A stretch of 64,000 bases of DNA. It comes from Buxus sempervirens. Its lineage: Eukaryota; Streptophyta; Magnoliopsida; Buxales; Buxaceae. Each line of letters begins with the position of its first letter. Positions within the stretch are counted from its first letter, which is position 1. Of this stretch, positions 1 to 64,000 are shown piece after piece. The notes under the pieces were generated by a model. It worked only from the letters and a program-made list of their open reading frames with translations. It had not been told where the DNA came from and made no database searches. The stretch is taken from contig OX387183.1 of assembly GCA_947561395.2 (NCBI GenBank), positions 42,700,901-42,764,900 on the forward strand, written 5' to 3'. Position numbers and translations under genes: made by a program.

Positions 1-738
1 AAGAGAAAAACCACATAGCATTAAGTCTGAAAAATTCTATCATCAGCTATATTGGAAATGCAAAATCATGCCGTGAGCAATTCAGTTGGGAATTAGCACT
101 GGCAAACAATCCAAACAAGTTGCAGGGATTATCAGAAATACAAAACTTTAGTTCTTGATATGCAGTGTGAAGTCAAACACACCAAGGAGGAAATTTTCCA
201 ATTACCAATGTTGTTTGCTCGGAGAGATGGACTGCTGGTTAACCAAGGAAAAATCCAATCAACAATAATCCAGCATGATCAAAGCAAAGAAAAAGGCATG
301 ATTCGATGATGCTATGCAAAAGAAAAGAAAAAAAAAACATGCCTGACTGAACCGGATTCTACTCACTGGTTGAGCGGCAGTAAAAGAAGGAAGCACCTGT
401 TTACGAGCAGGTAAGTTGGGCAGGTGAAGAACAAGTCGCCGACACTCAGAGGGAGTCACCGGAGCAGAGGCGACGGCGTTAAGCTGAGGAAACCACCGAA
501 AATCCGAGGAAATCGAGCTAGGGCTTGACCATGGCCAAGAATGGGCGACAATGGAAGTCGCCGGAGTTACAGGCCGTCGCCGGGAGCAATAGGGGGCACC
601 GAAGTTGCTGGAGATCGCCGGGAAAGGAAGGAAGTCATCAAGGATGAAGAAGAAGAGAAACGTGTCCAGTCTGAGTAATCGGAGAAGGAAGAAAGAATGG
701 GGAAAGTCGCGGTCGCGCGCGACTTAATAAAAGCAGAT

Positions 739-802
739 GTATCCGGTCAATCAGGCCGGATACAAACAAGGCCATTCGTATCCGGCATGCTACACCCGAT
801 AC
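739..802 (-). repeat. Two 25-bp TATCCGG dyads at an antisense promoter
   Basis: Two inverted repeats with arms GTATCCGG / CCGGATAC (the second is imperfect, ending CCCGATAC) flank 9-bp centres at 739-763 and 778-802. Their starts are exactly 39 bp apart. On the minus strand they lie immediately upstream of a weak AT-rich TATA-like stretch (725-733) and a leader-like region. The same word with the same spacing occurs in this element's own LTR at 1471-1612. Confidence 0.85.
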
Positions 803-961
803 AAAAGAAAAAAAACAAAAAAAAAAAGAAAAAAGAGAAAAAGAAATGAAAAAAAAGGGAAAAAAAAGAAAAAGAAAAAAAAGGAAAAAAAAAAAGAAAA
901 AAGAAAAAAAAGGGAAAAATGAGAAAAGAAAAAAAAAGAGAAAAAAAAGAACAAAGAGAGA
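803..961 (+). repeat. Purine-rich (A/G) tract
   Basis: About 160 bases are almost entirely A and G on the plus strand, with two or three C interruptions. The overlapping Lys/Arg-rich and Phe-rich ORFs on both strands come from this composition and are not genes. Confidence 0.9.
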
Positions 962-995
962 GAGCAAAAATGGACTGCAAATTCAGCTGTTTTCA

Positions 996-1197
996 CAAAA
1001 ACCCTATTTTGTCTTGAAATCCACTTCATAGCCACGAGAGCTCAGTGGAATTTAGGACAACTTTGGGAAATGTGTTGGTCGAAAAGGAAGATATCCACTC
1101 AATTTTTAACTTGATTTGATAAAAAAATCAATTTTCAAAAATCCTATTTTTGGGCTTAAAATCCGCTTCATAGCCACGAGAGCTCAGTGGAATTTAA
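996..1197 (+). repeat. Duplicated ~60-bp unit near the PPT
   Basis: Two copies (about 996-1055 and 1137-1197) share a CCTATTTT... lead-in followed by CTTCATAGCCACGAGAGCTC and AGTGGAATTTA. A third, diverged version lies in the same relative place in the other LTR-A element at 60656-60690. Its conservation between otherwise diverged copies suggests a constrained 3' internal motif of this family. Confidence 0.75.
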
Positions 1198-1355
1198 GAA
1201 TTCTTGGAGAAATGCCCCCTTAAAGTTAGGGCTTTTTGGCAAATCTTCACCCAAAAATTATTTTTATAAAATTGAATTGAACCAAGCAAATCAAGGTTAA
1301 GGGAGTGCAATTTGGGCTTGTCTAATCTTTGCAGCTCATTGCTTCGCAACTCCCG

Positions 1356-1368
1356 CAAAGATGGGAGT
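1356..1368 (+). other. Polypurine tract of LTR-A copy A1
   Basis: The purine-rich stretch CAAAGATGGGAGT directly precedes the LTR start TGTACACACC. It occupies the position expected of a plus-strand primer site, and the Tat copy has an equivalent at 60865-60879. Confidence 0.7.
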
Positions 1369-1470
1369 TGTACACACCCCAAATTGCACAGCAAAAATGA
1401 TCAATAATCATCAAAAATCACTATCTCCTTTGAAGCCAGCACAGAATTTGAGAAAATGAGTTTTTTCCTT

Positions 1471-1612
1471 GTATCCGGCAACTCAGGCCGGATACAAGTA
1501 GTTTCCTCTGTATCCGATGGAATAGGCCGGATACAAGCAGAGCTCAGTGTATCCGGCACCACAGGCCGGATACCTTAAGGCTCTTGTGTATCCGGCCTGA
1601 TATGCCGGATAC
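1471..1612 (+). repeat. Four 25-bp TATCCGG dyads, exact 39-bp period
   Basis: Dyads start at 1471, 1510, 1549 and 1588. Each has 8-bp arms GTATCCGG / CCGGATAC (the second has one arm mismatch) around a 9-bp centre. Centres and 14-bp spacers differ from unit to unit while the arms hold. The array lies about 170 bp upstream of the TATA box, so it should not be part of a transcript starting in this LTR. This favours a DNA-level site over an RNA hairpin. Confidence 0.95.
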
Positions 1613-1780
1613 ATTAGTTTTGCTCAAAATTAGGGTTTTCCGAGAGATTTCACTTTTTTACCATCATATCCTTCATTAAATGAGGGGAAATCTCGGAAAT
1701 AGCCTTAGGGTTAAGGTTGGTGGGCTATAGACATTATGTTGTGTCTACCATTCTCACCAACCCTAACCCTAGCCTTGGCC

Positions 1781-1789
1781 TATAAATAG
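1781..1789 (+). promoter_or_regulatory. TATA box of LTR-A
   Basis: TATAAATAG follows a C-rich segment. The same sequence is found in the other LTR-A copies at 61459-61467 (plus) and about 36656-36664 (minus), so the U3/R boundary is probably about 30 bp downstream. Confidence 0.8.
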
Positions 1790-3842
1790 AAGGCTCCTCC
1801 TTAAGCAAATGGCCAATAAGTTGGAGATCCAAGAGCTCCAAGAGAAGAGGGAAACTGCTGCCGAAGTGCTTCCAGAATCCAGGTAAGCCTCAAACCTCTC
1901 TTTAATTTCTGTTTTTACATTCCTAGATCTAGATCTCTTCTTCTACCTTTCTGTAGAATAAGGCCTTCTATGTGTGTAAAAACCCTTCCCTGGCTCAAAG
2001 TATCTCAAGACTCCCCCTAGCCGTAAAACGTGAAGGCGGGATCTAGGAGAAACGAGACTGGGGATTGACCCTAGTGCTAGAACCTTATCTTGCATAAGCC
2101 TTTTGAATGATTGAAAACCATTTCATGTTCAAAGTACCCCAAGATTATCTTGAAGAACCGTGTTTAACGGGGAGAGAGAACTAAGGGAAACGATAATGGA
2201 ACGGAACCCTAGATTGTTCTAGATCCCATTTTTTATTAATCTGAATACATGCTATGAGCCTTGTGATTCTTTGAAAACCCTTCTATATTCAAAGTACCCC
2301 AAGATTATCATGAAGAACCGTGTTTAACGGGGAGAGAGAACTAAGGGAAACGATAACGGAACGGAACCCTAGGTTGTTTTAGAACCTTACTTTGATTGAT
2401 ATGAATGCATACTATCTTTGCTACATTGTTGGAATGGTTTTTACACCTACACATACATAGCACATGATTTTGGCGGGATAGGCTCATATTTTGGATTTAT
2501 TACATTCATTGTGATAAATCTAAAATAAATGGCCTCAATCAATTCTGGAATTTATTTGAATGGTTTTTAAAGGATTTTGATTAATCTTGCACGGATCACA
2601 CACTTTTATCACTCTTTGGATTTGGTTTTCTTCAAAAAGGGCTTAACTTGACAGCAACTGTACCCTGACTTCGGACACTCATAACTTCATTGTCAGGATG
2701 AATTTTGGAGTGATTCTAGAACCATGGGAAAGGTGAGGCTGTCTAGTTTATGTCCACCAAATTTCATTAATTTCTATCAAGCAGATTTTTGACACCATTC
2801 TGCCGAAGTTGAGAGGTCATTTCAGGTCAAACTGTTGAACCTATCACTTCGAATGGGTGCCATCTGCTTGTTTTAAATCCGATTCAAGTGATTTTTGTTT
2901 CTGGGAACTCCTTTATGAGTATATTTTTAACTCCAATTGGTTTTATAATTTTTTGATTTAAATTGTGTCATGGAGAGCAGATTTTCTCAGAACTGCTCAA
3001 CAGCACTTTTTCTGGGTCAATCTGTGATCCTCGGGGCCTGTTCGGGAAGTCACCCAAGGCATATCCAAATGAGTTTTTGAATGAGGCTAGTTTCTTTTGA
3101 AAGATGGCCATACAGACTTCATTGACACCAAATTTCATTGATTTTTATGGAGCCGAATTTTCTAGGTGATTTTCCGAACTTGCCTACTTGTTACTTTTGA
3201 TTTTCTCCGGCAGCAACTTTAAAAGAGCCATAACTCTTAGAATTTCAACTGGAATTAATTGAAATTTTGCATGAGACTATTGTTTACCCTAATATTTCAA
3301 ATGAATTTGGTTTGATTTAATTTAAAATTGGATTTGATTGATTTCAAGACAAATGGCATTACTTTTTACCCAATTTCCTGGATTTGCCTCAACTTGGTTT
3401 TGTGCAACTTTTGCTTTGATTTCCATCTTTTTGTGATAGTCCAGAAATGATATTGACATAAAAAGAGGATCTGGAATTCATTTGGATTTTCATGTAAAGA
3501 TATCATACATGTGTCGTTTTTCCAAATTTTAATGATTTTTAGCAAGCTTTCTTATTTCTTAACATGAACAACACTTGGCAACCACCTTATGTGGGTGAAT
3601 GGGGGTGCCTAACACCTTCCCCTGTTCATAATCTAATCCCCTTACCCATCTCTGGATTTGATTTTCAAGTAGGGTTATTTTTTACTCTAGAATTCGTCTT
3701 TTATCTCTTTTTGCTTATTTTTAATCTTTTGGTGTCCATTCACACCTTAAAACTGAATGGTGGCGACTCTCCCACTTTTTATGTTGATCCCGTGTGTTGA
3801 CGGAGGGGAGATCATTCCGGTGATTTTTTCCCATGTCTCACA

Positions 3843-3970
3843 GAACCAAACCATTTATTTCTTTTAGAATTTTGATTTAATGAATCTAATTAAATCTTTT
3901 AATCCCCTATTTACCCTTAATTAAAATATTCATTCTTAATTACAATTTCATGAAAATCCAGGGTCTTACA
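3843..3970 (-). mobile_element. LTR-D fragment (5' tip, reverse orientation)
   Basis: Read on the minus strand, this begins TGTAAGACCCTG at 3970 and resembles the start of LTR-D at 34477. It is cut at 3843 by the end of the LTR-A copy, so the LTR-A element appears to have inserted into a reverse-strand LTR-D copy. The rest lies off the left edge. Confidence 0.7.
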
Positions 3971-4860
3971 CCATTTCTTCTGGACCCTTGAACCCAGCCT
4001 ACGTTTCATCCCATTATGAAGTCCTTTCTAATTACAGAGAATGTAACACTGAATTTCGGATGAACTGGCAATGACAGAACCAAAAGGACAAAAGAACTTT
4101 GGCTAGACATAATGGTTACCCATAAAATGAAGCTATATAGGGTTTGAGCCCACTTATCCTTCATTTCTGAACACTGGAACCAAAGCCTACATTTTGTCCT
4201 ACTGATAAGTCCTCTCTGATCGTTGGATCATGATCCGTGGAAATTGACAGGACCCTCAGACTGGGGCAAGACATCGAACCTGAGCGAAGGAACCAATTGA
4301 AAGAAAAACCATTCCACAACCCTCAGACAAGGGTGGGGAAAGAAACAAGAGAGGAAGGCAAAAGAGCTAGGGAAAGGGTAGTGCCAAAGAAACCCCTTGG
4401 ACCAAAACAATTCCCCTCATTTCAACCAAAGGCATGCTATTGAAGGCGAAAAATGTTGAGACCCTCGCAGGAAGTGCCGGGAGGCACCACTTCATAAGTC
4501 TAAATGAGATTGTTGGGTGACTTACCCAAAGATTACTGATCTTGTCGTGGACCCACTTCAAAGAGGAAACTCCAAACTCTTAATGAATTCCCAAGAGATT
4601 TTAATCAAAAAGAAATTGCTTGAATTTACATGTAATTTTGAGAATAAATAGATGAAGTCCAATTGACTGAACTCCACATGAACTTTTGCAGGTACTGACA
4701 AAACTTGAAACAGACAGACAAAGCCACCACAGCGCATCTCACATGTTAGGTGCGGGACAGAATCATTGCAATGTAGTCACACATTAGACGCAGAAGAAAT
4801 CCATCACGGTGTACTCACACATTGGATTCAAGACAAAGATATCCCCAGCACATCTCACGT

Positions 4861-5740
4861 GTCGGACAGAGATTGAAGGAGCAAGGTGTCTCCTAACCCT
4901 AAGGAGCAAGATGTCTCCCAATATTGAAGAATTAAGGGGCAAGGTGCCTCCCAAAAAGCAAGACATAAGGAGCAAGGCGTCTCCCAAGACAGAAGGAGCA
5001 AGGTGCCTTCCGACACTAAGGAGCAAGATGTCTCCCAAAATTGAAGAATTAAGGAGCAAAGCGTCTCCCAACCATAGAGAGTAAGGCGTCTTTCAAGATT
5101 GAAAGGGCAAGGCGTCCCTGGAGCAAGGCGACTCCGAAATTAAGGAGCAAGACGTCTTCAAACCACAGAGAGCAAGGCATCTCTCAAGACTGAAAGGGCA
5201 AGGTATCCCTGAAGCAAGGTGACTCCGAAATTAAGGAGCAATGTGTCTCCCAACCACAGAGAGCAAGGCGTCTCTCAAGACTAAAAAGGCAAGGCATCCC
5301 TGGAGCAAGGCAACTCTGAAATTAAGGAGCAAGACGTCTCCCAACCACAGAGAGCAAGGCGTCTCTCAAGATTGAAAGGGCAAGGCGACTCCGAAATTAA
5401 GGAGCAAGGCGTCTCCCAACCACAAAGAGCAAGGCGTCTCTCAAGACTGAAAGGGTAAGGTGTCCCTGGAGCATGGCGAGGCTGAAATTAAGGAGCAAGG
5501 CATCTCCCAACCACAGAGTGCAAGGCGTCCCTGGAGCAAGGCGTCTCCCAACCACAGAGAGGAAAGCGTCTCTCAAGACTAAAAGGGCAAGGCGTCCCTG
5601 GAGCAAGGCGACTCCGAAACTAATGGAGCAAGGCATCTCCCAACCACAGAGAGCAAGGCGTCTCTCAAGACTGAAAGGGCAAGGCGTCCCTGGAGCAAGG
5701 CGACTCCTAAACTAATGGAGCAAAGTGTCTCTCAAGATTG
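4861..5740 (+). repeat. 91-bp higher-order tandem array
   Basis: The array is built from GGAGCAAGGCGTCTCC-like sub-words. The full unit (AAGGAGC... to ...CCGAAATT) starts at 5142, 5233, 5324, 5399 and 5490, giving periods of 91, 91, 75 and 91. The short unit carries a 16-bp loss. Units before 5050 are more irregular. It lies between the presumed pol end and the PPT. Confidence 0.9.
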
Positions 5741-5753
5741 AAGACGGAGTGTG

Positions 5754-6062
5754 GGAGCAAGGGGTCTCCCACATCTAAATGGACACGGAAATGTGTCTCT
5801 AAGGTGCAAGGCATCACCCACATCTGAATGACACTGAAATGTGTCCCTAAGGAGCAAGTTGTCTTCCACATTTGAATGACATGGAAATGTGTCCCTAAGG
5901 AGCAAGGCGTCTCCCGCATTTGTATGACACGAAAATATGTTCCTAAGGAGCAAGGAGTCTCCCACATTTGTATGACACGGAAATGTGTTCCTAAGGAGCA
6001 AGGCATCTCCTACATTTGAATGACACGAAAATGTGTCCTTAAGGAGCAAGGCGTCTTCCAAG
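5754..6062 (+). repeat. 48-bp tandem array
   Basis: Seven units begin with GGAGCAAG or a close variant at 5754, 5803, 5851, 5899, 5947, 5995 and 6043; the period is 48 after the first step of 49. Each has a TCTCCCACATTTGAATGACA-type body. The sub-word shared with the 91-bp array suggests one arose from the other. Because 48 is a multiple of 3, it creates a spurious 16-residue repeat ORF on the minus strand. Confidence 0.92.
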
Positions 6063-6857
6063 ACTGAAGGACATGGCGTCCTTAGAGCAAGGAATCTCCA
6101 AACCGCAAAAACTTGAGGCCAAAGCCTCCCGATTGAAGAACAATGAGCAAAGACCTGAAAAGGAGCAGAGCATCTCCCAAGACTGAAGGACAAGGTGTCC
6201 CTAAGGAGCAAGGTGCCTCTACAAAGTTGAACAAAATGTTCCCATTCCTAAAAATTACAGACATGAAGAAGAAGACAAAATGAAGAACTATTTGGAAAAT
6301 GGCCCCTTTTGTAATTTTCATTTTCCCACTTTTGCATCATAGGATTTGAACCAGGATTTGGAGCTCTTCGGTGTGCTGGATAGCAGTGACTCTTAAACCC
6401 TTTAGAAGCCAAATAGAGTTAAAGGGTAGTGTACTTACATGGGAGATAAAGAACTTCAAACTTAAAAAACCCAAAAAAAAACGCAAAAAAAAAAAAAAAC
6501 TTAAAAAAGAAAAAGAAAAAGTGAAAAGATAAAAGAAGTTAAAAGTCAATGGAAAAAACAAGTGGAAAAGAACACTATTGAAGCAATTTTGCATCAACGT
6601 CGAAACAAGTCGGTGAGTCTAAGTCCAACCCATCTTTTCAATTCAAACTAAAAAAGAGGAACAATTCCAAACGCTCAATGGCAAGGAAAATCCCCAGAAC
6701 TTGGAAGTGAGCCAAAGCAACGTAGAGCTTGCACCGACGCTTCCGCATCTTTGAAAACATTAAAGGACCTGACTCATCGGTTATGTCAACAGGAATGCAA
6801 AGTGCAAAAATAGGGTTCTTTTTATTCTTTGTCATTCATCACCATGGTGACTCTAAC

Positions 6858-6870
6858 AAAGAGGGGCAAC
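6858..6870 (+). other. Polypurine tract of LTR-C element
   Basis: AAAGAGGGGCAAC sits immediately before the LTR-C start TGTCAGCACC, as expected for a plus-strand primer site. Confidence 0.75.
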
Positions 6871-8092
6871 TGTCAGCACCCCATTTTTGCACCATAGAAT
6901 TGCCTAAGAAGCATATCTTAAACTAGCATATATGTGAGCACCTAAATTGAGGTTTTATAGTGGACCTGTCTTTTTGAAATAACAATCCCATAATAAAGAG
7001 AATTCTGAGCCGATTCTGATGCACCAAACCGTGCTCAAATCGGATCTCAAACGGTTAAGTTATGAATAAAAGAAATAAAAGGTAGTCTAGGGATTGTTAT
7101 AAAACCAAAATTGGATGCCACATGGTAGCCACATGTACGCTATGGCAGTTGCCATGTAACCAATGATAAATTAAAAATTTTGTGGTTCTTTTAGTAAATA
7201 AGTAAGTTTCCTAATGGGGTTTGTTGTGCAAATAAATAAAAAATTTAATAACAAAATTAATAAAAGTTTTGAGATTAAAAGAAAATAAAAAATATATAAA
7301 CAAAGAGAAATGAGTTGGACGAATTGGTGCAACTCATATTCCATTGAGATATTGAGACTAAGCTTAAAAAAGATATAAGCCTAAAAAATATGGGACAAAA
7401 TAGACTTTGACCAAACCTAAATGAATGATGGTGGTTAAGAGAGGAGTTAGGAGTTTAGGTGTTTAAGAGGAGAAGTTAAGGAAAAGGGAGGTTTAAGAGA
7501 GGAAGAGGAGGAGTTAGGAGTTTAGGTGTTTAAGAGGAGAAGTTAAGAAGTTGAAGGGGTGGGAATTCTCTATAAAATGAATAGAAGTTGGAAGCAAAAA
7601 GAGTGAAGGATCTAAAGAAGCGAGTTCTTAAGAAAAAGCAAAGAGGGAAGTGAGAAAAAGAGGTTGAAGGAGGTTGTGCAAGAGAAAGGAGGGAACATCT
7701 GGAGTTGAGCACATCAGTTACCAGGAAATCGACTCCATACCAGGTTTTTTCATTATTTTGTTTATTGATTCTTTAATCAAATATTTTTTTTATGTTGTTA
7801 GATTGTCAAATGAAAATAATAACAAGCATGTCACTGTTATGGCCGAATCTGAATTTTTCAGTGTTGTTATTTGACAAATGAAAGTATACAAAGCATGTCT
7901 CTTATCCGGGTTGAATTTGTTGAACGAATTGATATGTGGGTTGAATTTTGAGAATTTGATAAACTAGGGTGCCTAATTTGTTATTCTGAAAAGTTAAAGG
8001 ATTTAAAAAGAACTTATTTTATTTCATGTTTTAGTCCTTGTTTAGAACCTTTTTAATAACTCTAGCTTTCATTTGTTATTTCTTTTATTTCT

Positions 8093-9279
8093 TGTAAGTG
8101 TGAAAACTCACACTCCTTTTATGACAAATGTTTGACAAATTATATCTTCTAATAAATCTTCAAGATGTGCAGATTAAATAATGAAAATTCAGTAAATTTA
8201 GAAAAGAAGAAGAAGATGATGCTGCCACACAGCTACCACGCCGCTGGTAGCCCAATGAAATGAAAGATTTTCTAAACAGAGCATTTTATTGTAAAGGCAC
8301 TTGCGAAGATCAACGCCGCCGCAACCCCGCTGGTAGCGCATAAGTTAATCAGTGCTTTGAAAGAAAGGTACGTGCACTAGCGTCGTAAGGTGACGCCGAC
8401 ACGCTGCTGGTAGCGCAGAGCAAGATTGAAGATTACATGATCAGCCGTGCACATGCCGTGTTCTCTCTCGCTAGCAGCTCGCTGGCAGCGCGCCCTTAAC
8501 TGATTCAACCTGTTCTGAGCGGGATTTGAGTTCGCTTCCAGCCGTCTACCCCGATCGCTTCACGACGCCACCAGCGCTCGACGCGATCTGAGTTTTATTC
8601 TTTAAATAGACGTGCTGTAATTTTTAGTAGCGACTTTTGATCTTTGGATCTTTTTGTTTTCGGATCTTGAGGTGTTTGAGATTCGATCAAATCGTCTTTA
8701 GAGAGTCGGCGATCGAGTGAGGGGGAGATCTGAGATAGATCACCTGGAATTGAAGATAGAGGATTCTTCTTCAATTCGGAACTTCATCTGATCGTGTGAT
8801 CGCCTGGACTGGTGATCGGCTTTGATTGATGTGTAGGTGGATTCCTACTGCATTGGATTGTCTCAGTGGATTCTGAGGTGATTGCTGCGATCTGGATTGA
8901 TCGTGTTCTGCAGCTTGTGGATTCAAGCTGTGTTGCAGTTCGTGGATTCAAACTGAGGATCACTGGTGAGTGATTGTTTGCGATCTGGACTGATCGTGTT
9001 CTGCAGCTTGTGGATTCAAGCTGTGTTGCAGTTCGTGGATTTGAACTGTGAATTGCTATTGAGTGAGTCCAATTGTAAAGGTTAAGTATGTACTCCTTTG
9101 TAATTGTCTTTTCATTCAATAGTGGATTTTCGAAGGGTTAGTCGCCTCATATAGACTCGAGGTTTTTCCTGGATCTGGATCCAGGTGTCCTCGTATAATT
9201 CTCTGTGTATTGTTTCCGCATTGTTAAATTCTGAATTGTTGTAGATCGTGGACCTATAGAGTAGTCCTCTACTCTTACA
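8093..9279 (+). repeat. 5' LTR of copia element
   Basis: Ends are TGTAAGTGTG...CTCTTACA. GCTGGTAGC-type dyads occupy 8232-8490, a TATA-like TTTAAATAG lies at 8601-8609, and a duplicated CTGCAGCTTGTGGATTCAAGC segment lies near 8908 and 9000. The minus-strand ORF 8784-9119 only reads this duplication. Confidence 0.95.
8232..8490 (+). repeat. GCTGGTAGC dyad array in copia 5' LTR
   Basis: The core GCTGGTAGC (or GCTGGCAGC) starts at 8243, 8329, 8405 and 8481. The first forms a clean dyad, GCTACCA / TGGTAGC at 8232-8251; the last is paired with GCTAGCAGC just before it. A related CGCCACCAGCGCTC lies at 8567-8580. The array ends close upstream of the TATA-like box. The same word precedes the third ORF at 18658-18741. 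Confidence 0.8.
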
Positions 9280-9281
9280 AG

Positions 9282-9293
9282 TGGTATCAGAGC
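9282..9293 (+). other. Primer binding site (iMet tRNA) of copia element
   Basis: TGGTATCAGAGC, two bases after the LTR end, is complementary to the 3' end of plant initiator methionine tRNA. Confidence 0.95.
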
Positions 9294-9339
9294 CTATTCA
9301 CTTTGAATTGCTATACAAAGTGTGATCTAGATCTATAGC

Positions 9340-12189
9340 ATGGATTTTGGAAAAGAAGGAGGATCTGCCTCTAGACCTCCATTATTTGAAGGTAACAATT
9401 ATTCTTACTGGAAAGCAAGAATGAGAGCTTACCTGAAATCAATCGATGAGCGTGTTTGGCTCTCGGTTTGTAATGGTTATCATACACCTGAGATCACAAC
9501 AGAAGGAGGTGTTGTGATTCCTAAACCTCATGATCAGTGGACTAAAACTGAATCTGATCAATGTGGATGGAACAACAAGGCAATGAATGCCTTATTTTGT
9601 GCTGTTAGTGTTGAAGAATTTAGAAGAATTTCCTCATGTGAAGTCGCTAAGGAAGCTTGGGACATTCTTGAGGTCACTTATGAAGGAACCTCAGCTGTCA
9701 AGCTGTCAGGACTTCAAAGACTTACTACATCTTCCGAAACTCTATATATGAAAGATGCTGAGTCTTTTGATGAGTTTTATGCTAAACTCTCAGATATTGT
9801 TAATTCTAGTTTTAATCTTGGAGAAAAAATCTCTACATCAAAGGTTATTAGAAAAATCTTAAGATCTTTGCCTGAAAAATTCAGACCTAAAGTAACTGCC
9901 ATTCAAGAGGCAAAAGATGTAGATAACATGAGAATTGAAGATCTGGTAGGATCTTTACAGACTTATGAGCTAGATCTGAATATTCCTAAGAGGAGTAAAG
10001 GAATAGCTGTAAAATCTGTAAATACTGAAGAATCAGATAATTCTGATGTTGATATGGATGAGCTTGTTCTCTTAGCTAAAAAGTTTAAGAGAATGTTTAA
10101 AAAGAGACAATCCAATCCTTCATCATCCATGGACAGATCTAATAGGAGATCTGATAAGAAAATTTCTGATCCAAGAAAAGAGAAGAAATTTTCTCAGAAT
10201 GATGAAGTTCAATGTTACAAATGTAGAGGATTTGGACATGTTGCCTCTGAGTGTCCCTCAAAGGATAAAAAGAAAAAGACTAATTATCAGGTTACTTGGG
10301 ATGACAGTAACACTGATAATTCTTCACACTCTGATGAGGATATTTCTGCTAATTTTACTGCTTTCAATTCTTTTTACTCATCCTCCTCTGGTAGTTCAAT
10401 CTCTGGAATTGCAGGAGATAATAAAGAGACTTTATCAGATGATGAAGAAGAACTACAAGAAGCCTACAATCAGCTCTATAAGGAATTCAATAGAGCTCAG
10501 AAGAAAGTCAAGAAATTGAGTAAAAAATTGAAGGAATCAGAAACAGAGAAAAATAAAGCTCTTGCAGAAATAGATTTAATAAACCAGAAGTTACTTGAAA
10601 AACATGCCAAAGAAAATTCTCTGGTAACTTCTTTAACTGAAAAAACTGAAAAACTAAAAGAAAAGGAAGCTCAGATTTCTGCACTTCAAGGTAAAGTGAT
10701 TGAACTTGAGAAAGTTTCAAATTCAAGTAAATCTAATGCTTCAAATTCTTCTGCAGGAAATTATCAATTTGATGAGGAATCAACTTCAAAGGAAGTTCCT
10801 GAAAGCTCAAATTCTGCTGAAAAGAGAATGAGTGTAAGTAATCAAAACAAGGAATCTTCACAGAAAATTTCTGCTGGAGAAGTAAGACCAACAGGTAAAC
10901 CTTCAACTTCTGAGAAATCTAAATCTGTACAGTTTAGAAATACTGGCAGATCTAGAAATGTTGATTTTTCTGAACATAGGTTCATACCTGTATGTCATCA
11001 CTGCAATAAAAAGGGTCATATAAGACCAAAATGTTATGTATTGCATGGTTTTCCTGAGGGATATTTTGATAATAAGAGAAAAGTAAATCAAAGTAAGTCT
11101 CTAGATTTACATAACAGATTTGATTCTCTGTTAAAATTGACTGAAACATTAAATAAGGAAGTCACAAATCTATCAAAGAAACTTCCTTCAAAAACTCATG
11201 TAGTTGATGAAGGTACTTCTCAGAAAACTCCTGAAAAACAGATTTGGGTAAGAAAAGATTCCTTAGTTGCTAATATGGTTCATGTAGCTTTGAAAGCTCA
11301 TGATGTCAACATGTGGTACTTGGACAGTGGTTGTTCAAGACATATGTATGGACACAGGTCTATGTTTAGTACTTTTGAAGAATACTTTGGTGGAAGTGTT
11401 ACATTTGGTGATGGAAGCACTTCCCAAGTTAAAGGTAAAGGAACTGTAAATGGTCCAAATGGTGTTTGTCTGAAAGATGTATTATTTGTATCTGGTTTGA
11501 AGGCTAAATTGATTAGTATTAGCCAATTATGTGATTCCAGATTGTTTGTCAATTTTACCAGAAAAGAATGTAAAATCTTGAATAATTCTGGTAAAATTGT
11601 TCTTATAGGTGTAAGAACAAATGACAATTGTTATGGAATTATTGGAAACAATGAAAAATCTTTAAAATCTTCTGTATGTGATGAAATTGATTTGTGGCAT
11701 AAAAGACTGGGTCACATTAACTATAGAGATTTGTCAAACATCTCTAAGTCTGAACTGGTTAGAGGAATTCCAAAGTTTGGGAATAATAAAAACAAAGGAA
11801 TGTGTGGACCTTGCAATCAAGGAAAACAAATCAAAGCCACACACAAGAAAACCAACATTGTAGGAACCTCTAGACCATTAGAACTGATTCATATGGACTT
11901 AATGGGACCTACAAAGACTGAAAGTCTGGGAGGAAAGAGGTATATCTTTGTGGCTGTAAATGACTACAGTAGATATACCTGGGTAAATTTTTTAAGAGAA
12001 AAATCTGAATGCTTTGATTGTTTTAAACACTTGTGCTGTCAAATTCAAGTTGAAAAGAACTTGCAAATAAGGAGAATAGTTAGAATAAGATCTGATCATG
12101 GGACAGAATTTGAAAATCAGATGTTTTCCAAATTGTGTGAAGACCAGGGAATTAAACATGAATTTTCTGCTCCTAAGACTCCACAGTAA
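9340..12189 (+). pseudogene. copia gag-protease-integrase (N part), ends at a premature stop
   Basis: This is the first 949 codons of the copia polyprotein. Visible in order are: a UBN2/DUF4219-type gag start (LFEGNNYSYWKARMRAYL, residues 15-32); a CCHC knuckle CYKCRGFGHVASEC (about 292-305); a Lys/Glu-rich coiled-coil stretch (about 365-460); a second knuckle CHHCNKKGHIRPKC (about 552-565); the protease motif LDSGCS (about 661); the pre-integrase HHCC zinc finger (about 785-830); and the integrase core with its first two Asp residues (HMDLMGP and RSDHGTEF). The frame meets TAA at 12187-12189, where this family normally has Gln before NGVVERKN. A single C-to-T change explains the stop. The start ATG follows the PBS by about 45 bases. 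Confidence 0.93.
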
Positions 12190-13788
12190 AATGGAGTTGT
12201 GGAAAGGAAAAACAGAGTTTTGCAGGAAATGGCTAGAACCATGATGATAGCCAAGAAAGTGTCAACAAAATTCTGGGCTGAAGCTATAAATACTGCCTGT
12301 TATATAAGTAACAGAGTGTATGTCAGATCTGGATGGAAACAAACTCCTTATGAAATGTGGAAAGGAAAACAGCCAAACCTGAAATATTTTAGAGTCTTTG
12401 GAAGTAAATGCTATATTCTAAGGGACAGAGAAAATCTAGGAAAATTTGATTCTAGAACTGATGAAGGAATTTTTCTAGGATATTCTTCTTCTAGTAGAGC
12501 ATACAGAGTTTTTAACTTGAAAAAATTTGTTGTAATGGAATCTATTAATGTGTTAATAGATGATGAAGGAACTGACTGTGAACTTCTGCTGGTTGTAGAT
12601 GAAGAGGATGAAATCAAAGATGCTTCCTCAAGCATTGAAGTGGTTCCTCTGACAAAAACTCTCCAAGATCACCCTACTGAGCAAATTGTTGGAAATATTT
12701 CAGATGGTGTCAGAACAAGACATCAAGTACATAATGAGGTAAGATTTTCTTCTTATCTCTCTCAATTTGAGCCAAAATCATATAAAGATGCCCTGTTGGA
12801 TGAATTCTGGTTAAATGCCATGCATGAAGAAATAAACCAATTTACTAGAAATAATGTATGGGAATTGGTTGAAAGACCTTCTGATCTAAATGTGATAGGA
12901 ACCAAATGGATTTTTAAGAACAAATCTGATGAGAATGGGATAGTAACTAGAAATAAAGCTAGGCTTGTTGCTCAGGGATACACTCAAGTAGAAGGAATAG
13001 ATTTTGATGAAACCTTTGCTCCTGTAGCTAGGTTAGAATCAATAAGATTACTTTTGTCTATTGCATGCTATTTGAAGTTTAAACTGTTTCAAATGGATGT
13101 TAAGAGTGCATTCTTGAATGGATATTTGAATGAAGAGGTCTATGTAGAGCAACCTAAAGGATTTGAGGACACAAATCATCCTAAATATGTTTATAAACTG
13201 AACAAAGCTTTATATGGACTCAAACAAGCTCCTAGAGCTTGGTATGAGAGACTCACCTCTTTTTTACTTGAATCTGGTTTTTTTATGAGAGGAAATGTAG
13301 ATAAAACTCTCTTTATTCAAAGAGAGTCCAAACATATTTTGATTGCTCAAATCTATGTTGATGACATAGTGTTTGGATCTACTTCTGAAAATCATGCTCA
13401 CTCCTTTGCTGACTTAATGAAAAGTGAATTTGAGATGAGTATGATGGGTGAACTGAACTTTTTCTTAGGGCTTCAGATTTATCAATCTCAACAAGGGATT
13501 TTTTTCTCTCAAGCAAAATATGCTAGAAATTTAGTCAAAAGATTCAGTTTAACTCATGCAAAACATGCTAGGACTCCTATGAGTACTAGCTTAAAGCTTG
13601 GAAAAGATGAATCTGGTAAGGATATAGACCCTACCTTGTACAGAGGGATGATTGGAAGTCTTCTGTACTTAACAGCAAGTAGACCTGATATATGTTTTAG
13701 TGTTGGAGTGTGTGCAAGATATCAGACCAATCCTAAAGAATCCCATCTAAATGCTGTAAAAAGAATCATAAAGTATGTTAATGGTACT
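12190..13788 (+). pseudogene. copia integrase (C part) and reverse transcriptase, interrupted
   Basis: This is the direct in-frame continuation after the TAA. It starts with NGVVERKNR, which carries the third integrase catalytic residue (Glu), then the integrase C-terminal region, a variable linker (about 12580-12760) and a copia reverse transcriptase. RT landmarks are [43 protein letters not shown] and the catalytic YVDD near 13354. Coding stops at 13788, exactly where the LTR-B copy inserted between GGT-ACT and GTT. The reading frame itself is otherwise open and well preserved. Confidence 0.93.
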
Positions 13789-14651
13789 TTTAAGCACCTC
13801 ATTTTTGCGCTCCCAGAAAAAAACCAAAAATACAAACCCTGGACAGAAAGTCAGCCCTAAGGGGTGAAAAGTTGACTTTTTTGATCAAATGAAATTGGCC
13901 ACCTTGCTTTATCTCATTGGATAGAGAATCTCGACACGATTCCAACGCAACTGAGTTTGCAGGAATCGGGGTCCGGATGAAGGTTCTGCGGGCGGTCAAA
14001 CTTAAGGAAAAGCCGAGAGTTGACTTTTCCTCGAATTCCGTGCCAAGTACCTTGCTTTATATCATTGGATAGAGAATCTCGACACGATTCCAACGCAACT
14101 GAGTTTGTAGGAATCGGGGTCCGGATGAAGGTTCTGCGGGTGGTCAAACTTGAGCAGAGCCAAAAGTTGACTTTCTGCTAAAATCCGATCCAGAGGCCTA
14201 CCCCTAGGTCATTGGGTAGAGAATCTCGACACGATTCCAACGCAACTGAGTTTGCAGAAATCGGGGTCCGGATGAAGGTTCTGCGGGTGGTCAAACTTGA
14301 GCAGAGCCAAAAGTTGACTTTCTGATAAAATCCGATCCAGAGGCCTACCCCTAGGTCATGGGATGGAGGGCTCCGATACGATTCTAATGAAACTAAGTTT
14401 GCCCTGATCGGAGTCCGGATGAAGGAAATATGAGCTGACGAAATTCCAGGGCAGCAAAACCGGCAATCTGCGCACGTGGCAAAGAGCTGCACATGTGGCG
14501 AGTTGCGCAGGAAAATATCTCGGGGATTAAATCCGTAAATATCCAAACATACGAAATATCCCAGGGACTAAATCCGTGAAAATCCGAGAATATCGGATTA
14601 AATCAAAAATTTCCAGGGACTAAATCCGAATTTTTTAGATTTTTACGTTCG

Positions 14652-14722
14652 GCGAGCGGCGGCATTAAATGATTTTCATCATTATGCCGCTCGCGCGGAC
14701 GTGGTGAGCGGCATGCGCTCAC
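14652..14722 (+). repeat. GCGAGCGGC dyads upstream of LTR-B TATA box
   Basis: One dyad has 9-bp arms GCGAGCGGC / GCCGCTCGC (14652-14694). A second has perfect 7-bp arms GTGAGCG / CGCTCAC around GCATG (14704-14722). Both lie 45-115 bp upstream of TATATAAG. Other LTR-B copies carry different words at this position. Confidence 0.85.
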
Positions 14723-14766
14723 CTGGAGCTGGGCGCCAAGGTGGGTGCATGCCCTTTTTTCTCTCT

Positions 14767-14774
14767 TATATAAG
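14767..14774 (+). promoter_or_regulatory. TATA box of LTR-B copy B1
   Basis: TATATAAG follows the dyads and precedes a leader. A CCACCAG/GTAAACAT splice-donor-like sequence lies near 15075. Confidence 0.7.
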
Positions 14775-15849
14775 CCGCGCGGCATTTCGCGCAGAGGGGT
14801 TGGAAGGATTTTCGAAAAAAAACTAAGTGTTCAAATTGCTGGAGGGTTCGCAGGGTTTTTGTTTGATTTTCTTCTTCCTTCACCCGAAGCCCCCCTCTCT
14901 TCACCCCTGCTTGCTTCCCAGAAAACCCCAAGCGCCTCACCCCCCTTTGGTTCTTCTCCATTTCCACCCAAGCAAGTGGAAGCTTGCTACTGTTGGTGCG
15001 GTAAAGAGGAGGCTCCGGCCGCTGTCCGACTTCGAGGAGGCTCCCCCACTCAGCTCCAGAACTCAAGAACCACCAGGTAAACATCCCTGTTACTTTGGGT
15101 TATACATATATGAGTATGTGATGTTTTTTTCGTAAGCCGGTCTTATTCGGTGGTATGAGGCCACAGCCATGAAACCATGTTTTTTTTGTTCACTTCCATC
15201 TAATGAAGACCACCAAGTAAGGAAGAGGAAGATGCGTGTGTTGCTTGCGCCGAAAAGGGAGCATGTTCCCAAGTTCCCTTCATCCATTGTACCCCTGTAA
15301 ACCCCCCTCCTCATTCCCTTCTTCGGATGTTAGGGTGCATGCTTGAAGGTCTAGTCGTGCATGGGAACATGTAATGTTTGCATGTGGTTCCTTTTGTTTT
15401 TTTTTACATTGCTGGGTTTGCTAACATGCTGCTTGTGCACCCTTGAGCATGCTCCCATCACCCCCCTCCTTTTTCAAGCTGTTAATGCATCTGTACCAGT
15501 TTTTTATCGGGTTTGTTTTATTTCTTCTAAAAGATTTTGGGTTGTGGGATGAAGCATGAAGCATGTTTAGATTAATTTCAATACAAGTTTAAGTACCTTC
15601 TGGGGAGTGGTCGAAGCCCGGGGAAGTGTTCTGGGCATGTTATTCGTGAAGTATTTTGAAAGCATGGTTGTATTGTAAGTTTTCTGGGTTTTCAAAACTT
15701 GAAATAAAATGTAGTTAGATTAAATCCAAGATTAGTTGGGAGGTGTTCTGAGCATGTTAGGAGGCTAGTGGAACAGTTACAGACCAAAAAAAATCGGCCA
15801 GAGATGGAGATCTCAAAAAAACAGAGAGTTGAAAATTGCAGTGAGTTGC

Positions 15850-16040
15850 CGCCCATCTGGTGCCCACCTGGCGCTCACCTAGGAGGTGGGCGCCCCTTCC
15901 ATCTCACTTCCCGCCGAGCTGGCGCCCACCTGGCGTTCAGCTCGCGCCCACTAAAAACCAGGCGAAATTCTGGCGCCCTTCTCGCGCCCATCTCGCGCTC
16001 ACCTCCCGCCCAGCTCGCGCTCACCTGGTATCGGGTGAGC
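15850..16040 (+). repeat. ACCTGGCGC word cluster in B1
   Basis: The region is packed with CACCTGGCGC, GGTGGGCGCC, CTCGCGCCC and GCGCTCACC in both orientations. It lies downstream of the TATA box and so should be transcribed. LTR-E uses the same ACCTGGCGC word at 23690-23760. Confidence 0.75.
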
Positions 16041-17306
16041 GCCAGGTAAAAAACAGGCCGAATTGTTTTTTTTTTGAAAATTCCAAAAATACCCTTTACC
16101 ATACCGCGAGGGACTTCGCCCCCCGCACCCCCACCCCTTTGTTCGCTGCGCATCCAACTCGTACCTTGGTACGGGGAGGTACCCCACTCCGCTTCGCTTC
16201 GCCCACAGGGCCCCCGGGTACCTCCCCTTGGACCCAGCACAATGAGTCAGTTTTTTTTCTGACAGAGTGTCCATCTTGTGTTTTTTTCTGTGATTATTGC
16301 TAGATGTGAATGCCATTTCCGAACCGAACCGGATAAACCAATAGGGTTTCTGGGTCACCCGGAAACCCAATGTGGGACTTGGACCCCCGATCCAACTCGA
16401 TTTCCAGTGGGCCTTCCAACGGGGCCCACCCGCCCCAATAAACATGTATGCCTGCAACTTAATCAAGATAAGCCAAATTAACCGATTAAACCGGGCGGGC
16501 CAAACCTAAGGCGGTCCACCCGAACCAGACTTGTGAAATTGATGTATGAAATGCGTGGTTTGGCCGAGACCAAGGGCAAGGGCTTATCGGGCCCGCCAAA
16601 GCCCACCAACCGAACCAAGGAAGGGTGCAAACCCTAATCTCTGGTAACTTGGGCTTACAAGCCCAGATTTGGACTACGGGCCCCCAAGCCCAGTGTCCAA
16701 CTCACTTTGGCAGATTAAAAAGATAAATCCAATAAAAATACTTGGCCACCATGTGAGCCCACCTTAGGGGCCCACAAACCAGTCCGGCCCACTTGTGCAT
16801 GAAAAACACTTAATCTTCAAATCTGGACCTAAAGTAAAGTCAATGCACCAACCAAAGCCCAAAGGGCCTCTCAGGCTAGACTGAGGCCCACAAGGGACAC
16901 GTGGGCTCAACCCAGCCCACCAAGGAATCCGCGGGCCTTCCAACGGGGCCCGCCCAATCAGACCCATATCACTTTAATTAAGAAGATAAAATCAAGTAAA
17001 GGGACCCACACCACTTTGGCGGTCCCACCAGACTTAATCAAATTGCATGCTGGAATAGGAATCGGGTGAGTGAGAGACCAGAGTTGACTCAAACCAGGGA
17101 AACTTATGGGACCCGTCACTTGACGGGGTGGACTGGGGTGTCTACGGACTTCCCTAGACCGCAACCGAGAACAAACTTAGAATCTCAAGCCGCAGACCAA
17201 AAGCCCTAATAGACCAGATTAGGAACCCAGGTGTCCGCCTGCACCCCATCAGGTGGTGGCGACTCCGAATCTCCTCGTGCCGCGTTTCCCACTCGCGCAC
17301 AGTACT

Positions 17307-17816
17307 GTTGATCTAGGAATTTGGTTTTCCAAAGAAACAAACCCATATCTGACTGGATACACTGATGCTGATTGGGCTGGGTGTATGGATGATAGGAAAA
17401 GCACCTCTGGTGGTTGCTTTTATATGGGTAATAATCTCATTGCTTGGTTAAGCAAAAAGCAAAACTCAGTTTCTCTGAGTACTGCTGAAGCAGAGTACAT
17501 TGCTGCTGGAAGCAGTTGTACTCAACTAATTTGGATGAAACAAATGTTATCTGATTATGGTTTAGATCAGGACCAAATGATTCTCTTCTGTGACAATCAG
17601 AGTGCCATAAATATTTCCAAAAATCCTGTTCAACACTCAAGGACTAAACATATTGACATCAGGCATCACTTTATAAGAGAGTTAATTGAAGACAAAACTG
17701 TTTTGATTGAATATATATCTACTGAAAAACAGTTGGCTGACATTTTCACTAAACCTTTAGATCAGAACAGATTTGAAACTCTTAGGAAATCCCTAGGAGT
17801 TTGCTCTCAAAACTGA
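17307..17816 (+). pseudogene. copia RNase H, 3' end of pol after the LTR-B insertion
   Basis: Pol resumes in the same frame at 17307 (V-D-L-G-I-W-F), directly after the duplicated GTACT. The copia RNase H is complete in its key acidic residues: YTDADWAG, AEAEYIAA and LFCDNQSA. The typical copia end HIDIRHHFIRE and DIFTKPL is followed by a stop at 17814-17816. The upstream bases 17253-17306 that keep the frame open belong to the inserted LTR-B, so the ATG at 17253 is not a natural start. Confidence 0.93.
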
Positions 17817-18640
17817 AAATCAGGTTCTGTTTTGAGTTAATTTAGATGTAAAATAATCTACATATCTGTTCAAAATGTTCTTGTGTGTTCTTTATACTGA
17901 AATCTTAATTCAGGAAGCTTGATTATATGCATATTGATTGAAATGCTTTATAATCAACTATCATTTTTGTCTTGAACACTTTGGTGCATTGAAGTTTATT
18001 GTGTGTTTGAAGCTTGGATTCTATAGGCTATCACCTTTATGAAAAGAAAAGTTTTGGAAATGGCTGCCATAGAGACTAGAGTGAAAGCCACTGTAATTCT
18101 CAAAAAGAAAAAGAGAAAGAAGGTATATCCTTGGAATGAACTGTAAACTCAGGTTTTTTAAGGGTCAATGCCTTCTACAAAAAGAAAAGAAAAAGAGATC
18201 AGAAAAGGCTACCTATCTCTGATGTGCGAAAGCCACCAAAATGTAGTTGGGGTATGTCTATACTTTCCAAGTATGATTACACTAAAATAACCTTTCATAT
18301 GTATAAAGTGTAAAAGTCAAAAACTGTTTTCCACACACTACACAAATTAATATGCATATGCGCTCAATATCTTGAAGAAAATTTATAGTATGAGCAACCA
18401 TGAAGAAATTTTGGTCATAGATATGAAATGTGTCACATCTGAATTAACCTTGATAGGTTCCTTAAGATCAGTTTTGTGAATAAGTACTTCTTGGATTGAA
18501 TAACAGTTGATTATCTGGATGATTTTAGTTTAGTTAAAATCTTAGCTTTGTGTTTAGAAGTATGATTTCTTCATGAAGAATAGTTCACTTTCTTTTTTAT
18601 AAATTTTTGTCTTATGAGTGTATTTCTGTTTGAGTGTGCA
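17817..18640 (+). other. Non-coding spacer between pol and third ORF of copia element
   Basis: AT-rich sequence with no supported ORF. It holds short AAAAAGAAAAAGAG purine runs (about 18100-18200) and nothing else that I can name. Confidence 0.6.
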
Positions 18641-18641
18641 T

Positions 18642-18764
18642 GTGCACCTTCTACGTCGCTAGAAGCGTGCTAGTAGCCTCTTATCTGTTTCATGCTTTGG
18701 CACCTGCTGTGGTAAGCGACGCTGGATGCTCGCTGGCAGCGAAATTTTTTTTCCTATAAAAAGG
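18642..18764 (+). promoter_or_regulatory. Promoter-like block of copia third ORF: GCTGGTAGC-type dyads plus TATA box
   Basis: Word copies GCTAGAAGC / GCTAGTAGCC (18658-18677) and CGACGCTGG / CGCTGGCAGCG (18717-18741) match the LTR word. They are followed 14 bases later by TATAAAAAGG (18755-18764) and a CT-rich leader. A donor-acceptor pair is visible in the leader: GTTCAG/GTAAAT near 18881 and TTCTTCTTAG near 18964. It resembles a compact internal promoter with a leader intron. Confidence 0.65.
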
Positions 18765-19058
18765 GGGAAATCTGTTTCCTTTTTACCTCTGTTTTTTTAC
18801 TCTCTCTGCCTTTTCACCTCGCTCCTCTCGTCGTGGTCTTTCTGCCTTCGTGCTTACCCTCCGTCACCTTGTCCACTGTTCAGGTAAATTTTTTTTTCAC
18901 TGTCTTCATCTTGCTTCTCCATTCTCTGCTTCCTATTTCAATGGTCTACTCTTGTTCTTCTTAGCTAGGGTTTGGTAGATTCTTCTGCCATTAGGGCTTT
19001 GTCGTGCATTGTTTGTTTCTGTCTGTTTGTTCTTTCTCTTTCATTGTTTTTCTTCACC

Positions 19059-20348
19059 ATGCCACTCAAGAGAAAATCGAGGACTGATTCTCCTTCCACA
19101 TCTTCTCCTCCTGTGAGATCTTCTCCTATTATCTCTTCTCCTCCAGTGAGACCCCCTTCCCCTTCTCATTCCTCTGAACCTTTTCTTCGGAATGGTCTCT
19201 TTGATTTTAATGAGTTCTTCAAGCACCGACCACTCCTTTTGGAACGGGCCATTAAGCTTGAGTCTTTTTCTGAATCTCCTCTCTACTCATTGTTTTCGGA
19301 CAATGGTTGGAAAAAATTTGCATTGATTAGTGGTTTTGCCTATCCAGACCTAGTTTGAGAATTTTATTCAAACCTCCACCATCTGCATCTTGCCAATCAA
19401 GGCTATGTCAAAGCCTATATCAGGGGTATCTCTTTCGACTTCTCGAAAGAGCTTATCTCTTCTCTTCTCGAACTGCCCCTAGTTGATTCTCCTTCATTTA
19501 ACTTTCTTGATTCTCATACTGATCCTCCGATGGAGTCTATTATTCCTTCTCTCATTGTTCCGGGTGCTCCTACTTCCATCAAAAACAAGCCCAACTACCT
19601 TCCTCATGGCTCTCTTCAGGATCTTCTCCGGATCTTGAATCTGTTTGTGTGAGCTTCTCTGGTACCCTTAGATCACCATTCTGAGATTTCTCACTCGAGA
19701 GCAAGACTTCTTCATGCTCTCTGGAATAGAGATAGTATCTATATTCCCTCCATCATCTTCCATCAGATCCTTCAGTCTCGAAATTTAAAATCCAAGACTG
19801 CAGCTCTTCCTTTTGGCATATTCATATCTTACCTGTGCATTCATCAGGGGGTACTCCCTGATCCTGTTGAAATGATCATTAATCCCAGACCTCCCATTGA
19901 TTCCTCCACCCTGACCAGAAGTAAACGAGCTAATCCTTTTCGTTTAGTGTCTTCTGAACCCTCTTCTTCTCAGTCCTCTTTGTCCAGCTCTGATGCTGTG
20001 GCAATTATGGACAAACTGAATTCCATGCAAGCCTCCCAGGAGGCTATCAATTCTGAAGTTAGGGCTCACATGCTCATGATGAGCATGTTCAAATCAGAGA
20101 CTCAAGAGAAGCTGGAGAAACTGGCAAAGGATGTTGATTTTACCTGTGGTGAGGTACAACGGGATGTTGCTGCTCAGAAACGGATGCAAAATGAAGCTGA
20201 TCATTTTCTGGAAAGCATTCGGAAGACGCAGCTGGAGATGGATCACAAACTCTGTTGGCTGCACTCCAGGTCCCAAGATGCATACAAGCATTATTCAAGG
20301 AATTGGGAACCAAAACCACCTTCCAGAAAGGGGGAGTTTTTTGGATGA
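19059..20348 (+). pseudogene. copia third ORF, 'putative plant transposon protein' domain with coiled-coil tail
   Basis: The ATG at 19059 gives a basic start (MPLKRKSR, possible NLS) and a Ser/Pro-rich segment. It then has a conserved block with RPLLLERAIKLESF and GWKKFALISGFAYPDLV, an IRGISFDFSKELISSLLELP segment, a DSIYIPSIIFHQIL...ALPFGIFISYL segment, a Ser-rich linker, and a helical coiled-coil tail (about residues 310-400). Stops at 19356-19358 and 19650-19652 are in frame; both are TGA where a CGA (Arg) codon is expected, and the first Arg is retained in the homologous LTR-D protein. This position in Sireviruses is usually called 'env-like', but I see no signal peptide or membrane segment. 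It is homologous to the antisense gene at 31465-32929. Function unknown. Confidence 0.8.
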
Positions 20349-20561
20349 TGCTGCTGGAGTTGATGTTTCTGTTGATGGTTTTGTTGGGTTGTTGCTGCTG
20401 CTTGCTTGCTGCTTGCTGCTTGATGCCTGTTATTTTTGTTCTTTCTCTCTATGTGTTGTGTATTTGCATGTTTTTGAAAGTTGTCTTGTAGAGGAATTCT
20501 CTGTGGGTTTGTAAGGAAAGTGTTATGTTGGTTGGTTGGTTGTGTATATATGTGTATATAT

Positions 20562-20712
20562 CTGTTGGAACAATGTATACTCTTTTTGAATGAATGAAAT
20601 TCTGAATTCTCATATCTGTTGGAACAATGTATTTTGAATGAATGGAATTCTGGATTCTCATATATGTTGGAACAATATATAGTCTTTTTGAATGGATAAA
20701 ATTCTGGATTCT
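20562..20712 (+). repeat. Three ~50-bp tandem units
   Basis: Three imperfect copies begin CATAT(C/A)TGTTGGAACAAT and end GAATTCTG(A/G)ATTCT, starting near 20562, 20611 and 20659. They lie in the untranslated region before the copia PPT. Confidence 0.85.
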
Positions 20713-20823
20713 TCAAAATCACTGTCTCTCCTTATCAGTGTGGTTTTAAAACTCTTAAATCAAAATCAATATTAACCGGGTTTGATATTAAACACTGTTT
20801 TAAGGTTGTTGTCAGGCATTTGT

Positions 20824-20835
20824 CAAGGGGGAGAT
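20824..20835 (+). other. Polypurine tract of copia element
   Basis: CAAGGGGGAGAT lies directly before the 3' LTR. A second AAAGGGGGAG lies at about 20327-20336 inside the end of the third ORF. Repeated PPT-like tracts are a known Sirevirus trait. Confidence 0.88.
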
Positions 20836-22022
20836 TGTAAGTGTGAAAACTCACACTCCTTTTATGACAAATGTTTGACAAATTATGTCTTCTAATAAAT
20901 CTTCAAGATGTGCAGATTAAATAAAGAAAATTCAGTAAATTTAGAAAAGAAGAAGAAGACGATGCTGCCACACAGCTACCACGCCGCTGGTAGCCCAATG
21001 AAATGAAAGATTTTCTAAACAGAGCATTTTATTGTAAAGGCACTTGCGAAGATCAACGCCGCTGCCACCCCGCTGGTAGCGCATAAGTTAATCAGTGCTT
21101 TGAAAGAAAGGTACGTGCACTAGCGTCGTAAGGTGACGCCGACACGCTGCTGGTAGCGCAAAGCAAGATTGAAGATTACATGATCAGCCGTGCACATGCC
21201 GTGTTCTCTCCCGCTAGCAGCTTGCTGGCAGCGCGCCCTTAACTGATTCAACCTGTTCTGAGCGGGATTTGAGTTCGCTTCCAGCCATCTACCCCGATCG
21301 CTTCATGACGCCACCAGTGCTCGACGCGATCTAAGTTTTATTCTTTAAATAGACGTGCTGTAATTTTTAGTAGCGACTTTTGATCTTTGGATCTTTTTGT
21401 TTTCGGATCTTGAGGTGTTTGAGATTCGATCAAATCGTTTTTAGAGAGTCGGCGATCGAGTGAGGGGGAGATCTGAGATAGATCACCTGGAATTGAAGAT
21501 AGAGGATTCTTCTTCAATTCGGAACTTCATCTGATCGTGTGATCGCCTGGACTGGTGATCAGCTTTGATTGATGCGTAGGTGGATTCCTACTACATTGGA
21601 TTGTCTCAGTGGATTCTGAGGTGATTGCTGCGATCTGGATTGATCGTGTTCTGCAGCTTGTGGATTCAAGCTGTGTTGCAGTTCGTGGATTCAAACTGAG
21701 GATCACTGGTGAGTGATTGTTTGCAATCTGGACTGATCGTGTTCTGCAGCTTGTGGATTCAAGCTGTGTTGCAGTTCGTGGATTCGAACTGTGAATTGCT
21801 ATTGAGTGAATCCAATTGTAAAGGTTAAGTATGTACTCCTTTGTAATTGTATTTTCATTCAATAGTGGATTTTCGAAGGGTTAGTCGCCTCATATAGACT
21901 CGAGGTTTTTCCTGGATCTGGATCCAGGTTTTCTCGTATAATTCTCTATGTATTGTTTCCGCATTGTTAAATTCTGAATTGTTGTAGATCGTGGACCTAT
22001 AGAGTAGTCCTCTACTCTTACA
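20836..22022 (+). repeat. 3' LTR of copia element
   Basis: It is 1187 bp, the same length as the 5' LTR, with the same dyads, TATA-like box and duplicated CTGCAGCTTGTGG segment. Differences from the 5' LTR are mostly transitions, several at CG or CHG sites. Confidence 0.95.
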
Positions 22023-22917
22023 TTTCTTTCATGTTATTTCTTTAATTTTTTTTCTTAATTTCCTTTTAGACAATATGCTTAACTAACATTCTTAATTTTT
22101 CTTAATTTCTTAATTATTTTTAGATAATATGCTTAATTAACATACTTAATTATAACAATCAGATTTTTTATTCTTTCCTTAATTTTTTAGATAATATGCC
22201 TAACTAACATATTTATTTTTTTTTCTTAATTATTTTTTAGATCATATGCTTAAACGTTTGTCACTTTTATAACACCTCTCCTTGCCTCCAAATCCTTGGA
22301 AATAAAAGTAAAAAAAATATGGAAAATAAAGTATAATTTTCAATGACCAAATATGATTGAGTTTTGTTTACCCATGCTTTGTGTAAATAAATTATCATAA
22401 GAAAAAAAATGAAAAAACATAAGAAAACAATTAAAAAAAAAATATTAGATGATGTGGCAAGGTTAAATAAATAATAATAATAATAATAAATAATATTTTT
22501 TGAAATAACCAAGTATATTGCCCCATGTTGAAATATTTGATTTAGATTTCTTTATTTTGGATTTTTTATATATGTATTATATTTTGTATAGGATGTAGCA
22601 TAGCAATCTCCATTCCTCTAATGTTTGTACACATGTGATCATAAAAAATTAAAAATAAAAAATATATAAAAGATAAAATATAAAAAAAATTAAATAACAG
22701 TAAATCAACCCAAATATTATCCAACTAATATAAGGGAACCCGCTTCAGTGGGGCAACCCAAGGTGTTCAAGGACTTCCCTGGGTTGTAATCGGGTCACTT
22801 ATTCGGAATCACTGGTGCAGACCGAAAATCAACAAGGTGTCTACCTGCACCATTTCACGTAGTGGCGACTCCATAAAACTTGTAACACACTTTTTCAGCA
22901 TGCCCGAGGTGCGCACA

Positions 22918-25515
22918 GGTAGAGCTGTGGGTGAACACACATCATATCATGAAGTAGAGGGGGCATCAATGTCCACTATAAGTAGCTGCGAATTTGGGAA
23001 ACCTGGGTTTCGCTCAAACTTTGGTCGAAGAGGAAACTGGCTACTGGTGTATAAGCCTCCTAGGAAGAAGAGAGAGCAAGGTGGGTTGGAACACTTGGAG
23101 CCGTCTGGAGGTTAATTCAGAAGGAAGAATTTCTCTTGTCGGAATTGCTAAAGTTGTCGGAGGTTGCTGAGATCTGTCCATCTTGACTGTGCGATTAGGA
23201 GCGATCAAGTAAGAAGTGTAGCTAAATTAACTGTGAGTAAATGGTTAGGGAGATTTAGGTTTCGTCCAGATCTAATTGGATCTGGAACAATGTTTTCTAC
23301 AGGAATTGGGATCGAAAAACCGATCGTCCATTGAAGTGATTTTTGGGAGCTACTGTCGTGTGAGATCTGAAGAGGATTACAAGTGATCGATCGTGAGGTT
23401 CTTCATATCAAGTGAGTAGCACTTTGTTTTATTCAAATTTTTAGCATATGGATGTGGTTTGGAGCCTGAGTTACAGTCGCCTAAGTTGATTCATCTGTTC
23501 TTGAACTGTTAATGAAGTTCGAATGATTTTTCGGTGATTTTTGTTGGATTGATTCCAATTAGGGTTGATCGATATTTTAGGAGGTATAGGAGTGGATTGG
23601 AGTTGAGATTGGCCATGGATTTGGGTTCAGATAGGTCGGAAAGCACCAAACAAAGTGTACCACAATTGCCGAGTTAAGATTTGAGTTGGCGCTAAGCGTG
23701 GTCAACTTGGCGCTAACCTCGGTGGACCTGGCGCCAACCTCTGGGGGTGAGCGCCAGGTGTGTTCTTCACAACAGAGTGTGGCTAATGGTGTAGGCACTC
23801 TGGAACTGGTTTGAGCCTCATGAAACCTATCCTATGAGTTGAGGTAAGTAGGTGGAAGGTTACGGATGGGGCGGTAAGCTCCGAAATGTTTATAAACAAA
23901 TTAGGAAGTATAAATTCTATAAATAAGAGAAAACTTCTGGGAAACAGTAGTTGCTGAAGATTTCCTCCAGCACCTTCTTGCTAACCTATTCGACCAATTC
24001 ATGTGAAGCTGAAAAAGCTTGTCTAAACATCCCAAGCCTAATCTTCAGAAATCTAAGGGAGGAATATTGATGTGAAATGAAGACTTTTGGGAATATAATT
24101 GCGGTTATATGTGGGAAGGTCAAACCTATTAGAGGAAGGGTTATTTGTTGAAATCAGCAACTATAGGAGGGGTGATTACATCTATAAAATTCAGACTTCA
24201 TGATTGGAGCTTAAAACTCTATTTCTAGCCAGCCAAAGTGGTGATTTCCATATTTGAGTTAGGTGATGGGTTAGGAGTTATACACCTCCAAATTAAAGTT
24301 TGAAACAATACAATGAGTGGGAAAGGAAAGTAGGAAGTAAATTTTCTGCATCGCTGAGTTAGTAAGGTTTCATCTGGGTTTTCGTTTACTGGTTTGCTAT
24401 CGAAATACCGAATTGTTCAACCCTTTACTATTCAAAATTGTTACTTTTGGTTTGATTAAGTTTAGAAAACTTTTTGAGCAGATTTTTAAAATGAGTATTC
24501 CATAGACATTTGCATTATTTGTTGTTGGATTAAAGTATATGGAACCCCATTGGGGGGGGGGGGGGGGTGTAATGGTCCGAGTGACCCATGATAACAGCAA
24601 CTATATCTGATGACTAGCTTTGTTCTATGTTGGAGATTCATGTTATTTTATCGGTTATGGTAAAATTGTAGATTTTGAGATTACTATTGGTTTATCTTGT
24701 CCTGAATCCATGTCTAAGCTTAGTAATGAAATGCTTTTGCTTTATTGGGGTACTGGAATGGCCTTGTGTGTTACCACGCCCGGTGTAGAATAGCCAGATA
24801 CCCTTACTAGGCTTGATTGTCAATGCCAATACCCGGAGTAAGTCGGCATTGGATGATGATACCTTGAGTAGGCCGTCATTTCAGAGTTCCGATACCCTGA
24901 ATAGGCCGGAACTGTGTACATGGAGGTGTAGATGTCGCCTTGGCATGTTGATTAACCAATTAAAGCAGGATTCATAACATTGACCATATCATGATCGTTC
25001 TTATTACTGTTGGGCATTGTTTATCTGTATTATCGATATTAAATGATTTCAGATAGATATTGTATTCCTTGGATTATTAGAGACCGTTATTAATCGTGGC
25101 ATATTTAGTATTGATATTATTTCTACATGCATGTGCTACTCACTAAGATATTCGTATCTCACTCCTTTGTTTTGGTTTTGTTTTCAGATACTCGTGGTGA
25201 GGTGACGACTGGGGTAGATCCTTCCAGCTTATATAGGAAGGAGGATTATTTCTACATTCCATAGACTAGTAGGTTTATTCTTTGATTGGCATATTGATTG
25301 GATTGATTTGGGAAATGTAATAATTGATACCAGGATTATGGTTTGATGGCACTTAAACAAATATTTTACCATGTTTCCTAATAGATAGCTGTTGCACTCT
25401 GATTTGAAATACTCATATGGTTAAACCAGCATTCATATGAGTCATTGAGCTCATACATAACACTCCATGAGACATGTTATAGCTTTCTTGAACAACACGG
25501 ATCCGGGGCGTTACA
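22918..25515 (+). mobile_element. LTR-E segment (gypsy-like LTR, 3' portion)
   Basis: It ends GGGGCGTTACA at 25515, exactly where homology to the LTR-D 3' LTR starts (25516). The following ATTAA would be the target duplication. The LTR-C element inserted at 22917/22918 hides its 5' part, which is off the window. Content includes a GCGC-word cluster at 23690-23760, a run of 16 G at 24552-24567, and a repetitive 'ATACC(C)..AGTAGGCC' stretch (24790-24920). The likeness to Tekay/Del LTRs is an impression only. No gene. Confidence 0.6.
23690..23762 (+). repeat. GGCGCTAA / ACCTGGCGC dyads in LTR-E
   Basis: Two TTGGCGCTAA copies are followed by ACCTGGCGC and its inverse GCGCCAGGT, giving 9-bp perfect arms. 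The word is shared with LTR-B copy B1. Confidence 0.8.
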
Positions 25516-28132
25516 ATTAATGAGGGAAACTCCAAACAAGACTTGAATCACTTTTATTTGTGCTCAAAATGTGACTACTAGTTACTGGAATTGTATAAAC
25601 TTTGATTTTCATTGAACTTATATTTCATGAGTTTTATTTGAAATATATTTAAGAAATTGCATATGTCATCCCGCAAAAGGTTTTATCTTGGGTTTATAAG
25701 GATTGAATCATGGTGATCTCTTGGAAGTGAAAGTTTTGGTATGTATTGGATTGTGGTATGTTGGTTTTATTGTGTTTTGTGTCAGTGGGCTTAGCTGGTT
25801 ATAGATCCATAGTTTTGGCTGGTTAGCTAAGTGGTATTTCGTTTGGGTTAAGTTACTCCTTGTGCGAGCGTGCTTCCTTTGCAAGTTAGTTTGCATTAGG
25901 GTGTCCTGTGTCTCTAGGGTCATTTCGATCCTCACTGGTGATTCCTGTACATTTGGATCAGCGGCCATCTCCATGTATTGATTTTTGTGCTGCATGCTGG
26001 TGGTACATACCAATTCTACTGAGTTCATGTGCAATAAGTCAATGAATACGGCTCCTATCTAAGGTGATATTCACGGGTTTGAGTGTCTTAGAAGCATTGC
26101 TATTAATCGTACGGTGGTATAGCATTTGTTTGAGTGTCATCTCAAAAACTTATCATCTTTGTGAGTCCTACAACGACACGTGTTTTATCACTATTCGTCA
26201 ATTTTATTTATCGATGTCATCTTTTGCTGGTATTTTATGTATGAATACATGTTTTATCGCTTTACTTGGAATTGCCAGTAATAACTTGGATTTATCGCCT
26301 TATCGTGGATTAATCATAGACCTCATGACTACTTGCTTAATTTAGACTGTTTACTTGCATGCACCTGCTACCTGCTGAGATGTAAATCTCACTCCGTTTT
26401 CACCTATTGTGCGCGCGTGGGAAACGCGGCACGGGGAAGTTCAGAGTCGCCACCGCCTGATGGCGTGCAGGCGAACACCTGGGTGCCTAATCTTGTCTAT
26501 TTAAGGCTTTTGGTATGCGGCTTGAGATTCTAAGTCGGTTCTCGGTTGTGGTCTGGGGAAGTCCGTAGACACCCCAGTCCACCTCGTCGGATGACGGGTC
26601 CTGTGGGTTCTCTGGTTTGAGTCAGCTTGCCTTGGTTTTTTCACCCGATTCCTAATTCGATATGCAATTTGGTTAAGTCTGTCGGGACCACCTAAGTGGT
26701 GTGGGTCCCTTTAATGGATTTTATCTTATTTACTTTAGGTTATCTGAGTCCGGTTGGGTGGGCCCCGTTGGAAGGCCCACGGTGCCCTTGGTGGGCTTGG
26801 GTAAGCCATGTGCCCATGTGGGCCTCTGTCTAAGCCTAGGAGGCCCTGTGGGCTTAGGTGAAGTGAGTTGGTTTTACATTAATTGTTTAAGTTGGTATTT
26901 TAGGTGATTTTCATGTTATAAGTGGGTCTGCATTGGTTTGCGGGCCCTGAGTGGGCCCCCATGATGGATGCCAAAAAATGTTTTCAACTTATCTTGTTTA
27001 CGTTTGCCAAAGTCTTTTGGACATTGGGCATGGGGCCCGTAGTCCAGTTTTGGGCTTGAAAGCCCAAATTCCATGAAGTTAGGGCTTGAGCCCTTCCTTT
27101 GGTTTGGTTAGTGGGCTTTGGTGGGCCCGATAGGCCCTTGCCCTGGGTCTCGGCCAAACCATGCAATTCATATTCTCATTCCACACAACAAGGTTTGGGT
27201 GGGCCGCATTAGGTTTGGCCCATCCGATTCAATTGGTTAAATTGGCTCAACTTGCTTATTTCACATGCTTCTAGGTTTATTGGGCTTGCTGGGCCCCGTT
27301 GGAAGGCCCACTAGTGTGCCATATTGGACCGGTGGTCCAAGTCCCATATTGGGTTTCCGGGTCACCCGGAAACCCTATTGGTTTGTTTGGTTTAGTTAGG
27401 AGATTATCCAAATCAATGAAAATCAAGGATCACACACGGAAATGCACTTAAAGGGTTTTGCCATGTAGGTGGTTTTTTTTTGTGGGCTTCCTGGGGGATT
27501 ACTTCAAGTTGTGTGGGCCCTGGGGTGGCCCTCATTTGTTCAGGTTTGGGGAAGACCTCCACTTCTGCTTCCCTTGTGATTTTCCAGCTAAGGCAATGGG
27601 GAAAAGGAGAGGGCATGGGGTCGCTGCCCTCCACTTTTCTCCAGCAGCGGGTAACAACGAGGTAGGGGTCTTAGCACCCCCCACCTGGGTATTTTAAAGT
27701 CACTAACTACATGTCCAAGCTGTAAACCACATCTGAACTTCATGCCTAACTATTCTAACATATACGTACATGCTTTACATTGATAAGGTAGCCACAATGA
27801 AGTGGGGACAGCAACTAATATTAAGATAATCAAACATGCCGAGCTAAAAAAGATAGGCTTGGGGGACTGTCTTAGAGGTGCTGGGGTAAGGTATTCAGGC
27901 ACACGAAAAATCCACATGCATTCCAAGGTGAGGGAACATGCACTTATATCTAGAAAATGAAAACAGCAAGCACTAATAAAAGAAAAGTACATGGCTGGAT
28001 GTTAATGGGCTAGGCTTGACAAGCAAAGTTAAGAAAAAAAATAGGGAAACATTGGGGTGGAGGAACATGTTTATTGAGCACCAAACAGCAAAGAAATCAA
28101 AGTAAAAGGGCACTTAGGGGTGTGCAAACCTG

Positions 28133-29115
28133 TTGGGGACAGCAACTAGAAAGGACTAAGCATGCTACCGGAATGTACATGGAGATTAACCTAATACAGG
28201 CACCTAGAGCAGCAGCTCTTAAGGGAAATTAAACATGCCAAAAGGGAGGTGGGAGCCTCATAAAAAGTAGGAGGGGGAGGCCTTCATGCATAGCTGTGAT
28301 GGTCTAGTGCGAAGGAAGATCCCAGGTTGCCTAAGCCTGCAGGGACAGCAACAAACAATGAGGACTTGCTGCTATCTCCAGCAGCAGCCCTCTTGGACCA
28401 TGCTAGGGGGGTTATGGGGTAATGGGAGGCATGCTTGGACACTTAAAAAACACAGCTAATTACCCGGGGTGAAGGGAGCATGGGGAGTGCAAATCTGCTG
28501 GGAACAGCAGTGGCACGAAAGCCTACTCCTGTTCCCAGCAGCAACTTGAAGGCAACACTATAAAGGGGGTGAGGGAGGGGATCATACATGCATATGCAAG
28601 GACAGCAACATGACAACCTTATGGCATAGAAAACATGCTTTGGTACATGAAGAACACAGCAAGCTCTAAAAAAGACATACATTCATACCTCATAACAATA
28701 GCAAACAAGTAGACAAACACAAAAAAAAGAGAAAGGCTCCCAAGCACAGCTGCGGCCAGCACCTGATCTCCAAGGATTATTTATCTAAAAAAAAAGGAAA
28801 ATTAGGTCTGAACCCTCCTGGGCACTCTCACTAACCAATTAACACTTCATATTAACAAGAAAGGAGCATGAGAGGGGCTACTTGGTGTTGGAGAACTTGC
28901 TAGGGACAGCTATGGCACCAAGGCCTACTGCTGTCCCCAACAGCAGCCTAAGGGGATCATTTCAAGTGGGTAGGAGGCCATGCTTGCCCGGGCCATGAAA
29001 CAACAGGTCATATGCAAAGGAGAACATGCATGCATGACAAGTAGGGGGGGTTCAGATGTGATGGCAGATCTGCTGGGAGCAGTAGTAACACCAAGGCATG
29101 TTACTGTTCCCAGCA
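28133..29115 (-). repeat. Long CAGCAG dyads in the transcribed part of B2
   Basis: The best dyad (28497-28540) has perfect 12-bp arms TGCTGGGAACAG / CTGTTCCCAGCA. Related ones lie at about 28345-28395, 28897-28943 and 29071-29115 (13 of 14 arm bases paired), plus a half-site at 28133. They lie downstream of the TATA box and could fold in RNA. Confidence 0.85.
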
Positions 29116-29784
29116 GCATCCCGTATACGTAAGGGGGATTGGGGGAGAAGGAGACATAAGCTTGGCATCTCTCAGCGACAGCAGAAAACAAGAAAAGAAA
29201 AGCACTCAACCACGACGATTATATGCAAGGGTATAGCTTCTAGCTTACATCTAAACCTATCCACAAGTTGACTAAACCCACACCTAGAACAAGGACATGT
29301 GAAAGATATACATGCTACAACCATAACCAAAAAAAAAAACAGCAAGCATAAGAGGGGTATGGCCAGCAACATAACACCAGAAATCCTTAAAAAGAAGGTG
29401 AGGAAAGGGGAGAAAAAAGAAGGGAAATGGGGCCATTATAGGGATACATGAGATTATAAACCAAGAAGGAACATGCTCCTTCTGAAAACTACTTAACATG
29501 GACCCATGGACAGCTGCCAAGGAGGCTAAAAAGGATGTGAAAATGGGCTCATATGCCTCCCCAAAAACCCTACGTGGAACCCTTGCTGGTGGTGGTTCTC
29601 ATGAACAAAGAAATAGAACACATACATGCTTAGAATACCATGGTAGTGAGTTCATGCAAAAGAAGATGACAAGCTTGAGAAATCCTTCAAAAAAAAATCT
29701 GATTTTGATATATGTGGAATGCAAAGTGCTGAGGACCCTTACCTGGAAAGGGGGCTGCTGCCTCCTCTTATAAAAAAAATTAAT

Positions 29785-29991
29785 TTATCCGGCCTTGGAG
29801 GCTAGATACACTATATACCATGTGTATCCGGCCTTGAAGGCCGGATAAAAAACATAATAATTGGCAAAAATTAATTCCGCCGCGAATTTGTCGGAGAATC
29901 GGCGTGAATCTCGCCGGGCAAATCTTTGTATCCCGCCTTGGAGTCCGGATATGAAGAGGAGCAAGTGTATCCGGCATTAAATGCCGGATAC
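29785..29991 (-). repeat. TATCCGG dyads in B2, 39-bp spacing in two pairs
   Basis: 25-bp dyads start at 29785, 29824, 29928 and 29967, with steps of 39, 104 and 39. The LTR-B copy at the right end has steps of 39, 104, 39 and 39, so this architecture belongs to the family. The array sits just upstream (on the minus strand) of the TATA box. Confidence 0.93.
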
Positions 29992-31054
29992 AAATCGAAA
30001 AATTCCGATTTGCCCTTCGACTTGACCGATTCGACCGATTCTACCGATTTGACACTTTTGGATATCTACGGATCGCCCCGTACGAATTTTTATTTAGTCC
30101 TTGAGATTTTTGGATATTCAAGATTTAGTCCCTGAGATATTTTGCTGCGTTGGCTGCCACGTGGGCAGTTTCTGCGCCACATGTGCAGCTTTCGGCTTTG
30201 CTGCTCGGAAACTTCGACAGCTCATATCTCACTCATCTGAACTCCGATCTGAGCAAACTCAATTGCGTTGAACTCATATCAGAGCCCTCTATTTAATGAC
30301 ATAGGGCTAAGCACTTGGCACGGGGTTCGAGGAAAAGTCAACTTTTGGCCTTCCCTTAAGTTTGACCACCCGTAGAACCCTCATCCGGACTTCGATTCCA
30401 GCAAACTTAGTTGCGTTGGAACCGTGTCGAGATTTTTTATCCAATGGTATAGAGCAAGGCACTTGGCACGGAATTCGAGGAAAAGTCACCCCTCAGCTCT
30501 TCCTCAAGTTTGACCTCCCGCAGAACCTTCATCCGGACTCCGATTCCTGCAAACCCAATTGCGTTGGACTCGTGTCAGGATTCTCCATCCACTGAGATCA
30601 AGCAAGGTGGCCAAATTTCACTAGATTAAAAAGTCAACTTTTCACCCCTCAGGGTTTGACTTTTTAGCCTGGCTTTGCATTTCTGGCTTTTTGGGAGCGC
30701 AAAAATGAGGTGCTCACACCTATTTTTCAGGTTTGCTTGGAGAGATCGCGAAGATGGGGTTTATTTGATGGGTAGAATTGTAATTGATATTATTGTCCAC
30801 ATTTTGATTAGACAAATTTTATTGTAAACTGATTTGATTAAATTGAATAAAGAATTGTTTTATTTCCCACCAGAACTCTGATGGAATTAACTAACTTTAA
30901 AATTTATTGTGAATCTTAGTTTGTATCGGACCCCAACTTTGTGGTTATACCTCGGGGTTTGGTTGTTGAACCGGACTTTGGTTGTTACAGTAGAGAACCG
31001 GGTTTGGGTTGGGTGCCAGTTTTGCATTGACCCGGGTTCAGGGCATTACAGAGG

Positions 31055-31066
31055 TGGTATCAGAGC
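31055..31066 (+). other. Primer binding site (iMet tRNA) of LTR-D element
   Basis: TGGTATCAGAGC lies four bases after the LTR end at 31050. It proves the sense orientation of an element whose only gene is antisense. Confidence 0.92.
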
Positions 31067-31464
31067 AACAAGATCTAAAACCTAGCTAGGACATAAATTC
31101 TTAGGTGGGTAGTGGGATTGAATGCACGTTAGTTAAAAGCATGTTATTTTAGGATGAGAGACTTTGATTTGATTTGCATGTTGTGAATACTATTGTTTGA
31201 TAATATTATAATGCTATTATTACTATTGGATGGTATATTATTAACCTAATTAAATTAAAAACTTGCAATATAAACCTGTGATTGTTAAAAGATGAATTTT
31301 CATGCAAGAAAGTAAACAAAAATATGAAATAGACAAAATTTAACAAAATGATCTGATATATATGATGAACCAATACAAAGCTTGATATACAGCTGTATCC
31401 TCAATAAAATAGAATAAAAGACCTAGGAACTAAATACAACCAAAGTAACCAAAAAGTATATACA

Positions 31465-32929
31465 CTACACATCTGTCCCAAAATGAAAAAGAAACAAATA
31501 GACAATACAAACTCTAAACAAGAAAGATAAAAATAAGCTAGATGGTCCAGCATCATCTCCTCCATGTCCAGCACCATCCCCAGTACCATTGTCTCCATCT
31601 CTAGTCCCAGCAGCTCCACCATCATCACCATCTCCTCCCTGGCCTCCATCACTGTCATCATCATCTACACTATGCATGTATGCTCCGAATAGTCGGCACA
31701 GTCTAATGTGGGCACCATGCATGGAGCCTAACAGGAACTGTATAGTAGAGAACACCTCCTGCATAGTAGCCTGGGTCTTCTCTATCCTCTCTTGAGTCGC
31801 TGCCAAACCTGCCATCTGCTGAAATACTAGAGGCATATAGGTGGCCATCGAACTCACAGGGTCCCGTGTAGATCTCATGTCACCTGTGGAATTAAGAAGG
31901 GGAGCAGTAGAACTGGAGGGAATAGATGAGGGATCAGCTGTAGAGGGAGGAACATCAGCTGTAGAGGTAGATGGAAGGGAAGAGGAAGGAATGTGAGCTG
32001 AAGGTGGAGCAGGAGAAGAAGGGGGAGCATCAAGAGAAGTAGGAGCAGGGGCAGAGGCAGAATGAGCATCAGAGGTAGAAGGAGCAAAAGTGGAAGGAGC
32101 AGTGGGAGAAGGACCAGCAACAGTATCAACTGGCCTCCTAGAACGAGTAAGACCCGTAGTAGCTCTGAAAATAGGATGGCTCAAAACCAAAGGGCGGAAT
32201 TGAGGATACTGAGCTGGCGATGCTGATACAAGCCAAGCTATTAGATAGCCATAGGGAAGAGCAATAGATCTCTCAGGGTCCTCGTAAACCCCAAGGATGG
32301 TAGAAATAATCACCGAAGGAAGGCCGATGGAATCGCCCTTCAGGACGGCATAAAGAAAGAGAGCGAGAACTAGGAATAGAGGAAAGGTGAGAAACTGGCC
32401 AGAGGTTCTTGAAAACGATCCTTAGAAGAAGACTGGTGGTAAGAGGGAAGCCGGAAGTGTGTAGAGCACCCATACCATCATACTCGGTCGCCTCCCCTGT
32501 AAGGGATGTGGCGACAGTAGAGAAGTTCGATGTGGCCTCACCTGAATAAGGATAGACAAGGTGCTCTACCCTAGGGATATGTAGACTGGCAGAGATAGTG
32601 TCAGGAAAAACCAAGAATCTAGAGCTTCTAATATAGGAATAAAAAGAAAACCGGTCGGGAGAAATCTCATGGATATTGCTGTAGAACTCCCTAACCAACT
32701 CCTCGCAAGTGGAAGCAAAACCACTAAAGAGGGATAGCCACCCTCTACCCTCAATAAGACTCAGAATGGTAGGAGCAAAGTCCTCAAATACAACACTCCT
32801 CTCTAAGAGAATTGTCCTATCCTTGAATTGTCCCTCATATTTCTCCTTTTCTGTGTCGGAATAAAATCTAATGTCTCTATGGTCCACCCTAGCCCTCTTA
32901 GAGGGATTCCCAACTAAGGTCCTAGCCAT
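31465..32929 (-). pseudogene. Antisense gene of LTR-D element, 'putative plant transposon protein' domain
   Basis: The ATG at 32927-32929 gives MARTLVGNPSKRARV (NLS-like). A conserved block follows: RTILLERSVVFEDF, GWLSLFSGFA, ELVREFYSNIH and a YIRSSRFLVF segment. One frameshift near 32370-32390 moves the continuation to the frame ending at 31465, which carries GDSIGLPSVIISTILG and ALPYGYLIAWLV. A long Ser/Pro/Ala linker, a helical AATQERIEKTQATMQEV stretch and an acidic Gly-rich tail complete it. Total is about 480 residues. The block order and linker-helix layout match the copia third ORF at 19059-20348. A 3' splice site (AATCCTAG) abuts the ATG, and a donor CTTCAG/GTACGC lies at 33474/33475, giving a leader intron. 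Function unknown; coding capacity is nearly intact. Confidence 0.78.
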
Positions 32930-33600
32930 CTAGGATTTGGAATAAAGAGGAATTGGAATAGAGATAAAGAAAGTAAAAAGGGAACAAAGAAAATAAAAAC
33001 ATGAACAAACACAAGATAAGTTAGGAATAGATTGCACAAATAACTCAACAAAAATTAAGAAATCAAACCAAGGTAAAAAGTGTGTAATAATGAACTAAAA
33101 AAGTGATAAAACAAGTCTTAAATAGAAATCATTTGAAAGAAATTGAGAAGGAAACAAAATCTGCAAAAATCAGGCCGAGCGCTCAGGACCGCTCAGGATC
33201 GCTCAGGGCGATCTGGTTGGCGCTCGTGTTCTGCTGAGAACAGAAATTTGGGATTTTTACACAGAAGCAATAATTGACCATTCCAACCATAGAAACTATT
33301 TCAAATCGACAATATAAGGCATCTCAAGAGTAAAGAAACCATTTTAAGTAAATGCCCTAAATATTTGAGCATCGATTGAAAATATTTTCGTCAAAAATTG
33401 AGCCCTAGCCGCAGATTTTCGTATGAGAAATTTTTGGAAAATAAACTTGAAGTAGAAGAGAGATGAGAGCGTACCTGAAGTGTCGTTTGAGGATGAAGAA
33501 GAGCTGATGGAGGTTGGAGAAGTCGAGCGCAAGTTTGGGGATTGAGTCTTAGCGTGCGTTGAGCATGGTTTTATAAAAGTTATTTAAGTGAGCGCTCGAC
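32930..33600 (-). promoter_or_regulatory. Promoter, dyads and leader intron of the LTR-D antisense gene
   Basis: Reading the minus strand, a palindrome GAGCGCTC (33590-33597) is followed by TTTTATAAAA (TATA at about 33570-33578), then a short exon, a donor at 33474 and an intron of about 545 nt to the ATG. Inside the intron a dyad-rich block (33176-33226) has outer arms CGAGCGC / GCGCTCG and repeated AGGACCGCTCAGG. The element's own LTR has the matching word at 38481-38519. Confidence 0.65.
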
Positions 33601-34464
33601 TTAGGGTTTAAACCCAAGTCAGCCATCCTCAGTGCCCATTGATTGAGGCACTGAACACCCAGTTTCTTTAGGAATTAATAAACTAAAAAGAAAAAGTTAA
33701 ATTAAATAATAAAGATAATTGTGATTGTATAATACCTAGAGTTAATTTATAATAGCCCACGATCATAAGGAATATTAATACAACAAAGATGAATTCAGTA
33801 AAATAATTATATTTGAAAACACTAAAAATTTGAATTATTAGAGAATACAGAAAAGTTTAAAACTTTATTTGGAATAATAATTAGAGTTTGTATAAAGTTT
33901 GTCCAGAAAATTTTGGTAATTGCAAATCAACACCTTCGATGAATTTAGCTATTTTGCAAATGCCTGATTAGAATTGATTGATATATAAAATAATATATTT
34001 GATCACAAAATTATATTGAGGATGGATGCATAATTAAATTATTATTGCTGGATATTGTTTGCTGCCTGTTGAGCTCGTTGCACTAGAACATGCCCAGGGT
34101 GTGGTGAAGCACGGTACCATGTGGAACTGCACCTGAGCACAAAACCTTATGCAATATGGGATATGTATTAGTATGAATAGATGTGTGTAAATATGTATTG
34201 TGAATGCAGTATTTTAATACAAGTTAAGCTAGAAGGAATCCGTAATTTTCTTCTCAAGATTGCATATAAGCAGACGCGTTTATATGTACAGATTGATGAT
34301 AGAAGATTTGTGGAATTCTTCTACAATATTTTTGAAGTTAAATTATATTTTGAGAAATGGAATGGAAATGAGAGAAATTTTGGATTATTATGAATTGTTG
34401 AAATTTTGTTCTGAAATATAGAATAAAGATGATTGCTTTAAATTTCGAGGTCAAAATTTTTATT

Positions 34465-34476
34465 AGGTGGGTAGGA
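34465..34476 (+). other. Polypurine tract of LTR-D element
   Basis: AGGTGGGTAGGA directly precedes the 3' LTR start TGTAAGACCC. Confidence 0.75.
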
Positions 34477-34756
34477 TGTAAGACCCTGAATTTTCACGTA
34501 ATAAATAAATAAATGTATAAATAAAATAAAATATGAGTTAAGTTATAATGAAAATAAAAAGTGAAGATTTAAAGGGCAAGTAATTCAAATGAGTAATAAG
34601 TTGTAAATGAAGGACTTTTAAGGAAATTAGCCTAAAAGGGTATTTTGGTAATTTATAAATAAATCATGAAATAATAATTAGGATTAGAAAATAGAAGAAA
34701 ATAATTTATTTAGGCAAGTTAGAAATTAAAAAGTAGTAATAAAAGCCTAAAAGAGG

Positions 34757-37546
34757 TGTGAGACACGGGAAAAAAATCACCCACCGTCAACACACGGGGC
34801 TCAAATTAAAGAGTGGGAGAGTCGCCACCATTCAGAAATATAGGGTGAGAATGGACACCAAAAGATTAAAGATAAGAAAAAAAAAAGAGACAAAAGAAAC
34901 ATTCTAGGATAAAAATAACCCTACTTGAAAATCAAATCCAGAGATGGGTAAGGGAATTAGATTATGAACGGGGGAAGGTGTTAGGCACCCCCATTCATCC
35001 ACGCGAAGTGGTAGCCAAGTGTATGTTCATGCAAAAATAAGAAAGCTTGCTAAAATCATAGAAAACCTTGAAAAAGGACCAATGTATGATATTTCCACAT
35101 GAAGATCTAAATGGATTCTAGATCCTCTCTTATGTCAACATCATTTCTGGAATATTACAAAAAGATGTAAATCAAAGCACAAGTTATTCAAAAACCAAGT
35201 TGAATCAAATCCGGAAAATTCGGTGAAAAGTAATGCCATTTGTCTTGAAATCATTCAAATACAATTTTAAATCTAATCAAACCAAATCCATTTGAAAGAT
35301 TAAAGTAAATAGGGGTCTCATGCAAAATTTCACTTCATTCCGATAAAAATCCTAGGAGTTATGCTCCTTTAAGGTTGCTGTTGGGGATAATCAAAAAGTG
35401 ATAAGTGGGCAACTTTGGGAAATTGCATAGAAAAATCCACTCCATAAAAATCCACGAAATTTGGTGTGATTGAAGTCTGTATAGCCATCTTTCAAAAGAA
35501 ACTAGCCTCATACAAAAATCCCTTCGGATGTGCCTTGGGTGATCTCCCGAACAGGCCCCGAAGATCACAGATTTACACAGAAAAATGCCATTGAGCAGTT
35601 CTGAGTAAATCGGCTACCAATAATTCAAATGGAATCAAAAAATTATGAAACTAACTGGATTTAAAAATAGACTCATAAAGGAGTGTCCAGAAACAAAAAT
35701 CACTCGAATCGGACTTAAAACGAACACATGGCGCTCCGTCGAAGTGACAAGTTCTGTATTTGAACCTGAACTGTCAAATCAACTTCGACAGAGAGGTGTA
35801 AAAAATCCGTTGGATAGAAATTTATGAAATTTGGTGGACATAAACTAGACAGCCTCCCCTTTCCCATGGTTCTGGAATCGCTCCAAAATTCATCCGGACG
35901 ATGAAGTTATGAGCGTCCAAAGTAAGGGTACAGGTGCTGTCCAGTTAGGCCCTTTTTGAGTAAAACCAACTCAAAATTGTGATAAAGTGTGTGCCATTCG
36001 TGCAAGATGAACACAAATCTTTGAAAAATCATTTGAAAAAATTCCAGAATTGATTGAGGCCATTTATTTGAGATTTATCACAATAAATGCAATAAACCCC
36101 AAATATGAGCCTATCCCACCAAAATGGTACTATGTATGTGCAAGTGTGAGAAACCATACAAGATCAATACAACAACAAAGCATGCATACATATTCATCAA
36201 AATAAGGTTCTATAACAACCTAGGGTTCCGTTCCATTATCGTTTCCCTTTGTTCTCTCCCCCTGTTAAACACGGTTCTTCAAGATAATCAAGGGTACTTT
36301 GAATATGAAATGGTTTACAATCAATCAAAAGGCTTTATGCTACATAGGTTCTAGTGCTAGGGTCAATCCCCAGTCTCGTTTCTCCTAGATCCCGCCTCCA
36401 CGTTTTACGGCTAGGGGGAGTCTCGAGATACTTTGACCCGGGGAAGGGTTTTCACACACGAAGAATGCCTTATTCTACAGAAAGGTAGAAGAATAGATCT
36501 AGATCTAGGAATGTAAAGACAGAAAATAAAACAAAAGTTTGAGGCTTACCTGGGTTCTAGATGCGATCCCGCAGCGGTTTTCTTCTTCTCTTGGAGTTCT
36601 TCTTGGCGAGAATTCAAAACAAGAGTTAATGGCCATTTGCTTAAGGAGGAGCCTCCTATTTATAGGCAAAGGCTAGGGTTAGGGTTGGTGAGAATGGTAG
36701 ACACAAAATAATGTTTATAGCCCACCAACCTTAACCCTAAGGCTATTTCCGAGATTTCCCCTCATTTAATGAGGGATATGATGGTAAAAGTGAAAAACTC
36801 TCGGAAAACCCTAATTTTGAGCAAAACTTATGTATCCGGCATATCAGGCCGGATACACAAGGGTCTTAATGTATCCGGTATATAATACCGGATATACTAA
36901 GGATTGCTTGTATCCGGTATCTTTCACCGGATACAAGGAAGAACACTTGTATCCGGCCTGAGTTGCCGGATACAAGGAAAAAAGCCTTTTTTCGAATTTT
37001 AACACAGGCAATACTTATTTACATGTAATATCATTTAAGTAAATGTCCTCGTATTTTTTAATCTCCATTTACTTAAGATATTACATGTAAATAAGCAAAC
37101 ACCCCCCCCCCATTTGAATCCATTAAAAATAGTTCCAGACCCAAATTCCAAGTGAATAAAAAGTCAACTTTCCAGTTCTAGGCAAAATTCCGATTTTTCA
37201 GGTCTAGAAAAAAGGTTCAATATGTTAAAACCAAGGTATTCGTCAAGATTTAAAATCTCAAAAAATTCATTTATGCAATAACATTGCTAAAAACCTGATT
37301 ACCGGGAAAAATTATCTGGAAATCTTGCTTTAAAAAATATTTCATTTTCTTGGGTCAAAAGTCAACAAAATTCAACCGGTAAAAGTTTGACTTTACACAA
37401 AAGATTGAATTCGGGCCTTTTCCTTTTCCGTTTAGGATTCAAATGGGTTAAGTATCTCAAACCCAATGCAAAGAATTGAAAATTTCAATAAAATATTTCT
37501 CTCCTTCAAGATTTATCAAAAATCGTGCAATTTTGGGGTGTCTACA
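34757..37546 (-). mobile_element. Solo LTR-A (reverse strand)
   Basis: This 2790-bp insertion has a perfect AGAGG duplication (34752-34756 and 37547-37551). On the minus strand it reads TGTAGACACCCC...TCTCACA. It has four TATCCGG dyads (36832-36973), a TATA box at about 36656-36664 and a C-rich U3. The absence of internal sequence with intact target duplication indicates a solo LTR. It lacks the 160-bp duplication found in copy A1. Confidence 0.93.
36832..36973 (-). repeat. Four 25-bp TATCCGG dyads, exact 39-bp period
   Basis: Units start at 36832, 36871, 36910 and 36949. Arms are conserved while the 9-bp centres vary. Read in LTR orientation, the first and last centres are the same as in copy A1 (CAACTCAGG and CCTGATATG) and the two middle ones differ. 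Confidence 0.95.
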
Positions 37547-38480
37547 AGAGGAAAAAGGGTAATTAGGAGATTTCGAGTCTTAATTGGGAGAAAAAGTAAC
37601 CAATTTGGGTTTTAGGTGATATTTAGGGTTTAAGTAATTATTATGTACGAAATTATGTTGCAATGAGGAGTTTAAATAATAAGAGATTTGATTAGTATTG
37701 TTTTGGTAGAAAAATAGAAGGTGGAGAAAAAGTAGGAATTAATTAGAATGAGTTAGACTTTAACTAGACCACCATAGGGTTGGGTTAGCCTAATTAAAGG
37801 AGCCTATTAGGGTTGGTTTAGGATTTTTATAGCTTGCTTAGTATGAATAGTAGAAGAAGGGTTTAAAAGAGAGAATTTTCATAGGTTAGATAATGAGAGA
37901 AAAGAGGAGGAAGAAGAGAAGAAGAAGGTTGCTGGAGATGTCTGACCAGTCTCCATCAAATCACGATCGGGGAACATCCAGACGGCGGATCAACTTCAAA
38001 TTTGGCGATTTTGTTCATAACGGATGGATCTACAATATGAACGGTGGAGATTTGAATTGAAGGACTCTAGGTTGGTACGATTGGGAGCAGAATTTGTGTC
38101 CAGAATTAGAAACTCTAAAAAGGAAGAAGGATTTAACGCATGAGGCAAGTAGTAACTCTTGAAAACTTGAGGAATTGCATGGTTTCGTTTTCTGTGATTT
38201 ATTATGGTTTAGTTTGATTAGCCGGAAAGGATTTTACATAGAATCGTATGGTTTATATTTTATAGTTTTGTGTTCTTGAAGGATTTGCTAAAGTATAGAA
38301 GAAACCTTGATTTGATCATGTAGATTATCATAGGTTGGTAAATAATTGGTACAAATTAATCTAGGAGGTAGTAGGTGTGATTTATAGCATTAGGGAATTG
38401 GTTTAGAGCAATTAAACACAAAGCAAAAGCATAAAAATCCGAAATTGGTAAATCTTGAAAATTTAAGCTGAAATTTGTAC

Positions 38481-38519
38481 GAGCGCCTAGGACCGCCTAG
38501 CTTGCCGAGGTAGGCGCTC
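38481..38519 (+). repeat. GAGCGCCTA dyad in LTR-D
   Basis: Perfect 9-bp arms GAGCGCCTA / TAGGCGCTC enclose GGACCGCCTAGC. The core 'AGGACCGC' and its order match the block at 33176-33226 in the same element's antisense leader. Confidence 0.85.
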
Positions 38520-40095
38520 TATACAGAATTTAAGGAATTTTGGGATTTTTGTAATATGATCAAATACCTAGTAATTTTTCTAGTAAGATAATCATTCTAT
38601 CAACTTTATAAGGACCTAATTGAGGTATAGAAATTTCTAAAATTATATTTTGAAAATAACCAAGTAATTGGAAGTTCTAAGGACAGGTTAGAGTATGAAA
38701 AGGGCAAACTTAAAGGTAACCACAATAGGAATAATACTAGCTTGTATTTATGGATTAAAAAAAATTACCTTCTAAAACTATATTCTAGGTTTAAGGAATG
38801 TGTTGGAAAGTGTAAATACAGAGAATTGAAATAAATGCTCTCTTCAGTACTAATATGGAAACTTGGAATTACAATAAGGGGATTAATGAAGGAAACTCCA
38901 AGCAAGGCTTGAATCACTTTTATTTGTGCTCAAAATGTGAATACTGGTTACTGGAATTGTATAAACTTTGATTTTCATTGAACTTATATTTCATGAGTTT
39001 TATTTGAAATATATTTAAGAAATTGCATATGTCATCCTGCAAAAGATTTTATCTTGGGTTTATAAGAATTGAATCATGGTGATCTCTTGGAAGTGAATGT
39101 TTTGGTATGTATTGGATTGTGGTATGTTGGTTTTATTGTGTTTTGTGTCAGTGGGCTTAGCTGGTTATGGATCCATAGTTTTGGCTGATAGCTAAGTGGT
39201 ATTTCGTTTGGGTTGAGTTACTCGTACAAGCGCGCTTCCTTTGCAAGTTAGTTTGCATTGGGGGGTCTTGTGTCTGTAGGGTCATTTCGAGCCTCGCTGG
39301 TGATTCCTGTACATTTGGATCAGCAGCCATCTCCATGTATTGATTTTGGTGCTGCATGCTGGTGGTACATACCAAATCTGCTGAGTTCGTGCCCAATAAG
39401 TCAATGACTACGGCTCCTATCTAAGGTGATATTCACGGGTTTGAGTGTCTTAGAAGCAGTGCTATCAGTCGTACGGTGGTATAGCATTTATTTGAGTGTC
39501 ATCTCAAAAACTTATCATCTTTGTGAGTCTTGCAACGACACGTGTTTTATCACTATTTTTTAGTTTTATTTATCGATATCATCTTTTGCTTGTATTTTAC
39601 GTATGAATACATGTTTTATCGCTTTACTTGGAATTGCTAGTGATAACTTGGATTTATCGCCTTATCGTGGATTAATCGTAGACCTCATGATTACTTGCTT
39701 AATTTAGACTGTTTACTTGCATGCACCTACTACTTGCTGAGATGTAAATCTCACTCCGTTTTCACCTATTTTTCAGATTTGTTTGGAGAGATCGCGAAGA
39801 TGGGGTTTATTTGATGGGTAGAATTGTAATTGATATTATTGTCCACATTTTGATTAGACAAATTTTATTGTAAACTGATTTGATTAAACTGAATAAACAA
39901 TTGTTTTATTTCCCACCAAAACTCTGATGTAATTAACTAACTTTAAAATTTATTGTGAATCTTAGTTTGTATCTGACCCCAGCTTCGTGGTAACACCCCG
40001 AGTTTTGTTGTTGAGCCGGACTTGGGTTGTTATAGTAGCGAATCGGGTTCGGGTTGGGTGCTGGTTTTGCACTGACCCGGGTTTGGGGCATTGCA

Positions 40096-41325
40096 ATAGC
40101 ACTGGATGTCCGATGAGCCACTTGAAACTATATTGTGGAGCACTCTGCCAGTACGGAAGGGATGATGGTGTATTGATTCAAATTTTTCAGAGAAGCTTGT
40201 ACGGCCCATTTTTAAGGTGATTCTCTACCTTGGATCACGGAAAAATTAGAAGATGGAAAGACTTAGCAGATGCCTTCTTAGCACAATACTGTTTAAACTC
40301 GGAGATCGTACTAGATTAGTAAGACATGTTGAAGATGAGCAAGGGGAGAGATGAAACCATAAGGCAGTACGCCAAGAGATGGAGAGAGGCAACAGCCCAA
40401 GTTAGACCACTTATGTTTGAGCAGGAGAGGATCTCCACTTTTATCACCAAACTGGGACAGCCCTTTTACAATCACTTGGTGGGTCAAACCACCACAAATT
40501 TCGCTGCTTTGGTTCAAGTGGCAGATCGCATAGAGGACGGAATTAAGACTGGGAAGATAATTGATTATTCTACCACGGGTAATCAACAAGATTCCACTTC
40601 CAATTTTTCTGCTCAAAATAAAGGCAATGGGGGTAAAGAAGAATGGAGGCAAAAAAGAAGGAGAAGTAAATATGGTACATCAACCCTCTCTTCCCAAAAA
40701 ACCTATCCATATCAATGTCTCCACCCCGCAATCCCTGCCATTCCAACAACCACAAACCATCCCTCAAGCTCCCATGAACATTAATTTTTCCCCATCTGTG
40801 CCTGAAAATCAGAAGAGGGTTTTTACTAAGGAAGAGAGGGATGCCTAGATGGCAACCAGAAGAAATAGAGTGTTTACTCCTATTCCCGTATCTCCCTCTC
40901 AATTACTGCTGACTTTGTTGAAGGCGGGGTATGTGACCTTAAAGGAGCCAAAACCGAATGCATCCAAAGGAAGGAATTTTGATTCGTCAGTCACTTGTGA
41001 TTTTCACATGGGTGCACCGGGGCACTCAATTGACAAGTACTGGCCTCTGAAGCACACCATCCAAGATTTACTGGATCAGAAAACCCTGTCTTTCAATACA
41101 GGTGCTCCCACACCCTCTGGGAGTGATATTGGGCAAAACCCTTTGCCCTGTCATAATGGAGTAGGACCATCCAACTCAATTACAACCATTTCCTCTATCA
41201 AAAGAATCTTTGACCCCTCTCAATTGATTGCTCCCATTGGGACTACTGTTAAAGTCCATTTCAACAGAGAAGAGAGGGAAGATGGAATCAATGTGGTCTC
41301 TGGAGAAAGGAGAATGAGGATATGA
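40096..41325 (+). pseudogene. Tat gag (3' part)
   Basis: The start is displaced by the LTR-D insertion. The retrotransposon gag core is visible: LKLYCGALCQYGRDD, FQRSLYGP, WKDLADAFLAQY and IRQYAKRWREATAQV. A basic/Pro-rich linker follows, with a shift of frame near 40650-40690, then a C-terminal zinc-knuckle-like block (CDFHMGAPGHS...LKHTIQDLL, about 41000-41070). The usual Cys before W in this block is Tyr (DKYW). In-frame stops lie at about 40218, 40312-40318 and 40846. No functional product is expected. Confidence 0.85.
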
Positions 41326-41822
41326 ATTCCTCATTGAATCGGGCCTCCTCCCTCGTGGCCCAAATCAATATTTCCAAACCTCCCCGAATCATTAATTGCA
41401 ACTCACCCAATTCAGCTCCACCCATCTCATCAAAAACCCAATTGGTCATCAATTATGACCCCACCACCGCTTCAATTACATCCTTTTCTTCATCGTCCTC
41501 TCAACCCCCACAATTGGAGACACCCAAGAAATTGCCTCCACATACTATCCATGTTCCTTCACCAAATCCTACATCTATTACTTCTCCATCTATCAAACCT
41601 AACCTTTCCCCTATGGTAATCAATGTACCAAGACCCGAATACTTGGAGTCCGCTGTACCTTGAAATTACAGCGAGGGCATAACAACCACTGTTCCAAGGT
41701 TTGATAGGGAGAACAAGGGGGAGGTGAATTTAATGACATGATCCGGAAGATGTGTTGGAGAAGGAGAGAAAGGAAAAGAACATAAAACAGAAAAAGAGAA
41801 GAGAGAGGCAGATGAAAAGAAA
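41326..41822 (+). other. Pro/Ser-rich linker between Tat gag and protease
   Basis: An open stretch (to 41663) rich in Pro, Ser and Asn with a repeated 'I(N/H)VP(R/S)P' flavour, then a Lys/Glu-rich stretch. It appears to be part of the former polyprotein but has no recognisable domain. Confidence 0.5.
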
Positions 41823-42644
41823 ATGAAAGGGAAGGCAAAGGTGAGTGAAGACACCCCCCAGGTTGTTGGTAACGAGACGGCAGATCTCATTAAAATAATA
41901 AGGAAGAGTGAATTCAATCTTGTTGACCAGTTAAACAAGGTTCCCGCCCAGATTTCAATATTGGGACTTTTGCTTAATTCAGAAAAGCACAGGGAATCTC
42001 TGCTAAAGGTACTTCAGGGTGCACACGTACCCAATAATATTGATCCAGACCAACTCGGCAAAATGGTTGGGCAAATTTTATCACTTAATGTGATTAGCTT
42101 CTCAGAAAGCGAAATAAGGTCGAGTGGTTGTTACCATGTTGATCGCTTGCACATAACTGTGCTTTGTAAGGGCAGCATGATAGCAAGGTTTTTAATTGAC
42201 AATGGGTCGGCTTTAAATGTATGCCTGTTGGTTACTTTTTTCAAGCTAGGTTTGGATCAATCCAAAATTAAGCAGAATGGAAGGATAATAAGAGCTTTTG
42301 ATAGCTCTAAAACACACTCCCTAGGGGAGGTTGAATTGCCAATCACTATTGGGCTGAATATTTTCAATATCACGTTTGTGGTGATAGATATCCCGGCGGT
42401 ATTCAACTTGCTCCTAGGAAGACCGTGGATCCATTCAGCTAGGGCAATACCATCTTCCCTCCACCAAAGGGTAAAATACATAAGAATGACTGTCTTAGAC
42501 GAAAATTTAATCCCTCCTATCGTGCCACCTGATGTGCCTTATATCAATATTGAATTAACAGCCGAAAAGATTGCATTCAACTTTTTCAGTTTGAAACTGT
42601 CAATTTTATACCTGGGTGGTGCTAGGATAAAAGGAAGAAATTAA
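41823..42644 (+). pseudogene. Tat aspartic protease region
   Basis: The protease motif is MIARFLIDNGSALNVC (D-N-G, the form usual in Tat elements, at about 42180-42225), followed by GEVELPITIG and the flap-distal LLLGRPWIHSARAIPSSLHQ typical of gypsy proteases. The N-terminal part (VDQLNKVPAQISILGLLLNSEKHR) is the conserved linker that precedes the protease in this lineage. The reading frame is open over 273 codons, but the surrounding frames are broken. Confidence 0.85.
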
Positions 42645-43765
42645 CAAATGCAGAAAAGATGGTGGAAAAAGTGTTGAGAAAATATGATTTTCATCTAGGA
42701 AAAGGATTCTGGGTAAATCAACAAGGAAGGGCGGAACCAGTGAAGGCAAAAAAACTAATCCCAAGAGCGGGGTTAGGAATGAAGCCAAGAAAGTGGAGGA
42801 GAGATAAGCAGAGAGAAGACGGAAATGGAGAGAAAAGAATCAAGGAAAACTTTTCTGAAGCTTTCTCATCTGATTCAACTATCTCATCCCATAGATCAAT
42901 CCAAACCCCCATACTTTAATGTCAATCCCTTCAAGAAACCTTACATCCCAACCGTGCAACCATATAGCTCACCTTTACCACCTTCTTCACCCAAAGCCAC
43001 ATTTGAGCCTAAGCCACTGCCACGAGAGTAGCAAGACTTCACAGAGGAAGCCGGGGCATTCTTTGCCATGGCCAAGGGCAGAGAAAAAGAAGAAGCAAAA
43101 ATAGAAAGAGAGTTGCCTTTCATTGATTGGGCAACAATAAAGATTCCAGATGAAGCCAATTCTGAAGTCAGCCTTGAAGCAGAAAAGGGCAATATCTCTA
43201 ATCCGGTAATGATAGTATCGGATTCAAAGTTTGAGGAGGAGCAGGCTTGCACTTTATCACCTGCTCCAAAAGATCTTGTTTTGAAAAACTGGGAGGAAAC
43301 TCCCTTAACTTTTGAGGCCGCATATGGTTGGCAAACAACTGTGGCCTCCAAAAAAAAACTCCATTAGTGGAATGCCCTTTTTCTGAAGGTTTTAATGAGC
43401 CTTCGTCTTCAGAAAAAGCTTTTTTAGAAGGTTCTCAAAAAACCCAAAAAGATTTTTCAACTTTTTCTAGAAAATTTAAATCTTTCAAAAATGTCCAAAC
43501 TACTTATGAACCATATATGCAAACCGAATTAGAGCAAGTTGAATACGATTTTGACCTTGAGCTCGACTTCGACCTAATGGGGATCGAAGAGGAGACTGAG
43601 GCCGAAGAAGATGACCTTCCAAAAGATATTTCATATCAATTGGAGCGTCATGAAAAGGGTATTCAACCTAATATTGAAGAAACCATTTCCATAAACCTTG
43701 GGACCGAAGAAGACCCAAAAATTGTAAAGATTGGTGCATGCTTGTCTAATCCGCAGTAGAAGGAA
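42645..43765 (+). pseudogene. Tat polyprotein segment between protease and RT
   Basis: Pieces of a former frame (42659-42919, 43068-43367 and 43328-43759) include RKYDFHLGKGFWVNQQGRAEP, an acidic segment, and ISINLGTEEDPKIVKIGACLS, the usual lead-in to Tat RT. Several frameshifts separate them. Confidence 0.75.
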
Positions 43766-45055
43766 ATGTCACAATTCTTGGCCGATTACAAGGACGTGTT
43801 CGCATGGTCTTATCGAGATATGCCAGGGTTGGACACAAACATGGTTGTACACAGGCTACCAATTCTACCAAGATTAAAGCCAGTTAAGCAAAAATTGAGA
43901 AGGTTGAAACCAGAATGGACCTTAAAGGTTAAGGATGAAGTGGTTAAGTAGTTTCAAGCCGGATTTTTGGCGGTTCCCACATATCCTAAATGGTTAGCTA
44001 ATATTGTGCCGGTTTCGAAGAAGGATGGAAATGTCAGAATGTGTGTAGACTACAGAGATCTAAACAAGGCAAGCCCAAAGGATGATTTTCCTCTGCCGCA
44101 CATTGATATTTTAGTTGATAATACCGTGGTATACAACTTGTTTTCATTTATGGACGGTTTCTCTGAGTATAATCAAATTAAGATGGCAAAAGGAGATCAA
44201 GAGAAAACTGCATTCATTACGCCTTGGGGCACCTTTCACAACACAGTTATGCCATTCAGACTTAAGAACACCGGGACATCCTATCAGCGAGCCATGATGG
44301 CCTTTTTTCATGATATGATCCACAAAGAGATGGAAGTTTATGTGGATGACATGATTGCCAAGTCTTGTGAAGAAGATGACCACTTGATCAATTTGAAGAA
44401 GGTATTTGATCGTCTAAGGAAATACAGTCTAAGGCTTAACCCGGCAAATTGCGTTTTTGGAGCCACGTCAGGAAAACTACTTGGATTCATTGTAAGCAGA
44501 AGAGGGATCGAGATTGACCCATCTAAAGCAAAAGCAATTATTGAAATGCCACCACCTAGAACAGAGAAGGAAGTTAGGGGATTTCTTGGAAGAATTCAGT
44601 ATATTAGTAGGTTCATAGCACAGCTCACTGCCATTTGTGAACCGATCTTCAAGCTTCTAAGAAAGAACAACCCTACAATATGGAATGATGATTGCCAGCA
44701 AGCTTTTGACAAGATAAAGGAGTATCTGTTGAATCCACCTGTTCTAGTACCGCCAATTCCAGGGAGACCACTGATCCTTTACTTATCAGTTTCGGAGATA
44801 TCAATGGGGTGTGTATTGGGGCAGCACGATGAGACAAGAAGAAAAGATAAGGCTATCTATTATTTAAGCAAGAAATTAACAGATTATAAGACAAGATATT
44901 CACCTTTGGAAAAGACTTGCTGTGCTTTAGTTTGGGCAACTCAGAGACTTAGGCATTACTTCCTAAGCTATTCTACATTGTTAATATCAAGGATGGATCC
45001 GTTAAAATACTTGTTTGAGAAGCCGGCATTAACTGGTAGAACAGCAAGGTGGTAG
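43766..45055 (+). pseudogene. Tat reverse transcriptase and degenerate gypsy RNase H
   Basis: The RT begins QFLADYKDVFAWSYRDMPG and shows IVPVSKKDGNVRMCVDYRDLN, FPLPHID, FMDGFSEYNQI, TAFITPWGTF, the catalytic YVDDM (about 44338) and RRGIEIDPSKAKAI. A TAG at 43949-43951 breaks it. The following gypsy-type RNase H (LILYLSVSEISMGCVLGQHDE...YSPLEKTCCALVWA) has Ser where the first catalytic Asp would be, as is usual for the degenerate gRH of Tat elements. The frame ends TAG at 45053-45055. Confidence 0.92.
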
Positions 45056-45058
45056 CTT

Positions 45059-45787
45059 TTGCTTTCAGAATTTGACCTTACATACGTCACTCAGAAGGCG
45101 ATTAAAGGTCAATTGATTGCTAATTATCTAGCCGAACATCCTTTACCAGATTACCAGCCGCTTAAGACAAATTTTCCTGACGAGGCTATTTTATTTGCTG
45201 AAAAAGAAGAAAGTGAAAACTCTTGGCAGATGTTCTTTGATGGGCCTGCAAATATGAATGGAAATGGAATCAGAGCGGTCTTAGTAAAACCAGATGGTTC
45301 GCACATCCCAATCCCAGTAAAGTTGAGGTTTCAGTGCACAAATAACATTGCAGAATATGAAGCATATATAATTGAATTACAAATTGCCCTAGATCATGAT
45401 GTTTAGGAACTTCACGTATACGGGGATTCAAGTCTTATCATCTTCCAAACAACTGATGAATAGAAAACCAAAGATCACAAATTGATCCCATATCATCAAT
45501 ATTTGGAAGAAATAAGCACTAAATTTGCTCGAATTTCCTTTAGTTATATGCCAAGATCCAAGAATCAATTTGCGGACGGTCTGGCAACATTGGCTTCAAT
45601 GGTTAGTATCCCAGAAGGGGTAGACATCCAGCCACTTGAAATTGAGGTCAGGGATGAACCAGCTTACTGTCTTGTTCTAGAAGGAGTACAAGAAGAAGAA
45701 ACACCGTGGTTTCAAGATATCAGAAATTTCTTGAATGATCGGAGTTGGCCAAAATGGGCTACTTCTACTGAGAAAAGAACAATATAG
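45059..45787 (+). pseudogene. Tat archaeal-type RNase H
   Basis: After the RT connection (LLSEFDLTYVTQKAIKGQLIANYLAEH), a second RNase H has all three acidic residues in place: MFFDG, NIAEYEA and VYGDSS. It ends with the NQFADGLATLASM block. Stops lie at 45404-45406, about 45461 and 45785. The presence of this extra domain is diagnostic for the Tat lineage. Confidence 0.9.
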
Positions 45788-46954
45788 AGGTTAGCAGGAC
45801 AATTCCTACTAAGTGGTGGACAATTATACAAAAGATCACACAATGATGTCCTACTCAGATGTGTCACAAAGGTTGAAGCAGAGAGATTAATAGAAACAAT
45901 TCATGGAGGAGTTTGTGGGCCGCATATGAATGGATACATGCTTGCGAAGAAAATACTGCGATTGGGATATTACTAGTCGACAATGGAGCACGATTGTTGT
46001 GTGCATGTCAAGAGGTGTCATTTGTGCCAAATATACGTTGACAATAAGCATTCACCACCAAGCAAGTTGCATAGCATGACATCACCATGACCTTTCTCAG
46101 TGTGGGGCATAGATGTCATTGGGATGATTTCTCCAAAAGCATCAAATGGACACCGGTTTATTCTTGTAGCAATCGACTATTTCATGAAGTGGGTTGAAGA
46201 TGCCTCATATGGAAACATCACAAGGAACCACATTCTTAAGTTTTTTAAGCACAACATAATTTGTCGCTATGGTTTGCCAAACGCTATAGTATCAGACAAC
46301 CCTTCAAATATTAAGAACAAGAACATAAAGAAAATGTGTGAACGGTTTTAGATCACCCATCGCAAGTCAGCTCAATATAAACGAAAGATGAATGGGGCAG
46401 TAGAGGCAGCAAATTAGAATATAAAGAAGATAATTCAGAAGATGGTAGTGAGTTATAGAGATTGGCACGAGATGCTACCATTTGCTCTACATGCCTATAG
46501 AACTTCAATCCGGACTTCTACTGGGGCAATGCCGTACTCCTTAGTTTATGGAACAGAGGCAGTTTTACCTGTTGGAGTGGAGATCCCGTCACTAAGAGTG
46601 CTCATGGAAGCATAATTGGAAGAAGCTGAATGGATACAATCCATATATGATCAACTCAACCTAATAGAAGAAAAGCGTTTAAATGCGCTTTGTCATGGCC
46701 AGTTGTACCAGAAAAGGATGGCCAGAGCTTACAATAAGAAGGTGAAGCCCAGAACTTTCCAAGTAGGTAATTTGGTTCTAAAAAAAATATTACCATTCCT
46801 GGAGGATCCTCGTGGAAAGTTTAAGCCGAATTGGGAATGACCTTACATGGTGAAGAAGGTCCTATCAGGAGGAGCTTTCGTCTTGTCGGAAATGGATGGG
46901 AATGATTTTCCTGAGCCAATTAACTCTGATGCTGTCAGAAGGTATTTTCCTTGA
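45788..46954 (+). pseudogene. Tat integrase
   Basis: An HHCC zinc finger (HGGVCGPHMN...CCVHVKRCHLCQ) precedes the core with WGIDVIG, VSDNPSN and a third acidic residue in NGAVEAAN. RTSTGAMPYSLVYGTEAVLPVEVE-like sequence and the C-terminal GNLVLKK...DPRGKFKPNWE...NSDAVRRYF end follow. At least seven stops (TAG, TGA, TAA) are scattered; most fit C-to-T or G-to-A changes of Gln or Trp codons. Confidence 0.88.
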
Positions 46955-47880
46955 AGGAATAATAGTAGGAAATGATTCGAGGCCATTTTTATCTTTATCC
47001 CTCAAAAATTTTAAAATCCTTAGCCTAGCCAAGTTGAGCTTGTTCATATTTTTCTGAAGCCTAAACTGGGACATACAGTTTCATACTGGGACAAAGTCAA
47101 TAGAGGCAAAAATAAAATACAAGAAAGAGCGAAAAAAAGAGTATAGTGGCAAATGAAAGCCAAATGCAAAAAGAGAAAAAAAATGGAATATTTGGGAATG
47201 GGGCCATATTCAAATTAACTATAAGCCCGTTTGTTCTATTTTCAATATTTGAAAATCTTTGAGCCTATAATATCCTTCATTTCATAAACTCAACCTAGCT
47301 TCGTTTTGTCCTATTTTTAAGCCCTCGGTGATCTTATTGTGTTCCTTCAACCTTCAGAGTCAGATTAGTGATGACGGAATGATACTATGGCATTTCTAGA
47401 AAAGGAAGTTAAAAACCTCACTGTATGTGGGGTTTCTAGAAAAATGGTTGAGTTGATCAAAGTCTCCAATGGAATCAGCACAAGTCTGAGCTGATGAAGG
47501 ATAACAGGAACAATAGAGAAGAAATGGTATTTGGGGACAAGTCTAAAGGTCCTAAGGTTGACAGGTTTGGTTCTTCCCTGTTGCTTGAAATACCCCTTTT
47601 ATTATTTGACTTGACTTTAATTCTATGAATTATATGTGATTAAGTATTATGGACCACTTTTAAAAAAAAAAATATGTACAAAAAATACATAAAAAAGGAA
47701 AATTATATTTTGGCCAATGATGAGAAATCAGTGACTTTTCATAAAACTATCTGTTTTTACAAGCATATGAGAGTTCTGAGGCCAATAGTAAAAAAACCTA
47801 TTTTTGTTATATCATTTCTATGCCTTTCTACTATTTGAGTTTCTTTTGTACAAAAGTGTGAAAGAGAAAAAACTATACAA
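46955..47880 (+). other. Non-coding post-pol spacer of Tat element
   Basis: AT-rich spacer with short degenerate repeats of the 'ACTGGGACA' and 'CTTCGTTTTGTCC' type. No gene seen. Confidence 0.6.
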
Positions 47881-47884
47881 TAAG

Positions 47885-49523
47885 CTACGGTTTCTTCCCA
47901 AGCTCTCGAATCCAAGCTGCCTGAGCCGCAACAAGTCTCGGGGCCCTCTTTGCAGTCGGATCGCTGAGAAAAGATATGACATCATCTGACAAAGACTACC
48001 GGATCCTCATATCCCTAAGCCTCTCGAGAGTCTCATCATGCCTACGGCGCACAGCTCAAACCTCAAATCGACGGGCCTGGATCTACTCTGCAAGTTGCCT
48101 CTCTAAGTTAGCACACCGAAGCCTCATCGCTCTAGACTCCTCAAACCAAATATGCTGAAGGCGTCTATGGGATGCTCTCTCTGTCTCCAAAAGATCCTCA
48201 TAGGTTGGAGAAGGAACCGCAAGAAGCTCCTCTGGTACTGGGGCACAACTTTGCACCTGCTCCCTGATCCAGAAGAGGTAATCCTTCACGTGCAAGTTAG
48301 AGAAAACAGGACCCCTCAAAAAGTAGGCATGGGACCACTCCTTCATCAAGCGGAAACACAGCCCCATGGTAGTTGGTGTGAGTGGGCCCAAAAACTCATC
48401 ATATCCATGAGGGATCATGATCCCCTGCACCCCTCCTAACTACCTAAGGACTCTCAAGGGCAGATAAAGCACTACAGACCTCAAGCCAACCAGCACCAAG
48501 AAGTTCTGGTCCTGGAAGTTGATCACTGTCTCAGAGCATGGCTGATAGGTGCTAGGCCACCTCACCTGATCATCCTGAAGAGTGCCCAAAAATACAAACC
48601 AGCCGCGCTTGCCACCCTAGATGTTCGGACACCCCCGATTGTTCATCAGTGTAGGGACATCTATCCTGGGAAAGAAGCGGCGATCTATCATCTCTATCTA
48701 GGTCAAATGATCAAGTAGCCAAAGCTGCAAAGAAAAGGGAAGCATTTCAATTTATTTACAAAAATTTCAATTTCACAAGTAAATTGTAATTCAAGAATAT
48801 GAAGTGGATTTTACCTGAAGAACTGGGGTGCAAGCTAGGAAGCTTTTCTTCCGCCTATGATAGTAGTCAGTCAGGGCCTGGTATATTCCAGCCAGGATCA
48901 TAGGGGCAAGCTTTTCGCGCTTCCTAACCTGGCAAATTATTGAAATGAGGGATAAGTCTACCTCAATATCATCTCGCGGGAAAAGCAGCTGGTTGACCAC
49001 TATCAAGGTTAAGGCATTGACCGGGCTTGCCGGTTCTCACTCCTGATCAGCTTTTCAGTCAGAAAAGACTTGGATAGGGTCAATAGGGCTTTTGAATCCC
49101 CCAGCACTTTATTTCCTATTCCTAAGAATGTGGAAGCTTCTTTTTGAAACTTGGTTTGAGGGGTGGGTTCACTATTTTGTGGGAGAACCTCAAATTGAGG
49201 ATGGTTTCCACTTCCTCAACTGTAGGGATCATTTCCTTGTCGCCAAACCTAAAGAGGTTTAATTGGGGTTCCCAATGCCCAATTAAAGCCTCTACAATCT
49301 CCCATTTATGTGGGATTTTTTGTAGCGAAAGGATATGCCTAAGATTGGCATTATCCCAATCAATCTCATCCTCCGGGGTAATTGAACTAACCCACCTCTC
49401 AAAGTAAGTATCTATGAAGGCATATCTAGTAAGGTTAGGAGGTTTCGACCTAATGGGTTGTCTTGTAGATGATGTTTCAGGTACAAAGGAGGAGGAAGGA
49501 GAAGAAGCTGAAGCAGAGGCCAT
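47885..49523 (-). pseudogene. Antisense gene of Tat element, DUF7745-like, with an intron
   Basis: The ATG at 49521-49523 opens a Ser-rich start, then LRHILSLQKIPHKWEIVEAL, IGHWEPQLNLFRFGD and PTVEEVETILNL. This resembles, from memory, the plant family annotated DUF7745, which is common in repeats. A 1-base slip in an A run near 49135 shifts the frame. The middle part (49006-48816) ends at a good donor, TTCTTCAG/GTAAAA (48815/48816). An acceptor, CTTTTCTTTGCAG, lies at about 48725, and the frame resumes with LWLLDHL. The C-terminal part (48430-47885) is a Glu/Arg-rich helical tail. Three or more stops make it a pseudogene. It shares no obvious residues with the LTR-D/copia extra protein. Function unknown. 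Confidence 0.7.
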
Positions 49524-49634
49524 TTGGCAGTCAGAGGATGATCAAAGGCAGCTACGAAGGGCGAAAATCGAAAAAAGGAGTTTTCTGACCTAAGAAAGAT
49601 GTCACAATGACGTTATGTCCGCAATTCAAGACTT

Positions 49635-49773
49635 TTTAAAATAAATAAGGTGGAAACCGCATACACAGAGCGGTTGAGACTCAACCACACATAATATGCG
49701 GTTGAGAATCTGCGGAGTTCAAAAACCGCATACAATGTGCATTTTAGGTGCATCTGCACTATATGTGCGGTTT
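49635..49773 (-). promoter_or_regulatory. AACCGCA / TGCGGTT dyads and TATA-like box before the antisense gene
   Basis: On the minus strand, 23-bp dyads at 49773-49751, 49745-49723 (half), 49704-49682 and 49676-49654 (two 28-bp steps) are followed by TTATTTATTTTAAAA (49649-49635) about 110 bp upstream of the ATG at 49523. The same word is in the element's LTR (60991-61073) and at 60476-60515. Confidence 0.75.
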
Positions 49774-49996
49774 TTTACAAAACACAAAACAAAAAAATAT
49801 ATGGCAATAAATAAATCATGTATTTTTAAGTTAACCTGTTCTTGTAAAGATAATATAGCATAATAAAATACAAAAAGCAAAAAAAAAAAAACAAAGATAT
49901 AAAGAAAGCAAATAAAAAAAAACAAGGATAAATGAAGCTCTTTTCTCATATATGGAAAAAAATAGAATACATCAAGTTCAATATATACAATGGATC

Positions 49997-50316
49997 CTAA
50001 TCTACTCTATCCCCTGCAGGTCCACTCCCACGGCCACGGACCTTAGATACGAGCTAAGAATGCAAACAGGAAGGGGTCAGGCTGAAGGTTTTAAGGAAAA
50101 GAGTTTATTTTCAGAGGGATAAGAGAATACCTCCGGGGTCGCCTCTCGCGAACCCTCAGAAGCTCTAGGGTCAGAAGCTGCCAAGCTACTGGGGGAAGAA
50201 GGATCATGATCCCATCTGGCCCTCAAAGAGGATGCCACCTCAGCTGGATCCCTCCGAACCCTCGAGGAAGAAGGCTCATCAGCGGGATCCCGAGAAGCAC
50301 AGCGAGTGCAGGCCAT
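49997..50316 (-). CDS. Small two-exon antisense ORF in Tat element
   Basis: Exon 1 (50316-50131) encodes 62 codons rich in Arg, Ser, Pro and Asp, starting MACTRCASRDPADEPSSSR. A GAG/GTATTC donor and a TTTGCATTCTTAG acceptor bound a 77-nt intron (50130-50054). Exon 2 (50053-49997) joins in phase 0 and adds a basic Gly/Arg tail (VRGRGSGPAGDRVD) before TAG, giving 80 residues. An acceptor, TATCTTGTAG, abuts the ATG, so an upstream leader exon is expected. A strong donor CAG/GTAAGTGA at 60058-60059 downstream of a dyad/TATA block (60430-60515) is the best candidate. The frame is open, but expression is unproven. No family recognised. Confidence 0.5.
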
Positions 50317-51099
50317 CTACAAGATAAAATTTCAGGGAGAAATTCATTATATTTTTGCACTTTAAGTCAGATTTTTATGCTTTCTTTACTATGGTTGTTC
50401 TTCAAGTTAATCAAATTTGTTTGTTTACAAGAAAACCCAAAAAAAAAGGAGATCGGAGGAAACACTTCAAAAGTGCCCGACCGAACCAGGATCTGACTCT
50501 TTCGTTCTCCAAATTTTTTTAGGAAGCTTTATTGTTATCTGGTTATTTTTGTTATATATAAGAATTATATACAGGAAATGAAAATATCCTATATATCCTT
50601 CTTATATTTGAAAAAGAAAGAAAAAAGAAAGATGCTAAAAAGAGTTTTAGGAGTTGTTGGGTTACCTCTAAAATGTTAGAACTCTAATTTGTTTACAAGT
50701 TACCTAGATCACCTGATTGCTAAATTGGTTTTATTTCAGATTTAAGCAATAGTACTTCAGAATTAGAAAGCTAAACAAAATGGTTCAACGTCACTGAAGC
50801 GAAGCATTCAAGTGTTCAGCCCAAATCAAATGTTGGCAAAATAGAATCAGTGAAACCGTGGCAATAAAATAGAACATGTTCAGAGAATAGCAAATGCTCA
50901 GAAAAATCAGCATGGAAGTATGACAAGTGTGTACATCAGTGCTCAAATAGTCAGACCATATGAAGCATGCTATACTGACAAAGGCATTCAATGAGGAATT
51001 TACAGCAGCGTGGTGAAGAATCGAACAGAAAATAGCTTAAGCATAAATCAAGGAGTAAGGGGTCAAGCTTGTACATGAATCAAGTTAGGGAATCAAGAT
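50317..51099 (+). other. Tat 3' internal spacer before LTR-C insertion
   Basis: AT-rich sequence without gene. It would form part of the leader intron of the antisense unit if the 60.06-kb donor is used. The last five bases, AAGAT, are the target duplication of the LTR-C solo LTR. Confidence 0.5.
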
Positions 51100-53731
51100 T
51101 GTTAGCACCTTGGGCGCGCGGAAAAAGCGTGTTACAATCTTTTATGGAGTTGCCACTACCTAAAATGGTGCAGGTAGACACCCATTGACTTTTGGTCTAA
51201 ACCAATGATTCTAGATAAGTGACAATATTACAACCCAAGGAAGTCCTTGAACACCCTAGCTTGCCCCACCGAAATGGGTTCCCTTAAATCAGTTGGATCA
51301 TATTTGGGTTGATTTACTATCATTTAATTTTTTTATCTTTTATCTTTTATATGTTTTTTTTATTTTTTTTATGATCACATGTGTACAAATATTGGAGGAA
51401 TGGGGGTTACTATACTACATCCTATATAAAATATAATACATATGTAAAAGAAAATCCAAAATAAGGAAATCCAAATCAAATATTCCAACATGGAGCAATG
51501 TACTTGGTTTCTTAAAAAAATTAAAAATATATATTTTTTTATATTTTTTTATTTAACCAGCCACATCATTTTATTTTTTATTGCTTTCTTATGCCTTTTT
51601 TTATGATAATTTATTTGTAGAAAGCATGTGTCAAAAAAAAAAAAACTCAATCATATTTTATCATTGAAGATTACACTTTATTTTCCATATTTTTTTTATT
51701 CTTATTTCTAAGAATTTGGAGAAAAGGAGAAGTGTTATAAGAAATTAATTAAAGTTACAAATGTTTAAGCCTATGATCTAAAAAAATAATTAAGAAATTA
51801 AAAATTAAATATATTAGTTAAGCCTATTATCTAAAGAATTAAGAGAAGAATTAAAAAATTCTGGTTCTTATAGTTAATTATGTTGTTATTTGTTTAAAAA
51901 GAAAGAACAAATGAAGGCCTAGGGGTTATTTAAAAAAGGTTTTATGGAAGAGGTAAAACATGAAATAAAATAAGTTCTTTTTAAATCCTTCAACTTTTTA
52001 GAATAACAAATTAGGCACAATAGTTTATCAAATTCTCAAAAATCAACCCCCAAAACCATTCGTTCAACAGATTTTTTTTTTGTCTTGGCTTTCCCCATCT
52101 TCCAATTTCTCCCCTTTATTTCACTCCAACTTCTCTAAATTCCTTTCTAATTCTCAAACACAAGAGAAAAAGAATTAAGAGAGAATTAAAAATTAAAGTT
52201 ACAAATAAAAAATGCGGCCATGGCCATAACAGTAATATGCTTTATTTAACAACACTAACATGAAATAACACATTCGGCCATAACAATAACATGCTTTGTA
52301 TTATTTTCACTTTGACAATTTAACAATACTAAAAAATACTTAATTGAAGAATCAACAAATAAAATAAAATAAAAACCTGGTATGGAGTCGATTTCCCTGA
52401 AACTGGTGAGCACAACTCCGAATGTTTCCCCCCTTTTTCTTGCACAAACTCCTTCCACCTCTTTTTCTCACTTCCCTCTTTGATTTTTTCAAAGAAGTCT
52501 CTTCTTTCCTCCCCCCTCTTTTGCTCCCAACTTCTATCCTTTTTATAGAGAATTCCCACCCCTTCAACTTCTTAACCTCTAACATTTCCTCTTCCTCTCC
52601 TAAACCTCTCCTCTCCCTAACTTCTCATCTTCCTCTCTTAAACATCTAACTCCTCTCCTTGCTCTCTTAAACACCAAAACTCCTAACTCCCCATCTTCCT
52701 CTCTTAAACACCTAAACTCCTAACTCTTCCTCTTCTTCTCTTTAAACACCTAAACCCCTAACTTTTCCTCTTCTTCTTTTTAAACACCATCATTTATTTA
52801 GGTTTGGTCAAAGTCTATTTTGTCCCATATTTTTTAAGTTTAGTCTTAATATCTCAAGAGAACATGAGTTGGACCAATTCGTCCAACTCATTTCTCTTTG
52901 TTTATATTTTTTTATTTTCTTTTAATCTCAAAACTTTTATTAAATTTTTTATTTATTTGCATAACAAACTGTGACATCCTGGCTGTCTGGGCAGGTGAAT
53001 GGGTAATCTCCCTAGGCAAGCTACTAGGTGAGGATGTGCATATGGTTGGGACCCCACAACGCTCGGGGATGCTATAAGTAGTCTTAAGACTCCCTGTGTG
53101 CGCCTGACTTCGGTGTGTCGCACTGGGTAAAATGAGAATTTGGAGTCGCCACGGCCTGATGGCATGCAGGCGGACACCTGGGAGCCTAGATTTTCTATTA
53201 GACTTGGTCTGCGGCTTGAGATTCTAAGTAAGTTCTCGGTTACGGTCCGGGGAAGTCCGTAGACACCCCGGTCCGCCCCGTCAAGTGACGGGTCCCATAG
53301 GTTTCCCTGGTTTGAGTCAACTTTGGTCTCTCACTCACCCGATTCCTAATCCAACATGCTCATTTGGTTAAGTCTGGCGGGACCGCCAAAGTGGTGTGGG
53401 TCCCTTTACTTGATTTTATCCTTTTAGTTAAAGATGAGATGAGTCTGATTGGGTGGACCCCGTTGGAGGGCCCACGGTATCCCTTGGTGGGCCAAGTGTG
53501 GCCCACATGTTCCTTGGTGGGCCAAGTGTGGCCTTTTGGACTTTAGTTCAATTTGATTTTATTTTATTTTGGAGTTCAAGTTGGGTTATTACGTGACTTC
53601 CATGCAAAGTGGGCCGGATTGCTTTGTGGGCCCCTGAGTGGGCCACACATGGTAGCCAAGTGACTTATTGGTTTTAACTTTATTAAGTTTCACAAAGGGG
53701 CCAGGCCTTGGGCTTGGGGCCCTTTACCTGG

Positions 53732-56700
53732 TGTGCACACCCGATTTCGGTCGCACGATGAGGCGCACGCAAAATGATGCGTGCCTCGAGATTTGTTTGG
53801 AGTCGCCACTGCCTGATGGGGTTTAGGCAGACACCTGGGTGCCTAAGTTCTTCTACTAAGGCTTGATCTGTTGCTTAAGATTCTAAGTAGGTTCTCGGTT
53901 GCGGTCTGGGGAAGTCCGTAGACACTCCAGTCCACCCCGTCAAGTGACGGGTCCCATAAGTTTCCCTGGTTTGAGTCAACTTAGTTGGTCTCTCACTCAC
54001 CCGATGCCTAATCCAGCATTCAATTTTGGTTAAGTCTGGCGGGACCGCCAAAGTGGTGTGGGTCCCTTTACTTGATTTTATCTTCTTATTATTGAATGAA
54101 GTGAGTCTGATTGGGTGGGCCCCGTTGGAAGGCCCACGGATCCCTTGGTGGGCTTGGTTGAGCCCACGTGTCCCTTGGTGGGCCTCAGTCTAGCCTGAGA
54201 GGCCCTTTGGGCTTTGGTTCAAATGAATTGATTTTACTTTAAGGTTTAAGTTGGATTATTTAAATGGATTTCATGCCAAAAGTGGGCCGGGACTTTTTGT
54301 GGGCCCTTGACTGGGCCATACAGTCGGTTGCCAAGTGATTTTTGATTTATCTTTCTTATCTGTGCCAAAATAGGCCAAGCATTGGGCTTGGGGCCCTTTA
54401 CCTGGGCTCGGGCTTGAAAGCCCAAGACTTTCTGAGATAGGGTTTGGAAACCCTGCACTTGTTTGGTTTAATGGGCTTAGTGGGCCCGACAGGCCCTACC
54501 CGTGGTCTCGGCCAAACCACAACCTACTTTAAGCATGCATGGCCCAAATAGGCCTTGGGTGGGCCTCAAGTGGTCTAGCCCACTCAAATGGGTTGATTTT
54601 ATCTTTATTTAAAAAAAGGAGTTTGTCGGGCTTGGTGGGCCCCGTTGGAAGACCCACCGGGAATCAATTTGGACCGGGTGTCCAAGGCCCATCTTGGGTC
54701 TCCGGTTGACCCGAAAACCCTTCTGGTTCGCCCATATTTGATCAAACACACCAAAAAATCACACAAGATCAGCAAAAATGGCAAAAAATGAATTCTGGCA
54801 GTGTAGCCGGCCTGAGATGCCGGCTACGCACACAGGACAGTGTATCCAGCATTCTTCGCCGGTTACAAACGGATCTCTGTTGATCCGGCCTGAGTTGCCG
54901 GATCAACATACATAATCCATTTTTTTGGATTTTTCCAATGGGGTTGGTTTCTTGGGTTCTTAGGGTGTCTCAGTAGTTGCGTGGGCCCCTATGGGGGCCC
55001 ACAATGGTCCAGATGAAGCCATTTGGCTTTTCTTTTGGGGTTTTCAAAATCAAAACAGCAAGGGGATGGGTGGGGGTTCCCTTTCTCCTCTCTCTTGCAA
55101 GGGACAGTACTTGAACAGGGATCAAGCATCCCTGTTTCGGTCTTTGGCTTTTGGAAAAATGAGCAAACATGCGTGCACATAGGAGGACATCAAACCAAGA
55201 TAAAACACATGTTTCAAAGCATGGTTGGATTATACGAGAAAGTGGGCCACCTAAGAGCAAAAAAAATCTTGTTTTCATCGCATGCATACTTCACCCAAAC
55301 AGTGACCTACTCATATCAACTAAGCATGCTTCTAGCAAATGAAAATCCATGCAAGCACATAGGGATGCACAAGCAAAGGCGTTGGCTCCTCATGATCACA
55401 AAACAATGATAAAAAAATGATAGAAACCTACATGAGAACATGTGAAAATAGTTGCAAAATGAGGCAATTTTATAACCCTACAAATCATGGCACGTATGCT
55501 TGAAATTCTAAAGAACAATCAAGAGGGTATTATGCATTCACATGATAACGACTAGGCATGCATAAGACAGCAACTAGACTATGTATGACCAAACATAAGA
55601 CATAAACTCCAGCATGCGTCTCATGATCTTTACCATGACAATATCAATCTAGATCATGCTCTTGTTCTAAGAGAAGACTCACATAAAGAAGGGAATAGAA
55701 GGGGGGGTTACTTTAGGGATACATTAGATGGCACACATGAATGGAACATGCTCCACTCTTTGAAGAATAGACCTCCATGACGAAAGCCAAAACAGTAGCC
55801 GAATGGTGGTTGCAAGGTCTCTCTAACCCACCAAACTACTCCCTAGCCTCTCTTTATTCTACCGGCATCTTACCTTTCTTGCCATGTGGGGCTGACCGTC
55901 CATCAAATGAGCATGAGAATGTGACAACAACAACATCAAGAGGACATGCACATGGGGAACAAAATGGGAGAGGATGGCATGCTTGAAATGGTAAGAAACA
56001 CATGGTCAAAACACATGCTCATATGGAGCTCATTTTCATATATCATGAACAAAAGGCCATAGGGAACATCACCTTGGGGTTTTTGAACCCTTGAGTGGAG
56101 TGGTAGCACCTCCTTTTGGGCTGGAGCAGCACTTCAAGCTCTTCTTCTCCTAGCACCAAGGAGCTTCAAGTATGTTTCTTGGGTTGAGAACCAAGGGTGA
56201 AAAGGGTAGGAGGCCTTGAGATCAATTTTGGTGAGTTTTGGGGTGAGTGGAGGTGACAAAATGGAGGTGCACAAGAGGGTGCAGCCATGGGAGAGCTTGG
56301 GAGAGATGGGAGAAACTGAGAGAGGTGGGAGAGATCTCCCAAAAAAAATCAATCGACCATGAGCAAGGGTGCTAGGGTTTCTTTTTATAATCCATGACCA
56401 AAAGGCAATTACTTTTCACTTTTATGACCAAAACCTTTCCCCTTTTCCATCCATGCCCTTTTTTAAACATATGCAATGATGGTTTCAAGACTTAGCCTCC
56501 AAGTAAACTTGGAGGCCAAGTCTTGCTTGGACTGTGGAGAATTCGTCCAACCACATATATTTTTTATTTTCTTTTTTTTCTTATGTACCTTTATTATTAT
56601 TATATTAAGATTTTTTGTTTCAAGTTTTGGATGCACATGCATCTTTTAATTTTTTTCCTTTTCTTTTATTTTAAATACTTTAATTAGATTTTTAGCAAAA

Positions 56701-57298
56701 AATATTATTTTTTAATTCAAAACTTTTCATTTTGCTGCTCTTTCTTCACTGTTTGCCACGTGTGCAGATTTTCAGAAACTTCAACTGCTCACAACTCACT
56801 TGTCTGATATCCAATTTTAGCAAACTTAGTGGCATTGGAATCAGTACGAGATTACCTATCTACTGAATTTCAGTTTAGTAGCAAATTCGAGTTTTTTAGC
56901 AGAAGTGCTGGGCCGCGTCCGGGAGCCGATTTTGCTCATATTTCCTTATCCGGGACTCCGATTCCAGCAAACTCAGTTGCGTTGGAATCGTGTTGAGATG
57001 CTCTTTCTGCTGGTATCAAATGAGGTAGCGGATTTGGGGTTTAGCAGAGAGTCCATTTCTGCTTTTCTCAGATTTGACCAGTCCATAACTACTTCATCTG
57101 GACTCCGATTTGAGCAAACTCTATTCCATTAGAATCGTATCGGAATCCTCTTTCCAATGGTGGGAAGCATGGCAACTGATTTGCACCAGATAAAAAGTCA
57201 ACTTTTTGACTTTCTCAAGTTTGACTTTCACAAGTTTGACTTTTCAAATAAAATTTCATTTTCTACATTTTGGGAGACGCGAAAATGAGGTACTTACA
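53732..57298 (-). mobile_element. LTR-B copy B3b (inner, reverse strand) inside B3
   Basis: This 3567-bp copy has a perfect CCTGG duplication (53727-53731 and 57299-57303). It is the same family inserted into itself in the same orientation. It has a dyad cluster at 54803-54906 and two GGGCCCCGTTGGAAG motifs (54118 and 54640). The ORFs inside do not resemble any protein I know. Confidence 0.93.
54803..54906 (-). repeat. Dyads with covarying arms in B3b
   Basis: Three dyads occur: GTAGCCGG / CCGGCTAC (54803-54827), an imperfect GTATCCAGC / GCCGGTTAC (54843-54867), and TTGATCCGG / CCGGATCAA (54880-54906). Steps are about 40 and 38. The changed arms match each other, and the centres (CCTGAGATG and CCTGAGTTG) are close to those in LTR-A. 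Confidence 0.9.
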
Positions 57299-59435
57299 CC
57301 TGGGCTTGGGCTTGAAAGCCCAAGACTTACTGAGTTATGGTTAGAAACCCTAATTTTATTTAGTGAGTGGGCTTGGTGGGCCCGACAGGCCCCGCCCTTG
57401 GTCTCGGCCAAACCACAACATAATTTCAGCATGCAAGCCCCACATAGGGCTTGGGTGGGCCTCAAGTGGTCTGGCCCGCCCAGTTCCTTTGATTATCTTA
57501 TTTAAGCACAATTTAGTGGTTCGGGCTGGGTGGGCCCCGTTGGAAGGCCCACTGGGAATCAAGTTAGACCAGGTCGTCTGAGTCCCATGTTGGGTTTCCG
57601 GGTCACCTGGAAACCCTATTGGCACACTTGGTTCGGTTTGAGAATGTTACCCACAGTCAGCAAAGATTACAGAATATGCAGAAATCATGCAATACAGAAA
57701 ATATACAAAAATCACATAATCTGGGTCCAAGGGGAGGGACCTCGGGCCCCTGTGGGCCAACAGGGTTGGGGGGTGCGGGTGGCGAAGCCCCCAGCGGTAC
57801 GGTACAAGGGTATTTTCGGATTTTTAAAAATATAAGCAACTCGGCCTTAAAAGGGGTATGCGCTGACCTCCGGGCGCTAGGCGCGAGGTCAGCGGATCGA
57901 AACAACCAAAAAAAAGGCATCCGCGCATGAGCTTCGCACGAGCTCTACGGATGCAAAAAGTGCTCCGCACGAGCTTCGCGCGAGCTCGGCGGATGCAAAG
58001 GTGCTCCGCGCGAGCTTCGGGCGAGATTAGCGCATACCCCTGGTTCTCTGTTTTTCTCTCAAACTCAATGTCTGGCTTGATTTTCAGGCCCTGTAACCAC
58101 TTTCTGGTGTTTCTACAACTCCCATAAGGCATTTAAACATGCATCGAAGTTAATCTAACCTAGATCATCATCCAAATCAAAATCTCTTGGCAAAAATCCA
58201 ATCCCAAAAACAACAAAGACCGGACTGACGAAGGGAACAGGGGGCTTATATCGGGGTACAACAGATGGAGAAATCATAGGGGAACATGCTCCCCCTTCGA
58301 ATCAAACAAGTAATATCAGTGAAGAACAAAATGCTAGAAAACAAAACATCGCAATGAACTTATTTATTTTGGACAAGAGGTCGTCGGGAACATTACCTGG
58401 GTTTTAATCTTTTGCAGGGTGTGCGTGAGGCTTCCTGGGAGTGCACGAACAGTTGCTGGAGCCTCCTCCTTCGAGCATCAAGAGCATTTCGCCTTCGAGC
58501 ATCAAGAGGTGAGGATGGGAAGAAGGATCCGAGGAAGGTGGAGAAGAAGTGTGTCTGGTTTTTTTATGGGAAGATGGTGGTCAAGACCACCTGTGCCCGA
58601 CGAAGAAGAAGCCAACGAAAAAGAAAACCCCAATGAGGAAGAAAGCCAAACTCCAAACCGCCAACCAAAAAATGCCAAACCCCTTGCAATGAAGGTTGTC
58701 GCGGCTTTTATAGAAGAAGACATGGGGGTATCCGCCGAGCTGGCACCATTTGGTGCTGAGTACCTGTCGCTCGGCGCAAGCGACACAATTATTGCAAAAC
58801 AATTAATCCGGCCGCGGTTTTGTTTAAAAATCCGAAAATTAAGATATAGTCCCTGGGATATTTGGGTTTAATATTATTTTATTCAGATATTTTCAGATTG
58901 GTCCCTGGGATCTTTTGAATGTTTGGATATTCATGGATTTGATCCCCGAGATATTTTCCTGCGCAACTCGCCACGTGTGCCGCTCTCTGCCACGTGCGCA
59001 GTTTGCCGGTTTTGCTGCTCGGAAACTTTGTCAGCTCATATCTTCTTCATCCGGGCTCCGATTTGGGCAAACTCAGTTGCGTTAGAACCGTATCGGAGCC
59101 CTCTATCCAATGGAATGGGGGTAAGCACTTGGATCAGGGTTTAGCAGAAGGTCAACTTTCGGTTCCCCCTCAAGTTTGACCGCCCGCAGAACCTTTATCC
59201 GGACTCCGATTCCAACAAACTCAGTTGCGTTGGAACCGTGTCGGGATTCTATATCCAATGAGATAAAGCGAGGTAGCCAATTATCACTTGATCAAAAAGT
59301 CAATTTTCATCCCCTCAGGGTTTGACTTTCTGCCAGGGTTTTTATTTTTAGCACTTCCAGGGGTGCAAAAATAAGGTGCTTACACCCCCAACTAAGCAAA
59401 AGGCCTTTTAAGGAACAACACGGGACTAAATCCCT

Positions 59436-59513
59436 TTGGAACCCTAAAGTTAAGCGTGCTCGGGTGAGAGCATTGCTAGGATGGGTGACCACTGGAAAGT
59501 TTTCTCGTGTTAT
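59436..59513 (+). other. 5S rRNA-derived segment in Cassandra-like LTR
   Basis: AAGTTAAGCGTGCTCGGG (A-box region, about 59447-59464) and CTAGGATGGGTGACC (C-box, 59476-59490) match the 3' two thirds of plant 5S rRNA, followed by a diverged GGAAAGTTTTCTCGTGTT. It is truncated and mutated, so it is not a 5S gene. Confidence 0.85.
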
Positions 59514-59628
59514 CCTTGAGAACAAATCCGTGAGGGTCCGTGGGCCCAGAGCGGACAATATCTTGCTGAGTCCTTGAGAACAAATCTGTGAGGGTCCGTG
59601 GGCCCAGAGCAGACAATATCTTGCTGGG
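59513..59628 (+). repeat. 58-bp tandem duplication in Cassandra-like LTR
   Basis: Two near-identical units, 59513-59570 and 59571-59628, each run from TCCTTGAGAACAAATC to the AATATCTTGCTG end and differ at a few sites. Slippage within the LTR is the likely cause. Confidence 0.92.
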
Positions 59629-60429
59629 TACGGGTCTGGGGCGTTACAAACCCATTAGGAAATTTATGTTATTTACTAAAAAAACCCCAAAATTTTTAAT
59701 TTATCATTGGTCACATGGCAGCCACCATGTTGTACACGTGGCTGCCATGTGGCATCCAATTTCGGTTTTATAAAAATCCCCAAACTACCCTTTACTTCTT
59801 TTATCCATAACTTAGTCTTTTGAGATCCGATTTGAGCAGGGTTTGGTGAATTGGAATCGTCTCAGAATTCTCTTTATTATGGGCTTATTATTTCAAAAAG
59901 ACGAGTCCACTATAAAAACCTCGATTTACATGCCAACATATATGCTGGTTTAAAATATGCTTCTTGGCAATTTTATGGTGCAAAAATGGGGTGCTGACAA
60001 AGATATCAGCACTCGGATTAAGTGTTCACAAAGGAAAAGTAGTGTTCGGTCACTTACCTGTCTAGGTTGTAAGAAGGGATTGTTGCAAGAAAAATTGAAG
60101 CTTTGTCTCACCAGAGAATCCTAGGCAATTCGCCCACGAGGAGAAGTAGTCCAATGTTGAAGGGTGTCTTGAATGAAATCCCAAATATCAAGGAGAGGTG
60201 CTGTCATGGCAGTGAAGTGAAAAAGGGGCTCGACTCAAGGCTAGCCAGAGGGATCCCACTACAGTCAAAGAGTAACCGCCGGAGAGTTTTGCCATCGCCG
60301 GAGGATAAGAAGGTCACCAGAGAAGAGAAAACGAAGGCCGGAGAGAAGATGCGGTCGGAGGAGAGATTGGCAAGTGTAGAGGTCGAGGGTAAACACAGGT
60401 GAAATGGAGAAAGAATGGTCGTCTTTGCA

Positions 60430-60515
60430 TTTTTAAAGGCCCTAGAAAACCACATAGTCAATGCGTTTCTGGGTCAACCGCAACTCAAATGCAGTTGACG
60501 CAAAACCGCAGCGTA
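60430..60515 (-). promoter_or_regulatory. Distal antisense promoter candidate of Tat element
   Basis: On the minus strand, AACCGCA dyads (60515-60476, including GACCGCACA / TGCGGTTT and CAACTGCATTTGAGTTG) precede CTTTAAAAATG (TATA-like, about 60430-60438) and a leader that ends at a consensus donor CAG/GTAAGTGA (60059/60058). The layout parallels copy A1 at 720-802. Confidence 0.55.
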
Positions 60516-60864
60516 TGTGCGGTCAGCACCCAAAAAATGATTTTCAAAAAGATTTTTTCCATCTCTATCAAGAGATTTATGTTCAGATTAATTGTGGATT
60601 GTAAGGATCACCATTCTACCAACTTTTCTTTTTTTTTAAAAATTTGCTCAAGTCTCACTTCATAGCCACGAGTGCTCTGTGAAACGCAAGAAGAGGATTT
60701 GCCCCTTAAAGATAGGGGCTTTTCAGCAAATCCTCTAAACAAATTCTTTTTCCAAAAAAATCATCCTTTGAAATCCTTGCAAGTTATAACTAATTTGACA
60801 TAATCTCAAAAAGTGCAATTTGCGAGTCTTCTTGCTCTCCGCTGTCAATTGGTTCCAATTCCAA

Positions 60865-60879
60865 CGAAGAGGAGGCAGT
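60865..60879 (+). other. Polypurine tract of Tat element A3
   Basis: CGAAGAGGAGGCAGT lies immediately before the LTR start TGTAGACACCCC. Confidence 0.8.
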
Positions 60880-62825
60880 TGTAGACACCCCAAATTGTAC
60901 TACAAAATGAGGAGCAATAAAAATGAATTTTAAATGATTTGTTTGAGCTTTGACAAATGTCAAAAACTCAAAAATATTCAGAAAAGGTGCTGACCACACA
61001 TATCATGCGGTTTTTGGTCATTTTGTTTCAACCACATACTATGTGTGGTTGCGACCGCACATGCAGTGCGGTTGCGATTCATGCTTCTCGCGTGCGCGCA
61101 AGTGGGCTGCCATGTGGCCGTGGCCGTTAGGCCACGTCGACAACAATCATTGGCGTGTAACTGATTTTTGACTGCGCTGAATATGCGGTTTCTGAGGATT
61201 TGTGTTGCAACCGTAGACAAAGGGCGGTTTACTCTAAACCGCACTGTGTATGCAGTCGCGCTCATTTTGGTCATTTGCGAGAAGGCTCGAGATCTAAGCC
61301 TTATTTATGCATATTACCTCTCTCTGGGAGACTTGATCTCCCTATTTTACCCTCCGAAACTTATAGAATTACATCAATTCATGCCTTTAATTTGAATTGG
61401 AGTAATCTAGAAGCATTTGTTGGCCTACCCTGGGGTCTTTTATACCCTTGGCTATGCCTATAAATAGAGGGGTCCTCCTCTTGCAAATGGCTGTTAATTT
61501 GAAGCTTGAAGGCTCTAGAAGAAGAAGTGAAGCTCTGCCGAATTGCTGTCTCAGCTCTCCCAAGCTACTAAGGTAAGACTACTTCCTTCTCTTCTTAATT
61601 TTTCTTACATTCTAGCACTCTCTCCTTCTACCTTTCTGTAGTGTAAGAATCCTTTCTAGCCATAAAATGTGAAGAGAGAGCTTGGGGAAAAGGAAGTTGG
61701 AATGGAACCTTAGGCTTAGAACCATCTTATGATGAAGCATTTGCATATTCTTGATTTTGTGTAAGGTAGTTGTTTTCTAGAATGATGTTATTGTGGATCT
61801 AGAGAAAACACTAGGAACTATGGTCTATAGCATTATGTCTTTGTTTTCTCCTAAAATTCTGATTTCCACCATGAACACACACATCTCACTTGCTTTTGTC
61901 AAAGATAGGCTTAGATCTAGGATTCACCATGCTCAATATGGCAAATCTGATATCAAGGGCATTAGAGTGAACTCTTAGGACTTCATGAGAGTATTCTAGT
62001 GATTTCAAGCCAGTTTAGTCGAATCCAATGCACACATGCACTGGTTTTGCTCATTTTGACTCAAGGTTTTCAAATCTGGATAGCATCTGTTCCATGTTTT
62101 AGAACACTCATAACTTCATCATCCGGATGAATTTTGGCGTGATTCTAAAGACATGTGATAGATCAATGTGTCTTGTATGTGTCTGTAAAATTTCAACAAT
62201 TTCTATGAAGCCATTTTTTGATACCATCTGATCAAAGTCGACAGGTTAGTTCAGATCAGATTACTAAACTTGTCACTTTGATCGAGCACCATTTGCTCAT
62301 TTTAACTCCGATTTAAGTAATTTTAATCTTTGTGTTTTCCTTGTTGAGTCTAGTTTCAAATCCAACTGATTTCAAGAGCTTTTACTTTGATTTGTGTCTT
62401 TTGTGTTTGATTGACTTAGAGATGCTCAGTAGCAGAGTTTAGAGTCAATCTGTGATCCTCTAGGCATATTCAAGAGGTCACACAAGTCACAGATGGATGG
62501 AGTTTTGTGAGAGGCCTAATTCATTTGAAAGATGGCATACATAATTCATTCATGCAAGTTTTTAAGGATTTATATGGAGCCAATCTCCACGAATAGAGTT
62601 TCAAAGTTGGTTACTCACCACTTTTGCAGATTTACAACAGTAGATTTGATTGAGTGTTTCTCCCTCATTTTTAATCGGATTGATTTGAATTTTATACTGA
62701 GTGTTCTACTTCATATCAGCTGTCTAATGGCTTTGGTTTCGTTCAATTTGAGTTTAAATCGAAGGATTTAGGGTTGATCAAAATTTCCAAGCTAATATAG
62801 TTTCATCTCTTTTGGATTTTTCTAG
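60880..62825 (+). mobile_element. 3' LTR of Tat element A3 (LTR-A family), cut by LTR-B
   Basis: It starts TGTAGACACCCC. Dyads of the AACCGCA type (60991-61073, with more diverged copies to about 61260) replace the TATCCGG words of the other LTR-A copies. The TATA box TATAAATAG lies at 61459-61467, and the donor-like CTAAG/GTAAGAC at about 61572. The downstream body is colinear with A1. The end is off the window beyond the LTR-B insertion. Confidence 0.85.
60991..61073 (+). repeat. AACCGCA / TGCGGTT dyads in the A3 LTR
   Basis: 23-bp dyads start at 60991, 61029 and 61052. The third has perfect arms ACCGCAC / GTGCGGT; the second has CAACCACA / TGTGGTTG. They lie upstream of the TATA box in the place where other LTR-A copies carry TATCCGG dyads. 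Confidence 0.85.
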
Positions 62826-64000
62826 TGTAAGCACCTCATTTTTGCGTCCCCGAAAGAGCCAAAAATGCAAACCCTGGTCAAAAAGTCAAACCCTGATGGG
62901 TCAAAATTTGACCTTTTGATCAATTGATAATCTGCCACCTTGCTTCATCTCAATGGATAGGGAATCTCGACACGGTTCCAATGCAACTGAGTTTGCTGGA
63001 ATCGGGGTCCGGATGAAGGTTCTGCGGGCGGTCAAACTTGAGGATGAGCCAAAAGTTGACTTTTCCTCGATTTCCGTGACAAGTACCTTGCCCTATACCA
63101 TTGGATAGAGAATCGCGACACGGTTCCAACGCAACTGAGTCTGTTGGAATCGGAGTCCGGATGAGGGTTCTGCGGGCAGTCAAACTGGAGGATGAGCCGA
63201 AAGTTGACTTTTCCTCGAACCCCGTGCCAAGTGCTTAACCTTATGTCATTGAACAGAGGGCTCCGATACGAGTTCAACGCAATTGAGTTTGCTCAAATCG
63301 GAGATCAGATGAAGGAGATATGAGCTGTCGAAGTTTCCGGGCAGCAAAAGCCGGAAACTGCACACGTGGCGCAGGAACTGCACACGTGGCAACCAACGCA
63401 GCAAAATATCTCGGGGACTAAATCTTAAATATCCAAAAACCTCAAGGACTAAACAAAAATTCGTGCGGGGCAATCCGTAGATATCCAAAAGTGTCAAATC
63501 GGTCGAATCAGTCGAATCGGTCAAGTCGAAGGGCAAATCCGTAATTTTTCGATTTGTATCCGGTCAAATATACCGGATACACATACCCTTGTGTATATCC
63601 GGACTCCAAGGCCGGATACAAAGATTTGCTCGGCAAGATTCGCGCCGATTCTCCGACAAATTCGCGGCGGAAATCAATTTTGCCAATTATTATGTTTTGT
63701 ATCCGGACTCCAAGTCCGGATACAAAGGCAACTTAATGTATCTGGACTTGGAGTCCGGATACACATGATATATAGTGTATCCGGACTCCAAGTCCGGATA
63801 CATTAAGTTTTTTATAAAAGGGGGCAGCAGCCCCCTTTCCAATGGTTGGCTTGCTTTTGGCTCTTTCTCCCCTTTCATTCTTCATCCGAACCCCTCCCTT
63901 TTGAGCACTCTTGGCCTCCACCACCCCCACTCCACCCCAAGATCACAAAACCTCTTCCATTCTTCACCTTCTCCACCTTCCTACTAACACAAAGAGGTGT
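62826..64000 (+). mobile_element. LTR-B copy B4 (runs off the window)
   Basis: It starts TGTAAGCACCTCATTTTTGC after TCTAG. It contains the GTCAAAC/CGACACGGTTCC repeats seen at the start of B1, then the TATCCGG dyad array (63556-63801), a TATA box at 63812-63818 and a leader. The right end is not in the window. Confidence 0.88.
63556..63801 (+). repeat. Five 25-bp TATCCGG dyads in B4
   Basis: Units start at 63556, 63595, 63699, 63738 and 63777, with steps of 39, 104, 39 and 39. Several have longer symmetry through the centre, for example TCCGGACT / AGTCCGGA. The array ends 11 bases before the TATA box (TTATAAA). Confidence 0.95.

What the first reader, a model, noticed from the sequence alone, without database searches (positions are those of the whole stretch)
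739..61073. Each element's LTR and its extra-gene promoter carry the same private inverted-repeat word
Seen: four elements pair an LTR word with the same word at a second, internal site. LTR-A copy A1: TATCCGG at 1471-1612 and 739-802. Tat A3: AACCGCA at 60991-61073, 49654-49773 and 60476-60515. LTR-D: GAGCGC..AGGACCGC at 38481-38519, 33176-33226 and 33590. Copia: GCTGGTAGC at 8232-8490 and 18658-18741. The internal site is always at the promoter or leader of an extra, non-gag-pol gene, and TATA-like boxes follow most arrays. Known: VANDAL DNA transposons encode VANC anti-silencing proteins that act on short motifs repeated in the element, and conserved palindromes have been reported in Sirevirus LTRs. 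Inference: the extra protein (or a host factor) may bind the word and co-regulate LTR and extra gene. I know of no description of this pairing.
Basis: partly seen in the sequence, partly recalled or inferred. Interest (0 to 1): 0.92.

Follow-up and report, generated by a model that had tools for sequence, protein, structure and literature searches.

The report
One DNA switch, three transposon promoters
A family of plant jumping genes carries the same short mirror-image DNA word, at fixed spacing, in front of its main promoter and near the starts of two extra backward-reading genes, and a sister family has changed that word at the matching places, which suggests that the elements run their own gene-control circuit.

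Summary
In a Tat/Ogre-like Ty3 element (A1), dyads TGTATCCGG-N9-CCGGATACA (39-bp pitch) lie in the LTR and at an internal site; a third array lies just left of the window, 46 bp from antisense plant-mobile-domain (PMD)-type gene 1, as two other copies predicted. Sister element A3 carries AACCGCA dyads at the corresponding places. In 12 elements where gene-1 promoter and LTR were both read, words agree (3 TATCCGG, 9 AACCGCA, 0 mixed; seven linked by distance only). Integrase pieces are 84-92% identical across the swap, gene-1 pieces 59-79%. Of 20,703 genome sites GTATCCGG-N(0-30)-CCGGATAC, 20,444 have spacer 9. Half-sites are conserved and mismatches show no G.U preference: DNA-level recognition. 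The D pair is good, copia weaker. 'Private' is too strong: the dissimilar T LTRs share A1's word. The pairing is not undescribed: Bousios 2010 reported it for copia Sireviruses. New, as far as searched: Ty3 elements, antisense genes, joint swap. Most likely an element-encoded protein (candidate: PMD) binds the operators; binding is untested, the swap is in effect one event, and A3's gene 2 was not recognised.

The parts
1369..3842 (+). LTR-A1, 3' LTR of a Tat/Ogre-like element whose internal region lies to the left
   Evidence: TGTACACACCCC start preceded by a purine-rich tract, TGTCTCACA end; 86.7% match to A2 over 829 bp
1470..1613 (.). LTR-A1 operator array: 4 TATCCGG dyads, pitch 39
   Evidence: TATAAA 168 bp downstream
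738..803 (.). A1 internal operator array (site II), upstream of antisense gene 2 (first recognised piece starts at L027:5021, about 1.7 kb away): 2 dyads, pitch 39
   Evidence: TATA-like box 7 bp downstream in antisense direction
34757..37547 (-). LTR-A2, solo LTR inserted in the D 3' LTR, TSD CCTCT
36831..36974 (.). LTR-A2 operator array: 4 TATCCGG dyads, pitch 39
   Evidence: half-sites conserved against A1 (3/72 against 22/72 changes)
43952..46612 (+). Tat A3 pol pieces: RT and RNase H (43952-45055), integrase (46091-46348, 46418-46612)
   Evidence: Pfam; identity to the A1-family integrase
48794..49541 (-). Tat A3 antisense gene 1 (DUF7745, PMD-related), in pieces
   Evidence: Pfam; 59-79% identical to A1-family gene 1 by pieces
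49655..49772 (.). A3 operator array at the gene-1 promoter (site I): 4 AACCGCA-type dyads, half-site step 14 in the first two
   Evidence: TATA-like box 8 bp downstream
60448..60524 (.). A3 operator array site II: 3 AACCGCA-type dyads, half-site step 14; no gene recognised downstream
   Evidence: TATA-like box 11 bp downstream
60880..62825 (+). LTR-A3 (3' LTR), cut by a T LTR at 62826
60992..61257 (.). LTR-A3 operator array: 5 AACCGCA-type dyads
51100..59999 (-). M LTR (TSD ATCTT) inserted between A3 sites I and II, itself holding T-type material
26405..30719 (-). T solo LTR (TSD CCTAT) in the D 5' LTR; carries TATCCGG dyads 29784-29992
63555..63802 (.). TATCCGG array (5 dyads) in the T LTR that starts at 62826; TATAAA 11 bp downstream
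34477..40095 (+). LTR-D, 3' LTR (contains A2); the matching part of the 5' LTR is 25516-31050
   Evidence: repeated part; start read from its ends
38481..38519 (.). LTR-D operator: GAGCGCCTAG-GACCGCCTAG ... GCGCTC, 10-bp step
31468..32929 (-). D antisense gene, PF20167 (Transposase_32), in two frames; only gene recognised in a 3.4-kb internal region
33177..33225 (.). D gene-promoter operator: GAGCGCTCAG-GACCGCTCAG-GATCGCTCAG ... GCGCTC, 10-bp step
8093..22022 (+). Sirevirus-like Ty1/copia element (LTRs 98% identical, TSD TTTCT) with a T solo LTR inserted at about 13791
8232..8489 (.). Copia LTR word sites (GCTGGTAGC and variants)
18658..18740 (.). Copia word variants upstream of the env-like gene, TATAAA 14 bp downstream
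18969..20348 (+). Copia env-like gene with PF20167 domain (two in-frame stops)

Best explanation
Each of these Tat/Ogre-like Ty3 elements is a small regulon. One operator, a dyad of two inverted half-sites at fixed spacing, is repeated in an array in front of the element's promoters: the LTR promoter (gag-pol), antisense gene 1 and, in the A1 family, antisense gene 2. A dimeric, sequence-specific DNA-binding protein reads it. The likeliest reader is encoded by the element itself, by a PMD-type antisense gene, which so controls its own promoter and the LTR, activating them or keeping them from being silenced. When the protein's specificity drifts, all operators of that family change together, as between the TATCCGG and AACCGCA families. 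Shown: arrays, geometry, promoter positions, conservation of half-sites, concordance in 12 elements, two PMD-type genes in the A1 family. Inferred: that a protein binds, that it is the PMD protein, and the direction of its effect. The copia and D elements use the same layout with a different kind of extra gene (PF20167).
For: One word at three sites in A1, L007 and L008 and, with another word, in A3, L028 and six more elements read at site I and at site II plus LTR (L046/L064, L049/L067, L050/L068, L055/L069, L051/L072, L041/L073); L047/L065 was read at site I and LTR. 12 of 12 with site I and LTR agree (tally from these calls). Prediction met: A1's gene-1 array lies just left of the window, 46 bp from the start of a gene-1 match 89% identical to L008's. 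27 of 28 A3-like gene-1 upstream stretches carry AACCGCA arrays (7 of 8; 20 of 20; weakest L043, two dyads with 3 mismatches of 14). Spacer exactly 9 in 20,444 of 20,703 sites; reversed controls 0 and 2. Pitch 39 in 14 of 16 neighbours in the window. A1/A2 half-sites against spacers and linkers: 3/72 and 22/72 changes, Fisher 3.7e-5; entropy 0.24 against 1.02 and 1.32 bits in 22 arrays. GU 44, AC 52 at half-site pairs. TATA-like box within 14 bp of 4 of 5 internal arrays, background 2.6%. Gene-1 pieces 59-79% identical across the swap, integrase pieces 84 and 92%. L008 gene 1 and L007 gene 2 match PMD above Pfam's cut-off.
Against: No binding data. No DNA-binding fold was shown: the model of the PF20167 piece was useless (pLDDT 36) and PDB sequence searches gave nothing significant; PMD proteins were not modelled. 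T LTRs share A1's word, which also fits a shared host factor. In the T2/T4 pair half-sites are not significantly better conserved (6/72 against 25/137, P 0.066). The swap is effectively one event, so 12 of 12 is not 12 independent tests, and in 7 of the 12 the LTR was tied to gene 1 by distance only. A3 and L028 show no gene-2 match, so their site II has no known gene. L035 lacks the array. The D LTR has only a weak TATA-like match (226 bp away) and T2 none with the motif list used. PMD is not an established DNA-binding domain (recalled). Copia and D use another gene family, so 'PMD reads it' cannot be the general rule.
Confidence: 0.5

Rival explanations
1. Host transcription factors bind the dyads; the element merely uses the same host site at each promoter, and families switched to different host factors.
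For: T LTRs, which do not align to A outside the dyads apart from short end motifs, share the TATCCGG word and the 39-bp pitch. Bousios 2010 found mainly stress-related host sites among Sirevirus motifs.
Against: Switching at three sites together, with dyad symmetry kept but half-sites changed, needs several coordinated changes; words differ between families in one genome.
Confidence: 0.27
2. The dyads act as RNA or single-strand hairpins (siRNA source, reverse transcription or packaging), as proposed for maize Sirevirus palindromes (recalled, not read).
For: Perfect inverted repeats; symmetric covariation at the first inner pair (17 of 22 paired, 9.9 expected; 90 of 145 against 62.1).
Against: Spacer 9 in 98.7% of genome sites and fixed 39-bp inter-dyad pitch are not needed by hairpins; no G.U preference (44 GU, 52 AC).
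Confidence: 0.06
3. By-product of array turnover: tandem duplication and gene conversion spread one word through an element without function.
For: Arrays with fixed pitch are what duplication makes; linkers and spacers turn over fast; the genome copies are related by descent.
Against: Half-sites are conserved while linkers between them are not; internal arrays lie just upstream of TATA-like boxes and of separate antisense genes.
Confidence: 0.1
4. Chance or reader selection: short words matched by eye.
For: Copia and D pairs alone would be modest (tied first ranks).
Against: Shuffle expectations 0.01, 0.49 and 0; genome counts of 20,444 with reversed control 0 and of 968/965 for the D word (<=1 mismatch) with control 0.
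Confidence: 0.01

Closest known systems
Sirevirus repeated motifs (RM), Bousios et al. 2010, PMC2829016 (sections 9 and 10 and search passages read)
   Same: Element-specific palindromic motif repeated in LTRs upstream of the TATA box and again upstream of the extra (ENV) gene; no linker copies in the RM-bearing elements without ENV. The Citrus motif AATCCGGCTWRCCGGATT resembles A1's word.
   Different: Ty1/copia only, reported there as Sirevirus-specific (compared with other Ty1/copia); sense ENV gene; consensus spacers shorter than 9; in what I read no swap between sister families and no trans-factor.
VANDAL / VANC anti-silencing, Hosaka et al. 2017, PMC5735166 (passages read)
   Same: Short family-specific motifs in non-coding DNA that diverge between related elements; there an element-encoded protein binds them.
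   Different: DNA transposons; tandem motifs ('palindrom' occurs 0 times); binding and demethylation shown there, not here. That VANC is unrelated to PMD is recalled, not tested.
Retand antisense TRP28 genes, Vicient 2025, PMC11963269 (abstract, discussion and passages read)
   Same: Ty3 elements with antisense genes between pol and the 3' LTR, predicted DNA-binding, regulatory role proposed; family-specific tandem repeats.
   Different: TRP28, not PMD; no operator or LTR motif described in what I read ('palindrom' occurs only in a reference).
Ogre elements with plant mobile domain ORFs, Neumann et al. 2019, PMC6317226 (one passage read)
   Same: PMD in 57% of Ogre elements; the A1 family carries two PMD-type genes.
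   Different: That passage describes no promoters or operators.
PF20167 in an Athila extra ORF of sunflower, PMC11728184 (passages read)
   Same: The domain of the D and copia extra genes occurs in an extra ORF of another Ty3 lineage.
   Different: No LTR or promoter motif in the passages read.

Membership tests
Sirevirus RM system (Bousios 2010) | Ty1/copia pol with extra env-like gene after pol | tested here: met
   Copia element only; the A3 and A1-family elements have Ty3-type RT or integrase, D has no recognised pol
Sirevirus RM system (Bousios 2010) | Palindromic motif with CGG-CCG core | tested here: not met
   The window's copia word is GCTGGTAGC; 12 of the 13 published motifs have the core, Tnd-1 does not
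Sirevirus RM system (Bousios 2010) | Motif clusters in the LTR and upstream of the extra gene | tested here: met
   Copia: 6 matches of GCTRGNAGC per LTR and 3 at the internal site, weak by k-mers; strong for A1, A3 and D, which are not copia
Sirevirus RM system (Bousios 2010) | Multiple PPTs and integrase signal next to the 3' LTR | not tested
   -
Tat/Ogre-type Ty3 retrotransposons | Ty3 RT/RNase H and integrase, antisense extra ORFs between pol and 3' LTR | tested here: met
Tat/Ogre-type Ty3 retrotransposons | RT phylogeny inside Tat/Ogre | not tested
   Lineage name rests on PMD genes, layout and long LTRs
VANDAL/VANC | MULE transposase and VANC homologue | tested here: not met
   No such Pfam match in the ORF pieces scanned; the elements are LTR retrotransposons by TSD and LTR ends
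VANDAL/VANC | Element protein binds the repeated motif and removes silencing | not testable with these tools
   Needs DAP-seq/ChIP and bisulfite sequencing

The most novel reading that the evidence does not exclude
The PMD-type antisense proteins of Tat/Ogre elements are sequence-specific, self-targeting operator-binding anti-silencing factors, LTR-retrotransposon counterparts of VANC reached by convergence. Protein and operators co-evolve, so that sister families in one genome are insulated from each other, while the T LTR family exploits A1's factor in trans.
Probability: 0.33. Interest if true: 0.92.

Novelty: new variant of a known kind. Interest (0 to 1): 0.76.

Why it matters
What the extra, often antisense genes of giant plant retrotransposons do is an open question. 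A shared operator at the promoters of an element, swapped as a set between sister families, gives a concrete, directly testable answer: these genes may run a control circuit of their own. With about 20,000 exact operator dyads in this genome, it could also matter for how much of the genome is silenced or opened.

Tried and rejected
RNA hairpin as main function: rejected on fixed spacer, fixed pitch and lack of G.U preference. Chance: rejected. Blind array finder: 18 clusters against a mean of 1.7 in shuffles, but several are minisatellites or tandem repeats, and its threshold missed the sites at 738 (two dyads), A3 site II and LTR, D and copia. Homologues of the D protein piece: none in the protein database or viral contigs; A3 RT and the A1 dyad gave none in viral contigs. 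Structure of the PF20167 piece: useless model. PDB by sequence: nothing significant. D word against the best 150 PF20167 genes: by eye, on contig C1 only, no listed site lies near a listed gene, so the D pair was not extended genome-wide. First guesses of LTR position missed in 8 of 10 stretches and 3 of 8 (L071 held a T-like array instead). Rows left out of the 12-element tally because site I or the LTR was not in hand: L017 (site II and LTR, both TATCCGG), L029-L033, L034 (second array not assigned), L035 (no array at the promoter), L036-L040, L042-L045, L048, L052-L054; the other loci (L009-L016, L018-L026) hold solo LTRs, T LTRs or mixtures that I did not resolve into elements. Loci were chosen for TATCCGG, so only their other sites count as evidence. 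The TATA-like motif list was chosen after seeing the sequences. PF20167 stretches and the AACCGCA genome counts were not obtained (131, 133, 136, 138).

Full report
WHAT THE WINDOW IS. A 64-kb stretch of nested LTR retrotransposons, G000:C3:42700901-42764900, in a 676.5-Mb genome without a name. Boundaries come from self-comparison, LTR ends and target-site duplications. The Ty1/copia element 8093-22022 (LTRs 98% identical, TSD TTTCT) carries a T-family solo LTR (TSD GTACT). LTR-A copies: A1 1369-3842 (3' LTR, purine tract before it), A2 34757-37547 (solo, minus strand, TSD CCTCT) and A3 from 60880 (3' LTR). D has a 3' LTR read from its ends as 34477-40095 (holding A2) and part of a 5' LTR, 25516-31050 (holding a T solo LTR, TSD CCTAT). 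An M LTR (51100-59999, TSD ATCTT) splits the A3 internal region.

THE OBSERVATION. The TATCCGG dyad has 21 copies in the window against 0.01 expected, the AACCGCA dyad 13 against 0.49, the D 20-mer 3 against 0. Copia is looser: 19 matches of GCTRGNAGC against 1.85 expected, 12 in the two LTRs, 3 at the internal site, 4 elsewhere. A k-mer matrix of LTR arrays against internal sites is diagonal. In a blind ranking of windows outside the word-bearing LTRs, the internal sites of A1 and A3 come first outright; those of D and copia tie for first with an unrelated window.

Half-site spacing is fixed and shared by LTR and internal site. TATCCGG dyads have a 9-bp spacer and 39-bp pitch (14 of 16 neighbouring pairs, the other two 104), also at the internal site 738/777. 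A3 half-sites (<=1 mismatch) step by 14 in 8 of 10 intervals of the two internal arrays and 4 of 9 in the LTR. D repeats step by 10; copia pairs step by 11. Genome-wide, 20,444 of 20,703 sites GTATCCGG-N(0-30)-CCGGATAC have spacer 9; reversed controls 0 and 2.

DNA, NOT RNA. Between A1 and A2 the half-sites differ at 3 of 72 positions, spacers and linkers at 22 of 72 (Fisher 3.7e-5), the LTR around them at 35 of 306. The T4/T2 pair shows the same tendency without significance (6/72, 25/137, P 0.066). In 22 distinct four-dyad arrays the mean entropy is 0.24 bits at half-sites, 1.02 at spacers, 1.32 at linkers. At half-site pairs of 145 distinct dyads there are 44 G.U-type and 52 A.C-type mismatches: no wobble preference. 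The first inner pair covaries (P 0.0002; 90 against 62.1 expected), the next three do not, so the symmetry extends by one base.

THREE SITES, ONE WORD. L007 and L008 are 3' parts of two elements of about 20 kb of the A1 family, picked from dyad places 20.1 kb apart. In order they hold integrase, antisense gene 1 (DUF7745/PMD), a 4-dyad array with TATAAA just downstream in the antisense direction, antisense gene 2 (PMD), a 2-dyad array, and the LTR with 4 dyads. This predicted a third array for the window's A1, just outside the window; one search found it at L027:2238-2381 (window -3762 to -3619), four dyads at pitch 39. L027 also holds gene 1 (89% identical to L008's over 263 aa, starting at 2192, 46 bp from the array) and gene 2 (pieces 59-87% identical to L007's; first piece starts at 5021, about 1.7 kb from site II). 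Of the 50 distinct dyad places listed (start of contig C1), 38 form five triples with the same layout, 20.1-20.7 kb between LTR arrays and 4.7-5.7 kb from the inner array to the 3' LTR; two of the five (L007, L008) were read as sequence, the rest are judged by position. The other 12 places include solo LTRs and unassigned sites.

THE SWAP. A3, whose LTR is 64-71% alike to A1's in the aligned pieces, carries AACCGCA arrays at the gene-1 promoter, at a site before the LTR and in the LTR. Its gene 1 is DUF7745 type; a gene 2 was not recognised in A3 or L028, so for them 'three promoters' is two promoters and one further TATA-associated array. A3's gene 1 has 4,661 candidates in the genome, 150 scored. 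Of 8 upstream stretches of 3.1-3.2 kb, 7 have AACCGCA arrays within about 330 bp; L035 does not. Of 20 stretches of about 600 bp from gene-1 copies 75-79% identical, 20 do, L043 weakly; chance rate at that threshold is 2 per 63 kb. LTRs were reached in L028, in 2 of 10 stretches and 5 of 8 stretches, and all eight carry AACCGCA. In the 12 elements with both gene-1 promoter and LTR read, words agree: 3 TATCCGG, 9 AACCGCA, 0 mixed (exact P 0.0045 if independent). In five of the 12 gene and LTR lie in read, contiguous sequence; in seven the LTR stretch is tied to the gene by distance only. They are not independent: two related groups, so in effect one joint change. Across it integrase pieces are 84% and 92% identical, gene-1 pieces 59-79%.

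HOW IT PROBABLY WORKS. Arrays of rigid dyads just upstream of TATA-like boxes (4 of 5 internal arrays in the window within 14 bp, 53 bp in D; background 2.6%) look like operators for a dimeric protein binding in array. LTR arrays lie 11 to 202 bp from a TATA-like box in A1, A2, A3, T4 and copia; D has only a weak match at 226 bp and T2 none with this list. An element-encoded reader explains best why the sites of an element change together, and a PMD-type gene is the natural candidate: it changes faster than integrase and stands under the operator itself. Whether it activates transcription or removes silencing is open. The T LTR family shares A1's word and pitch but aligns to A only at the dyads, apart from short end motifs, which suggests exploitation in trans or a common host factor. 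D and copia have the same layout with a PF20167 gene; their proteins are related, one antisense in a short element in which no gag-pol was recognised, one sense in a copia element. So the layout goes with at least two kinds of extra gene.

PRIOR ART. Bousios et al. 2010 (PMC2829016; sections 9 and 10 and passages read) described the pairing for Sireviruses: palindromic element-specific motifs in LTRs upstream of the TATA box and upstream of ENV (77 of 79 linker copies), none in the linkers of the four RM-bearing elements without ENV. VANC (PMC5735166, passages; PMC10398659, abstract) is the closest working parallel. Reviews and surveys seen in passages report antisense genes with their own promoters in maize Grande and antisense promoters in other elements (PMC7264820), a DNA-binding prediction for Retand TRP28 (PMC11963269), PMD in 57% of Ogre elements (PMC6317226) and PF20167 in a sunflower Athila ORF (PMC11728184).

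VERDICT.

Noticed in passing
31051-34476: D has only a 3.4-kb internal region in which the one recognised gene is an antisense PF20167 gene: apparently a non-autonomous element that kept the accessory gene and no recognised gag-pol.
   Followed up: partly
23686-23757: Another LTR (ending 25515, before the D 5' LTR part) carries its own inverted word TTGGCGC/GCGCCAA at 21-bp steps, with TATAAA boxes 131-158 bp downstream; its internal region is not in the window.
   Followed up: no
13914-14425, 30232-30595, 62954-63315: T LTRs contain a tandem repeat with unit about 148 bp near their start; T LTRs in L009, L010, L011, L015 and L025 hold two TATCCGG arrays each.
   Followed up: partly
9331-20348: The copia element has 98% identical LTRs, yet at least one in-frame stop in gag-pol and two in the env-like gene.
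   Followed up: no
37015-37095: A2 carries an inverted-repeat (MITE-like) insert near its start that A1 lacks.
   Followed up: no
4870-6240: Minisatellite with unit around GGAGCAAGGCGTCTCC, itself a short inverted word; no element assigned.
   Followed up: no
whole genome: PF20167 genes: 2,050 candidates; most of the 150 scored have open frames of about 270-560 aa without stops, so the gene family looks young or kept intact.
   Followed up: no
L064:170-268, L067:669-767, L068:675-773, L069:561-659, L072:673-771, L073:440-538: In these AACCGCA elements the site-II dyads are 39 bp apart, the same pitch as in the TATCCGG family, while in the window's A3 and L028 they are 28 apart: pitch may be inherited independently of the word.
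   Followed up: partly
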